Positions 1 through 64,000 of a stretch of 64,000 nt of DNA are shown in pieces. The first letter of the stretch is position 1. Every line of letters starts with the position of its first letter. Origin of the DNA: Cephalotus follicularis. Its lineage: Eukaryota > Streptophyta > Magnoliopsida > Oxalidales > Cephalotaceae. The notes below the pieces were generated by a model. The model was not told the origin of the DNA. It saw only the letters and a list, made by a program, of their open reading frames with translations, and made no database searches. The position numbers were made by a program, and so were the translations under genes. The stretch lies in NCBI GenBank assembly GCA_001972305.1, contig BDDD01002647.1, positions 48,323 through 112,322 of the forward strand, in the 5' to 3' direction.

Positions 1-470
1 GGATAATTTATGTCGCGATTTGCGGAAAAGTCGGGACCCTCACCTTAGTATTTTACCAGAAAATACTAAAGAGAAAGCAAATAACAAACAATAAAGGAAG
101 GAAGAAGGGGAAACACGGGCGCATAGCGCGCCCGTGCGTGTTACCTGCAGGGAGAGAGAGACAAGGAGAGAGTGCAAGAGAGATTGGGAGAGAAATCGGA
201 GCAGAAGGAGAGAGAGCGCGCCGGAGCTACCCACCGGACCAGGGGACGACTGCGAGCAACCCAGGCCCTCAACCCGTCGGTAAGCCCTTCCCTCTCCTCC
301 TCTTTTCTCTTCTTTTTCCTTTATTCCCCGCCACTGCTGCGCCTCCTCCCGGTATTTCCCGGCGCCGTTAGCGTCGTGGGTGGGGTGGGTTTTCATCTAG
401 AGGACCCGCTCTTCCCATTTCGACCACCGATCAGGTGTGATTCGGCCGGAAACAGCCGAAATCAATTGAC

Positions 471-495
471 TGAGTCGACTCAGTGAGTCGACTCA
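471..495. repeat. Two 12-bp TGAGTCGACTCA palindromes
   Basis: Perfect palindromes lie at 471-482 and 484-495, with centres 13 bp apart. Decayed relatives occur near 531, 612-631 and 675. They share the TCGA core of the other LTR arrays but have GAG/CTC flanks. Confidence 0.7.
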
Positions 496-1185
496 CGGCC
501 ACCTGAGACAACGCTTTTGGCACCGAGTCTTGGTGAGTCACGGCCATGGATGTGTAGGACTGGTGAATGTGTGGCGTTTTTGGGTGGTGATCGGACCTGT
601 GGAGGTCCGGCGAGTTGACTCAGCGAGTCGCAACTCACTGCCGGCCGTGGCGCGACGTTCGATGCCGATTCCCGGCGAGTCTTGACCGGTTCTGTGTAGA
701 CCGTTCAATGTGGAACCCGTTGATGGGTGTTTCATCACCTGGTTGTGTCGGTCAGAATCCGGCCAGCGTTTCAGCGACGGAAATGTTTTGTGTGTCGAAC
801 ATAACGGAAATGTGTTGTATGTGCAGTGTGTAAGCGGCAATTGGATTTGGCAGTGAGGAACTGATCAATTGGCAAGAACCGGCTTCGGTTCAACGGTTAT
901 CGAAAAGGTTCGGCAATTGAACGTGCAGCTCGACTGTACGGTTGTTACTGTTGTAACAGGTAGGGGAAGCTATACATGCAAGTTTGAGTTCAATAATATT
1001 GTAATGCCATTGATGAAATGCATGGTTTGCGGATTGTGAATTGTGTGACTGTGTTAGGGTTGCTATGAATAGTTAACCTGTCCTATATATTGTGTTTTGC
1101 GATGATTGCGAATTGAATGACATGTGTTGTGTGCTTGAACTCTATTGGTTTTGAGGCGTGTTGAGAGAACCATGTTTTGGTTCGC

Positions 1186-1460
1186 TTAACCGTCGACGCT
1201 TAGGAAAGAAGCGTCGACGCTATGGATTGTTATACGGATAATGAGTCATGATTCACGATAAACGTCGACGCCATGATTCGTCGTGTGTGAGAATGGACAC
1301 GTGTGCCGTCGACGCCTGAGGTTCCTACCTCAGAGCATCGACGCCAAAGGGATGAGATGTTGATGCGTAAAGTTTCTAGTTGGAAGCGTTGACACTAAGA
1401 GTTAAGCGGTGACGCTTAAGTGACTGGGTTGAACGTTAACGCCTATATGGTACATGTTGA
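1186..1460. repeat. GCGTCGACGC-type palindrome array (type II)
   Basis: At least nine copies or decayed copies of a palindrome with a TCGAC core lie in the LTR. Core positions are 1193, 1214, 1265, 1309, 1338, 1360, 1389, 1409, 1436 and 1457. Intervals are mostly 20-22 or 27-29 bp, or about twice that. Spacers differ from copy to copy. Confidence 0.7.
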
Positions 1461-1876
1461 CGTGTATAGAGCTCGTTTGCATTTTGAGCATATGGTTGCA
1501 TTGCATACTGTTATGGATTGAAATGTCTATAATTGCTAAAGTGTTTATCATTTTAGACAACGAGTTTATGGTTTTGTTATAACCAATATTTTGTACGAAA
1601 TGTTATATTTCAAAGATTGAAACGAGATTGCAAAGGATTAATGCATATTTTGTATAAATATGTTTTGGGCAAGTACTTTATTTTATATAAACTACTTGAT
1701 GACTGTTTTGGAAATGACTGTTTTGTATACATCTATATGTATAGATATGATTTCAAGCGTTTATGAAAATATAGACTACTTGAAACATAATTGACAGGAT
1801 TGCTTGATTGATGTGCTTTCCTGGCTCGGGGCCGGTTAGCATCACTGATTGATTGACTGTGATGGGAATTCCATAT

Positions 1877-2240
1877 TAGTTACTAAACACAGAGTGTAAG
1901 TAACTAGGAGTTCATTTGTGTTAGCTACTAAACACAGAGTGGAAGTAGCTAGGGTTTCCCATATTGTGGTTACTAAACGAAGAGCGGAAGTAACCGGGCT
2001 ACTAAACACGGAGTGGAAGTAGCCAGGGACTCCCACCTTCGGCAGTTACTAAAAGCAGAGCGGAAGTAACTGGGTTACTAAACACAGAGTGGAAGTAACC
2101 GGGTGCTAAACACAAAGTGGAAGCATCTCTGGAGTGACTGATTGATAGTTGTGGCGGTTACTAAACGCAGAGCGGAAGTAACCGGGTTGCTAAACACAGA
2201 GTGGAAGTGACCGGGTGCTAAACACAGAGTGGAAGCATCC
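1877..2240 (+). repeat. Array of ten hairpins with covarying stems
   Basis: Ten hairpins start at 1877, 1922, 1968, 1997, 2043, 2073, 2102, 2156, 2185 and 2213. Each has an outer stem of 6-8 bp and exactly 14 nt between the stem arms. The arms change together: TAGTTACT/AGTAACTA, TAGCTACT/AGTAGCTA, GGCTACT/AGTAGCC, CAGTTACT/AGTAACTG, GGTTACT/AGTAACC and GGGTGCT/AGCATCC. Inside most 14-nt segments a second 3-bp stem, CAC/GTG or CGC/GCG, closes an AGA-like triloop. The pattern suggests a structured RNA in the LTR transcript. The function is unknown. Confidence 0.8.
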
Positions 2241-2943
2241 CCACATAGAATGTTGTCCGTGGTGACATGATTGATTGACCGTGTTGGTTGTTTGTCCGTT
2301 GTGACGTGTTTTACTGGATTGTTGGCCCGTTGAGGTAAAACTGATGGTTTATCTGGTCCTTTGAGGACATGATTGTGATTGGTCCGCTGAGGACATGACC
2401 GTGATTGTGTTGATGTAGCCCTAACGGGTTGCACCTGTTCTGTGGATATGCATATATAGATACATATATGTATATACTGTTATATATACCGTATTGCATC
2501 ACTGTGCATTCATACATGAAATGCATTATCATTGAAACCGAACTGTATTTATACTTAGCCGAGTGAGGACAAAGACTAACCCCCTACAATTTCAGATTAA
2601 GCAAGGACATTTGGAGACTGCTGCTGAAGCTTGGAGAGCTTCTTTTGTTATTTTAAGGTTGTTATTTTAATATTGATGATGTACTGTATTTTGTATTGTA
2701 ACGAACGGATCACACTCCGTGTTACTGTTGTACTTCCTTATGTACAAGGATGTTACTTGGATTGTACCTGCACGTAGTATGGGATGCGTGCGGATGATGT
2801 ATGTTTTATAATCTAGTTTTAACTGCTTCCGCTTATGTATTTGAATTGTTAATGAGAATGCTGGATTATTGTTGTTATGCTTATTCCTGATATCACCACA
2901 TATGCTGGTCCATTGTACGTGAATGGAAATACGGGGTGTGACA

Positions 2944-3439
2944 TCGGGCAAGACTCCAGTAGCTCATAAGACATATGTGTCACGCTGCGAACCACGGGAG
3001 GACCCCACGACCCGGCGTGTGACATACTATCCATACAATCCATCCATAAACATAGCATAATATCTAAAATTACACTATAAATTAAAACTTTATCCATAAA
3101 CCGTACAACAGAAATCAACCATTCAAATACTTGCATAAACGAATCCAAAAATCATACATGATACTCAATACATGTATCAAGCACTACCACAAGCCGGCAG
3201 GTCAACACAACCGAAATACAAAAGTATTCTTATATAACAAGTCTTATACAAGGCATCTTATATAAGGTAGACAAAAGCAAACTAAACTGCAGCTGAAAGT
3301 CCTGCTCTATGGTCCGGTCTATCTTGTCACATCGAGTTATCCTTTGCACTCGTGTAAGTCCTGAGTTATAGATGTCCGTACTTGAAAGTACTACAAGNAT
3401 GTATAAAGTATTGAACTTTTTCAATTTATAATAAATGTA
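2944..3439. other. Unclassified AT-rich stretch
   Basis: No reading frame or terminal motif is recognised. An imperfect inverted repeat (TGTCACGC near 2979, GCGTGTGACA near 3017) suggests another LTR edge. An ambiguous base (n) sits at 3398. Confidence 0.4.
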
Positions 3440-4579
3440 AAAAGCTAAAACAGCAATTCCAATATAAAAATGACTAAAAGTACAGAGATAGAGTTTAGAG
3501 ATTGCAAATACAGTTTTATAGTTGTTCGGTTAAACTCCTGCCTACGTCCACTTTTCCCAAGACCTCCTTGAGATTCCACTAGTATTCACTATTGAATACA
3601 AACTCTGAATATCTTTACAAGAGCAATTCGCTGCAACAAACAACTTTCATTAATGAACTTAATCACGTACACTTTGGGTTCACTCCCCTTTATAATCGAA
3701 GTAATACAAAGTTGTTTGGTGATAGAGTATAACCTCTATAAGGTTTGATATTGACTGAATAAACTAATTTTACAACAACTCAAGATAAAATAATAACACT
3801 TGCTAAAGATTATGAAGCATTTGAAAGAATTTTGATGACCAAGTATTGTAGTGTTGATTGTTTTGTTGATGTGTGATTCAAGCCTCTTATTTATAGTGTT
3901 CAACATGAAACAACAATTGAAGACATTTGAGAGCCGTTACAGCCAATTTAGAAATTTTTTTCTTTGATTCAGCGTTGATAGGATTGAACAGATCACAATC
4001 CCGAGCTTAAACCGTTAATGGTTTCAATCTAAGTGTCGACGCTTAGATGTTACCATTATGCCTTAATTTGAATCTCCCCGTTTAAAGCTTTGTTGGATTG
4101 GCAACTTCAACTCTGAGCTTAGTAAAGCGCTGCAGCTTTAAATAAGGCGTCGTCAGTTTTTGGTGTTATTCAGCCTTGCATTCTTAACCATTGAGGCTTA
4201 GTGAACCTTGTCAAGGCTTTGCATAAAGCGCTACCGGTTTCCTATAAGCATCATCGCTTCAAGAATTTGAGCAACTTCGTGCACACATTGTATCAAAGCA
4301 CTGGCATGGCCTTCTTAACAGTTGGCGCTTTTTGGCTCTAAGCGCTGACGGTGTTGAGATAAGCTTTGCCACTTTAGACATATTAGCTTAGACCAAATCG
4401 CTTAACTGCTAATGCTTTAAATTTGCCTTTCAACGGTTTGTTCCTAAGCGCCGATGGTTACGTTGTAATTGTCAATGCTTTTGCCCTATTTTGCCTTGAA
4501 AGTCATCTTTGTTTGTAGCATCACAACTTGCACATATGTGAAAATGATTAGATGCAAATATGTTACAAAAATGTCAACA
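3440..4579 (-). mobile_element. 3' LTR of Sirevirus 1 (partial)
   Basis: The stretch around 3530-3600 (GGTTCGG-like word, CCTACGTCCAC, then CAAGACCTCC) matches 34130-34170 in the 5' LTR of the second Sirevirus. The right end, CAACA at 4579, abuts a polypurine tract on the minus strand, as expected for the start of a minus-strand 3' LTR. The left boundary is unclear because of truncation and the n at 3398. Decayed type II palindromes (for example GTGTCGACGCTTAG near 4034) are scattered from 4030 to 4460. Confidence 0.65.
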
Positions 4580-5040
4580 ATCTCCCCCTTTTTTATGATG
4601 ACAAAAATTTTCCATATGTATGAGCAGAAAAGCATAAGTTGAGATAAAGAGCATAAGAGTATAATTTAAGACATAGTTAAACAACATATACAACTATGAA
4701 GTCAAATAAGAATAAGAGATACTCTCTACTCTCCCCCTTAGCCTTTGCAGATAATACTCTTTACTCCCCCCCATAGCCTTTGCTTCCCCTTTGCTAACAA
4801 CATATATCATCATTATAAATCAAATAAGAAATCAAATAATAGTAAGAGATACCCCCTATGGTGATATCCCCTTTGCTACCCCTCAACTATACAACTATGA
4901 AGTCAAACAAGAACAAGAGATACTCTCTACTCTCCCCCTTAGCCTTTGGAGATAATACTCTTTACTCTCCCCCTTAGCCTTTGCTTCCCCTTTGCTAACA
5001 ACATATATCATCTTTATGAAATCAAATAACAAATAGAAAT
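4580..5040 (-). promoter_or_regulatory. Multiple polypurine tracts of Sirevirus 1
   Basis: On the minus strand several GGGGGAG runs occur (plus-strand CTCCCCC near 4583, 4732, 4765, 4936 and 4968), the last directly before the LTR. Repeated polypurine tracts between the env-like region and the 3' LTR are a known Sirevirus feature. They prime plus-strand DNA synthesis. Confidence 0.65.
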
Positions 5041-5402
5041 TCATAACAGAAATCTTAAGCAATTAAAACAGTTTAATCATATTCGAATTTCCATAAAATA
5101 CCAAATTTTCATATCTTTCGGAACATTTATGAAACATTTCAAAAACATAATTTCATGATTGATAAAGTCATACTGAGCCACATACATATCACATTTCATA
5201 ACATATATTGGCAAGGGAGGCGCTAATTCCACATGCCCATTAGAATTGAAGTGTACGGCGCTGCACAAGTCAATTCTCACATATCATTTCATATCACATA
5301 TCCATAAACTAGAATCGATTCATACGCCTCTATCATACGTAGCGGATCCATAAATCCACCTCATGGGATTTATTCATAACATTCAGAGACATCATAGACT
5401 AA

Positions 5403-5450
5403 TCACACCGCTACGAAAGTGTCATGTCCCCGTGCCAGCCCTACGATATG
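5403..5450 (-). ncRNA. Conserved LTR hairpin, minus-strand copy
   Basis: Minus-strand arms CATATC (5445-5450) and GACATG (5423-5428) enclose 16 nt, with one A/C mismatch. The equivalent stems at 37119 and 63293 are fully paired. The following CCGTAG/CTACGG stem is degraded in this copy. Confidence 0.5.
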
Positions 5451-6073
5451 CCTATGGTACGCCCCATAGGTGGCTACAATACTCAGATTCAATCATTCGG
5501 AAAAAAGCACTTTAAAAAACATAAATATGCCTCCTCAAACCATATTTGAAAATCGTTCACAACGATATCATAACATACATTTCATAGTCAAAACATCAAC
5601 TCATTTATTTTTCGTGATAAAGAGTTGATCATTTCATAACATATCATAACGTGCCATAGCATAAAAATAAAGTCAGGAACATTTAATTTCATAAAATGTC
5701 AAAAACCAACTTCATTTCTGAAAAATAATCAATTTCATAAAACGGAGGAACATAGCATAAAACAAAACTGATTCAGTTCGATAAAGCCAGATAGCCAAAG
5801 AACGACTGAAATCTGTACCTTATGCGTTCGCAAAAGCACTTACGGATAGATTGTTAATTCAACTCCACGTTGAAGCACAACAATCTACAAGACACCAAAA
5901 CCATTCATATAAGGGTATAAGAAACATTAGAGACCTACAACAGATTTATTACAGTGTTTAGAAAAGACCCAGATTGATTCGGAGAACAAACGAATCAAAA
6001 CAGTTGAAAATAGAAATTTTTCTGGGCAAAACAGCCAATTGTCACAGAGCTCCAGTTTACTGTTGAAGCTTGG

Positions 6074-6166
6074 CAGCCGACTGTTCAACAGGGCCAGCTG
6101 ACTACTCAATAGAAACAGTTGACTGCTTTCATATGGCAGCTGACTGCTCAACCAAACCAGCTGACT
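6074..6166. repeat. Type I palindrome array, exact 21-bp spacing
   Basis: Five CAGYYGACTG-like units have their reference base at 6076, 6097, 6118, 6139 and 6160, each exactly 21 bp apart. Units include CAGCCGACTG, CAGCTGACTA, CAGTTGACTG and CAGCTGACTG. Spacers are dissimilar. Confidence 0.85.
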
Positions 6167-7576
6167 GTTAAAAAAAAAACAGCCAGCTGTTCTGGACGGC
6201 AGAACAACAGAAACTTGACATTTTCAACACAAAGACTGCCCAATCATGAATAACATCATACTAGAGACATATGAACATATACATGAGACATTATATGATG
6301 TTTAGATGATGCAAAAACATAGAATTGACATGAAGAAGCATACAGGTAGTGATTAACTTCAAGAGATATGGAAGAACCTATAAACATACGCATAAGTACA
6401 AGTCCAAATTTTCTGTCCACTACCACTTGCAGACATTAAAACCAGATTATAACATGTCCATGGTGTTTAGAACATACTGACATACATAGGAATACAATGA
6501 CAGAACATATATATACAGGAATCAAAACCAAGAGATACTAGTAACACAAAATTGAATTTATATCAATGTAGCAACAACCAACACAGTAAGGAACGGATTA
6601 ACTAACCTGAAATGGTGACACACAAATGTTGTACTAACACAACGATTTTCCAAACCTAACCAGCTGATCAACAGGAACAAAAGAGACAAATACATGGTTT
6701 CAAAGTTTGCCCAAAAAAATGTGTATAACCAAAACAGAGCATTCAAAGGGGCTGTAACAATAGAACACCAACCTGATTTTCAATGAAGCCACGTACCAAG
6801 AACACCAAGAGATTCCCAATTAGCAACCACAGCAATGACCAGGAACGAGAGATACAAAGATGACAATATAACAGTGTTTTCTGGCTTACTTAAGCAGAAG
6901 GGAGAGAGATTATTGGGTAGGATAAGGAATAAAGAGAGCATAATCTGATAGATAAGGAAGATAGGAGGATTTTAGGGTAAGCATAAGGAAAGAGATGGTG
7001 AAACCGTGTGAGATAAGAAGGGAGGAGAGAGTGTTACGGGAGAAAGAGGGAGAAGAAAGGAAAGAAAGAAGGAAGAAAGAAAAGGAAAAGGAAAAAAAGA
7101 AAAGGAATAAAAAGAAAAGGAATAAAAGAAAATAAGATAAAAGGATTTTTTTTTTTTTAAAAAGAATTGTTTTAATATTTTTGAAAGTTATAAAATTAAG
7201 TTTGATAAAAAATAAAAAATAAAAAAGACATAAACATAAACCCAACCCAACATTACATCAACATATCCAAAAATTCAGGCTGGTATCAGTCAACCCAAAT
7301 CACATAGGCCCAAAATTCAGGGCAACCGGACTTTACAACAAAACAATTTAAAAAGCCCGAAAACAAACATATATATAAAAGTCCGCAAAACACATATACG
7401 AACAAGCAGGGTATTACAAGAACAAAATAATTTAAAGCACCAATTGACTTAACCATTAATCATTAAACATCTATTAAACATAAAATGAACTTTAACAAAG
7501 CATTTTGAAAGTTAGAACAAAATACAAATGTAATACAAGGATTAATAAAATGATGAATGATGGACATTGCATGTAG

Positions 7577-8785
7577 TCAATCCTCCATCCTATCATTCTC
7601 ATCATATCCATATCCAACATCCTCAATGTCAGTGTCTTGTCCTTCCTGCTGATTCTCTTCGTTTGTTGCATCTTCTTGTATAGACAGAGGTGTCATATCA
7701 TCATCTCCAATAAGTCCTCTTTCAACAAGTTTTCGTTCAAGCATTCTTAGTCTTCTCTCAACACCTTGAATAGCTCGCACAATCTTCTAAAATGAATCTT
7801 GAGTAAGAATTGGACTATGCACAACCTTAGGAGCTAGATCTTCTTGACCTTGTGCTTCTTCTCCTTCTTCTCCCTCTTTTTCTTCTCTGCTTACTCTATC
7901 CAAATCCTCATCTTTGGGAATCCATGTCCCAAGCCGCTTATGCTTCTTAAATCCCATCCTACCTAGGGTTCCCATTCCCAATTTATCATTGTTTTGAAGT
8001 GCACGGTGCACTTCCTTATCTAGATCAATAGAAAAATGCATAAGAATTTTAGTGATGATATTTCAATAAGGGAGTCTTGCATTCTCCCTAGCTTGCATTG
8101 CCTTCATATGGCTGGAAATAAGAAACAGCACATTTATCCTCCTACCAGTAATTATATGAAACATTGTAAAAGATTTCATATGAGTGACTTCATTAAAACC
8201 ACTGACTTTTGGTAGGATATGAGTAGCAATCACTCGATGCAAGAAACGGTAATCGAGCCTAGGATTCCTTGAATACATTTTTTCTAAGACTTGTGCATTT
8301 TCTCTGAATAACAAATGTACACATTCTTCTTTATTAAATCCTTCTTCTTCAACCCAATATCTATATGACAATCCCCTATAACCATCATATGGAATGTTCA
8401 ACATAGAAGCTAGTGTGGAGTAATTCATCATAATATGTTTGTCTTTTACTCTAGTAGACAAACTAACCAAAGTGTTGACAAAGAAATTTGCATAAAACTC
8501 CTTCATCAAGTATGGGTAATGTGGAAGGTTGATAGAAAATAAAGGTCCTAGCTCAAGTCCATCCAACCATTCCACTATAAGAAAACCTTCGCCCAGGCAA
8601 AATTCAAAATTTAAGGTTTTTCTTACAAGGATTTTTCTTTCATAATAAGCTTGTGGATACCTTATTCCTTGTTGAACAACTTCTTGTTTACGCTTTACTC
8701 TGTCAGCCCTAGCACTTTTAGCCCTTGCTCCAATTCTTCTTGAACTTTCTCCTTCTACAACATTTGGATGTTTGGTTCTTGCCAT
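7577..8785 (-). pseudogene. Sirevirus env-like ORF (plant transposon protein), broken
   Basis: One minus-strand frame runs from ATG at 8785 to a stop at 7577, about 400 codons. It is interrupted by an in-frame TGA at 8063-8065 and another stop just upstream of 7781. The first 240 residues are basic at the N terminus (MARTKHPNVVEGESSRRIG), followed by a globular part with an EFYANFFVNT motif. This resembles the 'putative plant transposon protein' domain found as a third ORF after pol in Sireviruses and similar elements. The tail is rich in Glu and Lys with a heptad-like segment (RRLRMLERKLVERG) that could be a coiled coil. Function in Sireviruses is unproven; env-like is a positional name. Pol and gag of this copy are missing. 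The product identity is moderately sure, the pseudogene state sure. Confidence 0.7.
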
Positions 8786-9282
8786 TTTTAGAGTAATCTT
8801 GAGTAGATAGGATAATGTATAATGATATTAGGTGATGTTTATGAAAGATTTTCAAGTGATTTTTGGCCAGATTTTTCTTCAAAATCGCTGATAAATCGTT
8901 GAAAATATTAGGGTTTTGTAAAATGATATAACATACGGTGCTTTAAACTGATAAGTGCGACTTAACCATCGATGCTTAACATAAACCAGCATCTCTTAGT
9001 GTAAAGGAATCTCTAAAAACACACTGTTAACCGCTGTCGCCTATCTACTAAGTATCGGTGCTTAATGCAGCTTTCTCTTTTCAAAGTTTTTGAAAGTTTA
9101 CTAAAATGATGCAAATGATTGTTAATGATGCATGTTACAAAAACGAATAATCACATTATCATAAAATAATCGAAATATTAACCGAAAACACACAATCATA
9201 TAATCACACAAAATCATTCATTCAATATCTCATAAACCTAATTCCATTACAACAATCATTTATACATTTTGGGACATTACAT
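8786..9282 (-). other. Linker upstream of the env-like ORF, with type II motifs
   Basis: This non-coding spacer corresponds to 28686-29092 in the second Sirevirus. It holds decayed type II motifs on the plus strand: ACCATCGATGCTTAAC near 8966, CCGCTGTCGCC near 9033 and AGTATCGGTGCTTAAT near 9052. The second Sirevirus has type I motifs in the same place. Confidence 0.55.
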
Positions 9283-9330
9283 TACCCATCATAGAATTGC
9301 TCTTGTCTGAGCACGCTTAACCGTAGAGTT
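9283..9330 (-). other. 5S-rRNA-like segment inside an LTR fragment
   Basis: On the minus strand, GGTTAAGCGTGCT (9310-9322) followed about 20 nt later by GATGGGT (9284-9290) matches the order of the internal promoter region of plant 5S rRNA (AAGCGTGCTTGGGC, then AGGATGGGTGACC). The rest of a 5S gene is absent. Confidence 0.55.
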
Positions 9331-9670
9331 TTTATAATAACTTCTCCATTAAACTATTTTTATTGTACTTAACAATTTATTCCATTTTGTCCTTATATCT
9401 TACAATAAAATCAAATACCTATAACATAGTTCTAACTTTTTTACACTCTATTCTTTGGCCTCCCCAATATCATTGGCCACCATTTATATACTATTCATCA
9501 TTTAAAAAAAATCATGATCCAATTCATATTCCTTTATTGGCCATTTAATAATCTAATTAAAAGGGTAGAAATTCTTGCACAACAAAATGCAAGAGTTTCT
9601 CGTAAAAATGGGCCTATCCCAAATTACCTGTAGAGAATATCACAATAATTTCGTCTGTTCCTCTTTATTG

Positions 9671-9701
<31 letters not shown>

Positions 9702-10685
9702 ACTCTCGGAGGAGGAATCAGCAGTTCATTAAATCCAAATCCTTCATAAGGATACCACAATCAATTAAAGGTACCCTATGTTATCATATTAACTGTACAC
9801 AACCATTATTACTCAAAATATATCTACATCTCAACATCATTGTAATTCTAACTATCAAGCATAAACATAATAACAATCCCATATGTCCCATGCATACATG
9901 TGATACTGGCCAACTCTGCCAGTGTAAGGTGCCTAAATTCTTGTAATCTACCTCCAGTAGACTCAAATGCTACTGGACTCATCAACTGAAAAATGTAAAT
10001 AAGAGAGGGTTAGTCCAAATGACTAAGTGAGTTGGGACAAGTCATTCCCAGTTAGATCCGTAAATAATCGGATGTACTGAATAAAAGCGGCATGGCATGA
10101 TCAAGAATATATCAGCAACAACAAAGTGGAATAAAGTCATGAAAGGCATATCAACAAGACTCCAATAAAGGAACTCGTAACTCAATAATGAAAATCCACT
10201 GAACAAAGTCAACACTCAAAATAGTACTCCACGAGTACTATAAAATCATAATGCACTAAAATATCAAGAGTTACGAATATGATCAATAATCATAAATCAA
10301 GAAATGCGCCCATATAAATCATAATATTTGGAGATGCTGGTACAGCCATACTATCATCATCATATATCATATCACCGTCACATATGCTATGAACATCATA
10401 TCTCATGTCACCATCATATATCATAACATCACAATACAGCTGTTGTAGCAATAATCACAGTTCAATCGGCTACAAGATGTGTACATCATCCTTCATACAC
10501 TTGTGCAGAGTGCCTATACCTCAGCGTCGTCCGAGGGTAGGCATATCACCGTACAGACCCCATACTCATCCGAGAAACTGCACGCGCACCACCCTCGTCC
10601 CAGGGCCCATGTGCCACCGCACATACCCCTACCCTCATCCGGGGACCCACGTGCAAACATCTCAATATCATTAAATAGAAAATAC
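9331..10685 (-). mobile_element. Gypsy LTR fragment
   Basis: Minus-strand landmarks near 10000-10040 (CTCACTTAGTCA, then GGACTAACCCTCTC) equal the conserved word near the 3' end of the other long gypsy LTRs. A (TA)n run lies at about 9675-9701. The element borders Sirevirus 1 on the left and the next LTR on the right. Both termini are uncertain. Confidence 0.5.
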
Positions 10686-13071
10686 TGTAAGCCCCAAATT
10701 TTTATATGTACGGAAGTGTATGTATTTTGTTTGTACTTGTATAGGATTGTACGATATTGTATGTAGGGATGGTATGGATTACATATGATATATACCATTT
10801 TCCACTTTTATAACTTTTTATGGGTAGTGGTGGTTCATCCGAACCTAAGCGTAGCTTTTGAGATTTTCGCCCAAAGGGAGCGTTATCTATATAAGATGAG
10901 CTAACTCTTTCTATTCTCATTTTCATTTCTCTTTTCAATTCTAGAAAGAGTGTGAGTTAGAGAAAGGAAGTGGGCAGAATCGAGCAAGGAATGAGTCTTT
11001 GGGATTGTGGCAGAGTATAGAATCTGAAGGAAGAAGCATAACGAGGATTCAAGAAGCTTATTCTTCGTTCCCAATAGTTTTGAGGTAGGTTCTACACATA
11101 TTCTTTAGATCCATACCTTTTAAATGGATTGAATGGATTTTATGGTTATGGTAGTTGTATACATGCTAGATGATTTAAAACAGATTGAAATGGGAATCGG
11201 AGAGAGAATTGAGAGTTTCGGGTTACAGGCGTAATCCCTTTTCTCTATAGATTCATGGGTTATGGGTACAGATATGAAGGCTTAAAGTTATTTTTATGTT
11301 ACTATTGACCTTGGGGGCATATAATTGCCTTTGGATCGAATTTAAACGGATTTAAGCAGTTTTCAAATGGATTTTACAAACAGTTTGACGAACTGCTTGC
11401 TACTGTCAAACCGTTGATGGTTTGGCTATAGGCATCAACGCTTTAATCGCGCAAACCATCAATGTTTTCGGTTAAAGCATCGACGCTTTATGTGTTGCAA
11501 AATGGCTGATGATTATTGCACGCGTCGACGTTTAAGGCACAACGCTTTAACCGTCGGTGCCTAGCATGAATGCATCGATGCTTAGATGCTAACCGTCGAT
11601 GCTTTGAGCGAAGCAGTCAATACCTAGCTCCCTGTTTCAGCTAAATTATACTATTTTCAAACCCAAATGGTTTTCTCTTCATATGGATTCCTTAGGAATC
11701 CTCCCTAAGGCCTTGTAGCCTATGTGAATCCTCTTTTAACATCTTTAATCTTCAAATCAACTTTCAAAGTGAATCTTTAAAGAAAGTTTCAACAGAAAGG
11801 GTTTTATACGAATGATTTTCAATAAATGGTTTGGATAGATCAATTGGGTCATATGGATGCAGATATCCTAGTTGGACTTCCTCTCCATTATTTTACAAAC
11901 TCTGATAGGGACCAAGAAAATGGTTATGGAAATATGGTTAAGAAAAATGGTTTTGACGGACGGATCCTATGCGATCCTTTATGGTTAGCTGCCTATCCTT
12001 TAAATGGAAATATGGTTATGGGCTACAGGTATGGTACTACTATGATTGATGGTTTGTTACGGTAGAGACTTAACGGGATGACCCATTCGTAATCTTCATT
12101 TTTGTCCTGAAGTATTATGGGTGTATGCCAAATATTATTGATATGGTAGTCCTCCCTTTTTGGATGAACCTACGGGGATCACCGCAATGTAGATGGATAT
12201 TGTATGGCATGGATATTGTATGGTTGTGGCATATATCGCATAGATCTCTATTATGGGCTAGTACCTTCGGGACTAGTATTATGGTATGGATTATGTGAGA
12301 GGGTGTTATCCTATGCTCCACACGGCTATGGCACGGAAGTTGTATAGTTGGTGGGGGGCACTATCTCGGGCCGGAGTGGCAGAGAAGTACTTGACCCTAT
12401 GGATTGATTGTCCTCATGGATGGTTATGGATTGTTTTGTGGAATGTCCGCAGGCCTATGGCCTTTGATGTGTTTAGGACTAGCCAACTATACATCCGCGT
12501 AGGGACAATTGGTATACTAATGCGGTCCACAATTGGCATTCATGCATTTCATATGTCATGCATATATATATATATATACACACACAACTGCTGCATTGCA
12601 TAGCATATAGTATAGCCTACACAGCCATGGGTTTCTAACCCATTCTCGTAATGGGGCAGGTACAGATGATGCATCGATGTGAGGCAGATCGAGATGAATC
12701 AGACTTCCCAGGCATATCTTGGTCAACTGCTAAGATTATTGTTACCTACCACATGTGAGAGTTGGCATGCATAAGAATTATGGTGTTGACTTACCTTGTG
12801 TATAAGAAGGCTTGATGTATTAGACGCATTTTCTATTTCAGCTATTGACCTGCGGGCTTGTGGCAGTGCTTAAGAAAAATGTTTGATGTTACGGTTATGG
12901 TTGGTTTCATGTATTGAATGATTCTTTCTTCCGCATGCATGTTTTAGACTAAAGTTTTAAATTTGTAGCGTATTTTGGAGTATGATTCTACGTATGTGAT
13001 GGATCGTATGGACGGACCTGCCATGTGTCAAGCCTTAGGGTCTTCCTTAGGGTTCGGGACGTGACCGTTTA
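10686..13071 (+). mobile_element. 5' LTR of a decayed gypsy element (element D)
   Basis: It starts TGTAAGCCCC at 10686 and ends just before a primer binding site at 13074. The exact 3' end is uncertain because the sequence before the PBS (GGGACGTGACCGTTTAGG) lacks a clear CA. It holds a type II palindrome array (11411-11622). It also holds a CTAGT/ACTAG hairpin with a TTCG tetraloop near 12249-12268 and a (TA)n run at about 12565-12581. Confidence 0.75.
11411..11622. repeat. Type II palindrome array in the LTR of element D
   Basis: Core positions are 11414, 11435, 11459, 11480, 11525, 11554, 11575, 11596 and 11617. The last four are exactly 21 bp apart. Units range from intact GCGTCGACG to decayed GCATCAACGC. 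Words such as CTTTAA adjoin many units. Confidence 0.8.
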
Positions 13072-13073
13072 GG

Positions 13074-13087
13074 TGGTATCAGAGCCA
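13074..13087 (+). promoter_or_regulatory. Primer binding site (tRNA-iMet type)
   Basis: TGGTATCAGAGCCA is complementary to the 3' end of plant initiator tRNA-Met and lies directly after the LTR, where minus-strand DNA synthesis starts. Confidence 0.9.
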
Positions 13088-13260
13088 CACTATGTTGGCT
13101 ATGCAAGGATAGGATCTTTGGTCATTGGAATTAAGTGATACGGATAAGATTGTTGTTATTGGAATTGAGTGATATTGATAAGTTTGTTGGTTGTTGTATT
13201 TGTTTTGGAATTATGGATATAAAAATTGGATAGCTAACTTTTGCCTCTTATACGAGGTAG

Positions 13261-15720
13261 ATATAGATGGTCGTCGAAGAGGAGCTACAGGAAAAGATAA
13301 GACAGGGCCGTCGACTAGACGTACCCGAACCAGTAGAGATGTTGAAGAACAAGAGTAATAGAATTTGAGCCAAGAAGCAGAATTTGTCACTCTTGGCCAA
13401 AGGGAACCTAGAGGTTTTATGGGGAACATGCATGACATTTTGAACTGAATGAATGAATTTATGCAGCAACAAGCGGCTACAGTTGAGCAAACCCCAGCAG
13501 CAAGGCCGGTTAGGCGTGCAGCAGAGGCACGAAAGTAAACCCTGGTTGTAAGGCCCACTAGGGGTGCCAAAGCAGCACAGAGATCAGTTGACCTACCTAC
13601 ACCCAGGGAGGATCCCTTAATCAGGTTTTTAAAGTTGAATCCTTCAGCTTTTATGGGGGACCCTGATGTTGTTACTGCTGAGAGATGGCTGACGCAAATA
13701 GAGAAAACTTTCTAAGTCTTGAGATGTTCGAACTCTGAGAAAGTTATCTTTGCCACTTATATAGTACAGGGTGAAGCAGAACATTGGTAGAGAATGGTTG
13801 CTGCCTATTGGGAAGAATCTGGGATACCCAATCCATGGGACATGTTTAGAACAGAGATCAAAGCGCAGTATTATCCCAAGGCCAAAGTTGATAAGAGGGA
13901 GGCTGAATTTCTTGGCTTAACCCAAGGCAACATGACCGTAGCCCAGTGAGGTCAAATTTATTGAATTGTCAAGGATAGCTCCTCATACGGTTGGCACAGA
14001 AGCAAGAAAGGCTGAGAAGTTTCTTGGTGGCTGATGGGTGTCGTTAGGCCGAATCAAAATTACCCTAATCTAACAATTTAGCAAATGGAAGTAGGGATCG
14101 TTCCCACGAAGAGCTGAAAGGAAATGCTATAATGTCTCACAAACATGCAATTAAACTTGAAACCAAAATTAAAATATATATATAACATGGGTTCATCTAC
14201 ATCTAGGGATTAAAATACTTAGCCGGACATGACGACGGAAGCAACAATAATCTTCAATAAATTCTTCAACTCCATCGCCGTGCGCCGTGCGTTGCTGTGC
14301 TGCGTCTTTTTTTTTACAATTGTGTTCTCTATTGTCTGGAGTTGCAGCAGCTGCTGCCTCAATTCGTTGCAGATCACCCTCTCTTCTTTGTTTCATGCAG
14401 TATATATATCTATATGCCCAGCCGACAACCTAATTTAATTAAACACGTATTTTGCGCATGGGCTTGTATGCATGTGAATGTTGGGCTGCTGATGGGTATG
14501 GATGCATGGATTGAAGTTGGTTGGAGATGTCTGATTGGTGCATGTGGGCTGATGAATGGATGGCTTTATGTTGCATTGTTGCATAATTGCTTTTGGCGTT
14601 GAATGCAGGTTGCAATTGCATGGATTTCTTGTCTTTGCAGGTGGCGACACGTGGCATAACAACAAATGCTTCAGTTTGTTTTCTTGCAATATCTCTTCGT
14701 CGGATCTTCAAAACGAGTCAGCCCAAGAACGAAAAATGCTCCAAATAATTTTATGAACAAAATGAGCCCAATATTCAATATGTTCCGAGCTTTAAATCTT
14801 GACTTCTCTCGCTTAAGTGGGTGTGCTCTTTAACCGATTTTTTATTTTAAATCACTCTAACTTGAAAAGTAGCGTTTTAGCTCCATTTTCTCTTATTCCG
14901 CAATAATCAAATAATACCTGAAAATCAAATGAACACCACCATAGTAGTCTATTCCAAGCATAAAAATATAATAAATATATCATTAAAATCACACATTTTT
15001 ATGCTTATCAGTGGCCTCAGACCAGATATCAGATAGAGACTAGTACCACTCAGGCCGAGATCCTTCTTTGAGTTGGGCAGTAGAGCCAGAGATATTGAGG
15101 CTATGTCAGAAGAGCTGCGTAATTTATGGATTCAGACTGGTAGTAGCAGACCTGCTTCTTTAAGATAGCAGTCAGGGAGGAGTTCTTGGAGTAGTAACAA
15201 GTCCAAAAGATCCGGGAACAATAGTCCTAGACAGGGTGGCTCACCTCAGAGTGTTGGCAGTCCACCCAGTTCTTCTGGTTAGAGAGGGAAATCCAGAGGG
15301 GTCGCAGCTAAGGGGTAGAAGACATAGCTCCCACCAGAGGGAGCAGAGGAGGACATCTTGTCAGGAAGGTCACTCTAGACTTTCCAGCGGTGGTAGACAT
15401 GCTTCTATTGAGTCGTGCATGCACTGTGGAGGCACTAACCACACATCAGATGATTGTTGATGGAGAGCTGGTAAATGCATTGCGTGTGGGGCTTCCGATC
15501 ACATAGCTATAGAGTGTCCTCATGATAAACATGGTTCAGGCAGTCAGCCATGGGCAGAGTTCAGGTCGATCTTAGGGAGGATCCCAGTAGAACCTGAGTT
15601 TTGGTGTCCAGCAGAGCCGTGGTTCTGGACAAGAGCAACAGGGTCATCCCAGTACTAGTTCGCCTTCAGTATTAGGGAGAGATCGTGGGAAGCAGTCTAT
15701 GGGACTGACACCTACCATGC
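13261..15720 (+). pseudogene. Gypsy gag of element D, decayed and interrupted
   Basis: The homologous start is ATA (once ATG) near 13264, giving a DGRRRGATGKDK-like N terminus as in the Gags at 22066 (minus) and 53584 (plus). Retrotransposon gag core sequence follows (AERWLTQIEKTF near 13680, YYPKAKVDKREAEFL near 13870). There are many stops and frame changes. The frame is split at 14032 by a solo LTR and resumes after 15015 with GLRPDIR, so the insertion came after the gag existed. Two CCHC zinc knuckles survive: CMHCGGTNHTSDDC (about 15418) and CIACGASDHIAIEC (about 15480). Gag would form the cytoplasmic virus-like particle. The product is not expressible as it stands. Confidence 0.8.
14032..15010. 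mobile_element. Solo LTR-like insertion with GTGGC target duplication
   Basis: The segment begins TGATGGGTGTCG and ends ATGCTTATCA. It is flanked by GTGGC at 14027-14031 and 15011-15015. Removing it with one GTGGC restores the gag reading (FLGGLRPDIR). TG...CA ends and a 5-bp duplication fit a solo LTR of about 979 bp. It has no coding sequence. The family is not identified and the orientation is uncertain. Confidence 0.8.
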
Positions 15721-16621
15721 ATGGTATGGTATATGCCATCGATTAGGGGATCGTAAGAGGATCTACATCAGTGATAGAAGGTACTATTTGTATCTCCAGT
15801 TGATGGGACACACTCTTATAGACCCGGGCTCATCCCATTCATACATTGCATCAAATTTCATATGCCATGTTAATGTGGAGCCTAAGCCTTTGCCTTTTGT
15901 GATGGAAGTTAGTACCCCAATGGGAGAGTCTGTTATTTCATAATGGGTATGCAACTCTTGTGTCTCAGAGATCACCGGCTGTGTTTTGCTAGCAGATCTT
16001 ATAGTGTTGCCGATGGGTGAATTGGATGTGATCCTTGGGATGGATTGGTTATTGACACACTATGCTCATGTGGATTGCTACGGGAAGGTTGTGACCTTCA
16101 GTATTCCAGGGCAATCTCAGTTCTGATTTGTTGGGACTATAGAGCACCAGCCAGTTCATATGATATCGGCCATTCATGCTGATAGGCTTATGAGACAGTG
16201 TTGCAGTGTTTTCCCAGTGCATGTGCTGGATAGCAGGAAATGGGTACTAAGGACAGAGGATGTTCCAGTTGTCTGTGAGTATCTGGATGTGTTTCCAGAT
16301 GAGTTGACATCCTTACCGCCAGAAAGGGATACAAAATTTGTGATTGATCTGCTTCCAGGGATGGCACCGATATCGAGAGCAACTTATCCTATGTCCCCTC
16401 ATGAGTTGAAATAATTAAAGGTTCAGTTGCAGGAGTTACTCGATAGAGGTTTTATCAGACCAAGTGTTTTCCCTTGGGGGGCATGTGTCATGTTTATGAA
16501 GAAAAATGACAAATCCCTTCGTATGTGTATCGATTATCGACAGCTCAACAGAGTTACCATTAACAATAAGTACCAGTTGTCTCATATCGAGGAGTTGTTT
16601 GATCAATTGAGAGGTGCTTCG
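15721..16621 (+). pseudogene. Gypsy protease and start of reverse transcriptase, truncated
   Basis: The protease carries a LIDPGSSHSYIA motif where the family usually has a D-S/T-G active site, followed by VILGMDWL. The junction to reverse transcriptase shows [29 protein letters not shown] sequence (near 16525) and [13 protein letters not shown]. There are several in-frame stops. The reading ends abruptly at 16621, where a copia LTR piece begins. The rest of RT, RNase H and integrase are lost. The DPG triplet would inactivate the protease if it is not a sequencing artefact. Confidence 0.8.
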
Positions 16622-17113
16622 TGTTGGAGTAGGGGTGTCCCTGCATGCCACGAGGTGGCTTCATGCTTGTATATACACTATCTATTTATACAATCTAAAT
16701 TCTTTTTCGTGTTTTTCGTCAACTGAGTACATGTACAGTGCCTGAGAGGTTATGAGGATGAGATCTTTACACCCTTCTGACATAACGTTCCAAGTCATAG
16801 GTTCACTTTCTTAGGGCAATTGATGAACCGTAAAGACTTGTCGTATTATGCTTGCCCTCTTGTGTGTGGGGGATGGACCATCTTGTTACCATTTGGGTTT
16901 ACCCTAAAGCTGATGCGGGTTTCGTGCTAGTGAGCATGAGACTGATTAGACCCTGCAAAGGAAACCGATTTGGAAAGTCATACGTATGTCAATAGGATTG
17001 CTATAGTCTCGGTAGTGTATAGCCTATGGTGACTAGTAGATCTTTCATGAGCTACGTTGTGTCCTTAGACCTGAGCGGCCAGAATGCATTGTGTTGTAAC
17101 TGCTTGGTTTTGA
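16622..17113 (+). mobile_element. Copia LTR, first 0.5 kb only
   Basis: TGTTGGAGTAGGGGTGTCCC and the following 490 bases match the start of the copia LTR on the minus strand of 46315-48679 (same order of words, for example CCGTAAAGACTTGT and GGTTTACCCTAAAG). It is cut at 17113 by the next LTR fragment. It sits inside RT of element D. Confidence 0.8.
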
Positions 17114-17449
17114 TGTAACACCCCAAACCCCAAGGGTCAATCCCCCAAGGCTTGACGCGCCACAAGCAGTACCATTCAATTTACCAAACATTCAGTGGAT
17201 TAATTAAAAACAATTTATCATACAATATTGCATGCGGAGAATCCAAATAAAAAATAACTCATGCGGATAAAACCCAATGTTATACAATACTGTCCAAAGA
17301 TAGCTCTGCCCCAAACCTGCATGTCATAAAACAATATACAATCTCATAATTATACTCTTGGGTTGTCGAACTGCAATTGGAGGTAGGAGACTTACTCAGA
17401 GTTCAATCTTCTACTTGCTGCAAAGCTCTACCTGCACCTGACCCATTAC
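17114..17449 (-). mobile_element. Gypsy LTR fragment
   Basis: It begins TGTAACACCCC on the plus strand. On the minus strand its end (GTCAAGCCTTGGGG, then GGTTTGGGGTGTTACA) resembles the end of LTR D. It is broken on the right by the gag-only element at 17450. Confidence 0.6.
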
Positions 17450-17858
17450 TGTCACACCCCGTTTCACAAACAACATATAAAGTGGTGGCAATTAACGTAT
17501 AAATCCGGCTTATGCAAAAGTACCATAAATTTAAAACTTTCCATATCTATTAAAACCTGTGGAAGCTCATAAAATAAGCCGAAACATAACATAGCATGCA
17601 TCCCATACTACATGCTACAACAGTAAACATCATCACAGTTAACTGCCCTCAAACGGAGCGTGAACAAAAACCATCAATACCTTGATTCATTTATTACAAC
17701 CATTCAATTATTACAATGATCCATAAACAGTTCTCAAAAGGTAAACAACATAAAACTCCACATTGCTCTCGGCAAAACCATAAGAGCGATCCAGGGTCAA
17801 AGATAAAACATGTCATGATATGAATGCACAATGATGCAGTACATACTATATCTCGATG

Positions 17859-17890
<32 letters not shown>

Positions 17891-18128
17891 CCACGACCAC
17901 ACGGTCACAGGCCACGATGTCACAAAACATCCACAGTACACGGTTCACAATATAACAACGGCCAACAATATCTCAGGTCTCTAAGAACCCATCACAACAC
18001 AATAACGATAGCCACGTCCCAAAGGACAACAATCAGGCATGTAAAGGCAGACAATCAATCACACAATAGCAAACAATTGTTCCCATCACAGGCACGAAGG
18101 AGTGGACAACACTCGGAACTCACTCGAT

Positions 18129-18335
18129 ACAAGCACGGCGGCAAGTACCAACACTTCCCCGCTAACGGCAACACTCACGATACTAGCACGGCGGCTAAGT
18201 ATCAACATTACCCCGCTAGCGGCAACACTCAAACACAATCAATACAATAACATCCACGTTACTAGCACGGCGGCTAAATAACAACAATCAATCAATCACG
18301 ATAACGATACTAGCACGGCGGCTAAGTACCAACAC
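18129..18335 (-). repeat. Four hairpin repeats in the gag-only LTR
   Basis: Minus-strand units pair as GATACT..AGC with GCTAGTATC around a CGCCGT loop. Other copies have GTTATT with AGTAAC and GGTACT with AGTATC, so arms vary together or by wobble. Copies lie near 18133, 18178, 18259 and 18306. Between them sits CCGCTAGCGG or a close variant. Confidence 0.6.
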
Positions 18336-18742
18336 TCAACACAGTCACAGTACAGTGCAAACACAGCACCCACAGTCCACTCAAGTAGTTTATAAAATAA
18401 ATACTTGATTCAAAGCATCTCGTTCCCAAAACGGTTTAAGTATAAATACTTTCGACATATATATTTGTCAAAACATATATACAACACTTCATTTCCCAAG
18501 TAAGTTATGATTCATAAAATACTTGCAATAATACTTTTCTCTTTAAACATTTCAAGTAATTTATAGATATAAATACTTGCAACGTATATATATTTGCCAA
18601 AATATATATATAACGATCATTTTCCCAAAACTCAAGTATCAAAGTACTTGGAACCATACACTTTCGTAAAATCCGGTTATTTGAACTACATTCAAATACC
18701 TCAAAATACATATTTGTATATCAGTTCGCAATCTCTCGAAAG

Positions 18743-19090
18743 CCATTTTCACAATCCTTTTGGAAACCATTTTCCAAACACTAATGATTTCAATAAACCT
18801 TTAACCAAACACATTTTCACAATTCTTTTGGAAACCATTTTCCAACCAACTAATGATTTTAATAAACCATTAACCAAACACATTTTCACAATCATTTTGG
18901 AAACCATTTTCCAACCAACTAATGATTTTAATAAACCATTAATCAAACTCATTTTCACAATCCTTTTGGAAACCATTTCCCAAACAATTAATGATTTTAA
19001 TAAATCATTAACCAAACACGTTTTCACAATCATTTTGGAATCCATTTTCCAAACAACTAATGATTTTAATAAACCATTTACATTTTCACA
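18743..19090. repeat. 69-bp tandem repeat, about five copies
   Basis: The unit starts CATTTTCACAAT at 18743, 18812, 18881, 18950 and 19019, with a shortened copy near 19081. Each unit includes TTGGAAACCATTTTCCAA, itself a hairpin. The length is a multiple of three, which explains the long open frames in both directions here; these are not taken as genes. Confidence 0.85.
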
Positions 19091-19291
19091 AGGTTTTGGA
19101 AGCTACTTTCACAATCTTTCGAGAATATTTATATATCTCAAAACATACAATTCACATAAAGTAATAATTTATGTAAATCACATTTGCGCTCCCAAAAGGG
19201 TAAAACGTTTCACAATCATCAATAACCATATCGAAATACGGTTTAACACAATACAATATGCATACATATGCTCACAATGCAAAACGGTTCC

Positions 19292-19760
19292 ATCAGTCGG
19301 TCGTTTCTCACTGACAGTCGGCTGTTTTCCTTCAACAGTCGGCTGTTCCACACTTGGCAGTTGGCTGCCCATCACAACCAGTCGGCTGCCCTCCTTGGCA
19401 GTCGGCTGTTTCATGCCAACAGTCGGCTGCCCTCCTTGGCAGTCGGCTGTCCCTCCTTAGCAGTCGGCTGCCCCCTCCAGGCAGTCGGCTGCCCTCTCCA
19501 GGCAGTCGGCTGGTCCAATACAATACACATTCCTTGCTGCCACATGTCCCATCATGCCCGGGCGAGTGACACGTGGCCAGTCGGCTGTCACCCAAAACCT
19601 TCGGCTGGACCACCACACAGTCGGCTGCCCTCCTTGGCAGTCGGCTGCACTAACAACAGGGAGAAACTTGTAATTCCAGGCACGAACAGTCGACTGGCTC
19701 CAATGCCCAGTCGGCTGTTTTCCTTGGGCAGTCGGCTGCCTTCCTTGGCAGTCGACTGCC
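19292..19760. repeat. Type I palindrome array (CAGTCGRCTG), 21-bp phase
   Basis: Eleven consecutive units have reference G at 19296, 19317, 19338, 19360, 19381, 19401, 19422, 19442, 19463, 19484 and 19505. The mean interval is 20.9 bp. More units follow up to about 19755. Spacers of about 11 bp differ, though several are pyrimidine-rich. Many palindromes extend outward (GGCAGTCGGCTGCC, AACAGTCGGCTGTT). Confidence 0.9.
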
Positions 19761-20289
19761 GATACGGGCAGTGCCCAAAAACAGAAGCAAATACACACCT
19801 CAAATCCACATTTCAACCATTTCAACCATAAAACTCTATCATCACAACACATATTCAGGCTTCTATCACAATATCACATATGCATATCACCCATAACATC
19901 ATTATAAATGACTTTGAATCACAAATATAGCTTTCCCCTACCTTAGAACTCCAAGTTAGGAGTTGCAATCCACCTCTTTAAGTCCTAGATCCGAGGTCCT
20001 TGCACTCCTAGGCGCGTCAAGCAGCCTCCACCAGTCCGGTTCCTCCACTGGTCCGGCCTCCAAGCTTTTGGTTCAACACCAAACTCCCCACAACCACAAC
20101 ACACACACACACTTTCACTCACTCACACCTTAAACACACTTAAATCACAAAGGAAATGGAGATTGAGGAGAAAAAGTTGTGTTTTTATGAAGGAGTCACG
20201 GCCCCCCTCTCTCTGCCAAAAACCACCAAATGCCAAAATACCCATCACTTTCTCATTTTATGGCTGACAGCAAGTGGCTGTCTGGCGCC

Positions 20290-20425
20290 TGGCAGTCGAC
20301 TGCCATGCCTTGGCAGTCGACTGTTTCTGCCGACACTAAAAACAGTCGGCTGTTTCCTCACAACAGCAGGCTGCCGCCTTCACCAGAGGAGTCCAGTCGG
20401 CTGCCTCCCTGTGGCAGTCGGCTGC
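20290..20425. repeat. Second type I cluster in the same LTR
   Basis: Units CAGTCGACTG or CAGTCGGCTG lie near 20295, 20316, 20345, 20394 and 20417, with a decayed unit near 20366. Spacing is again about 21 bp or a little more. Confidence 0.8.
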
Positions 20426-20568
20426 CCCCTGCACCAAAAACACACTAACACACTTTTTCTTGCAACTTTTACCACACCAAAGGGAAAAACACAATTCTCA
20501 ATAATTCCACGTATAAAATTACATTAAAAATGCAATATTATACCTTAACGAAAACCCCGGGCGTTACA

Positions 20569-20584
20569 TCCACCCCTCCTTCAA
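20569..20584 (-). promoter_or_regulatory. Polypurine tract of the gag-only element
   Basis: The minus strand reads GAAGGAGGGGTGGA directly before the LTR start, the same tract as at 58185 in the chromovirus. It primes plus-strand synthesis. Confidence 0.85.
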
Positions 20585-20854
20585 GGAATTTCGTCCTCGA
20601 AATTAAAACAACTCTGAGGCAAAAGAGAACAACGCTCTCGCATTATCTCTTTCGCCATCCCCCGTCTGCCCACGGCCACAGCCGCACATGGTTCACTTTC
20701 ACTTACAACCCTTACAAGGAGTTGGTCCACTTAAACAGTCTACTTACAACACAGGTGGTCCGTAAACCCAAAACAGCTCTTATTGGTACAACAGATCACT
20801 TACAAAAGCAAAAGAAACAAACTCATGTTTAAAACAAAAGTAAGGACTGTTACC

Positions 20855-22066
20855 TCACATGATGCCCTTGCCGGTGTCCCTCCGCTGCGAAGACCCAGCT
20901 GCAGCGCCACTACCGCCAGTAGGTTCTGCGGTTACTGCCATAGAAATCTCTGGACAATCCCTCACCAAGTGACCAGATGCTCCACACTTCATACACAACC
21001 CTTTCTTTACCCGACAATCCTTCACTTGATGACCGGTACGACCGCAGTGGAAACAAACTTCGGGCCTTACATTACTCCCCTGACTAGGAGTTCCTTGGGT
21101 GGCAGTCTGCTGAGACTGATTCTCAGACGATTTGGGTGGAGAATCACTGCCTTGCCATTGTGATGACGCTGGCCTGAACTGAGTAGGGCCCTGTTTGCTC
21201 TGCTGTCTACGAGCCCTTTCCGCACGGTCTTCGTTTGAGATACTCTCTAACAACCATGCCTTCTGAGCGACTTCCACAAAAGTCCCCAGTTCCATAGCCC
21301 TGATCCTTGACCAAAGGTTCGATCGTAGACCTTTCAAAAACCTCCGTATCTTTTTACCATCATCAGCTACCAGATAAGGGGAATGCCTGGCTAGCTCCAT
21401 GAACCTTGCTGTATACTCTGCCACAGTCATCTCTCCTTGACGTAGCTCCAGGAGCTCTATCTCCCTCCGTTCTTGCTCAAGTCGAGGAACATAAGCATCG
21501 AGGAACTCCCTCTGGAACCCCTCCCAAGTACAACCGAGTCCAGTAGACTCCCACTTTGCCTTGACCATCTCCCACCAGTGGATGGCCTCACCCCAAAGAC
21601 GGTACACAGCAAACTTTAGTTTCTGATTATCTGTACAGTTCATCACATCAAAGATCTTTTCCAGATCTTGCAACCACCTCTCAGCAATGGTAGCATCCAA
21701 CTCTCCTCTGAAACTCGGTGGACTCTGCCTCATGAACCTTTCAAGGTCCCTCCCAAACTGATTACCGTTATCATATGCACCCTGAGCCGGAGCCATGTAC
21801 TGAGGCTGAGCTTGGGCGTACAGTCGCCGCATCTCCTCCATATTTGCTGCGTTAGCAGCCATCTGTTGCTGATAGGCAGCCATCTGCTGCTGAAAGAAAT
21901 CAGCGATGCGATCCAACGGATCTCTCACCCCGGGTGCTGCCCCCGGCACATTCACATCAGCAGCTCCTTGTGGAACATCATCCATAGGATCCCCTCCAAC
22001 ATTCATTCCCTCGGGAACATTCTCATTAATAAACCCACGCCTTCCGCGTCTCCTCCGTCCGTCCAT
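20855..22066 (-). CDS. gag: Intact Gag of the gag-only gypsy element
   Basis: This is a retrotransposon Gag of about 403 residues, without stops. It would assemble virus-like particles in the cytoplasm and package RNA. I place the start at MDGRRRRGRRG (22066) because it aligns with the Gag start at 53584; an in-frame ATG nine codons upstream (22093) is possible. The core shows ELDATIAERWLQDLEKIF and RLWGEAIHWWEMVKAKW. Two CCHC zinc knuckles sit near residues 338-351 (CFHCGRTGHQVKDC) and 358-371 (CMKCGASGHLVRDC), with all ligands present. It is very similar to the chromovirus Gag at 53584 but ends RRDTGKGIM-stop, exactly where the chromovirus runs on into protease. Pol was therefore removed while gag stayed open. 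It is the only long undamaged Gag in the window. It presumably needs Pol from a relative in trans. Confidence 0.85.
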   Translation of the reverse strand: MDGRRRRGRRGFINENVPEGMNVGGDPMDDVPQGAADVNVPGAAPGVRDPLDRIADFFQQQMAAYQQQMAANAANMEEMRRLYAQAQPQYMAPAQGAYDNGNQFGRDLERFMRQSPPSFRGELDATIAERWLQDLEKIFDVMNCTDNQKLKFAVYRLWGEAIHWWEMVKAKWESTGLGCTWEGFQREFLDAYVPRLEQERREIELLELRQGEMTVAEYTARFMELARHSPYLVADDGKKIRRFLKGLRSNLWSRIRAMELGTFVEVAQKAWLLESISNEDRAERARRQQSKQGPTQFRPASSQWQGSDSPPKSSENQSQQTATQGTPSQGSNVRPEVCFHCGRTGHQVKDCRVKKGLCMKCGASGHLVRDCPEISMAVTAEPTGGSGAAAGSSQRRDTGKGIM

Positions 22067-22266
22067 CTTGTTCCTATATGGAAAAGATGTCATTAGTAGT
22101 CATCTCAAGGAAACAAATTCGTTGATTGCCAAGGAAAATATTAACTTGGATAAGTTCCTTATTCAATTTAAGCATATATGGAATATGCTCGATTACCACT
22201 ATTGTAGTATCAATCAGTTGGTTGCCAAGGATAGTATCCCAGCGATAGCTTATAAAAGGAATATAA

Positions 22267-22281
22267 GCTCTGATAGCACTG
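22267..22281 (-). promoter_or_regulatory. Primer binding site of the gag-only element
   Basis: The minus strand reads TGCTATCAGAGCTT-like sequence just after the 5' LTR end, one base off the TGGTATCAGAGC consensus for tRNA-iMet priming. Confidence 0.75.
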
Positions 22282-22282
22282 T

Positions 22283-22488
22283 TGTCACACCCCGTTTCAC
22301 AAACAACATATAAAGTGGTGGCAATTAACGTATAAATCCGACTTATGCAAAAGTACCATAAATTTAAAACTTTCCATATCCATTAAAACCTGCGGAAGCT
22401 CATAAAATAAGCCGAAACATAACATAGCATGCATCCCATACTACATGCTACAACAGTAAACATCATCACAGTTAACTGCCCTCAAACG
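22283..22488 (-). mobile_element. Truncated 5' LTR of the gag-only element
   Basis: From TGTCACACCCCG at 22283 the sequence copies 17450-17655 with only a few differences, then stops after CCCTCAAACG at 22488. The remaining 2.9 kb of the LTR is absent. Confidence 0.85.
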
Positions 22489-24452
22489 CCCGCCTCAGCG
22501 TACCTATTGTCTATGATGGGTTATTGAGCGAGTCTGCCCCCGGGTTCCATACCTGGATCTCCTTACATTGTGGCCAGGACGGTGTACAGGGTTTGAGCGC
22601 AGCCGAGCACATATGTACAAGCTCCTCCCTCCTCGGCCTATCATCACAGGATAAGAAGTTGAGTGAGTCTGTCCCTGGGAACCATACTTGGATATCCTTG
22701 CATTGTTGCTAGGAAAATGTATAGCGGCGAGTACAGCTGAGCTAAGTTATCAGATATAGTAGTATATAGAGCCTTTCAGTAAGTTTTCTAGAGGATGACC
22801 TTGTCATCAGACTTTTAGTCCCCAGCCCAGAAAAAGCAGCAAGTAAGAATAACAGTACAGAGGAGAACACAGGTTCTCAGTAGATACTGCCAAGCAGGCT
22901 TCGGCCTACATCAGCTCAGCTCAGGCCACTATAAGTTTGCAACTATACTATGTAATCAGCAAAGCAAGCACAGCAGAGAAAAGCCAGTTCCCAACTTAGT
23001 TGTTCTCCTCGGGTGTTTAGCCGGGAATGGCCCTAGTTCTTTTTCAGATCACTTTCTTTTAATCAGTTGTATTCTTAAGTTTATTTTAGCTTTCATGAAC
23101 AGTCTAGAATCAGTTAAGCAGAGAAATGAGTAAGTTTTTCAAGTAATTTGTGCTTTTCCATATTGTATGCCATGAGATATGCTTTGTATACAGCCTTTTC
23201 CCCAGTTGGGATAGTTAATCATGCTCATGGTAAGTTTTCTTCAGCGCATTCCTTTTTATGAATGCATCAGAGGATGATTTGTTCCCAGTCAGTTAGTCAA
23301 TTTGACTAATCCCCTCACAGATTATTTTGCAGACCAGCCACCCGGACGAGACCCTGCAGCTCAGCAAGGTAGTTTTTGAGCTCAGCATCATGGAGCGTCA
23401 TCTCGGGTGTTTAGCAGTGCATAGCATTGGGCATTCTTTTTGGATTCTCAATCCCCACCCCCACCCTATGTAGTAGGGTAGCCGAGAGCTTTCCTTTGTA
23501 TATGATGAAGATATGTTATTCTTTTGCCTGCTAGGGAAGCCAGTGTATGTTTGTGCCAGGGAAGGCAGTGTACGTTCTACCAGGGAACAAATATGTAATG
23601 GTTTTATACTTTCAAGAAACTTTTGGGATGTTTTGAGTTGGTAGATTTGTGTATCTTGTGATTTCATGGATATTTCATGTTTTGAGTTTTGTGATCCCAG
23701 GTCTGGCCAGGGAGCTAGAGAGTCCTTGGCTAGCATAGCGGGGATGAGCTAGCGGGGGAGGATAGTTAAGGCCAGCATGGATGTTTTATGTTTATCGAGT
23801 TCTACCCAGGGTTGCAGGGTGTCCCCGGGTAAGGTTGGGCCTTTGTAGTATGACCCCGAGAAGGAGGCCCGGGACGGGCATAAGTTTTATAATAGTGCTC
23901 TAAGTTATGATGTGCATTTTGATGTTAGTATAGTTTTGATGTTGAGTTGAGTAGGGGTGCTGGGGGACAAACCGTGTCCCCTAGGGAGCTTAAGTGAGCA
24001 CGTGAGGCGTTCGTACATCTCTCCCCAGGTGTTATGGTCTTTACGCTTTAGCCCAGGCCCTCTCCCGGGCATGTTTTGTTCGCTGGTGTTTAAGTGAGCA
24101 GCTGTGGTGCACGTGGCCCTCTACTCGGGCAAGTTTTGTTTACAGCAGGTTAAGTGATCTCGTGGGGAGAACGCAAGTGTTCTCCTCAGGCATAAGTGAT
24201 GCGACGCATTTTGGAGCTTTGGTTAAGTAAAACTTTGGGCACAGGCAGGAGAGGAGTTGGATCCCCTGCCCCGGTTGCCCCATTAGCTACGCGCCTAGCC
24301 TAGTCTTTCTCCTTGGGCTTTTTGCGCGATGGGTTCCTGGGGAGTCTTGAGATGGCTTCTCGGACAATTTTGGTTAGAGAGGGTTGTTGTCAAGGAGTGC
24401 CATCCCCAACAGGACACGTGTCACATACTTAGAGAGGGAACGGGTCCTGACA
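22489..24452 (+). mobile_element. TGTCAGG-family LTR, 3' part
   Basis: It ends AACGGGTCCTGACA at 24452 and is the reverse complement of much of 39812-41790, in the same order of words (CTATTGTCTATGATGG, GGATCTCCTTACATTGTG, GTTCTCCTCGGGTG). The 5' portion is missing and no primer binding site follows. No coding sequence is seen. Confidence 0.75.
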
Positions 24453-25586
24453 CCCAGTACATTACATTACTCGTTATTACATTAACATTACATTTCTATT
24501 CCTCTGAGAGGTCTGCCTTTATTTCATTTAATTTACATTACACTACATTCATTTATCCTTTCACAGTTTACATTTCATTCACTCATTCACACTAGCCCTC
24601 CTAGGCTACCTAAGGTCGGGCAAGATTGGGTACACATGCCCTGGAGCGTTTTGTGTATAGCATGGCATGCTCGGGCGCTATGCTATGCTCGGCCGCATAG
24701 CTTGGCATGCTCAGGCGCATGGCATGTTCGGCTCTATGCTATGCTCGGACACACAGCTTGGCATTCTCGGGTGCATGGCATGCTTGAGCGTTGTGCATGC
24801 TCAGGTGCTATGCTATGCTCGGACGCATAGCATGGCATGCTTGGGCTCTAGGCATGCTCAGGACGCATGCAAGAGCGTTGCTTGGGTGCATAGCTCGCAT
24901 GCTTGGGACGCATGCTACATCGCTGCTCGGGCACATTACAATCCCTTGAACACTAGCACTCACTTTTCAATCTATAATGTTGTATGAAATCACTCATTTA
25001 CAGAGGATGATGAAATACATTTTCTAACACATTCATTACAGTAAACAATCGATTACCATAGAAACATCCACATTCAAACATTTATCCAGTAGTACGAGTA
25101 CGTAGTAGATTTTACCTTAACTGTCGAAACTCAATCCCTTAGATTTCTAGCTTCTAGAGTCCTCCACACTTTCCTTCCTTGCCGATAGATACGAACAGCT
25201 GCTCCCCTAACTTCTAACCGAGCTCAAGCCTTGACAATTACTCCTTCACTCTCAGTGTTGTCCGCTTCATGTCACTCTCAAGGTTAGAAGTGAGGGAATT
25301 TAAACGAGAGTGGAGAGGAGAGACAAGAATTATCTAGACAAAGACATACTCTTGTCTCCTTCCCCAAAAGTTTCAGTAGCCATCCCCACTGCATCACTTT
25401 CCATTATATAGGCATACAGTGGAAGGCCCTGGAACTTCCTACACATTTCTTCAGCCGGCGCATACAATATGTGGGCTGAGTAGTTGAGTCGGCCCAACAC
25501 TCCCTTTTCTCTATTAAATCCAAGCTCAGCCCAATAACAATAATAAACATTGCCATGCTACCCATGATAAAATTCTGGGTGTTACA
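24453..25586 (-). mobile_element. 3' LTR of a decayed gypsy element
   Basis: The right end, GGGTGTTACA at 25586, abuts a minus-strand polypurine tract, so this is the 3' LTR of the pol remnant at 25630-26019. The left end is not resolved. It contains the GCATGCTCGG array at 24655-24930. Confidence 0.65.
24655..24930. repeat. GCATGCTCGGRCGC array (third motif type)
   Basis: About a dozen GCATGCTCGG-like units have anchor positions 24669, 24687, 24709, 24726, 24743, 24765, 24782, 24799, 24817 and 24839. Intervals are 17, 18 or 22 bp. The GCATGC palindrome is the most stable part. CGCATAG and GCATGG alternate between units. Confidence 0.75.
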
Positions 25587-25606
25587 ATCCTCCCCCCTCC
25601 CAAAGG
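25587..25606 (-). promoter_or_regulatory. Polypurine tract
   Basis: The minus strand reads CTTTGGGAGGGGGGAGGAT immediately before the LTR start TGTAACACCC. Confidence 0.8.
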
Positions 25607-25629
25607 AATCTCGTCCCGAGATTCTAGGG

Positions 25630-26019
25630 TCAGAACAGGTGAGGATACGTTGCCTTCTTATCATCCTAACGCTCCCATGTACCTTCTTCATTTTCATGAT
25701 ACTGCCATAATACATTTACTAGCGGAATATCCTTGCTCCTCTATTCTTTAATCCTTCGGTCAAGGATTTGGATAGCAGTCTCAAGATAGCTCATGTCCGG
25801 TTCTAGCTGTAATGGTTCCTATTGAAGTACATGAGAAGCATCAGGCCGGTACTTGCTTAACATTGACACATGAAACACATCATGTGCATGTGACAAACTG
25901 GGAGGCGAGGCAAGTCTGTAGGCAGCCATGCCTACTCTCACAAGGATCTCAAAGGGTCCTATTAAACGAGGAGATAACTTTCCTTTCTTTCCAAACCTCA
26001 TAATGCCTTTAAAGGTTGA
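25630..26019 (-). pseudogene. Gypsy integrase C terminus and chromodomain remnant
   Basis: The minus-strand reading contains MRFGKKGKLSPRLIGPFEIL, the GPY/F module at the integrase C terminus. LSHAHDVFHVSMLSKY and a chromodomain-like tail (AIQILDRR, then VLWQYHENEEGTWER, ending YPHLF) follow. Two in-frame stops break the tail. This matches the same region of the chromovirus at 57750-58152, so the element was a chromovirus. Everything upstream of the GPY/F module was removed by the LTR fragment at 26020. In a live element the chromodomain would steer integration toward marked chromatin. It is non-functional here. Confidence 0.85.
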
Positions 26020-26160
26020 TAACAGGACCCGTTCCCAAAACACCCGGGGAGACGAGCCCTACCGGGGATGACACACTTGCCAACAAACCTCCAAACCAAC
26101 AAACCACCCGAGCAGACCAACCTAGACCACGTCAGGGGTCCATTTACAATTCATATGCAT
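26020..26160 (-). mobile_element. Short TGTCAGG-family LTR fragment
   Basis: ACAGGACCCGTTCCC at 26022 and CTACCGGGGATGAC, then ACTTGCCA follow the start of the LTR at 44412. Similarity fades within about 150 bases. Confidence 0.55.
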
Positions 26161-27104
26161 GTACATCTCATGTTCAACTTATATAGATGTTCCCAGAAAA
26201 CGTAAGCCTTGACGGGGGCCAAAATGCTCACAATTTCAAAAAGCATCTATATTAGTTGTAATGACAGAAGGCAACGACGGAACACTCTCTTGTGCACGTT
26301 TTGCTTCAACTTGATATCGTGGTATAATTGAGGAATAATAATATAAGTCTCATTATTATTATTATTATTAGCCAACTCTTTATTAATCAAATTACAGGTA
26401 GATGGCATATTATGGGGAGGCCGTTGGAACCTCAAGAGCAAAATTTAGACATGCATCACATACATACTATACACTAATGACAGGTTATGGACTTTTACTA
26501 CTGCAACGTGTTTGACTCTCAAACAAGTTGCTGGCCTCATTCATGGTTATGTTATTACAATCATACATTCGCTCCCATACATGCATGGGTCTTGTAATAT
26601 CTTCGTTCTCCTCTATCTTGCTTCCGCTGCGATGCTCGCTATTCAATTACATAAACCAACTATAAACTACATAAACCTTGAAATAAATCAAGGGGAGTTA
26701 CAAGGAGGTGAAGAAGAATTTTAGATACAAATTAAGAGAAAGGAGAGAGACATGCAAGTCTCAAAAGTTATTACAACCCGAAAATATGAACAATAAAAAA
26801 CCATACATTCAACACTTGAATTAAATAAGACAAATTAGGTCAAGTCCATAGCCATACCATCATGCATAGTCAATCTCATTGAATTAACTAATAAACTTGA
26901 TAGATAAGTTTTCTACAAATATAGACAATTGATTGGGCAATTAGAAAAACTCATTTTCCTTTTATTCATGCCAAACTGGTGACGCTACTTGCTCAACACA
27001 TTTTCTCAATGAACAAGTAAATGCAACTTCAATTCATCCTAGCATTTGCAAAACATTTATATTATGCAACTTATCATTTTACAAATGCAACTTCAATAAC
27101 ATTT
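26161..27104. other. Unclassified stretch beyond Sirevirus 2
   Basis: No coding sequence is recognised. A (TTA)n run lies at about 26351-26371. The stretch near 26605-26640 has a CTTCCGCTGCGATGCTCGC word like copia LTR ends, so this may be LTR remains. The expected 3' LTR of Sirevirus 2 is not found here. Confidence 0.4.
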
Positions 27105-27345
27105 CTCCCCCAAAAGCTTCTTTCAAAAAATGCATAACTATTTCACCCTTTTGTAACCATTTTGCAAACATTATGCAATGCCACATATCTCCCAAACATT
27201 TTCTCCCCAAATGCAAATATTTCTGCCCAAATGCAACTATCAACACATTTATGCAACAAGTCATCTTGATCTCCCCCTTTTTGTCAAACAACAAAAAGAG
27301 AAACGGAGGCTCCCCCTCAATCAAAGCACGGATTGAAGAGCTCCC
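27105..27345 (-). promoter_or_regulatory. Multiple polypurine tracts of Sirevirus 2
   Basis: Minus-strand GGGGGAG or GGGGAG runs occur opposite 27105, 27207, 27272, 27312 and 27342, including ACAAAAAGGGGGAGAT. This arrangement between env-like and LTR is typical of Sireviruses. Confidence 0.7.
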
Positions 27346-27583
27346 CCTCAACATATGCATTCAATTAAACGAAAGTGAAAAGCAATAATGTACACTTAAT
27401 TACACAATCCACATTCATTCAACACAAGACATTGAACACAATTTCATTAACCAAAAAGGCAATTACATAAACCAACTTCAAATTGTCTTTTGCACTAAAA
27501 CATCTCAGAAACACATAAGAAGTTACATTACACAACCAAGTTCAAAAATACAATGAAAAACATGAGAATGGAGTAAATGTAGC

Positions 27584-28685
27584 TCAAGATGAATCGGGAG
27601 GAGGGTTTGGAGGGAATACATTCTGGAACATCTGAATGAGAGTGGCTTGACCCTCATAAATCTGGTCCACTCGTCCTCTGAGGTAATCAATGTCGGCTTG
27701 AGATAAGTCCATCCTAGCCTGAAGAGACTCCAGGGTAGGTCTGCTGCTGGTTCCGGCATTTGGTCGCATCTCAAACTGCTGACCATGATCATGCTCATCT
27801 TCCTCATCTTCTCCTCCAGCTCTCACATTTGCTTGTTCTCTCACTTGCCCTATTCCCTCACCTTGTAGCTTAACCCACAACCCATCCTCAAGACGAATAT
27901 TGAAATTCCTAAGCCCGACCTTATTAATTAATTGCTTATGAGATGGTTTGACACTATGCTCATCATCGGGAATGTCAAGGCTTAGGGATGCAAAAATCCT
28001 ACTAAGAAGCATAGGTTAAGGGATGTTATTGGGTCTATATAGCATGTGATTGATTATGAGATAGGGAAGGTTCACTAGAGTCCCAATCTTAATGCAAGCT
28101 ACTAATTTAAGGTCTCGCTCTGAAGGAAGAGTGTGCGAGCCTTTTCTTGGGAGAAATGTGTTTGTTACAAGTAAAAGAATAATGCAAGTGGCTATCGGTA
28201 GATGGCTACTAGTCATATTCATAATTGGGTTAAAATTGGGTTGTTCTAAGCAAATCCCTAAAGCCTCCAATTTCTCTACATCATTGAAGTGTGTAATTTC
28301 GGAATTAGGAATTCCTAGGGTTTCAGCAATTAATTCAGGGGTTATAGAAATTGGATTACCTAGAACAAATGAATTGGCTACACAAGAAGTTGAATTATCT
28401 AGGTTGGCAAAAAAAAAGTTTAACTAGCCTAGGGTATATAATATGTGATGAGCATAAATAGTCAAACCAACCCATACCCTCTAGCCAAGTCATAACAATA
28501 GCCAAATTGCTAACTAATACATCTCTAAATAACCACTTTTCATAATGCAATTTGACAAAGTTAATAACTGAATTATACCGAATTTCTTTCTCCTTGGAGA
28601 GAAAGAGGTCGTTGTCGTAGTCAATTGCCACTTGAGAAGCCGTTGGTTGCCTTGTAGCCATGTGCTTTTGTCTCTTTGGAGCCAT
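27584..28685 (-). pseudogene. Sirevirus 2 env-like ORF, frameshifted
   Basis: The start is ATG at 28685 (MAPKRQKHMATRQPTASQVA). The frame runs to a stop at 28395, and the reading continues in another frame at 28270-27584, so a frameshift plus a stop near 28013 separate the parts. The C-terminal 142 residues (LLSRIFASLSLDIPDDEHS, an acidic EDEEDEHDHG patch, then a helical segment ending in a proline-rich tail) correspond in position to the tail of the env-like ORF at 7577-8785. It lies after pol and before the polypurine tracts, as in other Sireviruses. The role is unknown. No clear membrane segment or signal peptide is seen, which argues against a true envelope protein. Confidence 0.65.
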
Positions 28686-29092
28686 TAGAGTCGAATACAG
28701 GTCGAAATTTGAGAGTTTTAGGGTTTATGGTGTTTTTAGAAAAGAGAGAATGAGAGAAAGCATAAGGGAATTCGGGTTTAAAACCCTGATTCCCGCACTT
28801 CCAGTCGACTGGGCCTTTATGGCCAGTCGGCTGGATATGAGGCAGTCGACTGGACTCTTTGTCCAGTCGGCTGTTTTCTGCAGATTCTGGAAATGCAGAA
28901 AATTGCCTTATCCAATTGGTTTACAAACCTTTGGTTAACTATTATGGACTAATAGGAACCTAGGTACATGAGCTAATTGATGTCATTGAGTTAAAAACTC
29001 GATGTTAAATGCATGATGAATTTTGAAAATCATTTTTCATATAAATTCAATCAACATTTAGCAAAGCATTACAATTTCACACATATTGAGAG
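28686..29092 (-). other. Linker between pol and env-like ORF
   Basis: This non-coding stretch contains a four-unit type I palindrome cluster at 28801-28873, just upstream of the env-like start. It could hold a promoter for a separate env-like transcript, but no clear TATA box was identified. Confidence 0.55.
28801..28873. repeat. Type I palindrome cluster upstream of env-like ORF
   Basis: Four units (CAGTCGACTG, CAGTCGGCTG, CAGTCGACTG, CAGTCGGCTG) have reference G at 28804, 28826, 28845 and 28866. The mean spacing is 20.7 bp. It is the same motif as in the LTR of this element (34582-35070). Confidence 0.85.
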
Positions 29093-32000
29093 TTAGGAGG
29101 GATTTTGCATACCTAGCTCCCTTTGCAATGTGCAGAACCTCTCATTGTCTAGCGGCTTTGTAAATATATCTGCAACTTGATTTAAGGTGTCAATATATTC
29201 AAGAAAAATGTCACCTCTTTCAACATGATCTCTAAGAAAATGATGTCTAATTTCAATGTGCTTAGACTTAGAATGTTGAACAGGGTTTTTACTCAAATTA
29301 ATAGCACTAGTGTTATCACATTTTATACAAACATTATTAATACTAATGCCAAAGTCACAAAGTTGTTGTTTAAGCCACAATACTTGTGCACAACAACTTC
29401 CCGCCGCTACATATTCTGCTTCGGTGGTTGAAAGAGCTACACTATTTTGTTTCTTAGAAAACCAAGACACTAAAGAATTGCCAAGGAATTGGCAAGTGCC
29501 ACTAGTGCTCTTTCTATCATGTTTGCAACCACCATAATCGGCATCGGAAAATGCATGTAAGTTAAACAAAGAATCATTTGAATAAAACAATCCTAGTAGA
29601 GGGGTGTATGCAAGATATCTAAAGATTCGCGTAACCGCAATTAGGTGAGATTCTTTAGGTGGTGATTGAAACCTAGCACATAGACAAACACTAAACATTA
29701 TATCCGGTCTACTAGAGGTAAGGTAAAGGAGAGATCCTATCACACTTCTATAAAGTTTTTGATCTACCTCTTTACCACTCTCATCCTTGTCGAGTTTGGT
29801 CGTTATGCTCATTGGAGTCTTGCAAGGCTTTGAGTGTTCCATTCCAAATCGTTTGAGTAAGTCCTTTGTGTATTTGGATTGGTTGATGAAAGTGCCTTCA
29901 TTTCCTTGTTGGATTTGAAATCCAAGGAAATACTTGAGTTCTCCCATCATGCTCATCTCGAATTCACCTTGCATAGTGTTAGCAAACTCAACGCAAAGAG
30001 AATCGTTAGTAGAACCAAAAATAATGTCATCTACATATATTTGCACACTTAAAATATCATTAAGCTTAGTTTTTACAAAAAGAGTTTTATCAACTAAGCC
30101 TCTTTTAAAATCATTTTCCAAGAGAAATTTTGAAAGCCTTTCATACCAAGCTCTTGGTGTTTGCTTTAAACCATAAAGTGCTTTTGATAGTTTAAAGACA
30201 TGATCAGGAAAATGCATATTTTCAAAACTCGGAGGTTGTTTAACATAAACTTCCTCATTTATAATGCCATTTAAAAATGCACTTTTAACATCCATTTGAT
30301 GCAATTTAAATCCTTTAAAACATGTAAAGGCCATTAATAATCTAATTGCTTCTAATCTAGCTACGGGAGCAAAGGTTTCATCATAGTCAATGCCTTCTTC
30401 TTGACTATAACCCTGTGCAACTAATCTAGCCTTATTTCTAATAACCAACCCATTTTCATCCATTTTATTTCAAAAAATCCATTTAGTTCCAATGATGGAT
30501 TGATTTGTAGGCCTCAGAACTAGGGACCAAACATTACTTTTGTCGAATTGGTTTAGTTCCTCTTGCATGGCCACAATCCAACAATCATCTTTTAAAGCAT
30601 CAAAAATATTTTTGGGTTCAATATTAGAAATAAATGCTACATTATCACAATACTCCCTAAGAGCGGAACGAGTTCTTACCCCTTCTGTAGGATTACCGAT
30701 TACCTCATTGTCTTTGACATACTCTCGTTCCCTTCTAGCTACGGGCTCCTTGGTGACTTGAGTTGGTTGGAGTTCTTCCTCATGTACACCATCCTCTTCA
30801 ATTTTATCAACTTCACCATCATCTTTATTGATGTCCAAGCCTTCAATTTACTCCAATATACCTACATCATCAACAACATCTCCCTTTCTCGGAGCACTAT
30901 TAGACTCTTCAAATAAAACATGAATAGACTCTTCAATAATTAAGGTCCTTTTATTAAAAACTCTATAAGCTTTAGACTTTAAGGAGCAGCCTAGAAAAAT
31001 TCCTTCATCACTCTTGGCATCAAATTTTCCAAGATTGTCTTTCCCATTGTTTAAAATGAAAACTTTGCAACCAAAAGGTCTCAAGTGACTAACACTTGGT
31101 TTTCTATCATTAAAAAGTTCATGTGGGGTTTTCTTTAAAATAGATCGAATCGTGACTCTATTTATTATATAACATGTGGTGTTCACGGCTTCGGCCCAAA
31201 GATATTTACGCAAATTGTTTTCACACAACATGGTTCTCCCCATTTCTTCTAGGGTTCTATTCCTCCTTTCAACAACACCATTTTGTTGAGGAGTTCTAGG
31301 AGCCGAGAAGTTATGGTGAATACCTACTTCATCACAAAAGTTTTCAAAACCAAGGTTTTCAAATTCTTTACCGTGATCGCTTCGTATGCTAACAATAGAT
31401 AGACTTTTTTCATTTTAAATTCGTCTACCAAATTTAATGAAGGATTCTAAGGCATCACTCTTTAAAGCTAAGAAAATGACCCAAGTAAATCTAGAATAAT
31501 CATCTACAATAACTAGGCCATATTGTTTACCACCAATGCTTAAAGTTCTAGTTGGTCCAAACAAATCAATGTGTAAGAGTTGTAAAATTCTAGAGGTAGA
31601 AACAACATTTTTGGCTTTAAAGAAGGTTCTTGTTTGTTTGCCTTGTGCACAAGCATCACATAATTTATCAGTTTCAAATTTCATTTTAGGCAAACCAATT
31701 ACTAAATCTTTTCTAGAAAGTTTAGCAAGAACATCCATGCTAGCATGGCCTAACCTTCTATGACAAAGCCATTTATCATTTGTATTAGCATTAAAGCAAA
31801 CATCTTTTGAAAACATTTCTTTTAAATAGACAACATAAACATTTCCTTGCCTATGACCAACAAACTTTAAATCATTGGTGCTAGAATCAATAATGTGACA
31901 AAGTGAGGACTCAAAGTTAACCTTATATTCCTTATCACATAATTGACTAACACTAAGCAAATTATGCTTAAGGCCTACAACATATGAAACATTTTCAATC

Positions 32001-32195
32001 AAAGTATTGAATTTGTTACCTATTCAACCAATGCCAACAATTTTGGCCTTGTTGTTATCTCCAAAGGTGACCTTTCCTCCATCAATTTCTTTAAGATCAA
32101 TGAAGAGGCTTTTGTCACCGGTCATGTGCTTCGAGCACCCGCTATCCACGTACCACAGTTGTTCCTCGTTGTGGTTTGCTTGCAAGCACATTTCC
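29093..32195 (-). pseudogene. pol: Sirevirus 2 pol: protease, integrase, RT, RNase H
   Basis: One frame runs leftward from about 32195 to a stop at 29093 with several in-frame stops (near 31400, 30845 and 30467). The order is copia-type. Protease: WYVDSGCSKHMTGD near 32150. Integrase zinc finger: HRRLGHAS and LCDACAQGKQ. Integrase core: LLHIDLFGP and VDDYSRFTW. Reverse transcriptase: KARLVAQGYSQEEGIDYDET, HQMDVKSAFLNG and the YVDD box in IYVDDIIFGSTN near 30030. RNase H: HAFSDADYGGCKHDRKSTSG, TTEAEYVAAGSC and the KHIEIRHHFLRDHV tail. The last 456 codons are intact. It is joined to gag through a one-base frame change near 32195. The lineage is Sirevirus by order, gag type and env-like ORF. Confidence 0.9.
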
Positions 32196-33926
32196 ACCTA
32201 CAAAAACGTCAAAAGATTTTGAGCTTGGTACCCATTGTTTGTTGGGTCCTTTATAGTTACATTTTTGACTAATTGTTCCCTTGGGAACCCAAACTTGTCT
32301 AAATGTAATAGGATTGTGATTAGGAGATGGTCTAGTGTGTGAATGTGAGTGCGCAATCCTTTTAAAACATTTATTCCTAACATGTCCTATCTTATGGCAA
32401 TACGTGCAATGAGGTCTAGTTTTAGTGTTTTTCAACTTAGCCTTAACCTCTAGAGGAGCATAGCCTATACCGGTTTTGTCTAAGTACAATCTTTGACTAG
32501 CTAGCATTTCCTGTAATTTCTTGCTACCTAGTGTGAATTTGCTAAAAGATTTTTCTAAGTTCACATTCTTTTCTTTTAGTGATTTTACTTCCTTTTCTAA
32601 AGCAATGTCATTAGATGGAGTAGGTTTAACTATATTATCAACCTTCTTAGCAAGTTCATGTTCTAAAATACAAATATCATTTTTCAAATGTTCATTCTCA
32701 ATAACTAATAAATCCTTTTCTTTTTCAATACTAGTCAAGTTTTTCTTAAGTGAAGAACATTGAGAACATTTCTTTTTAAACTCAACAAGCAATTCATCAA
32801 AAGCAAATTGCAATTCACCGAAAGTGTAAGAATCATCTACCTCATTTTTGCTATCCTCATCGTCACTTAATGCCATGAAGCAAAGGTTTGCCACTTGCTC
32901 GGTGACTTCATCATCGGATGATTCGTCATCACTTAGGTTCCATGCTTTGAGGGCTTTCTTCTTGAATAGTTTCTTCTTCTTTAATTGTGGACAATCCACC
33001 TTGATATGTCCCAGTTTATTGCATTCAAAGCATGTGGGAGGATCCATTTTGCTTCCCTCTCCTTTGTTGAAGTTCTTCTTTTGAAACCTTCTCGCTTTCT
33101 TCATCTTTGCGAATTTGGTGAATCATTTCGCAAAGAGAACGTAGTCCTCTTCTTCTAGCTCCTCATCACTCGAAATTTCTTCTTTATGAGTGCTTTTGAG
33201 AGCTATGTCCTTCCTTCTTTCCTCTTACGGCTTTGTCTCCACAAGGTTGGCGGATTTCTTGTTCAATTTTACCTCATGAGTCACGAGGGAGCCAAGAAGT
33301 TCTTCAATCTCCATGGTCTTTAGATCCTTTGACACTTCAATTGCCGTCACCTTGGGATCCCACTCATCATTGAGACACCCTAGCAATTTCCTAACAAGTT
33401 CATCCTTTCCAAAGACCTTGCCAAGACCAAGTAAACCATTAGTAATATCAAGCAACCGGTTATATAAATTCTTGATGGATTCATTCGGTTGCATTTTGAA
33501 TAATTCATAATCTCTATTTAACAAGGCAAGTTTAGCATTCTTAACTTGCTCGGTACCCTCATGGGTAAGGATGAGAAATTTCCACACTTCATGTGCGGAA
33601 GTACATCTCCTAACGAGATTGTATTCGGTCTTATCTAAAGATACTAGCAATATATTAAGAGCCTTATTATCTATGGTCAATTTTTTAAAGTCTTCATCAT
33701 CCCATTCGTCTTCCGATTTTGCAACAAGTTCATTTTTATCATTTAATTTCATAGGGATGTGAGGGCCATTTTTCACACTAAGCCAATTCTTAAAGTCTCT
33801 AGACTTAAGGTATATTTCCATACGACTTTTCCAATATGGAAAATCGTCACCACTAAAGAACGGTACCTTAAATTTGGAGACGTCATCATGGTTTCTAGTT
33901 TGGTTGTTCATGCTAGTTGAGGCCAT
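32142..33926 (-). pseudogene. gag: Sirevirus 2 gag, broken
   Basis: The start is ATG at 33926 (MASTSMNNQTRNHDDVSKF). A copia Gag domain of 233 codons has WKSRMEIYLKSRDFKNW and TAHEVW/LNRDYELFKM-like motifs. After a stop at 33225 the same frame reopens from 33104 with a basic stretch (KKARRFQKKNFNKGEGSK) and a CCHC knuckle, CFECNKLGHIKVDC. A long acidic and coiled-coil-like region then precedes a second knuckle, CTYCHKIGHVRNKC. The frame closes at 32142 where pol continues in another frame. Gag would build the particle and bind RNA. At least one stop and one frameshift make it non-functional. Confidence 0.85.
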
Positions 33927-33970
33927 GATCGTTTACTCAAGATGTTAATCTTTATAAAATGAGCACATAA

Positions 33971-33984
33971 TCTCTAATACCAAT
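33971..33984 (-). promoter_or_regulatory. Primer binding site of Sirevirus 2
   Basis: The minus strand reads ATTGGTATTAGAGA right after the LTR end, a slightly mutated TGGTATCAGAG site for tRNA-iMet. Confidence 0.75.
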
Positions 33985-35237
33985 TGTAGGAAGTCTAGAG
34001 GGGGGGTGAATAGACTTATAAAAATTACACTAGCAAGTATACTAGAAACAATTCAAAAACAATCAAACAATTGCGGAAATATAAAGAGTGTAGGGTTGAG
34101 AGAATTGCAAACGGATGTATAGTGGTTCGGCAAACCGCCTACGTCCACTCCCCAAGGCCTCCCCTTGAGTATTTCACTATGTATGCCCCAATCCAGGCTT
34201 GAAACTCCAACCGAGCTTCAACAACCTTCGCTCCAACCAAGCGAATACAAATTTGCTCCAACTGAGCAATACAAGAGACAACCTCTCTTGTTTATGTGTG
34301 AAATAAAGTGTTTAAAGATTACAAATTCACAATGAATTTGTTTACAATTTCGCTCAATTCTCACAAAGCTCTTAGTTTTAGGAAATGTAAAATGTAAAGG
34401 CTTTTTAGTGAGTGTGATTGCTTTGATGTGATCTCTTTTGATGCTTTGAATGCTTGGAATTGTACTTGAGATAGCTTGAATGAATATTCACTTTGAATGC
34501 TTGATCACTTGTGCAAGAGCTCCACTTTGGCTTATATAGTTTTGCTTCCAACGGATCTATTTTTAAAGTTCTGGTACAATCCAGTCGGCTGGATTCTTTG
34601 GGCAGTCAGTTGGATTTGATGGCACGTATTTCAAATATAGCCGTTACATGGAGGCAGTCGGCTATTTCCTCTGGGCTGTCGGCGTGTGGATCCTGGCAGT
34701 CGGCTGGTGCTCTGTTCCAGTCGGCTGGTTGTGCTAAAATTGGACTTACATAAGCTACTGCCTGATATTGCACATTTGGTGACAGTCGGCTGGATTCCAT
34801 GGCAGTCGACTGGTTGTCCCTGACAGTCGACTGGTGCCCTGCTTCAGTCGGCTGGATGAGGTGTTGAAATGATACAGAAGCTACTGCCTCAAATGTGCAC
34901 CCTTGGCAGTCGACTGGCCTTCCTTGGCATTCGGCTGTCTTGGCCTGGCAGTCGACTGCTCCCCTGTGGCAGTCGGCTGGCCTGTTGTGATCTGCAGTTC
35001 CTAGAGTTGCTTTGAAGAACCAGTTGGCTACTCAACCCCTGACAGTCGACTACTCAACCTTGGCAGTCGACTGGATTGCCCTGTACCTGCAGAAATAGCC
35101 TTGGCACAACTTTGGACACAAAATCAAGTCAGTATATGAAATTGTAGCTCAGAGATTTATGCATACAAGTAATATGTGTTTGTTAATCATCAAAATAACA
35201 TATGTTAATGCAATTAACGAGGTGGCAAAGGCCAACA
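33985..35237 (-). mobile_element. 5' LTR of Sirevirus 2
   Basis: The plus-strand ends are TGTAGGAAGTC at 33985 and GGCCAACA at 35237, so the minus strand runs TGTTGGCC to CCTACA, about 1.25 kb. The inner end adjoins the primer binding site. It carries a long type I array. A partner 3' LTR was not found in the window. Confidence 0.75.
34582..35070. repeat. Type I palindrome array in the Sirevirus 2 LTR
   Basis: Reference positions are 34584, 34605; 34657, 34678, 34699, 34720; 34785, 34805, 34826, 34847; 34909, 34930, 34951, 34972; and 35023, 35045, 35066. Steps within groups are 20-22 bp, nearly all 21. Gaps of 62-65 bp between some groups are about three steps, as if middle units were lost. 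Confidence 0.9.
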
Positions 35238-35345
35238 CCCACTTCTCTCAACTACTCACTTCGGGCACAAAGAAACTGATACAACCGCTCTCACTGCCCA
35301 AACTGCTTTGACGTGAAGGTTGTGGGCTTCACAAGACAGAAGACT
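35238..35345. other. Short flank between two LTRs
   Basis: 108 bases with no recognised feature; probably the remains of an older insertion site. Confidence 0.4.
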
Positions 35346-36465
35346 TGTAATACCCTGTTTGTCCGTGCGTATATTTTTGGACTTTTATCTGTTGTTATGT
35401 AGCCTGTCTGTTTTTTGTTAGGTTATGTGTTTGGGCTAACTGATACCAGCCTTGACTTTTGGGTATGTTAGTATGTGTATGTGTATTAGTAAGGGTTATG
35501 TTTGTTCTAATTTAAATAAATCAATTTTGCAAAAAACTTTTTAATTCAAAATCTTTTATTATTTTTCTAAATATTTTTCCTCTCTTTTCTCTCTCCCTCT
35601 TATCTCTCCTGAATCTCTCCCTTCTCTCTCTTATCTCCCACCCGTTTTTCTCTCCCTCTCTTAACCCCCTTCCCTGTATCTCTCCCTATTTCCTTCTTCT
35701 TTCCCTAAAAGTCCTCCTCTCTTCCTTATCTATCAGATTATGTCTCCTCTTTTCCTTATCACTCCCGAAATCATCTCTAGTTCTCTGTTTAAGTATGTCA
35801 GTTGCTCTTTGTTTGTGCCATCGATCTGTCTTTTACCTGGTCATAGCCAACTTTGCAAATTCGAAAATCCTTTGTGTTTTTTGTGCAGTTGCCGCATCAA
35901 GCCAGGATTGTGCTTCGTAATTTCTATCTTTAGATGGTTCTGTATTGGTTGTACACTCCATTTGTAGACTTAGAATCTTTGTATTGGTTTTCCTCTTTCT
36001 TTTCTTTTGGAACAGCCGTTCTAAGTCTAGGGTCGCCATTATAGGGTTGTTTCCTTTCGTTTTGCTGTGATGGTTATTTTGTATTGTTATGAATCCATTT
36101 TTCATGTCTACATACATGTTAGAATTTGGTTTTTGCTTCTTGCCACTTTATACTTGGTTATTGTTTCTAAGTTTGTTAATCAAACTCTGGGAATCTGTAT
36201 AAGTTGTAATCTGTTTAATAACTTGTAACTGGTACCTTGACAGAAATCTAGCTATGTAAATGTGTATACCATTGTCTAGGCTTTATTCTTCTCTTTAAGT
36301 TAAGTTATTGCCAGTATATCTCTTTCATAAATTCGGTGTCCTTCTACTATTTTAAATACCCTATAGAGTCCTCTTAAATGATTGTGGCACTCTGGTATTA
36401 TAACATACAAGTTTTGGCATAAAATTTCATAGGATTGGTAGAATTGTGTGTTCTGTCATCGAGAA

Positions 36466-36650
36466 CAGTCGGCTGTTGTGCTTTGTGTAGTCGACTGTTT
36501 GTCTAATCAGTTGACTACTCTGCTTTGCACAGTCGACTGGACCCATATTTCAGTCTACTGGCTGTAGTTTACTTTTGGTAGTTGGCTGCCTATGTTGTAC
36601 AGTCGACTACCATGCATGGATAGTCGACTGGAGCTCTGTTACAATCGACT
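36466..36650. repeat. Type I palindrome array
   Basis: Reference positions are 36468, 36490, 36510, 36532, 36553, then 36581, 36602, 36623 and 36644. Steps are 20-22 bp with one 28-bp step. Units include CAGTCGACTG, TAGTCGACTG and CAGTTGACTA. Confidence 0.85.
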
Positions 36651-37118
36651 GTTGAGTCCTGGAAATTTCGGTTTTCAACTTTTCTTATCCGTTCGTTCTT
36701 CCGTTGGATTAGGGTCTATTTTAAGTACCGTTATGAATCTGTTTTATGTCCGTAGTTGGTTTTAAGTCCTCATTTGAATGATTTCACATCTTATAGATAT
36801 TGTGCTACCGAGGGGCAGCTAGAACTTATCGGTCAATTAGTAAGTTATTCAGTGATCGCATAAGGTACGGATTCTATCAATCTTTGGCTATCTTAATATG
36901 ATTGAAACAATTCAGTTTCACTCTTATGATATTCGAACTCCGTTATGTTTTGAATTCTGATATGTTTTGAAAATAACGTCACTTGATATTTTATGAGATA
37001 AATATTTCTGACTTTATGAATTCGGTTATGATATGTTTACGAAATGTTATGCAATAATCTCTTTTGTGAAATTTAAATTAGTTGAGTTTTTGTACCCACA
37101 TATGGGGCGTACCATAGG

Positions 37119-37177
37119 CATGTCGTAGGCCTGGCACGGGGACATGACACTTCCGTAGCGGTGTGATTAGTCTACGG
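37119..37177 (+). ncRNA. Conserved double hairpin in the TGTAATACCC LTR
   Basis: The first stem, CATGTC (37119-37124) with GACATG (37141-37146), has a 16-nt loop. The second, CCGTAG (37153-37158) with CTACGG (37172-37177), has a 13-nt loop. The copy at 63293 has CACGTC/GACGTG for the first stem, a compensated change, with identical loop lengths. Confidence 0.65.
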
Positions 37178-37397
37178 CGTCCCTCTATGTTTATGATATC
37201 CTTTGATAGGATTTTTGATAGGGGCATATGGATCGATCCTAGTTATATGATATGATATGAGAATTGATTGTGTAGTGCCGTACACTTCATTTCTATTTGG
37301 CATGTGGACATCGCGAATCCCTTGCTTCTATGTGTTTCTGATATGTGATATGTTATGATGCTCAGTATGGAACTTATGTTTTGAAATGTATGCTTAT

Positions 37398-39575
37398 TGT
37401 AATGACCAGGAAATTCTGTTAAAGTTATATGGAAATATGGTTGCCATTATTGAGGTTGGAAAATATTTCAAGGGATTCGTTATATGACCCTAACTCTTGA
37501 TTTTAAAGAAGAAAATTTAATTTGGCTTTTTTTTTGGACTGGAAATTTTGTTGAAGTCATTGTTATATGGTTGTTCTAGGACTTGTAATGTGTGTGAGAA
37601 AACGTTTTGCGCATGTTTTGCGACGTTGAAAGCGTTGACAGTTTACAAAGCATCGACTGCATATTTTAAGTTGTCGACCGTTTGCCTTGGTTATGTGGTG
37701 AAATGCCTTAAGTATCGACTAATTTCAAGACAAACGTTTTAGCCAAAAAGTGCCGACGCTTTTAAGCATTTTTGTCGACAGTTAAAGCCCATTTTCTTTG
37801 TTAATGCGTTTAACCGGCGACGATTCGTAGTATAAGCGGCAGCTCTTTAAGGCTTAAGTAGCGACTCTTTGCTCATAACCTCTGACGCTTTAAGGAAAAA
37901 ACTTTGAAATACCGGCGTTTTTGTCGTTTTGCGCGTTAATAATTTAAGAAATGACGCGTGTCACCAAACGATTGAAGGAGTGAAAATATTGATTTTTTTA
38001 AGCAGAAAACGATAAATCTAAGGCGGCTTTTACTTCCTCTAAATACGGGGTAAGTAAACGGGTAAGTAAAAATAGAAGCAATAGTAAGTTCTGATAGAAT
38101 TTTTCTAAGAGAAGAGAGAAGGAGAGTCTGAGAGTCTACGAGAGAAAGAGGAGAGAAAGAAAAGAGAAAGAGAGAAAGAAGTAGATAAAGAGGACAAAAG
38201 AGAGGGAAAGATCTGCTGAAACTACTTCAGTGTAGAAAAGAGGAGAAGGATATTAAAGCAATGTAAGGATTCCTACTTTCTAAAGTATTTTATTTTAGTA
38301 AGGAAAAATCTTACTTTCGCCAAAGTATTTTATTCCACTTATTTTCTAAATCATTAAATGTTGTATTTTCTGATATTTTGCTATAGCTTTACTTACTGGT
38401 TAAAATTTACGAATTCGTTGAAATATTTACGTTAACTTTATTTACGAATTTTAGCTTTCTAAATTCGTTGAGATATTTACCTTAATGTTGATACTTTAAT
38501 TTTTTATCATGCTTTATGTATTCCGAAATTCTGTCAATTTCTTGATAAAATTATATGTTTATTTTTCGTTAAGGAAGTTATGATTTTATGATTTTACTGT
38601 TTTACGTTGCTATATGTAAACTCGGTTTTACAAATGTTGTACGAATTTATTTTATGAATGCTTTGAGCTGATCACTCAAAGTATTTAAGAAAATGATTGA
38701 TGAAAGTTGAAAATGAAATGAACTGAGATGAATAACTACTGGATTGCGATCCAGGGAGGATTAATTTAGTAATGATTAATGTTACGAGTGGAGAGTGCTC
38801 ACAGACATGCATGTGATGTAAGGTTAGTAATCGGGGGAGTGTACAATGCCCCGGTGAAGAATGGTTCAATTAGGTTATTTAAGTTTATACAACCCCTCAG
38901 TTATTTATGAAATGTTTTGATTCATGAGATATGATCAGAAAAAGAAATGAAATGTTATGTTTCATGAGATATGAATAGAAAAGGAAATAAATGTGAAATA
39001 TTTTGGTTCTTATACTAGAAAAAGAATTTTAATGATGTTTTATTTTCAAGTATGATTATGTTATATGCCGAAACAATGTATGATTTGAAATCATTTTGAT
39101 ATAAAGATCATCAAAAATGAATTTCGTTAACATTTTTTTATAACTATGATTCCACTGGGCTATTTAAGCCATTCCTTGCAATATTTTGTTTTCAAATAAA
39201 ATTTACAGGAGATGATTGACGTGGAAATGTGGACTTTAGAGGAAGCTCGGAAAGCATATCTTGAAAGAAATTATGTTATACATTAATGTTTTATATAAAC
39301 TACCGTTGATGTAATAAGTTAATATTTTTCCGCTGTGAAATGAATCATGATGATGTTATCTATGAACGTTAAAATTTATGATGATTTAAATGAGAGTATG
39401 ATGTTAGCAAGTTTAATATAGAAAGTTGCAAATTATATATGAGATTATGAGAAGTTTGATCAATATTAGCAATTAGTAAGATTGTTAAAAGATTAAAAGA
39501 TTTACCCCCACGTAATGCACCGAATCCTCGAGACTTTCTTTGAGCTTAAAGTGAACTCGGATCGGGGGCATTACA
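37398..39575 (+). mobile_element. Gypsy 5' LTR (element C)
   Basis: It begins TGTAATGACCAGG and ends GGGCATTACA at 39575, followed by a primer binding site. It has a type II array at 37630-37840 and a purine-rich (GA) stretch at 38105-38220 that may mark the transcription start region. It interrupts the LTR at 35346. A polypyrimidine or TATA promoter could not be pinned down. Confidence 0.8.
37630..37840. repeat. Type II palindrome array in LTR C, decayed
   Basis: TCGAC-like cores lie at 37635, 37653, 37674, 37715, 37754, 37775, 37817 and about 37837. Intervals are about 20 or 40 bp. Confidence 0.6.
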
Positions 39576-39578
39576 GAA

Positions 39579-39590
39579 ATGGTATCAGAG
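39579..39590 (+). promoter_or_regulatory. Primer binding site of element C
   Basis: ATGGTATCAGAG, four bases after the LTR end, matches tRNA-iMet priming. Confidence 0.9.
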
Positions 39591-39648
39591 AGTTGATTTA
39601 TTGAATTATTTGAAGATATAAATTATGTATTTGCTAACTTGATTTTTA

Positions 39649-39811
39649 GATGTCAACAACAAGCGTTAGTACGTAATCCTCTCACTGTGGATCATCCGAA
39701 CTAGTAAAATGGCAAATACAAGTTTTAATGGCTAAAAACCTGGAGTTACGTGAGGAAAAAGAAGAATTGAGACAGATGATAGCAAATAATTGAGAGGAGT
39801 TTTATACACAT
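39649..39811 (+). pseudogene. Gag N-terminal stub of element C
   Basis: ATG at 39649 opens a short frame (MSTTSVST), quickly stopped. It continues with a charged helix-like stretch (LMAKNLELREEKEELRQM), typical of the start of some gypsy Gags. It is cut at 39811 by insertion of the second gag-only element. Assignment rests on position after the primer binding site. Confidence 0.5.
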
Positions 39812-42776
39812 TGTCAGGACCCGTTCTCGCTAACTCTATGGGACACGTGCCCTGACCGAGGATGGCGCTACTCTTGCCAACAACTCTCTTAACTGGAACT
39901 GCCCGAGGAGCTGTCTTAAAACTCCAAGGGAAACTATCACGCAAAAGCCCGTGGAGAAAAACTGGGCCTAACGCGCAAAAAGCAAAACCCAAGAAGAGGG
40001 TGCTCACGTGCAACGCACATGCTGACTTAACAACCTGTGGTCCAACATGCCCGGGGACACCCCTTGTACTCGGGTCTTTCACCTTCTAAGACAACCTTAG
40101 CTCATGCTCCAAACGTTGCGCATCACTTAAGCCCCATGTGCACCACACATGGCCACTGAACGCGCAAAGCATGCCCTAGGAGAGCACACATGTGTAACCC
40201 ACGAGCACACTTAACCTCCCCTGGGGACATGCTTTGTCCCCCGGCACCCCTTCTCAACTTAACAACACAACAACATCAAACACACAGCGTGACTTAAACA
40301 CTATCCATCAAACATGTGCCCGTCACGGGCCTTCTTCTAACCAGTCTTCCCTGGCATCTACCCGAGCACTCCTTCTCGGGGTCATACTCCAAAGGCAACC
40401 CTACCCGGGGCACCCTACCTCCACAGGTAACACTCCAAAACACAAGGCAAACACCTTAGCCAGAACTATTCTCCCCCGTTAAGCTCGTCTCCGCTACTAG
40501 CCCGGGGACTCTCTAGCTCCCCTGCCAGGCCTGGGATCACAAAACTCAAAACATAAAAAGTTCACAAAAACACAAGATAAACACATCTGTCAACTTAAAA
40601 CATCCATATCATATCTTGAAAGTATCAATCTATTACATATTTTTCCTCTGGCATACATACATTGCCTTCCCTGGCAGGCAAAAGGACAACAAACAAAGCT
40701 TATTGTTTATACAAAAGGTATACTCTCAGCTACTCTACTACAAACAAAGGGTAAAACAATCCAATGTATGCCCCATGCTATGCAAGTGCTAAACGCCCGA
40801 GCTGACGTTCCACATTGCTGAGCTCAAAAACTACCTTGCTAAGCTATCTACGGGCTGAACTGGAGGGTCTCCTCCGGCTGGCTGGTCTGTAAAACAGTCT
40901 GTGAGGGGATTAGTCCAACTGACTAAGTGAAAGACAACAAAACATCCTCAAGTACATTCTTAAAAATGAATGTTCTAAGAGAAAGCTTACCATGAGCATG
41001 AAAAACTATCCCAACTGGGGAAAAGACTGTATACAAAACATATTTCATGGCATACAATAAGGAAAAGCTCAAAGTACTAGAAGAAATCGTACTCTTTTCT
41101 CTGCTTATCTAGTTCTAGAATATTCGTGAGAGCTGAAATAAACATAAGAATACAACTGATTAAAAGAAAGATATCTGATAAAGAACTGGGGTCCTTCCAG
41201 GCTAAACACCCGAGGAGAACAACTAAGCTAGAACTGGCTTTTCTTTACTGTAGCTGATCTAGGCCGAAGCCTGCTGGTTACATAACATAGTTGCCAACTT
41301 ATAGTGGCCTGAGCTGATTTTTGGCCTAAGCCGAGCTGGGCAGATCACCTACCGACTCATTTGTTCTTTCTATTATTTTGGTCATAGCCAAGCTGGGCAG
41401 TTTACCTGCCGACTCATATGTACCTTGCTTACTGCTTTATTGAAAATTGGTCTGGGAACTAAATGTCCCAAGGACAAGGTCCTCCTCTAGAAAACCTACA
41501 GAAAGGCTCTCTATACTACTATATCTGATAACTTAGCTCAACTGTACTCACCGCTATACATTGTCCTAGCAACAATGCAAGGGGATCCAGGTTTGGAACC
41601 CGGGGACAGACTCACTCAACTTCTCATCCTATGGTGATAGGCTGAGGAGGAAGGACCTTGTACATGTGTGTTCGGCTGCACTCACCCTGTACACTGTCCT
41701 AGCCGCAATGTAAGGGGATCCATGTAGGAACTGGGGTCAGACTCGCTCAACAACCCATCATACGCAATAGGTACGCTGAGGAGGGGGGTGAACACGTACG
41801 CATCATCTCATCCAAAGATGAACGATATCAAGGCTACATAACATCTTACTCTGGGCTCTGGGAATACTCCACTCAAAAGAATGGTTAGCATAGGCATTAG
41901 GGAAAACAACTTCCCATCTAAACTCACTTACTCAAGCTGGAGCTATGCACATAGTGCTCGGCTGCACTCAAACCCTAAACACCATCATAGACAATAGTGT
42001 AAAGGAGCTCCAGGTATGGAACCCGGGAGCAGACTCACTCAACTTCCCATCATAGACAATAGTAGGCTGAGGAGTGGGGTTGAGCACGAACGTGTTACCT
42101 TACTGGAAAGTGAATAATTCACTTAGAAGATCTTGAGCTCTAGTGCTCGAGAAACTCTTTTTCTCTCTCCTAGTCAAGGGAAATATACAAAGACGCTAGG
42201 GAAACAAATTCCCGTTAAAAAGCTCTCACTGTACTGGAGATTAAAAACTGAAAGAGTTATCAAGAACATCATGAAACAACTAGCAACATAGAAAGGATGT
42301 CCCACTCACAGTTCTTGCTACTTCCTTGGACGCTAACGTCACTTCTTCTCTGCTACACTCTTCCTCTGGCTTGACTGCTTCTTTCCTCGTCCGCTTGTTC
42401 TTCTTGATAGGGTCAGACGCTTCACGCTTCTTCTGGTCCAGACGCTAGGAACGGAAAGAATAGGAAAACTAGAACTCTTTCTCTCTAAAACTCTTTAATC
42501 TGCTGAAGCTAGAAGAAAGGATGGCTACAACTCAAAAGTCTCCACACTAATCCCAACTTAAGCCATCATTAAACCGTGGGATATGGAAGCTTCCTCAACA
42601 AGCTTTGCACTTAAGTCCTTCAACTATAACTAATCATGCTTTACACTTGGGCTTATAACAAAAACAACACTTAACTTTCCTCTCTTACTCAATTAAGTCC
42701 AAAGCCCATAAAAAAAATTTATACACCATAGAAAAAGTTTTTCTCTTAGGCTCCAGAACAGCTACGGGGCGTTACA
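39812..42776 (-). mobile_element. 3' LTR of the second gag-only element
   Basis: The plus-strand ends are TGTCAGGACCC and GGGGCGTTACA, about 2.97 kb. A unit of roughly 115-125 bp (CATTGTCCTAGCAACAATG hairpin, GGGGATCCAGG, CAGACTCACTCAAC, TAGGCTGAGGAGG) recurs imperfectly at about 41550, 41690 and 41975. Confidence 0.8.
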
Positions 42777-42792
42777 TCCTCCCCACCTTAAG
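42777..42792 (-). promoter_or_regulatory. Polypurine tract of the second gag-only element
   Basis: The minus strand reads TAAGGTGGGGAGGA directly before the LTR start TGTAACGCCCC. Confidence 0.8.
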
Positions 42793-42939
42793 AAATTTTG
42801 TCCTCAAAATTTCTCAAGTCAAACCTTAGGAAAAACTGTTCTATCTTCTCTGGCTTCTCTGTAACTATGCTCAACTAACAGATACTATAACTGAACTTAT
42901 CCTACTAAAGGAGAAACATAGAACGCAAGATCTCACCTA

Positions 42940-44271
42940 GTGGCATATCTGGTGCTGTCATGTCCTTCCCTCTGAGAAGGGAGTAAACTCTTGCTGTAGC
43001 CCCTGGCCTGCTAGCACCAACTATGGCTGTACTAGTGTGGGGCGTTGTATAACTCGTTCTCTACGCTCCTAATGGCTGAGATGACTGGGTCATACCACTG
43101 GCCGTGGTCTGCTTCCTCACTGGTGTTATCGCAGGTGTCATTGCTTCACCAAGAGATTGCCGAGGGCAATCTTTATTCATGTTCCCTTCCTCGCCTCACC
43201 TGTAACATACAAAACTTCCCTTCTTGCATTCTCTTGAATGCAGATTTCCATAAACTTCACACAGAGGTGCCCTGTTGATTTGGTAAGAACTCCCTTGAAT
43301 ACTGCTAGTAACTAGAGCAGTCTGTGTCTGCTGAGAAGCTCCTCCTCTGACGTTGCCTGAGGACTGAGGTCCCCACTACTTCTGAGCCTTGGAGGGGTTC
43401 TCTACCTGCTCGTACTGAGATGAGGATCTCTTCCGTCCTTGCTCTTGACGCATCCTCTGGTCTGCTAGTCTCGACTCTACTCTCTTGGCAGCTTCCACCA
43501 GATCGCCTTACGCCAACCACGGGGTGATGGATACCATATGTCTGATCTCGGGTCTAAGGCCCTCAAGAAACTTCTGACATCACTCCTCTTGATCTGCTAC
43601 TAAGGCTGGAGCAAAATGGGACAAGTCCATAAAACGATACTCGTACTGAGATACAGTCCCATTACCTTGCCGCAAATACAAAAACTCTTTCCTCTTCTCT
43701 TTGACGAAAGTGGGTGGGAAGAAGTACTGTCTAAACTCTTTCTTGAACTTTTCCCACGTGATCTCTGCCAGGCTCTCGTACCGAGCTAGAAGAGCATCCC
43801 ACCACCTTCGTGCACCTCTTTCAAGAAAGAAAGACGCAATCCTTGCCCTCGTGTCCTCTGCTATCTCCAAATGAACAAAGATCTCTTCTAGGTGGTTCAA
43901 CCACGCATCTGCATCCATGGGGTCTCCTGTTCAAATGATGTTGCTCCCAACCGTTGCATGCGTTCCACATGAAGAGGTTAAGGTTTGTCCAAACCCATAG
44001 TTTGAGCCCACATAGTAATCGCCTGCATCATCTCTGTAGGTCCACTGGTAGGTGCTGGAGGAGGCATACGTGCGGCTGACTGCGCTGCTGGAACAGGCTC
44101 CTCCTGTACCTGCTATGCTCCTTGCTCTTCAACTCCCACATGCGCTTGTTCCTCTGGCGCTTCCATAGGAACCTGTTGCTCCACTGTCTGGCGAGGAATC
44201 GCTCTTCCTCTGCCTCTGCCACGACCTCTGCTGTGATCTGCACGACCTCCACTACATGTCTTAGGTGGCAT
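42940..44271 (-). pseudogene. Gypsy gag of the second gag-only element, decayed
   Basis: ATG at 44271 starts MPPKTCSGGRADHSRGRGRG, an Arg-Gly-rich N terminus. The core is clear from 43918: DADAWLNHLEEIF, ARRWWDALLARYE and EFRQYFFPPTFVKEKRKEFL, a retrotransposon Gag. It has several stops and at least one frameshift (near 43925). The zinc knuckles are damaged: one has a stop in place of a Cys and Asn for His (near 43180), the other lost its spacing. There is no protease or polymerase downstream before the polypurine tract. The 3' limit is approximate. It would not yield a working Gag. Confidence 0.75.
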
Positions 44272-44393
44272 CGTCTTCTACAACAATAGGCTAACGTATC
44301 ACGAAAACTTCACAACCTATATGCAATGCATGAATGCAACCCACAAAGATACTCCACTAGCTAACAAAGAAAGCACAAGGAAAATGCAAACCC

Positions 44394-44411
44394 TTTTCTC
44401 TGATTCCATGC
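44394..44411 (-). promoter_or_regulatory. Primer binding site of the second gag-only element
   Basis: The minus strand reads GCATGGAATCAGAGAA next to the LTR end, two bases from TGGTATCAGAGC. Confidence 0.7.
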
Positions 44412-46314
44412 TATCAGGACCCGTTCCCGCTAACTCTATGGGACACGTGTCCTACCGGGGCTGGCGCTCCTCTTGCCACAACCCTCTGAAACAAAGACTG
44501 CTCGAGGAGAAAGCCTGGGATGGGCTGGGCGGGCAGTTAACAGGGCAACCGGGGCAGAGGATCCAACTCCACTCCTGCTCATGCCCCCAGCACAACTTAA
44601 AACCAAAGCTCGAAATGCGCCGTATCACTTAAGCCTGAGGAGAACACCCACGTGCTCCTACATGATCACTTAACTTATCGAGCAAAAGAATGCCTGGGTA
44701 GAGCACACATGTGCAACCCACGAACTCACATAACCACTTGGGGTCCAACATGCCCGGGGACACTCCTCATCCTCGGGTCTTTCTCCTTCCCGAGCTAAAA
44801 CATCCTTAGCCCAAGTTCCAAAACACTGCGCATAACTAACGCCCGGGGAGAAAACAACATAAGCGCCTGGGGAGAAACCCACGCACGCCTCACGTGCTCA
44901 CTTAAACTCCCCTGGAGACTACGCACACATATATTGTCCCCCGGTGTACAACCCTACTCAACTCAACAACACAACTAACATCAAAACGCATAGCATAACT
45001 TAAAACATAAGGCGCTTAACATATAACTCGTCACGGGCCTTACTCTAACATGGCATCCCTGTCCACTCTCTTCAGGGACACCTTCCCTACTCCCTTGTCA
45101 ATGCCCAACATCAACACCACCCTGGGGACACGCTGCCTCCCCGGGGTAATCTCTTTAAACAAAACCCTTGCTCCCAAGCATAACATAACACTCCTGCTGG
45201 GCTCATCTCCACTATATTAGCCCGGGGAATCTCTAGCTCCCCTGCCAGGCCTGGGATCACAAAACTCATAACATGAAAACTCCATAAAAACACAAGATAA
45301 ACATATCTGTCAACTCAAAACATCCATAACATATCTCGAAAGTATAAAACCATTACATATTTATCCTCTGGCATACATACACCACCTTCAGTGGCAGGAA
45401 AAAGAACAACAAAGCTTACAAACAAAAGCTGCTCTCGGCTACTGTACTACAAAATAAGGGTAAGGGAACCCAAAGAATGCCCCATCCTATGCAAAGCTAA
45501 ATGCCCGAGCTGACGTTGCATGGTGCTGAGCTCAAAACTACGTTTCTTAGCTATCTACTGCAGAGTTGGAGGGCCTCCTCAGGCTGGCTGGTCTACAAAA
45601 TAGTCTCTGAGGGGATTACTCCAACTGACTAAATGAATGAGAGCAAAACACCCTCTGGTACGTTCTTAAAAATGAATGTGCTGAAAGGAAGCTTACCATG
45701 TGCATGAAAAACTCTCCCAACTGGGGAAAAGAATGTAACAAAGCATATGTCATGGTATACAATAAAGAAACGCTCAATGTACTTGAAAAACTTACTTTTT
45801 ATCTGCTTAGCTGATTCTAGAACGTTCATAAAAGCTGAAATAAACTTAAGAATACAACTGATTAAATGAAAGATATCTGATAAAGAACTGGGGTCTTGCC
45901 GGCTAAACACCCGAGGAGAACAACTAAGCTAGGATCTGGCTTTTCTTTGCTATGCTGATCTAGGCCGAAACCTGCTGGTTACATAATATAGTTGCCAACT
46001 TATAGTGGTGCTGAGCTAAGATGATCTAGGCTGAAGCCTGCTTGGTAGTAACTGTCGAGAACCCATGGTCCCCTTCTGTGCTTGCTATTCTTTGCTTTAC
46101 TTACTTAGCTGGGCTGATGGCATGACTTCCGAGGGCAAAGTCCTCCTCTAGAAGACTTACTGAAAGGCTCTAATCTCTACTCTGGCAACTTAGCTCTGCT
46201 GTACTCAAACCCTAAACACCATCATAGACAATAGTGTAAAGGAGATCTAGGTAGGACCTGGGGATAGTCTCGCCTGGCTTCCTATCATAGGCAATAGTAG
46301 ACCGAGGAGGTTGG
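44412..46314 (-). mobile_element. 5' LTR of the second gag-only element, right end cut
   Basis: From TATCAGGACCCGTTCCC (TG of the terminus mutated to TA) it follows 39812-42070, with internal deletions. It is cut at 46314 by the copia LTR. Confidence 0.8.
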
Positions 46315-48679
46315 TGTTGGAACCTGGGAACGCAGCGGAAGAAAAAAGTTTCCGGCAACTAGGTTTAGGGTGTCTAATTTAAAAAACGGATACTGACATA
46401 AAAAACACCCATAACCATTGCCTAGAAATGTCCCAAGTTGGCCCTAGGACCACTACTTTGTCAATTAAAAGACCACATGGCCGAACCAAGTATGAAAGGG
46501 TTCAGTTGGCCTAGGGTTTTCCAACCCCAAAAACGGCCAACATGGTGAATGGATAGGGTAATGCACACCATACCCTAAACCATTCCCAACAATTGTCTCA
46601 CCCTAAAGGAGAGCTAGGGTTACCCTAGAAAGAACACACAACATGCAAAAAAACAAATCATCTAGAGCTTGGCAAAGATCTAGGAACAACTCACACACCA
46701 CATCCATATAGCATGTAAAGAAGAAGGAAGTAAGAAAATACCTCAAGTCTTTACTCCTTCAAAATTGGGAATTCCTTTCCTTGAGCTCCAAGACTTTCTC
46801 CTTCACATTTGTTGCTCCCCTTGGAATAGCAAAGAACAACTGTGAAGCCACTTTTGCTGGTTCCAAGTTTCTATAAAAGTTAGACAATTGGAGGAAGAGT
46901 TTTTATGCAAATCTCCACCTATAATTGCTATGGTATGGTAAGAGGAAAGTAAGATGGCTTTTATCTTCTTGGACAATCAAGTTCTAAGAAATCAGTGGTG
47001 CTATCTCCTTCAAACCAATAGAGAAGAAGAAGAGAAGAAAAGAGAGAGAAGCCGTGGGAGAGAGTGCAAGAGAGATACAAATGCACTTGTCTTGGAATAT
47101 TGTGTTGTCGTGTGCAATGAGAAGTCATTAACCAAAATCCTTCTCACATTAGCTCTAATCCACTTAGAACATGACAACACACATCTTGACTTATTCTCCT
47201 CCCTATGGCCGGCCATTTTGGTGAATTTTAAGCCAAGTATATGCTTTGCTTCATGGCTTATTAGTCATAATATTATGACCAAGCCTCCAATTCGGCCAGC
47301 CATACCCTAGCAAGACAATGCTAGGGTTTGGTCCAATTGGTCTCTCTGTCCATGAAAAGTTAAATTTTCACAAATGACCAAAATACCCCTCGACCCGGAA
47401 TGACGTATTTATGGTGTAGCTCGATTTCACTTCCTTAGAAATGAATAAAGTCTAGAAAAATAAATATTCATAGGCCAAGTAGCACCTCCTAGGTGCTATC
47501 CTCTTACTCAATGACATGTGCCCTGCACATATCAACATGATCCAAAAATAGTAGGGACTTGAAAGCCCGGTTGTACCCCGGTACGACTATAAGTTTCCCA
47601 AAACATCCCGGAGTTCTTGTACGACCACTTTAATAGTCCCCGACTATTAAAATGACCCCGGTGTGATTCCTTATCACCCCCCAGATCCATGGTATCACCT
47701 ATCTCTATAAGTGATTATCTGGTAAACCAGTACTTTATCCAGTCAATGGCGTATGTTTCATGTATCCTACGTAATACTTAGCTCCGACCGCGGCCTAGGG
47801 TTTTGAATAATGTCACCCCCAGGTAAAGTCGCGATAACTATAAATTCATGTACGCACTAACACTATCGGTAGACTATCCCGGAAAACCCTATTCTAGTCT
47901 GCCTATACCTGGCCAGGAATTTTAAGTCTACAACGAACATAAATAATATAGAGCCGATCACCCTCTTACGGGTGTGACGATTCCTTCTTGCGAACTCGCC
48001 CATACATCTCAATGAAGTTTCCATAAGACCCGAAGACAACCCTTTTGCGAGCACGTGGCTTTTGCTGGGGAAGGCGAAAATCAAAGCCAAGCAGTTGCAA
48101 CATAATGCATGCCAGCCGCTCAGGTCTAAGGACACAACATAGCTCCACGAATGGTCTACTAGTCACCATAGACTATACACTACCGATTCTATAGGAATCC
48201 TATTGACATAGGTAAGACTTTCCAAATAGGTTTCCTATGGTGGGTCTATTCAGTGACATGCTCCTCGCATGCGCCTCGCGTCAACTTTAGGGTAAAACCC
48301 AAATGGCAACGAGATAATCCATCCTCCACTTAACCCGGGAGCAGGCATAATACAACAAGTCTTTACGGTTCATCTATTGCCCTAAAAGTGAACCTATGAC
48401 TTGGAACTTTTTGTCATAATGGAGTAAGGATCTCATTCTCATAACCCCTCAGGCATGAGATCCAACCCTTTTGCGACAGGGCACTATATGTGTACTCGGA
48501 TGACATGGTGATCACCCGATCCATTTAAGATGGTTTGGGATAAAACATATAGTATGGTTTGCCATTGTTAAAATAAATATGCACGTTAAACATAAATTGA
48601 ATACCGATCATATAAATAGAAAGTGTTTGTACAAGTTGAATACCATATCGTGGCATGCAGGGACACCCCTACTCCAACA
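46315..48679 (-). mobile_element. 3' LTR of a copia element
   Basis: The plus-strand ends are TGTTGGAACC at 46315 and CTACTCCAACA at 48679, inverted TGTTGG termini, about 2.37 kb. The right end abuts a polypurine tract and then the copia RNase H, after removal of the chromovirus. A 0.5-kb copy of its start lies at 16622. No coding sequence. Confidence 0.85.
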
Positions 48680-48692
48680 ATCTCCCACTTGG
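48680..48692 (-). promoter_or_regulatory. Copia polypurine tract
   Basis: The minus strand reads CCAAGTGGGAGAT, typical of copia elements, directly before the LTR start TGTTGGAG. Confidence 0.85.
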
Positions 48693-48862
48693 CCCTTCAA
48701 GCCACGATGTAACACCCGGAAATTTCATGTATTCTAATTTCACAATGTAAATGTACTTTATTTGTGGAATTAATAAAAAGATGGATTTTCTGAATATGAT
48801 GATGTTGTGTTTAAATCAATTAAGTACTTAGAAGTGTGATCGCTTAGTATGTACACTAAGAG

Positions 48863-50035
48863 CAGTCGACTGGTACAATAGACCAGCCGACTGGTTGACT
48901 GCGTATGGGAGCAGTCGATTGGTGGGATGAACCAGTCTACTGGCCATCTGTCGAGCCACATGGTAACGATCTGCCAGGTGAGCAGTCGGTTGTTGGGTGT
49001 GGACAGCCGACTGGATCGTGCTCTATTTTGTTGCATGTGACAGAAATCACATGCCACAGCTGACAGATGGAAGTGGGTGCCATCTGTGTTTCATACAGCT
49101 AAAGGAAAGGATGAAGAGGACACTTGTGGATCATGCAAACTTCATGGGGGAAAGGAGTTTAGACCTGTGAGTGTGTGCATGCATGTGGAGAAGAAAATTG
49201 GCATTTAGTGCCATGTGAGAGGAGCTAAGGAAGAGAGGTAGAGAAATTTCCTGCCTAAAACGTCTTCCCTCATCTCCTTCGTCCTGGCACTGAAAAGTCT
49301 AAGAACCAAAGAGGATAGTAGAAAAAAAAAAGCACAGAGAAAGAGGAAAGGGAGTGTTTCTCCTTGTTGAAGCTTGGTGCTCGGGTTGGAGCTATTGGAC
49401 TATTCTTGGAGCTGCTGGGCTTGGAGTTGGAATTTCTGGGAGCCCAAAACGTCACTGTTGGAACATAAAGAGGTGGACTTACAGATTCCTTACTTGGAAT
49501 CAAAAGGTAGGGGAAGTTGTAATGGTATTTTGAGTTTAAAGTTACTGCATGTTCTATGATTTGAATGTCTGGTTGCGTGAGTTGTAACCACTAATTTTAG
49601 GACGTGGTTGCTACTGTTTTTCATCTGTTATGCTTGCTACTGAGAATCAAACGAGATTATGTGCATGCATGTTGAACCTTATCGTGTTGTTGACTTGCAT
49701 GATGAAATGTATGTTGGATGTGGTGTTATATGGACGATATGATGAGCTATAGGTATGTTTCTATCCTTGAGATTGAATTCTCTGCTTACAATGATCCGTT
49801 GGAGTAGATAGATCGATTTGCATGCAACTAGTTCGTGGGGCAGTCGACTGTCGAAGGAAGACAGCCGACTACTCAATGGAACCAGTCGACTGTTAATGGA
49901 AAGCAGTCGGCTGCTCATACTTCATCCTGCCCAGAAAGTGGCAGAAAGTGTGATCTAGGTGATAGAAGGAACCAGCCGACTATCTGGTACTGCTCGACCC
50001 AGAACAGCCTACTGGTAAGGATTCCAGCCGACTGG
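48863..50035. repeat. Type I palindrome clusters in the chromovirus 5' LTR
   Basis: Cluster one has units at 48865, 48886, 48914, 48935, 48985 and 49006. Cluster two has units at 49843, 49864, 49885 and 49906 (exactly 21 bp apart) and then 49975, 50007 and 50027. Unrelated sequence separates the clusters. Confidence 0.85.
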
Positions 50036-50280
50036 TTGGACTGCTGTTGGACTCTTCTTACTTAAAACAATGCGAAACGATCCCGATTCTTACTAGGATG
50101 CATTTGAGCATTTGTATGCATTCCATATACACTGTTTACTGCCTATTCTGGACTGTTTGTAATCGGATTATGACCTCTAAGTATTGCAACCTTAGAAATG
50201 CATATATAATTTGAAACTACTATGTTCAGTACGAAATGAATATTGTTTTCGTATTTTGGAACATCTTTGGAAAGCAATTT

Positions 50281-52419
50281 TGTAACGCCCGGTATTTTGC
50301 TGAATGTAATATTTCGATTTATGATGTAATCATTAAACTTGAATTAATGAGAATGTTGAGTTTTTGAACTCAAAGGATGCTTACAAACCCTACTTATGGC
50401 TTTGGAAATGGAATGTGTGTTAAAAGCTTGAAATGGCACTGTTTGGTACAAAGACATCGATGTCTTTGGAAAGACGTCGACGCCTTTGGGGAGTGAGGTA
50501 CACGTGAATGAACGTCGACATGGAGAGAAGGCATCGACACCTTCTTACAAAAAAACGGAAAATACATCGACTTCTAAGGAAAGACGTCGACGCCTTTGTA
50601 GGAATATCTGTCGTACTTCTTCGCTGGCAGAAGTAACATGCAAGGGGATCTTGGGGGCTTTACCTGACACCTTTTCAAGTGCCTTATGACGTGTTGAGCA
50701 TGTCGGTGTGTTGCCAGGAATGCTCAGAACATGTCCTCACATGGAACATGTAAAGGATTGCCACCCTCACATGCAACCTGCAAGGAAAAAGGATTAAAGA
50801 AAACAAAAGAAATGCAGAAAGAAGGAAGGTGGGAGAGAGTACGAATATGGCAGTTAAATGCCAGGAGAAGAATGTCGGGGGGGGAGCCATCTGCATAAGA
50901 ATAACCCTCCCCACTTATCTCTCTCGTTTTATAACACCAGAAGAAAGAGAGGGAATAAAACAGTGTGTGTGTGTTCCACCATTGTTGACCTTGGAGCTTG
51001 GACCTTGGAACCACTGGTGCAGCTACGGGACGGACCTAGAGAGGCTGCTGTGACCTGTTTGGATACTAAAAGAGGTGGACTTTCGGTTTCTAACTTGAGG
51101 CCAGAGGTACGGGAAAGCCATACTGTAATTTCGAGTTTGATATTCATGCATGGTTTATGATTTTGGATGTATGAATTGCATGATTCTTGAAATGATATTG
51201 TTACTGGAATGATACCACGATATGCTAGATATGTTTTGAGTATCTGCATGTTGGTTTCTTGCCTTAAAACCTATTATTATGCATAATTATGGGTTGTTGA
51301 GGTCATTGTTGTTAAGTCGTGAGGTAGAAGACGACTACTGTTGGAAAAGACATCGACGCCTTTAGTCGAACATCGACGTCTTTTAGGTTTTGCCTCGTTA
51401 CTGATTGGAAGGGATCGACGTCTATGGAAAGACATCGACGCCCTAGGCTACCTACTTGGGAATTGGATGTGAAAGACATCGACGCCTAAGGTTCCTACCT
51501 TAACACGTCTACACCATCAACAACACGCTGTCGTTTTAAGGTCCCAGACCTTGAACGTCGACGCGTAAGAAATGGACATCGACGCCATCTGTAGAAGAAC
51601 GCGCTGACACTTAGATTGAGACATCGACGCCTGACGTGAAAGACATCGGCGCCTTTGGGAAAGATGTCGACGCCTTTGTTACTGTTTCGGGTTTTCTTCA
51701 TCAAATGATATGAAATGATCCCGATTCCTGTTAGGGTGTATTTGAGCATATGTATGCATTACATATGCACTATTTATTGACTGTTGTATACTGTTTGTGA
51801 ATTGTTTATGATTTCTAAAGTATTGGTATTTAGAAATGCTTATATGAACTCGAAATAGAATATTTTGAGTATGAAAATATGTATTAGTTGAATAACGTAT
51901 TTTCGACTGAACTATAAATAATTTACATTACTGAAACTGTTACTGATATTTCTATTGAAAATACCTATTTTCAAATGTTGTCAATTTTGGAAACATTTTG
52001 GAAAACAACTGCCTGTTGTCGATCAAATCGATCATTACTGTTTACTGCACTGATACTGTTTGAATTCACTGTTTGCTCTGTGAATTGCTATGTGTTTGTG
52101 TTTGAGCTGCTAGTTGCATGGCGGAGGTTGCCAGCGCCGACTAGTGGTAGGGTTGTACCTAGGGGCCAGGAGCATGGCTAGGTGACTCACTGTACTGTTG
52201 CCTCGCTCGGTTGCCCGAAGTGGGGACCGGAGTGGGAGTGTAGCGTGGGGCCAGGAGTTGGCGATGCTATAACTGTTTACAGCTTATGAACTTGTTATGC
52301 TTCCGCAACTGACAGTTTACTTGGAAAAGTTTTAAATTTTATGGTTTTACATGAGCTGTATTTTATGTTAATTGCCTTTACCGCTTTTATGTCGCGTTTT
52401 CCATAAACGGAGTGTGACA
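50281..52419 (+). mobile_element. Solo LTR nested in the chromovirus 5' LTR
   Basis: It begins TGTAACGCCCGG and ends GGAGTGTGACA, 2139 bp, flanked by AATTT at 50276-50280 and 52420-52424. The intact 3' LTR reads AGCAATTTCCACTACTG at this point, with one AATTT. It carries strong type II arrays (50455-50590 and 51350-51670). No internal region remains. Confidence 0.95.
50455..51670. repeat. Type II palindrome arrays in the solo LTR
   Basis: ACATCGACGCCT and AAGACGTCGACGCC units have cores at 50457, 50477, 50515, 50534, 50567 and 50587. A second set lies at 51353, 51373, 51415, 51435, 51479, 51558, 51579, 51605, 51624, 51646 and 51667. Most steps are 19-22 bp or about twice that. Confidence 0.85.
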
Positions 52420-53473
52420 AATTTCCACTACTGAAACTGTTTAAAAGTATTTTCTAGTGAAATTTTATATTTCAATGTTGTCACTTTTGGAAACATTTTG
52501 GAAACGAACTCCCTGTTGTGGATCTAAACGATCACTACTGTACTGTTTACCTTACTGTTACTGCTAGGATTCACTGTTTGCTCTGTGAATTGTACTGTGT
52601 TTGTGCTTGGGCCATTGGTTGCATGGCGGAGACTCCCAGCGCTGGCTAGTGGTAGGGTTGACCTAGGGGCCAGGAGTTGGCTGGGTGACTCACTGTACTA
52701 TACTATTGCCTCGCTCGGTTGCCTGAAGTAGGGACCGGAGTGAGAGTGTAGTGTGGGGCCAGGAGTTGGCGGCGTTACATATACTGCCTGCCTGTTGTGG
52801 TCCTTTATGGACATCCTGTACTGCCTGTTGGTCCTTCTCGGACATTACTGTGCCTGTTGATGTAGCCCTGGCTACTGTACTGTCATTGCATACATATATT
52901 TCCATATGTATATATGCCCCCACTGATATTTTACTATACTGTTAAACATATATATTTTCATATATATATAAACTGGGATTTCTACTGCACTGCATCATCT
53001 ATGCATTCATATCATGACATGCTTTTAATGTTAATCTCCAACTACTTTTATGACTTAGTCGAGTGAGGACAAAGGCTAACCCCCATACTTTATAGATTGA
53101 GGCAGCTTACTGGTGGGATAGCAAGGACGAAGGGCAAGTCTTAGCTTCTTGTTGTTGGCTTTATGTTCTTTCTCTTTGTAATAAACTGTTGTGTTAAGAT
53201 TCTAATGTACCTTTCTGTTGGTTTTGATAAGACTGGGCTTCCTTTAATGTATTGTGATCACGCTCCGTTTGTGGGCTTTTAACAATGGCTTGTAATTGGG
53301 TAGCGTGCAGTATGGGATGCACGTTACGTATTTTCAGCTTATGAATCGTATGCTTCCGCAACCGATACCTTGTTTATGAGTTTAAATTTTATGGTAATTG
53401 TATGAGTTGAATTTATGTGTTAATTACCTTTACCGCTTTAATGTTGTCTTCTCGTTAAATGGGGTGTGACAGA

Positions 53474-53486
53474 GTGGTATCAGAGC
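53474..53486 (+). promoter_or_regulatory. Primer binding site of the chromovirus
   Basis: GTGGTATCAGAGC, three bases after the LTR, is complementary to the tRNA-iMet 3' end. Confidence 0.95.
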
Positions 53487-53583
53487 ATATTCCATATATG
53501 CTTAGCTAGGATACTTTCCTTGGCAATTAATGAATTGTTTTCCTAAAGTCGTGACTAACCGTTAACCTTCTTATAGGAACCCA

Positions 53584-56500
53584 ATGGACCGAAGGAGGCA
53601 GCGTACTAGCGCTAGAGCTGTTGGAGCTAATGCCCCTGAGGAAGAAAACATTCCGCAAGGGATGAATATTCCCCAAGATGATAGAGATCCGATGGCCGGG
53701 ATTGCAGACTATTTTCAGCAACATATGGCCTTTAATAGGGCTAATGCGGAGGAGATGCGCCAGTACTATGCGCAAGCTCGACCGCAACATAGGGCTCCTG
53801 ACCACTGCCCGGGGGAGGATGGGAACCTGTTTGGGAGAGATATCGAGAAGTTGATGAGGCTGAATCCACCCAGTTTCTGGGGGGAACTTGATGCTACTGT
53901 TGCTGAGAGATGGCTACAAGACCTGGAGAAAATCTTTCAAGCGATGGACTGTACCGACACTCAAAAGCTGAAGTTTGCAGTTTATCGCCTATGGGGTGAG
54001 GCCACTCATTGGTGGGAAATTGTCAAGGCAAAATGGGAATCACGGAGACTGGACAGCACTTGGGACAGATTCCAGACGGAATTCCTGGAGACTTATGTTC
54101 CGCGTATTGAGCAAGAGCGACGAGAGACAGAGCTCTTGGACTTGCGACAGGGAAATATGACTGTGGTTGAGTATCAAGCAAGATTCATGGAGCTAGCCAG
54201 ACATTTACCTTATCTGGTAGCTGATGAACAGAAGGAGATTCAAAGATTCCTGAGAGGTCTGCGACCGGATCTTCGATCAAGAATTAGAGCTATAGAACTG
54301 AGGACTTTTATGGAGGTTGCTCAGAAAGCAAGACTGTTGGAGACCATATCCAGTGAAGACCGGGCTGAGAGAGCTCGTGCACAGTAGAGTAAATAGAGCC
54401 CTACACAGTCCCGACCGACATCGTCGAAATGGCAAGATGGTGGTTCTCCGACGAAGTCGTCTAAGAACAAGTCTCAACAGACAGCTTCACAGGGCCCTCC
54501 TAGACAAGGGAGTAATGCTAGATCCGGAGGTTGCTATTATTGTTGTCGCACAGGCCACCAACAGAAAGATTGCTGGAGGTTCAATGGTTTGTGCTTGAGG
54601 TTTTGGGCACCTGGTCATTCAGTGAAGGATTGTCCGAAGAGTTCTGCTACAGCGCCTATTGGGCCGGGGAGTAGTAGTGGTGCGGCGGTGGGACCGTCGT
54701 ATAGGAAGGACACTGGCAAGGGCATCGCAAAAGGTAGAGTTTTTGTACTTGCTCAGACATAGGTTCCATAGTCGACTTCTGTTGTCGGAGGTACTCTGTA
54801 TATATATGGTTATTCTGCTAGAGTATTGATGGATTCTGGAGCATCACATTCCTTTATATCTGTACGTTTTGCATCTTGCTTAGATGTCACCCCTGACTGC
54901 ATGTCCTACATACTTGATATGAGCACACCGACTGGGACTTCTATGTATACTGATTCGATATATAGGAGTTGTGAGATGTCTATGGCAGGCGTTCCTTTGT
55001 ATACAGATTTGATAGTGCTGCCTATCCGTGACTTCGATGTTATATTGGGGATGGATTGGCTCTCAGCACACCGTGCTCGTACAGATTGCTATTGTAAAAC
55101 TGTGGATTTTTGTCTGCTCGACGGAACGACTTTTCAGTTCAAGGGAGACAAAGGGTTTTCAACACTGATCATATCCTTTATTCGAGCATCGAGCTACCTA
55201 GAGAAGGGATGCGAGGGATATTTGGCCTACGTGATTGATCGAAGGAAAGAGAAGGGCTTGAGCTTGGAGGAAATTCCAGTTGTGTGCGAATTTCCATATG
55301 TATTTCATGATGACTTGGGATCTTTGCCACCGAAGAGAAATATGGAGTTTGTTATCGATCTTATACCAGGTATAGCTCCTATTTCTAAAGCACCATATAG
55401 GATGGCCCCTGCAGAATTGAGGGAACTGAAATTACTGTTGCAAGATCTGATCGATAAGGGTTTTATTTGACCTAGTGTTTCTCCATGGGGTGCGCCTGTA
55501 CTATTTGTCAAGAAGAAGGATGGGTCGATGAGACTCTACATCTACTACAGAATGTTGAACAAGGTAACTACCAAGAACAAATATCCTTTACCCCACATTG
55601 AGGAGTTGTTTGACCAGTTGCAAGGATCAAGGGTGTTTTCCAAGCTCGACTTGAAGTCAGGTTATCACCAACTGAGAGTAAGGGAAGGAGACATTGAGAA
55701 GACTGCCTTCCGGACACGGTATGGTCATTATGAGTTCTTGGTGATGCCGTTCGGTGTTACCAATTCACCGGCAGCTTTTATGTCATTGATGAATGACGTA
55801 TTCCGACCATACCTGGACCAGTTTGTTGTGGTATTTATCGATGACATACTAGTATATTCAAGGAGTGAGGAGGAGCACACTCATCATCTGAGACTAGTAT
55901 TGCAAGTTCTCAGAGAACATCGGTTGTACGCCAAGTTTGGCAAGTGTGAGTTCTGTCTTGATCATGTGATCTTTCTCGGTCACATCGTATCTGGGGAAGG
56001 CTTGACGGTGGATCCGTCAAAGACTGAAGTAGTACGAGACTGGCCGCAACCGAAGAACGTGACGGAGGTGCACAGTTTCCTTTGATTGGCAGGGTATTAC
56101 AGAAGGTTCATCCAGAACTTTTCAAGGATAGCTGAGCCCTTGACTAGACTGACCCAGAAGAAGACGCCTTTTGTCTGGGACAAAGACTGTAATGCTAGTT
56201 TCCGTGAACTAAAGGATCAGTTGGTTTCCGCTCATGTCTTGGCATTACCTGATGGTAATGAGGTATTTGCGGTCTACAGTGATACATCAGGTAAGGGTTT
56301 GGGTTGTGTATTGATACAGCGAGGCAGAGTGATTGCATATTCCTCAAGGAAGCTAAAGCCGTATGAAGAAAACTATCTGACTCATGACCTTGAGCTTGCA
56401 GCTATTATCTTCGCCATTCAGAGGTGGAGACACTATCTTTATGGGGCGCAGTTTGAGATCTTTACCGATCATAAGAGTTTGAAGTACCTGTTTTGTCAGG

Positions 56501-58152
56501 ACACACTGAACATGAGACAGCGCAGGTGGGTAGAATTCTTTAATGATTATGATTGCAGTGTCCAGTACCACCCGGGGAAAGCGAATGTAGTTGCTGATGC
56601 CTTGAGCCGCAAGGCTATGGTTGCCAGTGCGATGGTATCGCAATGGAAGATTCTGGAAGACTTCCAAGAGTGGTCTCCGTTCAATCAGTTACCGGGGATT
56701 TTTGTGGCCGACATGCAGGTCCAGCCAGTGTTACTGGATCACATCAGGGATGCACAACCACACGATCCGGAGTTGGAACGAATTCGAGAGAATCTGGACT
56801 CAGAATCTGATTTTTTAGTGCATGCTGATGGCATTCTGAGATATCGGGGACGTGTGTGTCTTCCGAATGAACCAAGATTGAAGAATGAGTTACTCCGCGG
56901 GGCTCATAAATCTCTGTACAGTATTCATCCTAGTAGCACCAAGATGTACCAAGATATGAAGAAGACTTACTGGTGGCCCGGCATGAAGCGCAAAATTGCC
57001 GAATATGTCACGAAGTGTCTGACTTGCCAGAGGGTCAAGGCCGAACACCAGAGGCCGGCAGGACTGTTGCAGTCATTACCAATGGCGGAATGGAAGTGGG
57101 AACACATTGTGATGGACTTTGTTTCTGGATTTCCACTGACTAGGAACCATCATAATGCCGTGTGGGTTATTATTGATAGACTCACCAAATCAGCACACTT
57201 CTTGCCTACATACGTCACTGATTCCGCGAGCAAGTTGGCTCGATTATATGTGAAGGAGATTGTGAGACTGCACGGTGTTTCGGTGAGCATCGTTTGCTAT
57301 AGGGATTCGATCTTCACTTCCAACTTTTGGAATAGATTCCAGACAGCCTTCGGAACAAGATTGAATCTCAGTACTGCTTTCCACCCTCAAACCGACGGAC
57401 AGTCCGAGCGTACCATCCAAACCTTGGAGGATATGCTTTGGGCTTGTGTGATCAATTTTGCTGGAACCTGGGAGGACCATATTCCTCTGATAGAGTTTTC
57501 TTATAATAACAGCTATCACGCGAGTATTGGTATGGCTCCATACGAGGCACTGTATGGGAGAAAGTGTAGGTCACCCATCTGTTTGGACGAGGTTGGTGAA
57601 CGACCATTGCTTGTGTCATATTTGGTGGAGGAGACTTTGGAGAAAGTCAAGTTCATCAGAGAGAAGTTGCTAGCAGCACAGAGTCGGCAGAAGAGCTATG
57701 CCGACAGTGTGAAGAGAAGGCCTTTAACCTTCAATGTTGGGGATTACGTGTTTTTGAAGGTATCTCCATGGAAAGGGGTGCAAAGATTCGGGAAGAAGGG
57801 CAAGCTAGCGCCACGCTATATTGGTCCTTTTGAGATTCTGGAGAGGGTTGGGGAGGTAGCTTATCAGCTAGCCTTGCCTCCTACCTTGTCGGGTATACAT
57901 GATGTCTTCCATGTATCGATGCTACGAGGTTATATCCGAGACCCATCACATGTCCTGGATTATGACTCGATTACGGTGAGGGATGATCTTTCCTGCGAGG
58001 AGTCACCCGTGGGGATCTTGGATTGGAAGACACAAGTATTAAGGAACCAGACCATTCCGATGGTAAAGGTTCAATGGCAATTTCACCGACCGGATGAAGC
58101 AACTTGGGAGCATGAGAGGGATATCCGACAACGCTACCCACACTTGTTCTAG
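53584..58152 (+). pseudogene. gag-pol: Chromovirus gag-pol, one frame with six stops
   Basis: ATG at 53584 (MDRRRQRTSARAVG) opens a single frame to TAG at 58150. Gag core: ELDATVAERWLQDLEKIF. Knuckle one, CYYCCRTGHQQKDC (54532), is intact; knuckle two has Phe for its second Cys. Protease: LMDSGASHSFIS at 54826. RT: a FIDD box (55834) is present, but the usual CIDYR motif reads YIYYR (55537-55551). RNase H: VYSDTSGKGLG and FTDHKSLKYL. Integrase: zinc finger CLTCQRVKAEH; the second catalytic Asp position reads VCYRD (Tyr, 57298). TDGQSERTIQTLED follows, then the GPY/F module GKLAPRYIGPFEIL. A C-terminal chromodomain ends RQRYPHLF. In-frame stops lie at 54385, 54394, 54760, 54769, 55468 and 56083. 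It is dead, but recently so. Confidence 0.95.
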
Positions 58153-58184
58153 TATCGTTTTGAATTTCGAGGACAAAATTCCTT

Positions 58185-58199
58185 TGAAGGAGGGGTGGA
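58185..58199 (+). promoter_or_regulatory. Chromovirus polypurine tract
   Basis: TGAAGGAGGGGTGGA directly precedes the 3' LTR. Confidence 0.9.
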
Positions 58200-60841
58200 T
58201 GTAACACCCGGAAATTTCATGTATTGTAATTTCACAATGTAAATGTACTTTATTTGTGGAATTAATAAAAAGATGGATTTTCTGAATATGATGATGTTGT
58301 TTTTAAATCAATTAAGTACTTAGAAGTGTGATCGCTTAGTATGTACACTAAGAGCAGTCGACTGGTACAGTAGACCAACCGAATAGTTGACTACGTATGG
58401 GAGCAGTCGACTGGTCGGATGAACTAGTTGACTGGCCAACTCTCAAGCCACATGGTAACGATCTGCCAGGCGAGCAGCCAGCTGTTGGGTGTGGACAGCC
58501 GACTGGATCATGCTCTGTTTTGTTGCATGTGACAGAAATCACACGCCACAGCTGACAGATGGAAGTGGGTGCCATCTGTGTTTCATGCAGCTAAAGGAAA
58601 GGATGAAGAGGACACCTGTGCATGCATGTGTAATAGAAATGTAGCATTTAGTGCCATGTGAGGGGAGCTACGGAAGAGAGGGAGAGAAACACTCTGCATA
58701 AAATGTCTCCACTCATCTCCTTCGTCCTGGTACTGAAAAGTCTAAGAACCAAAGAGGATAGTAGAGAAAAACATAGAGAAAAGAGGGAAGGGAGTGTTTC
58801 TCCATGGTTGAAGCTTGGAGCTCGGGTTGGAGCTATTGGACTGTTCTTGGAGCTGCTGGGCTTGGATTTGGAATTTCTGGGAGCCCAAAACGTCACTGTT
58901 GGAACACAAAGAGGTGGACTTACAGATTCCTAACTTGGAATCAAAAGGTAGGGGAAGTTGTAATGGTATTTTGAGTTTAAAGTTACTGCATGTTCTATGA
59001 TTTGAATGTCTGGTTGCGTGAGTTGTAACCACTGATTTTAGGACGTGGTTGCTACTGTTCTCCATCTGTTATGCTTGCTACTGAGAATCAAATGAGATTA
59101 TGTGCATGCATGTTGAACCTTAGCATGGTGTCGACTTGCATGATGAAATGTATGTTGGATGTGGTGTTACATGAACGATATGGTGAGCTGTAGTTATGTT
59201 TCTGTCCTTGACCTTGAATTCTCTGCTTACAATGATGCGTTGGAGTAGATAGATCAATTTGCATGCAACTGGTTCGCGGGCCAGTCGACTGTCGAAGGAA
59301 GACAGCCGACTACTCAATGGAACCAGTCGACTGTTAATGGAAAGCAGTCGACTGTTCATACTTCATCCTGCCCAGAAAGTGGCAGAAAGTGTGATCTAGG
59401 TAATGCTTTTGAAAGGGTGTGCAGTAACAATCGACTGTTGAAGGATAACAGCCACTACCTAATGGACAGTCGACTGGTAGAAGGAACCAGCCGACTATCT
59501 GGTACTGCTCGACCCAGAACAGCCCACTGGTATGGATTCCAGCCGACTGGTTGGACTGCTGTTGGACTCTTCTTGCTTAAAACAATGCGAAACGATCCCG
59601 ATTCCTGCTAGGATGCATTTGAGCATTTGTATGCATTGCATATACACTGTTTACTGCCTGTTCTGGACTATTTGTAATCAGATTATGATTTCTAAATATT
59701 ACTACTTTAGAAATGCATATATAAATTGAAACTACTATGTTAAGTACGAAATGAATATTGTTTTCGTATTTTCAAACATCTTTGGAAAGCAATTTCCACT
59801 ACTGAAACTGTTTAAAAGTATTTTCTACTGAAAATGCATATTTCAATGTTGTCACTTTTGGAAACATTTTGGAAACGAACTGCCTGTTGTGGATCTAAAC
59901 GATCACTACTGTACTGTTTACCGTACTGTTACTGCTAGGATTCACTATTTGCTCTGTGAATTGAACTGTGTTTGTGCTTGGGCCACTGGTTTCATGGCGG
60001 AGACTGCCAGCGCCGGCTAGTGGTAGGGTTGACCTAGGGGCCAGGAGTTGGCTGGGTGACTCACTGTACTGTACTGTTGCCTCGCTCGGTTGCCTGAAGT
60101 AGGGACTGAAGTGGGAGTGTAGCGTGGGGCCAGGAGTTGGCGGCGTTACATATATTGCTTGCCTGTTGCGGTCCTTTATGGACATCCTGTACTGCCTGTT
60201 GGTCCTTCTCGGACATTACTGTGCCTGTTGATGTAGCCCTGGCCGGGTAACTACTGTACTGTTATTGCATACATATATTTTCATATGTATATATGCCCCC
60301 ACTGATATTTTACTGTACTGTTAAACATATATATTTTCATATATATATAAACTGGGATTTCTACTGCACTGCATCATCTATGCATTAATATCATGACATG
60401 CTTTTAATGTTAATCCCGAACTACTTTTATGACTTAGCCGAGTGAGGACAAAGGCTAACCCCCCTACTTTCAAGATTGAGGCAGCTGACAGCATGGACGA
60501 AGAGCAAGTCTTAGCTTCTTGTTGTTGGCTTTATGTTCTTTCGCTTTGTAATAAACTGTTGTGTTGAGATTCTAATGTACCGTTCTGTTGGTTTTGATAA
60601 GACTGGGATTCCTTTAATGTACTGTGATCACGCTCCATTTGTGGGCTTTTAACAATGGCTTGTAATTGGGTAGCGTGCAGTATGGGATGCACGTTACGTA
60701 TTTTCAGCTTATGAACCGTATGCTTCTGCAACTGATACCTTGTTTATGAGTTTAAATTTTATGGTGATCGTATGAGTTGAATTTATGTGTTAATTGCCTT
60801 TACCGCTTTAATGTTGTCTTCTCGTTAAACGGGGTGTGACA
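58200..60841 (+). mobile_element. 3' LTR of the chromovirus
   Basis: It runs from TGTAACACCCGG to GGGGTGTGACA, 2642 bp, uninterrupted. Compared with the 5' LTR it keeps an extra stretch of about 70 bp near 59400-59475 with more palindrome units, and lacks some bases near 58615. GTCC/GGAC mini-hairpins lie near 60170 and 60203. Confidence 0.95.
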
Positions 60842-61432
60842 CACGAACACTTATAGCCTAAGCCCATCGAGCTCCAGTGTCGCTCGAGTACTGCACTGCT
60901 CATGGCTTTGGTCAGTGGGTTTACCAAATTTGCCTCTGAGGCAACTCTCTCTAAAATGATGTCTCCTCTCTCTATGATCTCTCTAATCAGGTGATATCGA
61001 TGTTGTATATGCTTGGAGCGGTAGTGAGACCTGGGTTCCTTGCCTTGTGCAACAGCCCCATCATTGTCACAGTACACCACAACTGGACGTGTGATGGTTG
61101 GAACAACATCGAGTTGAACAATGAACTTCTGCATCCAGACTGCTTCCTTTGCAGCATCTGAGGCAGCTACATATTCTACTTCTGTGGTGGAGTCTGCAGT
61201 AGTTTCCTGCTTTGAACTCCTCCAGCTGACTGCACCTCCATTAAGCACGAATACAAATCCTGAAACTGACTTGTGATCATCCGGTTCACTATTGAAACTA
61301 GAGTCTTTAAAGTCCTCAAGTCTCAATACACTGTCTCCTCCGTAAGTCAGGAAAGTATCCTGAGTCCTCCTCAGGTACTTTAAAATTCCTTTGACAATTT
61401 CCCAATGTTTCTCATCGGGATCGGACAGAAAT
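60842..61432 (-). pseudogene. Copia RNase H, C-terminal part, split from its LTR
   Basis: The minus-strand reading holds the copia RNase H: EKHWEIVKGILKYLRRTQDT, SGFVFVLNGGAVSWRSSKQ, TTEVEYVAASDAAKEAVW, VVYCDNDGAVAQ and HRYHLIREIIERGDI. It ends near SSMGLGYKC at the insertion point. Joined across the chromovirus it reaches the polypurine tract (48680) and LTR (46315-48679). The upstream RT is cut at 61432 by another LTR insertion. No stop lies inside the visible 190 codons, so the copia element may have been intact when hit. The lineage is not assigned. Confidence 0.85.
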
Positions 61433-62576
61433 TGTAATACCCTGCTCGTTCGTAAATATATTTTCACGGATTTTATATGTGTTTTCGGGCTTTTAATTTT
61501 GTTTAATTTTAAAAGTTCAGTTGCCCTATGATTTGGGTTTATGTGGTTTGAGCTGACTATTACCGGTCCGAAATTTTGGGTATGATATGCTATGTTGGAT
61601 TTGGGTTTTATTTATTTTATTTTAATCCAAAATTATTTTAATTAAAAACAAATTATTATTCTTTTCTTTTTAAAATCCCTAATTCCTTTTACTATTATTT
61701 CTTTAATTTTCCTTTTTCCTATTTTATCATTTTCTCCTACTTTCCTCCCATCTTCCTCCTTCTTTCCAGCAAATTCCTTCCTCCCACCATCAAATGTCAT
61801 GCTAAAGTCTCTCTTTTCCTATTTCAAAATCCAGAAAAGTCTCCTTTCTTCCTCTTTTGTCAAATCATGTCTCCTCCTTTCTCCTTTCTCCTTTCTTGGA
61901 GTGCCTTTGCCATTTTATATGTTGTACACATCTTTCTTGCAAGCCACTGCAGATTCTGCCTTGTTAGTGTGTAACAAACTGCTGTGTAAATCATTCTTCA
62001 AAGTTCAAGAGGTAAATTCGATCCTTTAGTTGTTTCTTTGGATTAAATTCTCTTAGTTTGCTATGTATGTCTAAGTATGCTATGGTTTTGTATTCTTCTT
62101 CCCCTGTTTTTGTTCACAGCCGAATTGTGGGTGTGTGCTAGTGTTTCTTCTACTGTCTTTGTGTTCTTGGAATCACTACAGGTCAGTAAATTCGTCCCTT
62201 TAATGATAGTTTCATTGAAATTGAGTTTTGTGCTCTTAGTGTCTTTGGGCCATTGATTCCTGCCTAAACATGTTATTATTGTGTTAGTGATATTGTAAAC
62301 ACGTTTTATACTCATATATGTGTCACAAACTTGTTTTATAACATCTGTAATCAATTATAGACAGAATTTGGACATATACATGCATCGCCTTCTTACTTCC
62401 TTTTGTAGGTTAAATCACTATCAAGTTGTTTCCTTGTCAAATTTGTGTTTGTATGTCACCTACAAGTCATATATGATCATATGTTTATGTCCATATGTCT
62501 CTAGTTTAATGTAGAAACCATTTGAACCATTTTCAGTAGCAAATCGTCGGATTTCCAACTTTTCTGTCACCCAGAA

Positions 62577-62740
62577 CAGTCGGCTGTCTCTGTGGACAGT
62601 CGGCTGGAATGGTTGTGTAGTCGACTGGAGGGATGAACACAGACGACTGCCTGCATTTTGGGTTGTGTAGTCGACTGGACCATATGAACAGTCGACTACC
62701 AAGCCTCCCCAGTCGTCTGGAGCCCTGTTTTAGTCGACTG
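62577..62740. repeat. Type I palindrome array
   Basis: Reference positions are 62579, 62599, 62620, 62642, then 62670, 62691, 62712 and 62733. Steps are 20-22 bp with one 28-bp step, the same layout as 36466-36650. Confidence 0.85.
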
Positions 62741-63292
62741 TTTTGCCCTGGAATGTGCTGTTTTCAACTGTTTTAATCCGTTTAATCCTGAAATCGATCC
62801 GAGTCTTTTCCAAACACTGTTAAGAGTCTATTTAATACTTCGGATGTGTTTTAGACTCTTACACGTATGATTTTAAATGACTTTTAGATTGTATGCTTCA
62901 AAGGAGAATTTGTTTTGATCACCATTCGTAAGTACTTTGTAAGCGCATAAGGTACGGATTTTCTGTTCCTTGGCTATCTGATATTCGAACTGAAACTGTT
63001 TTGCTAAGCATCTTCGTTTATGAAATTGAGAATGTTTTATGACTTTGACATGTTTCGCATTTAAAGTTGGTTTGATATTTAAATGATTTTGACTTTATTC
63101 ATGCGATATGAAATGATACAATATGTTAAGACATGATATGTTATAATACGATATGTTATGATACCATTATGAATGGTTTCTTAATATGTTGAGAGAAAAC
63201 ATATGTCAAGTGATTTTAAGTTGATTTTGATAAATCAATTATATTAAAAATAAATACTGAGTATTGTACCCACCTATGGGGCGTACCTTAGG

Positions 63293-63351
63293 CACGTCGT
63301 GGGCCTGGCACGGGGACGTGACACTTCCGTAGCGGTGTGATTAGACTACGG
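63293..63351 (+). ncRNA. Conserved double hairpin, second copy
   Basis: CACGTC (63293-63298) pairs with GACGTG (63315-63320) over a 16-nt loop. CCGTAG (63327-63332) pairs with CTACGG (63346-63351) over 13 nt. The first stem differs from the copy at 37119 by a compensated T-A to C-G change. Confidence 0.65.
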
Positions 63352-64000
63352 CATCTCTGAGTGTATGAACGAATCCCATGAGGTGGATTTGTGGATCCGC
63401 TATGTATGATAGAGGCGTATGAATCGATTCTAGTTTATGTGATCTGAGGTGAATTCAGATATGTGATCCGAGGTGTGATCAGACATGTGTATGTGAGAAT
63501 TGACTTGTGTAGTGCCGTACACTTCAATTCTAGTGGGCATGTGGAATTAGCGCCTCCCTTGCCAAAATTTATGATATGTGATATGAATATGGCTCGGTAT
63601 GTTTTATGAACTATAATTTATAACGTTTTAAAATGTTCCGTAATTGTTTCGAAAATTATGCAATTGTCATTTGAATATGATTAAACTGATGTAACTGTTT
63701 AAGATTTCTGTTACGAAATTTATTGAAATATTACTGTTTTTAAATTACCGTTTATTGTTTTATTTCCCTTATCCGTACTGGAGACTAAAAGTCAACATAT
63801 ATTCTATATTTGTACTGAGTTTTGCTCAGCCGCGTTTTTGTTTCCATGCGGCAGGTTTTCAGGAGCAGCGGGGGAAAGTGTGATTGAGTGATGACCACCC
63901 TATGTGTTGGATCCTTATGAGAGTGATCCTTATGTTATGTTTAGTGGTCTAACATGGATTATTATGTTTTATGTTTTAAATTGGAACTGAATTATGTTTT

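Follow-up and report, generated by a model that had tools for sequence, protein, structure and literature searches.

Arrays of a ten-base motif repeated in steps of about 21 bp occur in the long terminal repeats (LTRs) of gypsy elements and of a copia element within the 64-kb window, that is, the whole stretch of DNA analysed here. They are probably clusters of putative binding sites, at LTR promoters, for a factor that recognises a specific DNA sequence. What is new is that the type I motif and step of a Sirevirus (C) are also present in gypsy LTRs, that a second motif (type II) is common to gypsy LTRs and the remnant of another Sirevirus (C2), and that sister gypsy LTRs have differing motifs at one position. 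Coordinates are collected in Table 1.

Motif units and their spacing

The window contains 56 exact type I sites (CAGYCGRCTG), where 20 Markov resamples give 0.05 on average; allowing one mismatch raises the count to 89, compared with 2.8 expected from the Markov model. Eleven arrays of at least three sites each contain all 56 of the former and 87 of the latter. Inside these arrays, 52 of the 76 steps measure 20-22 bp and 39 of the 76 are exactly 21 bp. Random placement, in 5000 trials that preserved the span and site number of each array, gave 6.6 +- 2.4 steps of 20-22 bp and at most 16. Enrichment of sites and of steps thus bears out the regular type I arrays described in an earlier note on this DNA. 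Its two best examples also hold: five units exactly 21 bp apart, at 6074, 6095, 6116, 6137 and 6158 (6095 has two mismatches), and a run of eleven, spanning 19294 to 19503, with a mean step of 20.9 (19294 has two mismatches). In the longer gaps there is a hint of helical phase, for type I only (10.5-bp phase, p 0.0017; in-phase part, p 0.007); the best-fitting period is 10.9 and the phase is not exact. This test used 19 type I gaps, with the A 5' LTR copy left out and four periods tried, and its list includes one gap of 42 that contains a two-mismatch unit.

Type II is a real motif, with 25 plus-strand sites at one mismatch or fewer in the window against 2.7 expected. The 21-bp step claimed for it is weaker than that of type I: when units of E1, E2 and A' with up to two mismatches are counted, 10 of 24 steps fall at 20-22 bp, the rest at 29, 33, 42-45, 50-51 and 57. 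With two mismatches allowed, 61 sites lie on one strand of the window and 85 on the other, with 49.6 expected. This is only moderately above chance, so that some type II units may be chance occurrences. A cluster at 37630, previously listed as a type II array, is degenerate.

The type I core is not the fixed TCGA proposed before, since centres are TCGA, CCGA or TCGG, to which the 6074 array adds CTGA and TTGA. Likewise, the description of the unit as a palindrome fits 21 of the 56 exact sites, which read CAGTCGACTG, and fails for the 35 that are asymmetric. On the plus strand 29 of these read CAGTCGGCTG and 6 read CAGCCGACTG; the alternative perfect palindrome, CAGCCGGCTG, is absent from the 56. 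Each family keeps to one direction in 34 of the 35 exact asymmetric sites, 30 being in sense (A 5, B 17, C 8) and 5 in antisense (A 1, D 4). The lone exception, in A, lies at 49904; the partner LTR has a palindrome there (59345), so that the asymmetry is probably a later change. A coupling of direction to the sense strand in all families is ruled out because family D runs opposite, its direction being set by the LTR terminus and by the PBS of one copy at 39580. Avoidance of RNA hairpins does not explain the asymmetry generally, since the sense RNA of the A array folds well. In type I all ten bases are conserved, the outer CAG and CTG included, and the spacers of neighbouring units are little similar (0.33).

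The elements that carry the arrays

The 3' LTR of gypsy A matches 48708-53471 at 90-94% (self-BLAST), and a PBS (iMet) lies at 53475. Within the 5' LTR sits a solo LTR of the sister family A', flanked on both sides by AATTT, with a 5-bp overlap at the self-BLAST break. BLAST aligns the sister LTRs at 65% identity ahead of array 2 and at 79% beyond it; within the array 2 blocks themselves, 37-45% of the aligned columns are identical. Gypsy B has a gag at 20858-22099 (Pfam, gypsy), and its array 2 comprises 17 sites that deviate from the motif at no more than one base, and a weaker unit at 19294. Duplicated spacers are visible in B. E2 has a PBS at 13074 and a gag at 13425-13946, with gypsy gag and protease recognised by tblastn. 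The similarity of their LTRs suggests that A' and E1 are gypsy as well. No coding domain was found in our analysis of family D, to which the arrays at 6074, 36466 and 62577 belong. The earlier assignment of every non-copia array to gypsy therefore stands for A, B and E2, on the strength of their domains, and is unproven for D.

Arrays occupy comparable LTR positions in A (+1083), A' (+1071), B (+811) and D (+1121 to +1230). TATA-like words, picked by eye, lie between the arrays of A' (50927) and of B (20192). The second arrays of the gypsy LTRs seem to be downstream of the start site, a location atypical for activator sites.

Judged by its sequence, the copia carrier C is an ENV-type Sirevirus. 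Its LTR/PBS junction, CA-ATTGG-TATTAGAGA, has the Sirevirus form CA-ATTGG-TATCAGAGC with two changes in the PBS, and the LTR ends at 33985. The polyC integrase signal of Sireviruses is also there, as a seven-C run that ends roughly 15 bp from the LTR terminus. PPT octamers AGGGGGAG, which Sireviruses carry in several copies near the 3' LTR and mostly behind ENV, lie at 27348, 27317 and 27278 (minus strand), after the PF20167 frame; apart from these, the window has just the four belonging to C2. A 3' LTR of C was not recognisable. The LTR array stops about 43 bp short of the TATA box, and the array next to the ENV-position ORF was absent from the earlier array list. Among the exact units of C, 7 of 15 are perfect palindromes and 8 of 15 near-palindromes.

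In C2 the octamers lie at 4974, 4939, 4738 and 4589, with an LTR-like start at 4579, ten bases past the start of the last octamer, as in Sireviruses. No pol was found nearby by tblastn with C proteins. The six type II-like sites in its LTR (scan of 3940-4578, with a matrix trained on gypsy units only) compare with 0.3-0.5 in shuffles (0/200); four run in one direction and two in the other, and their spacing is not 21 bp. Only two type II-like sites lie upstream of the PF20167 frame, which is scarcely like that of C.

Table 1. Arrays and carrier elements in the 64-kb window
Feature	Positions	Strand	Basis or remark
Type II array, gypsy-like LTR E1	1191..1345	+	LTR end 2943
First half of C2 3' LTR, six type II-like sites	3940..4579	-	TATA 3895
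Type I array, family D LTR	6074..6189	.	LTR start 7418, minus
PF20167 frame of C2 (second Sirevirus remnant)	8063..8827	-	
Type II array, gypsy LTR E2	11433..11603	+	
3' LTR of gypsy B	17450..20568	-	termini, matches to A
B type I array 2	19294..19758	-	from LTR +811
B type I array 1	20293..20424	-	LTR +145 to +276
C PF20167 frame in ENV position	28019..28423	-	Pfam
C type I array immediately 5' of ENV-position ORF	28802..28873	-	outside LTR
C copia gag-pol frames (several)	29096..33932	-	Pfam
5' LTR of Sirevirus C	33985..35200	-	start set by eye; TATA 34538, polyC, CA/ATTGG junction
C type I array upstream of TATA	34582..35073	-	
Type I array, family D LTR	36466..36651	.	inferred LTR span 35346-39575 (+)
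A 5' LTR type I array 1	48863..49013	+	
A 5' LTR type I array 2	49841..50034	+	
Solo LTR, sister family A' (putative gypsy), within A 5' LTR	50281..52419	+	self-BLAST break, flanks, termini
A' type II array 1	50455..50594	+	LTR +175 to +314
A' type II array 2	51351..51674	+	LTR +1071 to +1394; position matching A array 2
A gag, protease, RT, RNase H, integrase frames (several, stop-interrupted)	53566..58149	+	Pfam
3' LTR of gypsy A	58200..60841	+	self-BLAST pairing, termini TGTAACACCC...GGGGTGTGACA
A 3' LTR type I array 1	58355..58505	+	LTR +156 to +306
A 3' LTR type I array 2	59282..59549	+	LTR +1083 to +1350
Type I array, family D LTR	62577..62740	.	LTR start 61433, +

Sharing and conservation

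Type I is found in gypsy A and B and in Sirevirus C, and type II in gypsy E2, the probable gypsy LTRs A' and E1, and remnant C2. Between the C LTR (numbered from 35197) and the gypsy and D LTRs, BLAST matches are confined to C positions 114-627, the array itself being 125-616. Both this confinement and the occurrence of the arrays in two unrelated superfamilies are supported. C2 gave no BLAST match at E 0.01 with A3, A', B3, E1, E2 or D3. The convergence across superfamilies proposed earlier is indistinguishable from an exchange in which elements passed array units to one another.

Copies of D were compared within the array, with motif columns set on the third copy. Identity was 42/49 in the motif against 34/72 in the spacers (p 1e-5), 59/78 against 47/79 in a second comparison (p 0.02), and 45/59 against 63/97 in a third, where the difference is not significant (p 0.09). 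In the LTR pair of A the motif was not above the spacer (0.908 versus 0.937, or 0.946 versus 0.933, depending on which LTR sets the motif columns).

The closest precedent is the Sirevirus RM box, a multi-copy palindrome in the upper half of the LTR, just before the TATA box, and before ENV, according to the available text of Bousios 2010 (PMC2829016). The palindromic repeats of C are placed likewise, one array ahead of TATA and one ahead of the ENV-position ORF, and in both systems the flanks diverge. From the sequences given in that text, two CpG-to-CpA/TpG changes are all that separates the Vitis RM box CGGTCGACCG from CAGTCGACTG, and the Tnd-1 box ACAATCGATTGT has a TCGA centre, as here. 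The CGG-CCG signature of RM boxes is missing from C, whose units are CAG...CTG, and likewise from Tnd-1 (PMC2829016, same portion). RM boxes are there called Sirevirus-specific relative to other copia elements, and the available portion mentions neither a fixed spacing nor a shared orientation nor any gypsy example, whereas the arrays of A, B and E2 are in gypsy elements.

Scans of viral sequence found no related locus. A bacterial and archaeal collection of 257 billion bases holds 10 triple-array stretches, and the 64-kb window gives 11 overlapping triple-array matches. A literature search for tandem palindromic TCGA arrays in gypsy LTRs returned no match; among the matches listed for literature containing the two 10-mers, in the text available, none had a retrotransposon topic.

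What the arrays may do

Clustered factor sites in LTR promoters are known from the repeated activator boxes in the U3 of Tnt1 and Tto1 and from the heat elements of ONSEN, which differ from the present arrays in having fewer copies, known host stress factors and one family each. Here, each array would bring together recognition sites of a DNA-binding factor in the LTR's cis-regulatory region and, in C, also before the ENV-position ORF. Sites two helical turns apart would align bound molecules along a single side of the helix, where they could jointly switch the promoter on or hold it open against silencing. The 21-bp step agrees with the one-face arrangement proposed in the earlier note, as do weakly the longer type I gaps; by arithmetic, the gaps of 29, 44-45 and 50-51 in type II arrays disagree with it. 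The arrays probably arose by local tandem duplication, which would give the uniform orientation, and selection during propagation may have retained motif and spacing as the spacers drifted. Unrelated elements would share the motif because they use the same factor, through convergence or exchange of array units, and types I and II would belong to different factors or to one of altered specificity. Of the cooperative, dimeric proteins suggested earlier, the binding-site part stays the best reading. The dimer on a palindrome is weakened, since 35/56 sites are asymmetric, 34/35 of these are uniform per family and the other palindrome is absent. Against factor sites in general, a 10-bp tandem motif can also originate as a minisatellite, type II units are loosely spaced, and the sites in C2 lack both the 21-bp step and a common direction.

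It is unlikely, if worth keeping in view, that the factor is a host AP2/ERF stress regulator of the CBF/DREB group and that cold or drought switches the elements on. The arrays are full of RYCGAC, which both motif types contain (GCCGAC, GTCGAC or ATCGAC). In the available text of the sources (PMC4222965, PMC6410323, PMC4553201), GTCGAC is listed as the site that barley HvCBF2 prefers (CRTDREHVCBF2) and CCGAC as a low-temperature core, a match of core motifs only; six-base dictionary matches are weak evidence, and ten conserved bases with CAG/CTG flanks exceed the CBF core requirement. RM boxes mainly matched stress factors in the accessible part of Bousios 2010 (PMC2829016), which nevertheless found no single common factor. 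We give rather less credence to an action as RNA, in which read-through hairpins would feed small RNAs and silencing, an idea put forward before for the Sirevirus palindromes of maize. Five folds were computed. Antisense B (z -9.4, 0/200 shuffles), antisense C (z -4.0, 0/100) and sense A (z -3.7, 1/200) fold well, whereas sense B (z -2.05, 7/200) and sense C (z -1.76, 8/100) are little above shuffles because C4 and A7 mismatch. The siRNA link suggested earlier is weakly supported: antisense RNA folds strongly in both arrays tested, sense RNA poorly in two of three. Palindromic Sirevirus regions have a small-RNA excess (Bousios 2016, as reported in the available text of PMC10760457), and an RNA role would account for cost and host recognition, not for conservation of the motif between copies.

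Neutral minisatellites, spread from LTR to LTR by slippage and gene conversion, would explain the 21-, 41- and 62-bp periods found in B by Tandem Repeats Finder, and duplication yields uniform orientation. Spacers within families also exceed the similarity of shuffled composition (z 3.4 to 8.0 in A, B, C and D), and B and C spacers share bases beyond composition (z 7.6). We nonetheless consider this quite improbable, as the motif is kept above the spacers between D copies, if not within an LTR pair, and the arrays of A, A', B and D occupy comparable places in their LTRs. A long shot is that the PF20167 protein in the ENV position is a VANC-like DNA-binding anti-silencing factor with the arrays as its targets; gypsy families would ride on it, and types I and II would be two specificities, each with its own Sirevirus and gypsy users. 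In Arabidopsis, as described in the available text of PMC5735166 and PMC10398659, the VANDAL/VANC motif is short, has a C/T variant, stands in many same-orientation tandem copies in non-coding DNA and, like types I and II, varies between related elements. Type I has this single orientation (34/35), and the type II-like sites of C2 point both ways, 4 to 2. VANDALs are DNA transposons bound by their own VANC protein, and the same portions mention no 21-bp rule or LTR elements. No VANC-type domain (DUF1985) was found by Pfam in 24 of the 37 frames of at least 120 aa, the elements being broken, or in five PF20167-bearing database proteins. These five have no DNA-binding domain above the Pfam cut-off, one showing a sub-threshold winged-helix match (E 0.09).

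Binding of one host factor in several elements is known from Drosophila, where Traffic jam binds a pseudo-palindromic motif in the LTRs of several gypsy-family retrotransposons (PMC7618790, in the text available). This is an animal system in which the bound factor is shown, and that text mentions no tandem 21-bp arrays or copia/gypsy sharing. Repeated palindromes were earlier described as a Sirevirus trait. The shared motif and spacing, together with a second cross-superfamily motif, point to a common cell factor and offer a natural comparison for finding the binder. If this is true, unrelated mobile elements would compete for, or share, one switch, and the motif change between sister LTRs would be the record of an arms race.

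Spacing and form of the array units

The window is plant DNA made up mostly of nested LTR retrotransposons. Exact copies of the type I unit, CAGYCGRCTG, occur 56 times, against 0.05 expected from 20 Markov resamples of the window, and copies with at most one mismatch 89 times (2.8 expected, again 20 resamples). Eleven arrays of at least three sites each contain all 56 exact sites and 87 of the 89. The 21-bp period put forward in the earlier note is borne out, since 52 of the 76 within-array steps measure 20-22 bp (21 bp in 39, 20 bp in 8, 22 bp in 5), while random placement of the same site numbers in the same spans yields 6.6 ± 2.4 such steps and at most 16 in 5000 trials. For scale, a pattern of three units with steps of 19-23 bp matches the window 11 times, overlaps counted; a collection of bacterial and archaeal sequence totalling 257 billion bases holds it in 10 stretches.

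The description of the units as 10-bp palindromes stands for 21 of the 56 exact type I sites, which read CAGTCGACTG. The other 35 have the asymmetric form CAGCCGACTG, on either strand, and the palindrome CAGCCGGCTG accounts for none of the 56. Asymmetric sites keep one direction within a family: 17 of 17 in the gypsy element B, 8 of 8 in C, an ENV-type copia Sirevirus, 4 of 4 in the three-copy LTR family D and 5 of 6 in the gypsy element A. They lie on the sense strand in A, B and C and, if the inferred direction of D is right, on the antisense strand there. This one-way direction fits unit duplication, oriented binding, or both. Among 74 type I 10-mers (the 5' LTR of element A excluded), the base directly before is never T and the base directly after is A in three.

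A different tandem array, with units GAGCATGCCATGC and GAGCATAGCATAG at steps of roughly 16-23 bp judged by eye, occupies 24640-24930, and a TATA box lies upstream of it at 25410. Its LTR starts at 25586 on the minus strand and adjoins a gypsy integrase end (25633-26022). At 471-495 lie two copies, 13 bp apart, of GAGTCGACTC, which is a third type of palindrome with the same core.

Elements that carry the arrays

Array-bearing elements of the window (positions with + are counted within the LTR)
Feature	Position	Description
Element A		gypsy gag, protease, RT, RNase H and integrase domains; LTRs ~2.6 kb
A, PBS	53475	iMet
A, type I arrays	+156 to +306; +1083 to +1350	in LTR
A'	50281-52419	solo LTR of a sister family inside the A 5' LTR; AATTT flanks on both sides
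A', type II units	+175 to +314; +1071 to +1394	GACATCGACGCC and similar
Element B, gag	20858-22099	gypsy
B, type I arrays	from +145; from +811	in LTR
E1		type II units; gypsy-like by LTR similarity
E2		type II units; gypsy by PBS, gag and protease
Element C		copia domains; CA-ATTGG-TAT junction, polyC run, cTATATAAg box
C, octamers		AGGGGGAG; 3' of the ENV-position frame
C, type I array	about +128 to +619	in LTR; stops ~43 bp upstream of TATA
C, four further type I units	28802-28873	directly before the ENV-position frame with PF20167
C2, PF20167 frame	8063-8827	Sirevirus remnant; four octamers; at least the first half of the 3' LTR

The earlier assignment of arrays to gypsy LTRs is upheld by the coding domains of A, the gag of B and the gag and protease of E2. 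That support does not extend to D, in which coding domains were looked for and none was found; the three D copies are 52-66% identical outside the motif within the array region. Between 20502 and 22099, B retains its gag and a match with the pol end and LTR start of A, most of pol being missing, so that it looks like a product of deletion. A second, degenerate TCGA/CCGAC cluster (37651-37824) lies inside the inferred D LTR at 35346-39575, which also contains a type I array. A frame at 60811-61611, 36% identical to the RT-RNase H frame of C, adjoins the start of a D LTR at 61433 and was perhaps its insertion target.

By BLAST, A' matches A at 79% downstream of array 2 and at 65% upstream. In global alignment, identity over aligned columns is 37-45% in the four blocks of array 2, against 52-61% in the three blocks before it and 69-91% in the six after it; the array has thus kept its position, with its motif replaced.

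The junction, polyC run, box and octamers listed for C are published Sirevirus marks (PMC2829016). RM boxes, the multi-copy palindromes of Sirevirus LTRs, are reported at the same places as the C arrays, before TATA and before ENV, and the Vitis box is given as CGGTCGACCG (PMC2829016). The C arrays are RM boxes without the usual CGG-CCG signature; the gypsy arrays are like them but fall outside the Sirevirus group. Fusion of a copia RT to a partial PF20167 domain, below the Pfam cut-off, in Vitis protein P0072 weakly suggests that PF20167 is the ENV-position protein. All 103 matches to the PF20167 frame come from Cephalotus follicularis (Australian pitcher plant), as do 5 of 6 gag matches, the sixth bearing no species name; this plant or a close relative is therefore the probable source of the window. 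Speaking against it, none of the named proteins among the 120 matches listed for the copia RT is from Cephalotus.

In the LTR half of C2, a weight matrix trained solely on gypsy type II units detects 6 type II-like sites, against 0.3-0.5 in shuffles, none of 200 reaching 6. It detects two upstream of the PF20167 frame (4 of 200 shuffles reach two) and 0, 0, 1 and 1 in four control regions. Steps between the C2 sites are 106, 92, 60, 43 and 114 bp, not 21, and directions divide 4 to 2. The four C2 octamers occur within a repeated stretch at 4589-4974, and the linker from there to the PF20167 frame seems to hold an inserted D LTR (7418 to about 5010).

Likeness between and within families

That the arrays sit in unrelated elements, as had been claimed, agrees with BLAST: matches of the C LTR to gypsy and D LTRs are confined to C positions 114-627, the array spanning 125-616 in the same count. 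C2 gave no match to the compared LTRs at E 0.01. The spacers of B and C are alike beyond composition (identity 0.319 vs 0.276, z 7.6), and a weaker excess is seen for A against B, C and D (z 3.7-4.7) and for B against D (z 2.7); C and D show none (z 0.3). The shared bases may mean that the binding site is longer or that units were exchanged. Within families, spacers exceed their own shuffles (z 3.4 in A, 5.3 in B, 8.0 in C, 7.9 in D), as duplication would leave them; adjacent units are no more alike (0.33) than distant units of the same array (0.37). A maize Sirevirus palindrome is also reported in Helitrons, a precedent for sharing across superfamilies (PMC10760457).

Copies of D are more alike in the motif than in the spacers in two comparisons (42/49 vs 34/72, p 1e-5; 59/78 vs 47/79, p 0.02) and not significantly so in a third (45/59 vs 63/97, p 0.09), with motif columns defined on the third copy and the three comparisons, which share sequences, not independent. 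The LTRs of one element are identical at insertion. In the A pair, identity is similar in the motif and outside it (0.908 vs 0.937, or 0.946 vs 0.933). Because the excess appears among D copies and not in this pair, the comparison suggests a role for the motif during multiplication of the elements rather than after they have landed.

Possible recognition of the arrays

Five RNA folds were made; against shuffles, z was -9.4 for antisense and -2.05 for sense B, -4.0 for antisense and -1.76 for sense C, and -3.7 for sense A. Array hairpins are likely a by-product, possibly attracting small RNAs, by analogy with maize, where small RNAs are reported over Sirevirus palindromes (PMC10760457).

In the most likely mechanism, a DNA-binding factor would recognise the units, its molecules would align two helical turns apart along the array, and the bound factor would control LTR transcription or silencing. 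The layout resembles that reported for VANC, the anti-silencing protein of Arabidopsis VANDAL DNA transposons, whose targets are rows of same-direction tandem motifs, with a motif that can differ between relatives (PMC5735166, PMC10398659). The likeness is an analogy only; a scan of 24 of the 37 frames gave no VANC domain. Traffic jam, a Drosophila host factor, is reported to bind LTRs of several gypsy-family elements (PMC7618790), and by that parallel a shared host factor would be as plausible as an element-encoded, VANC-like one.
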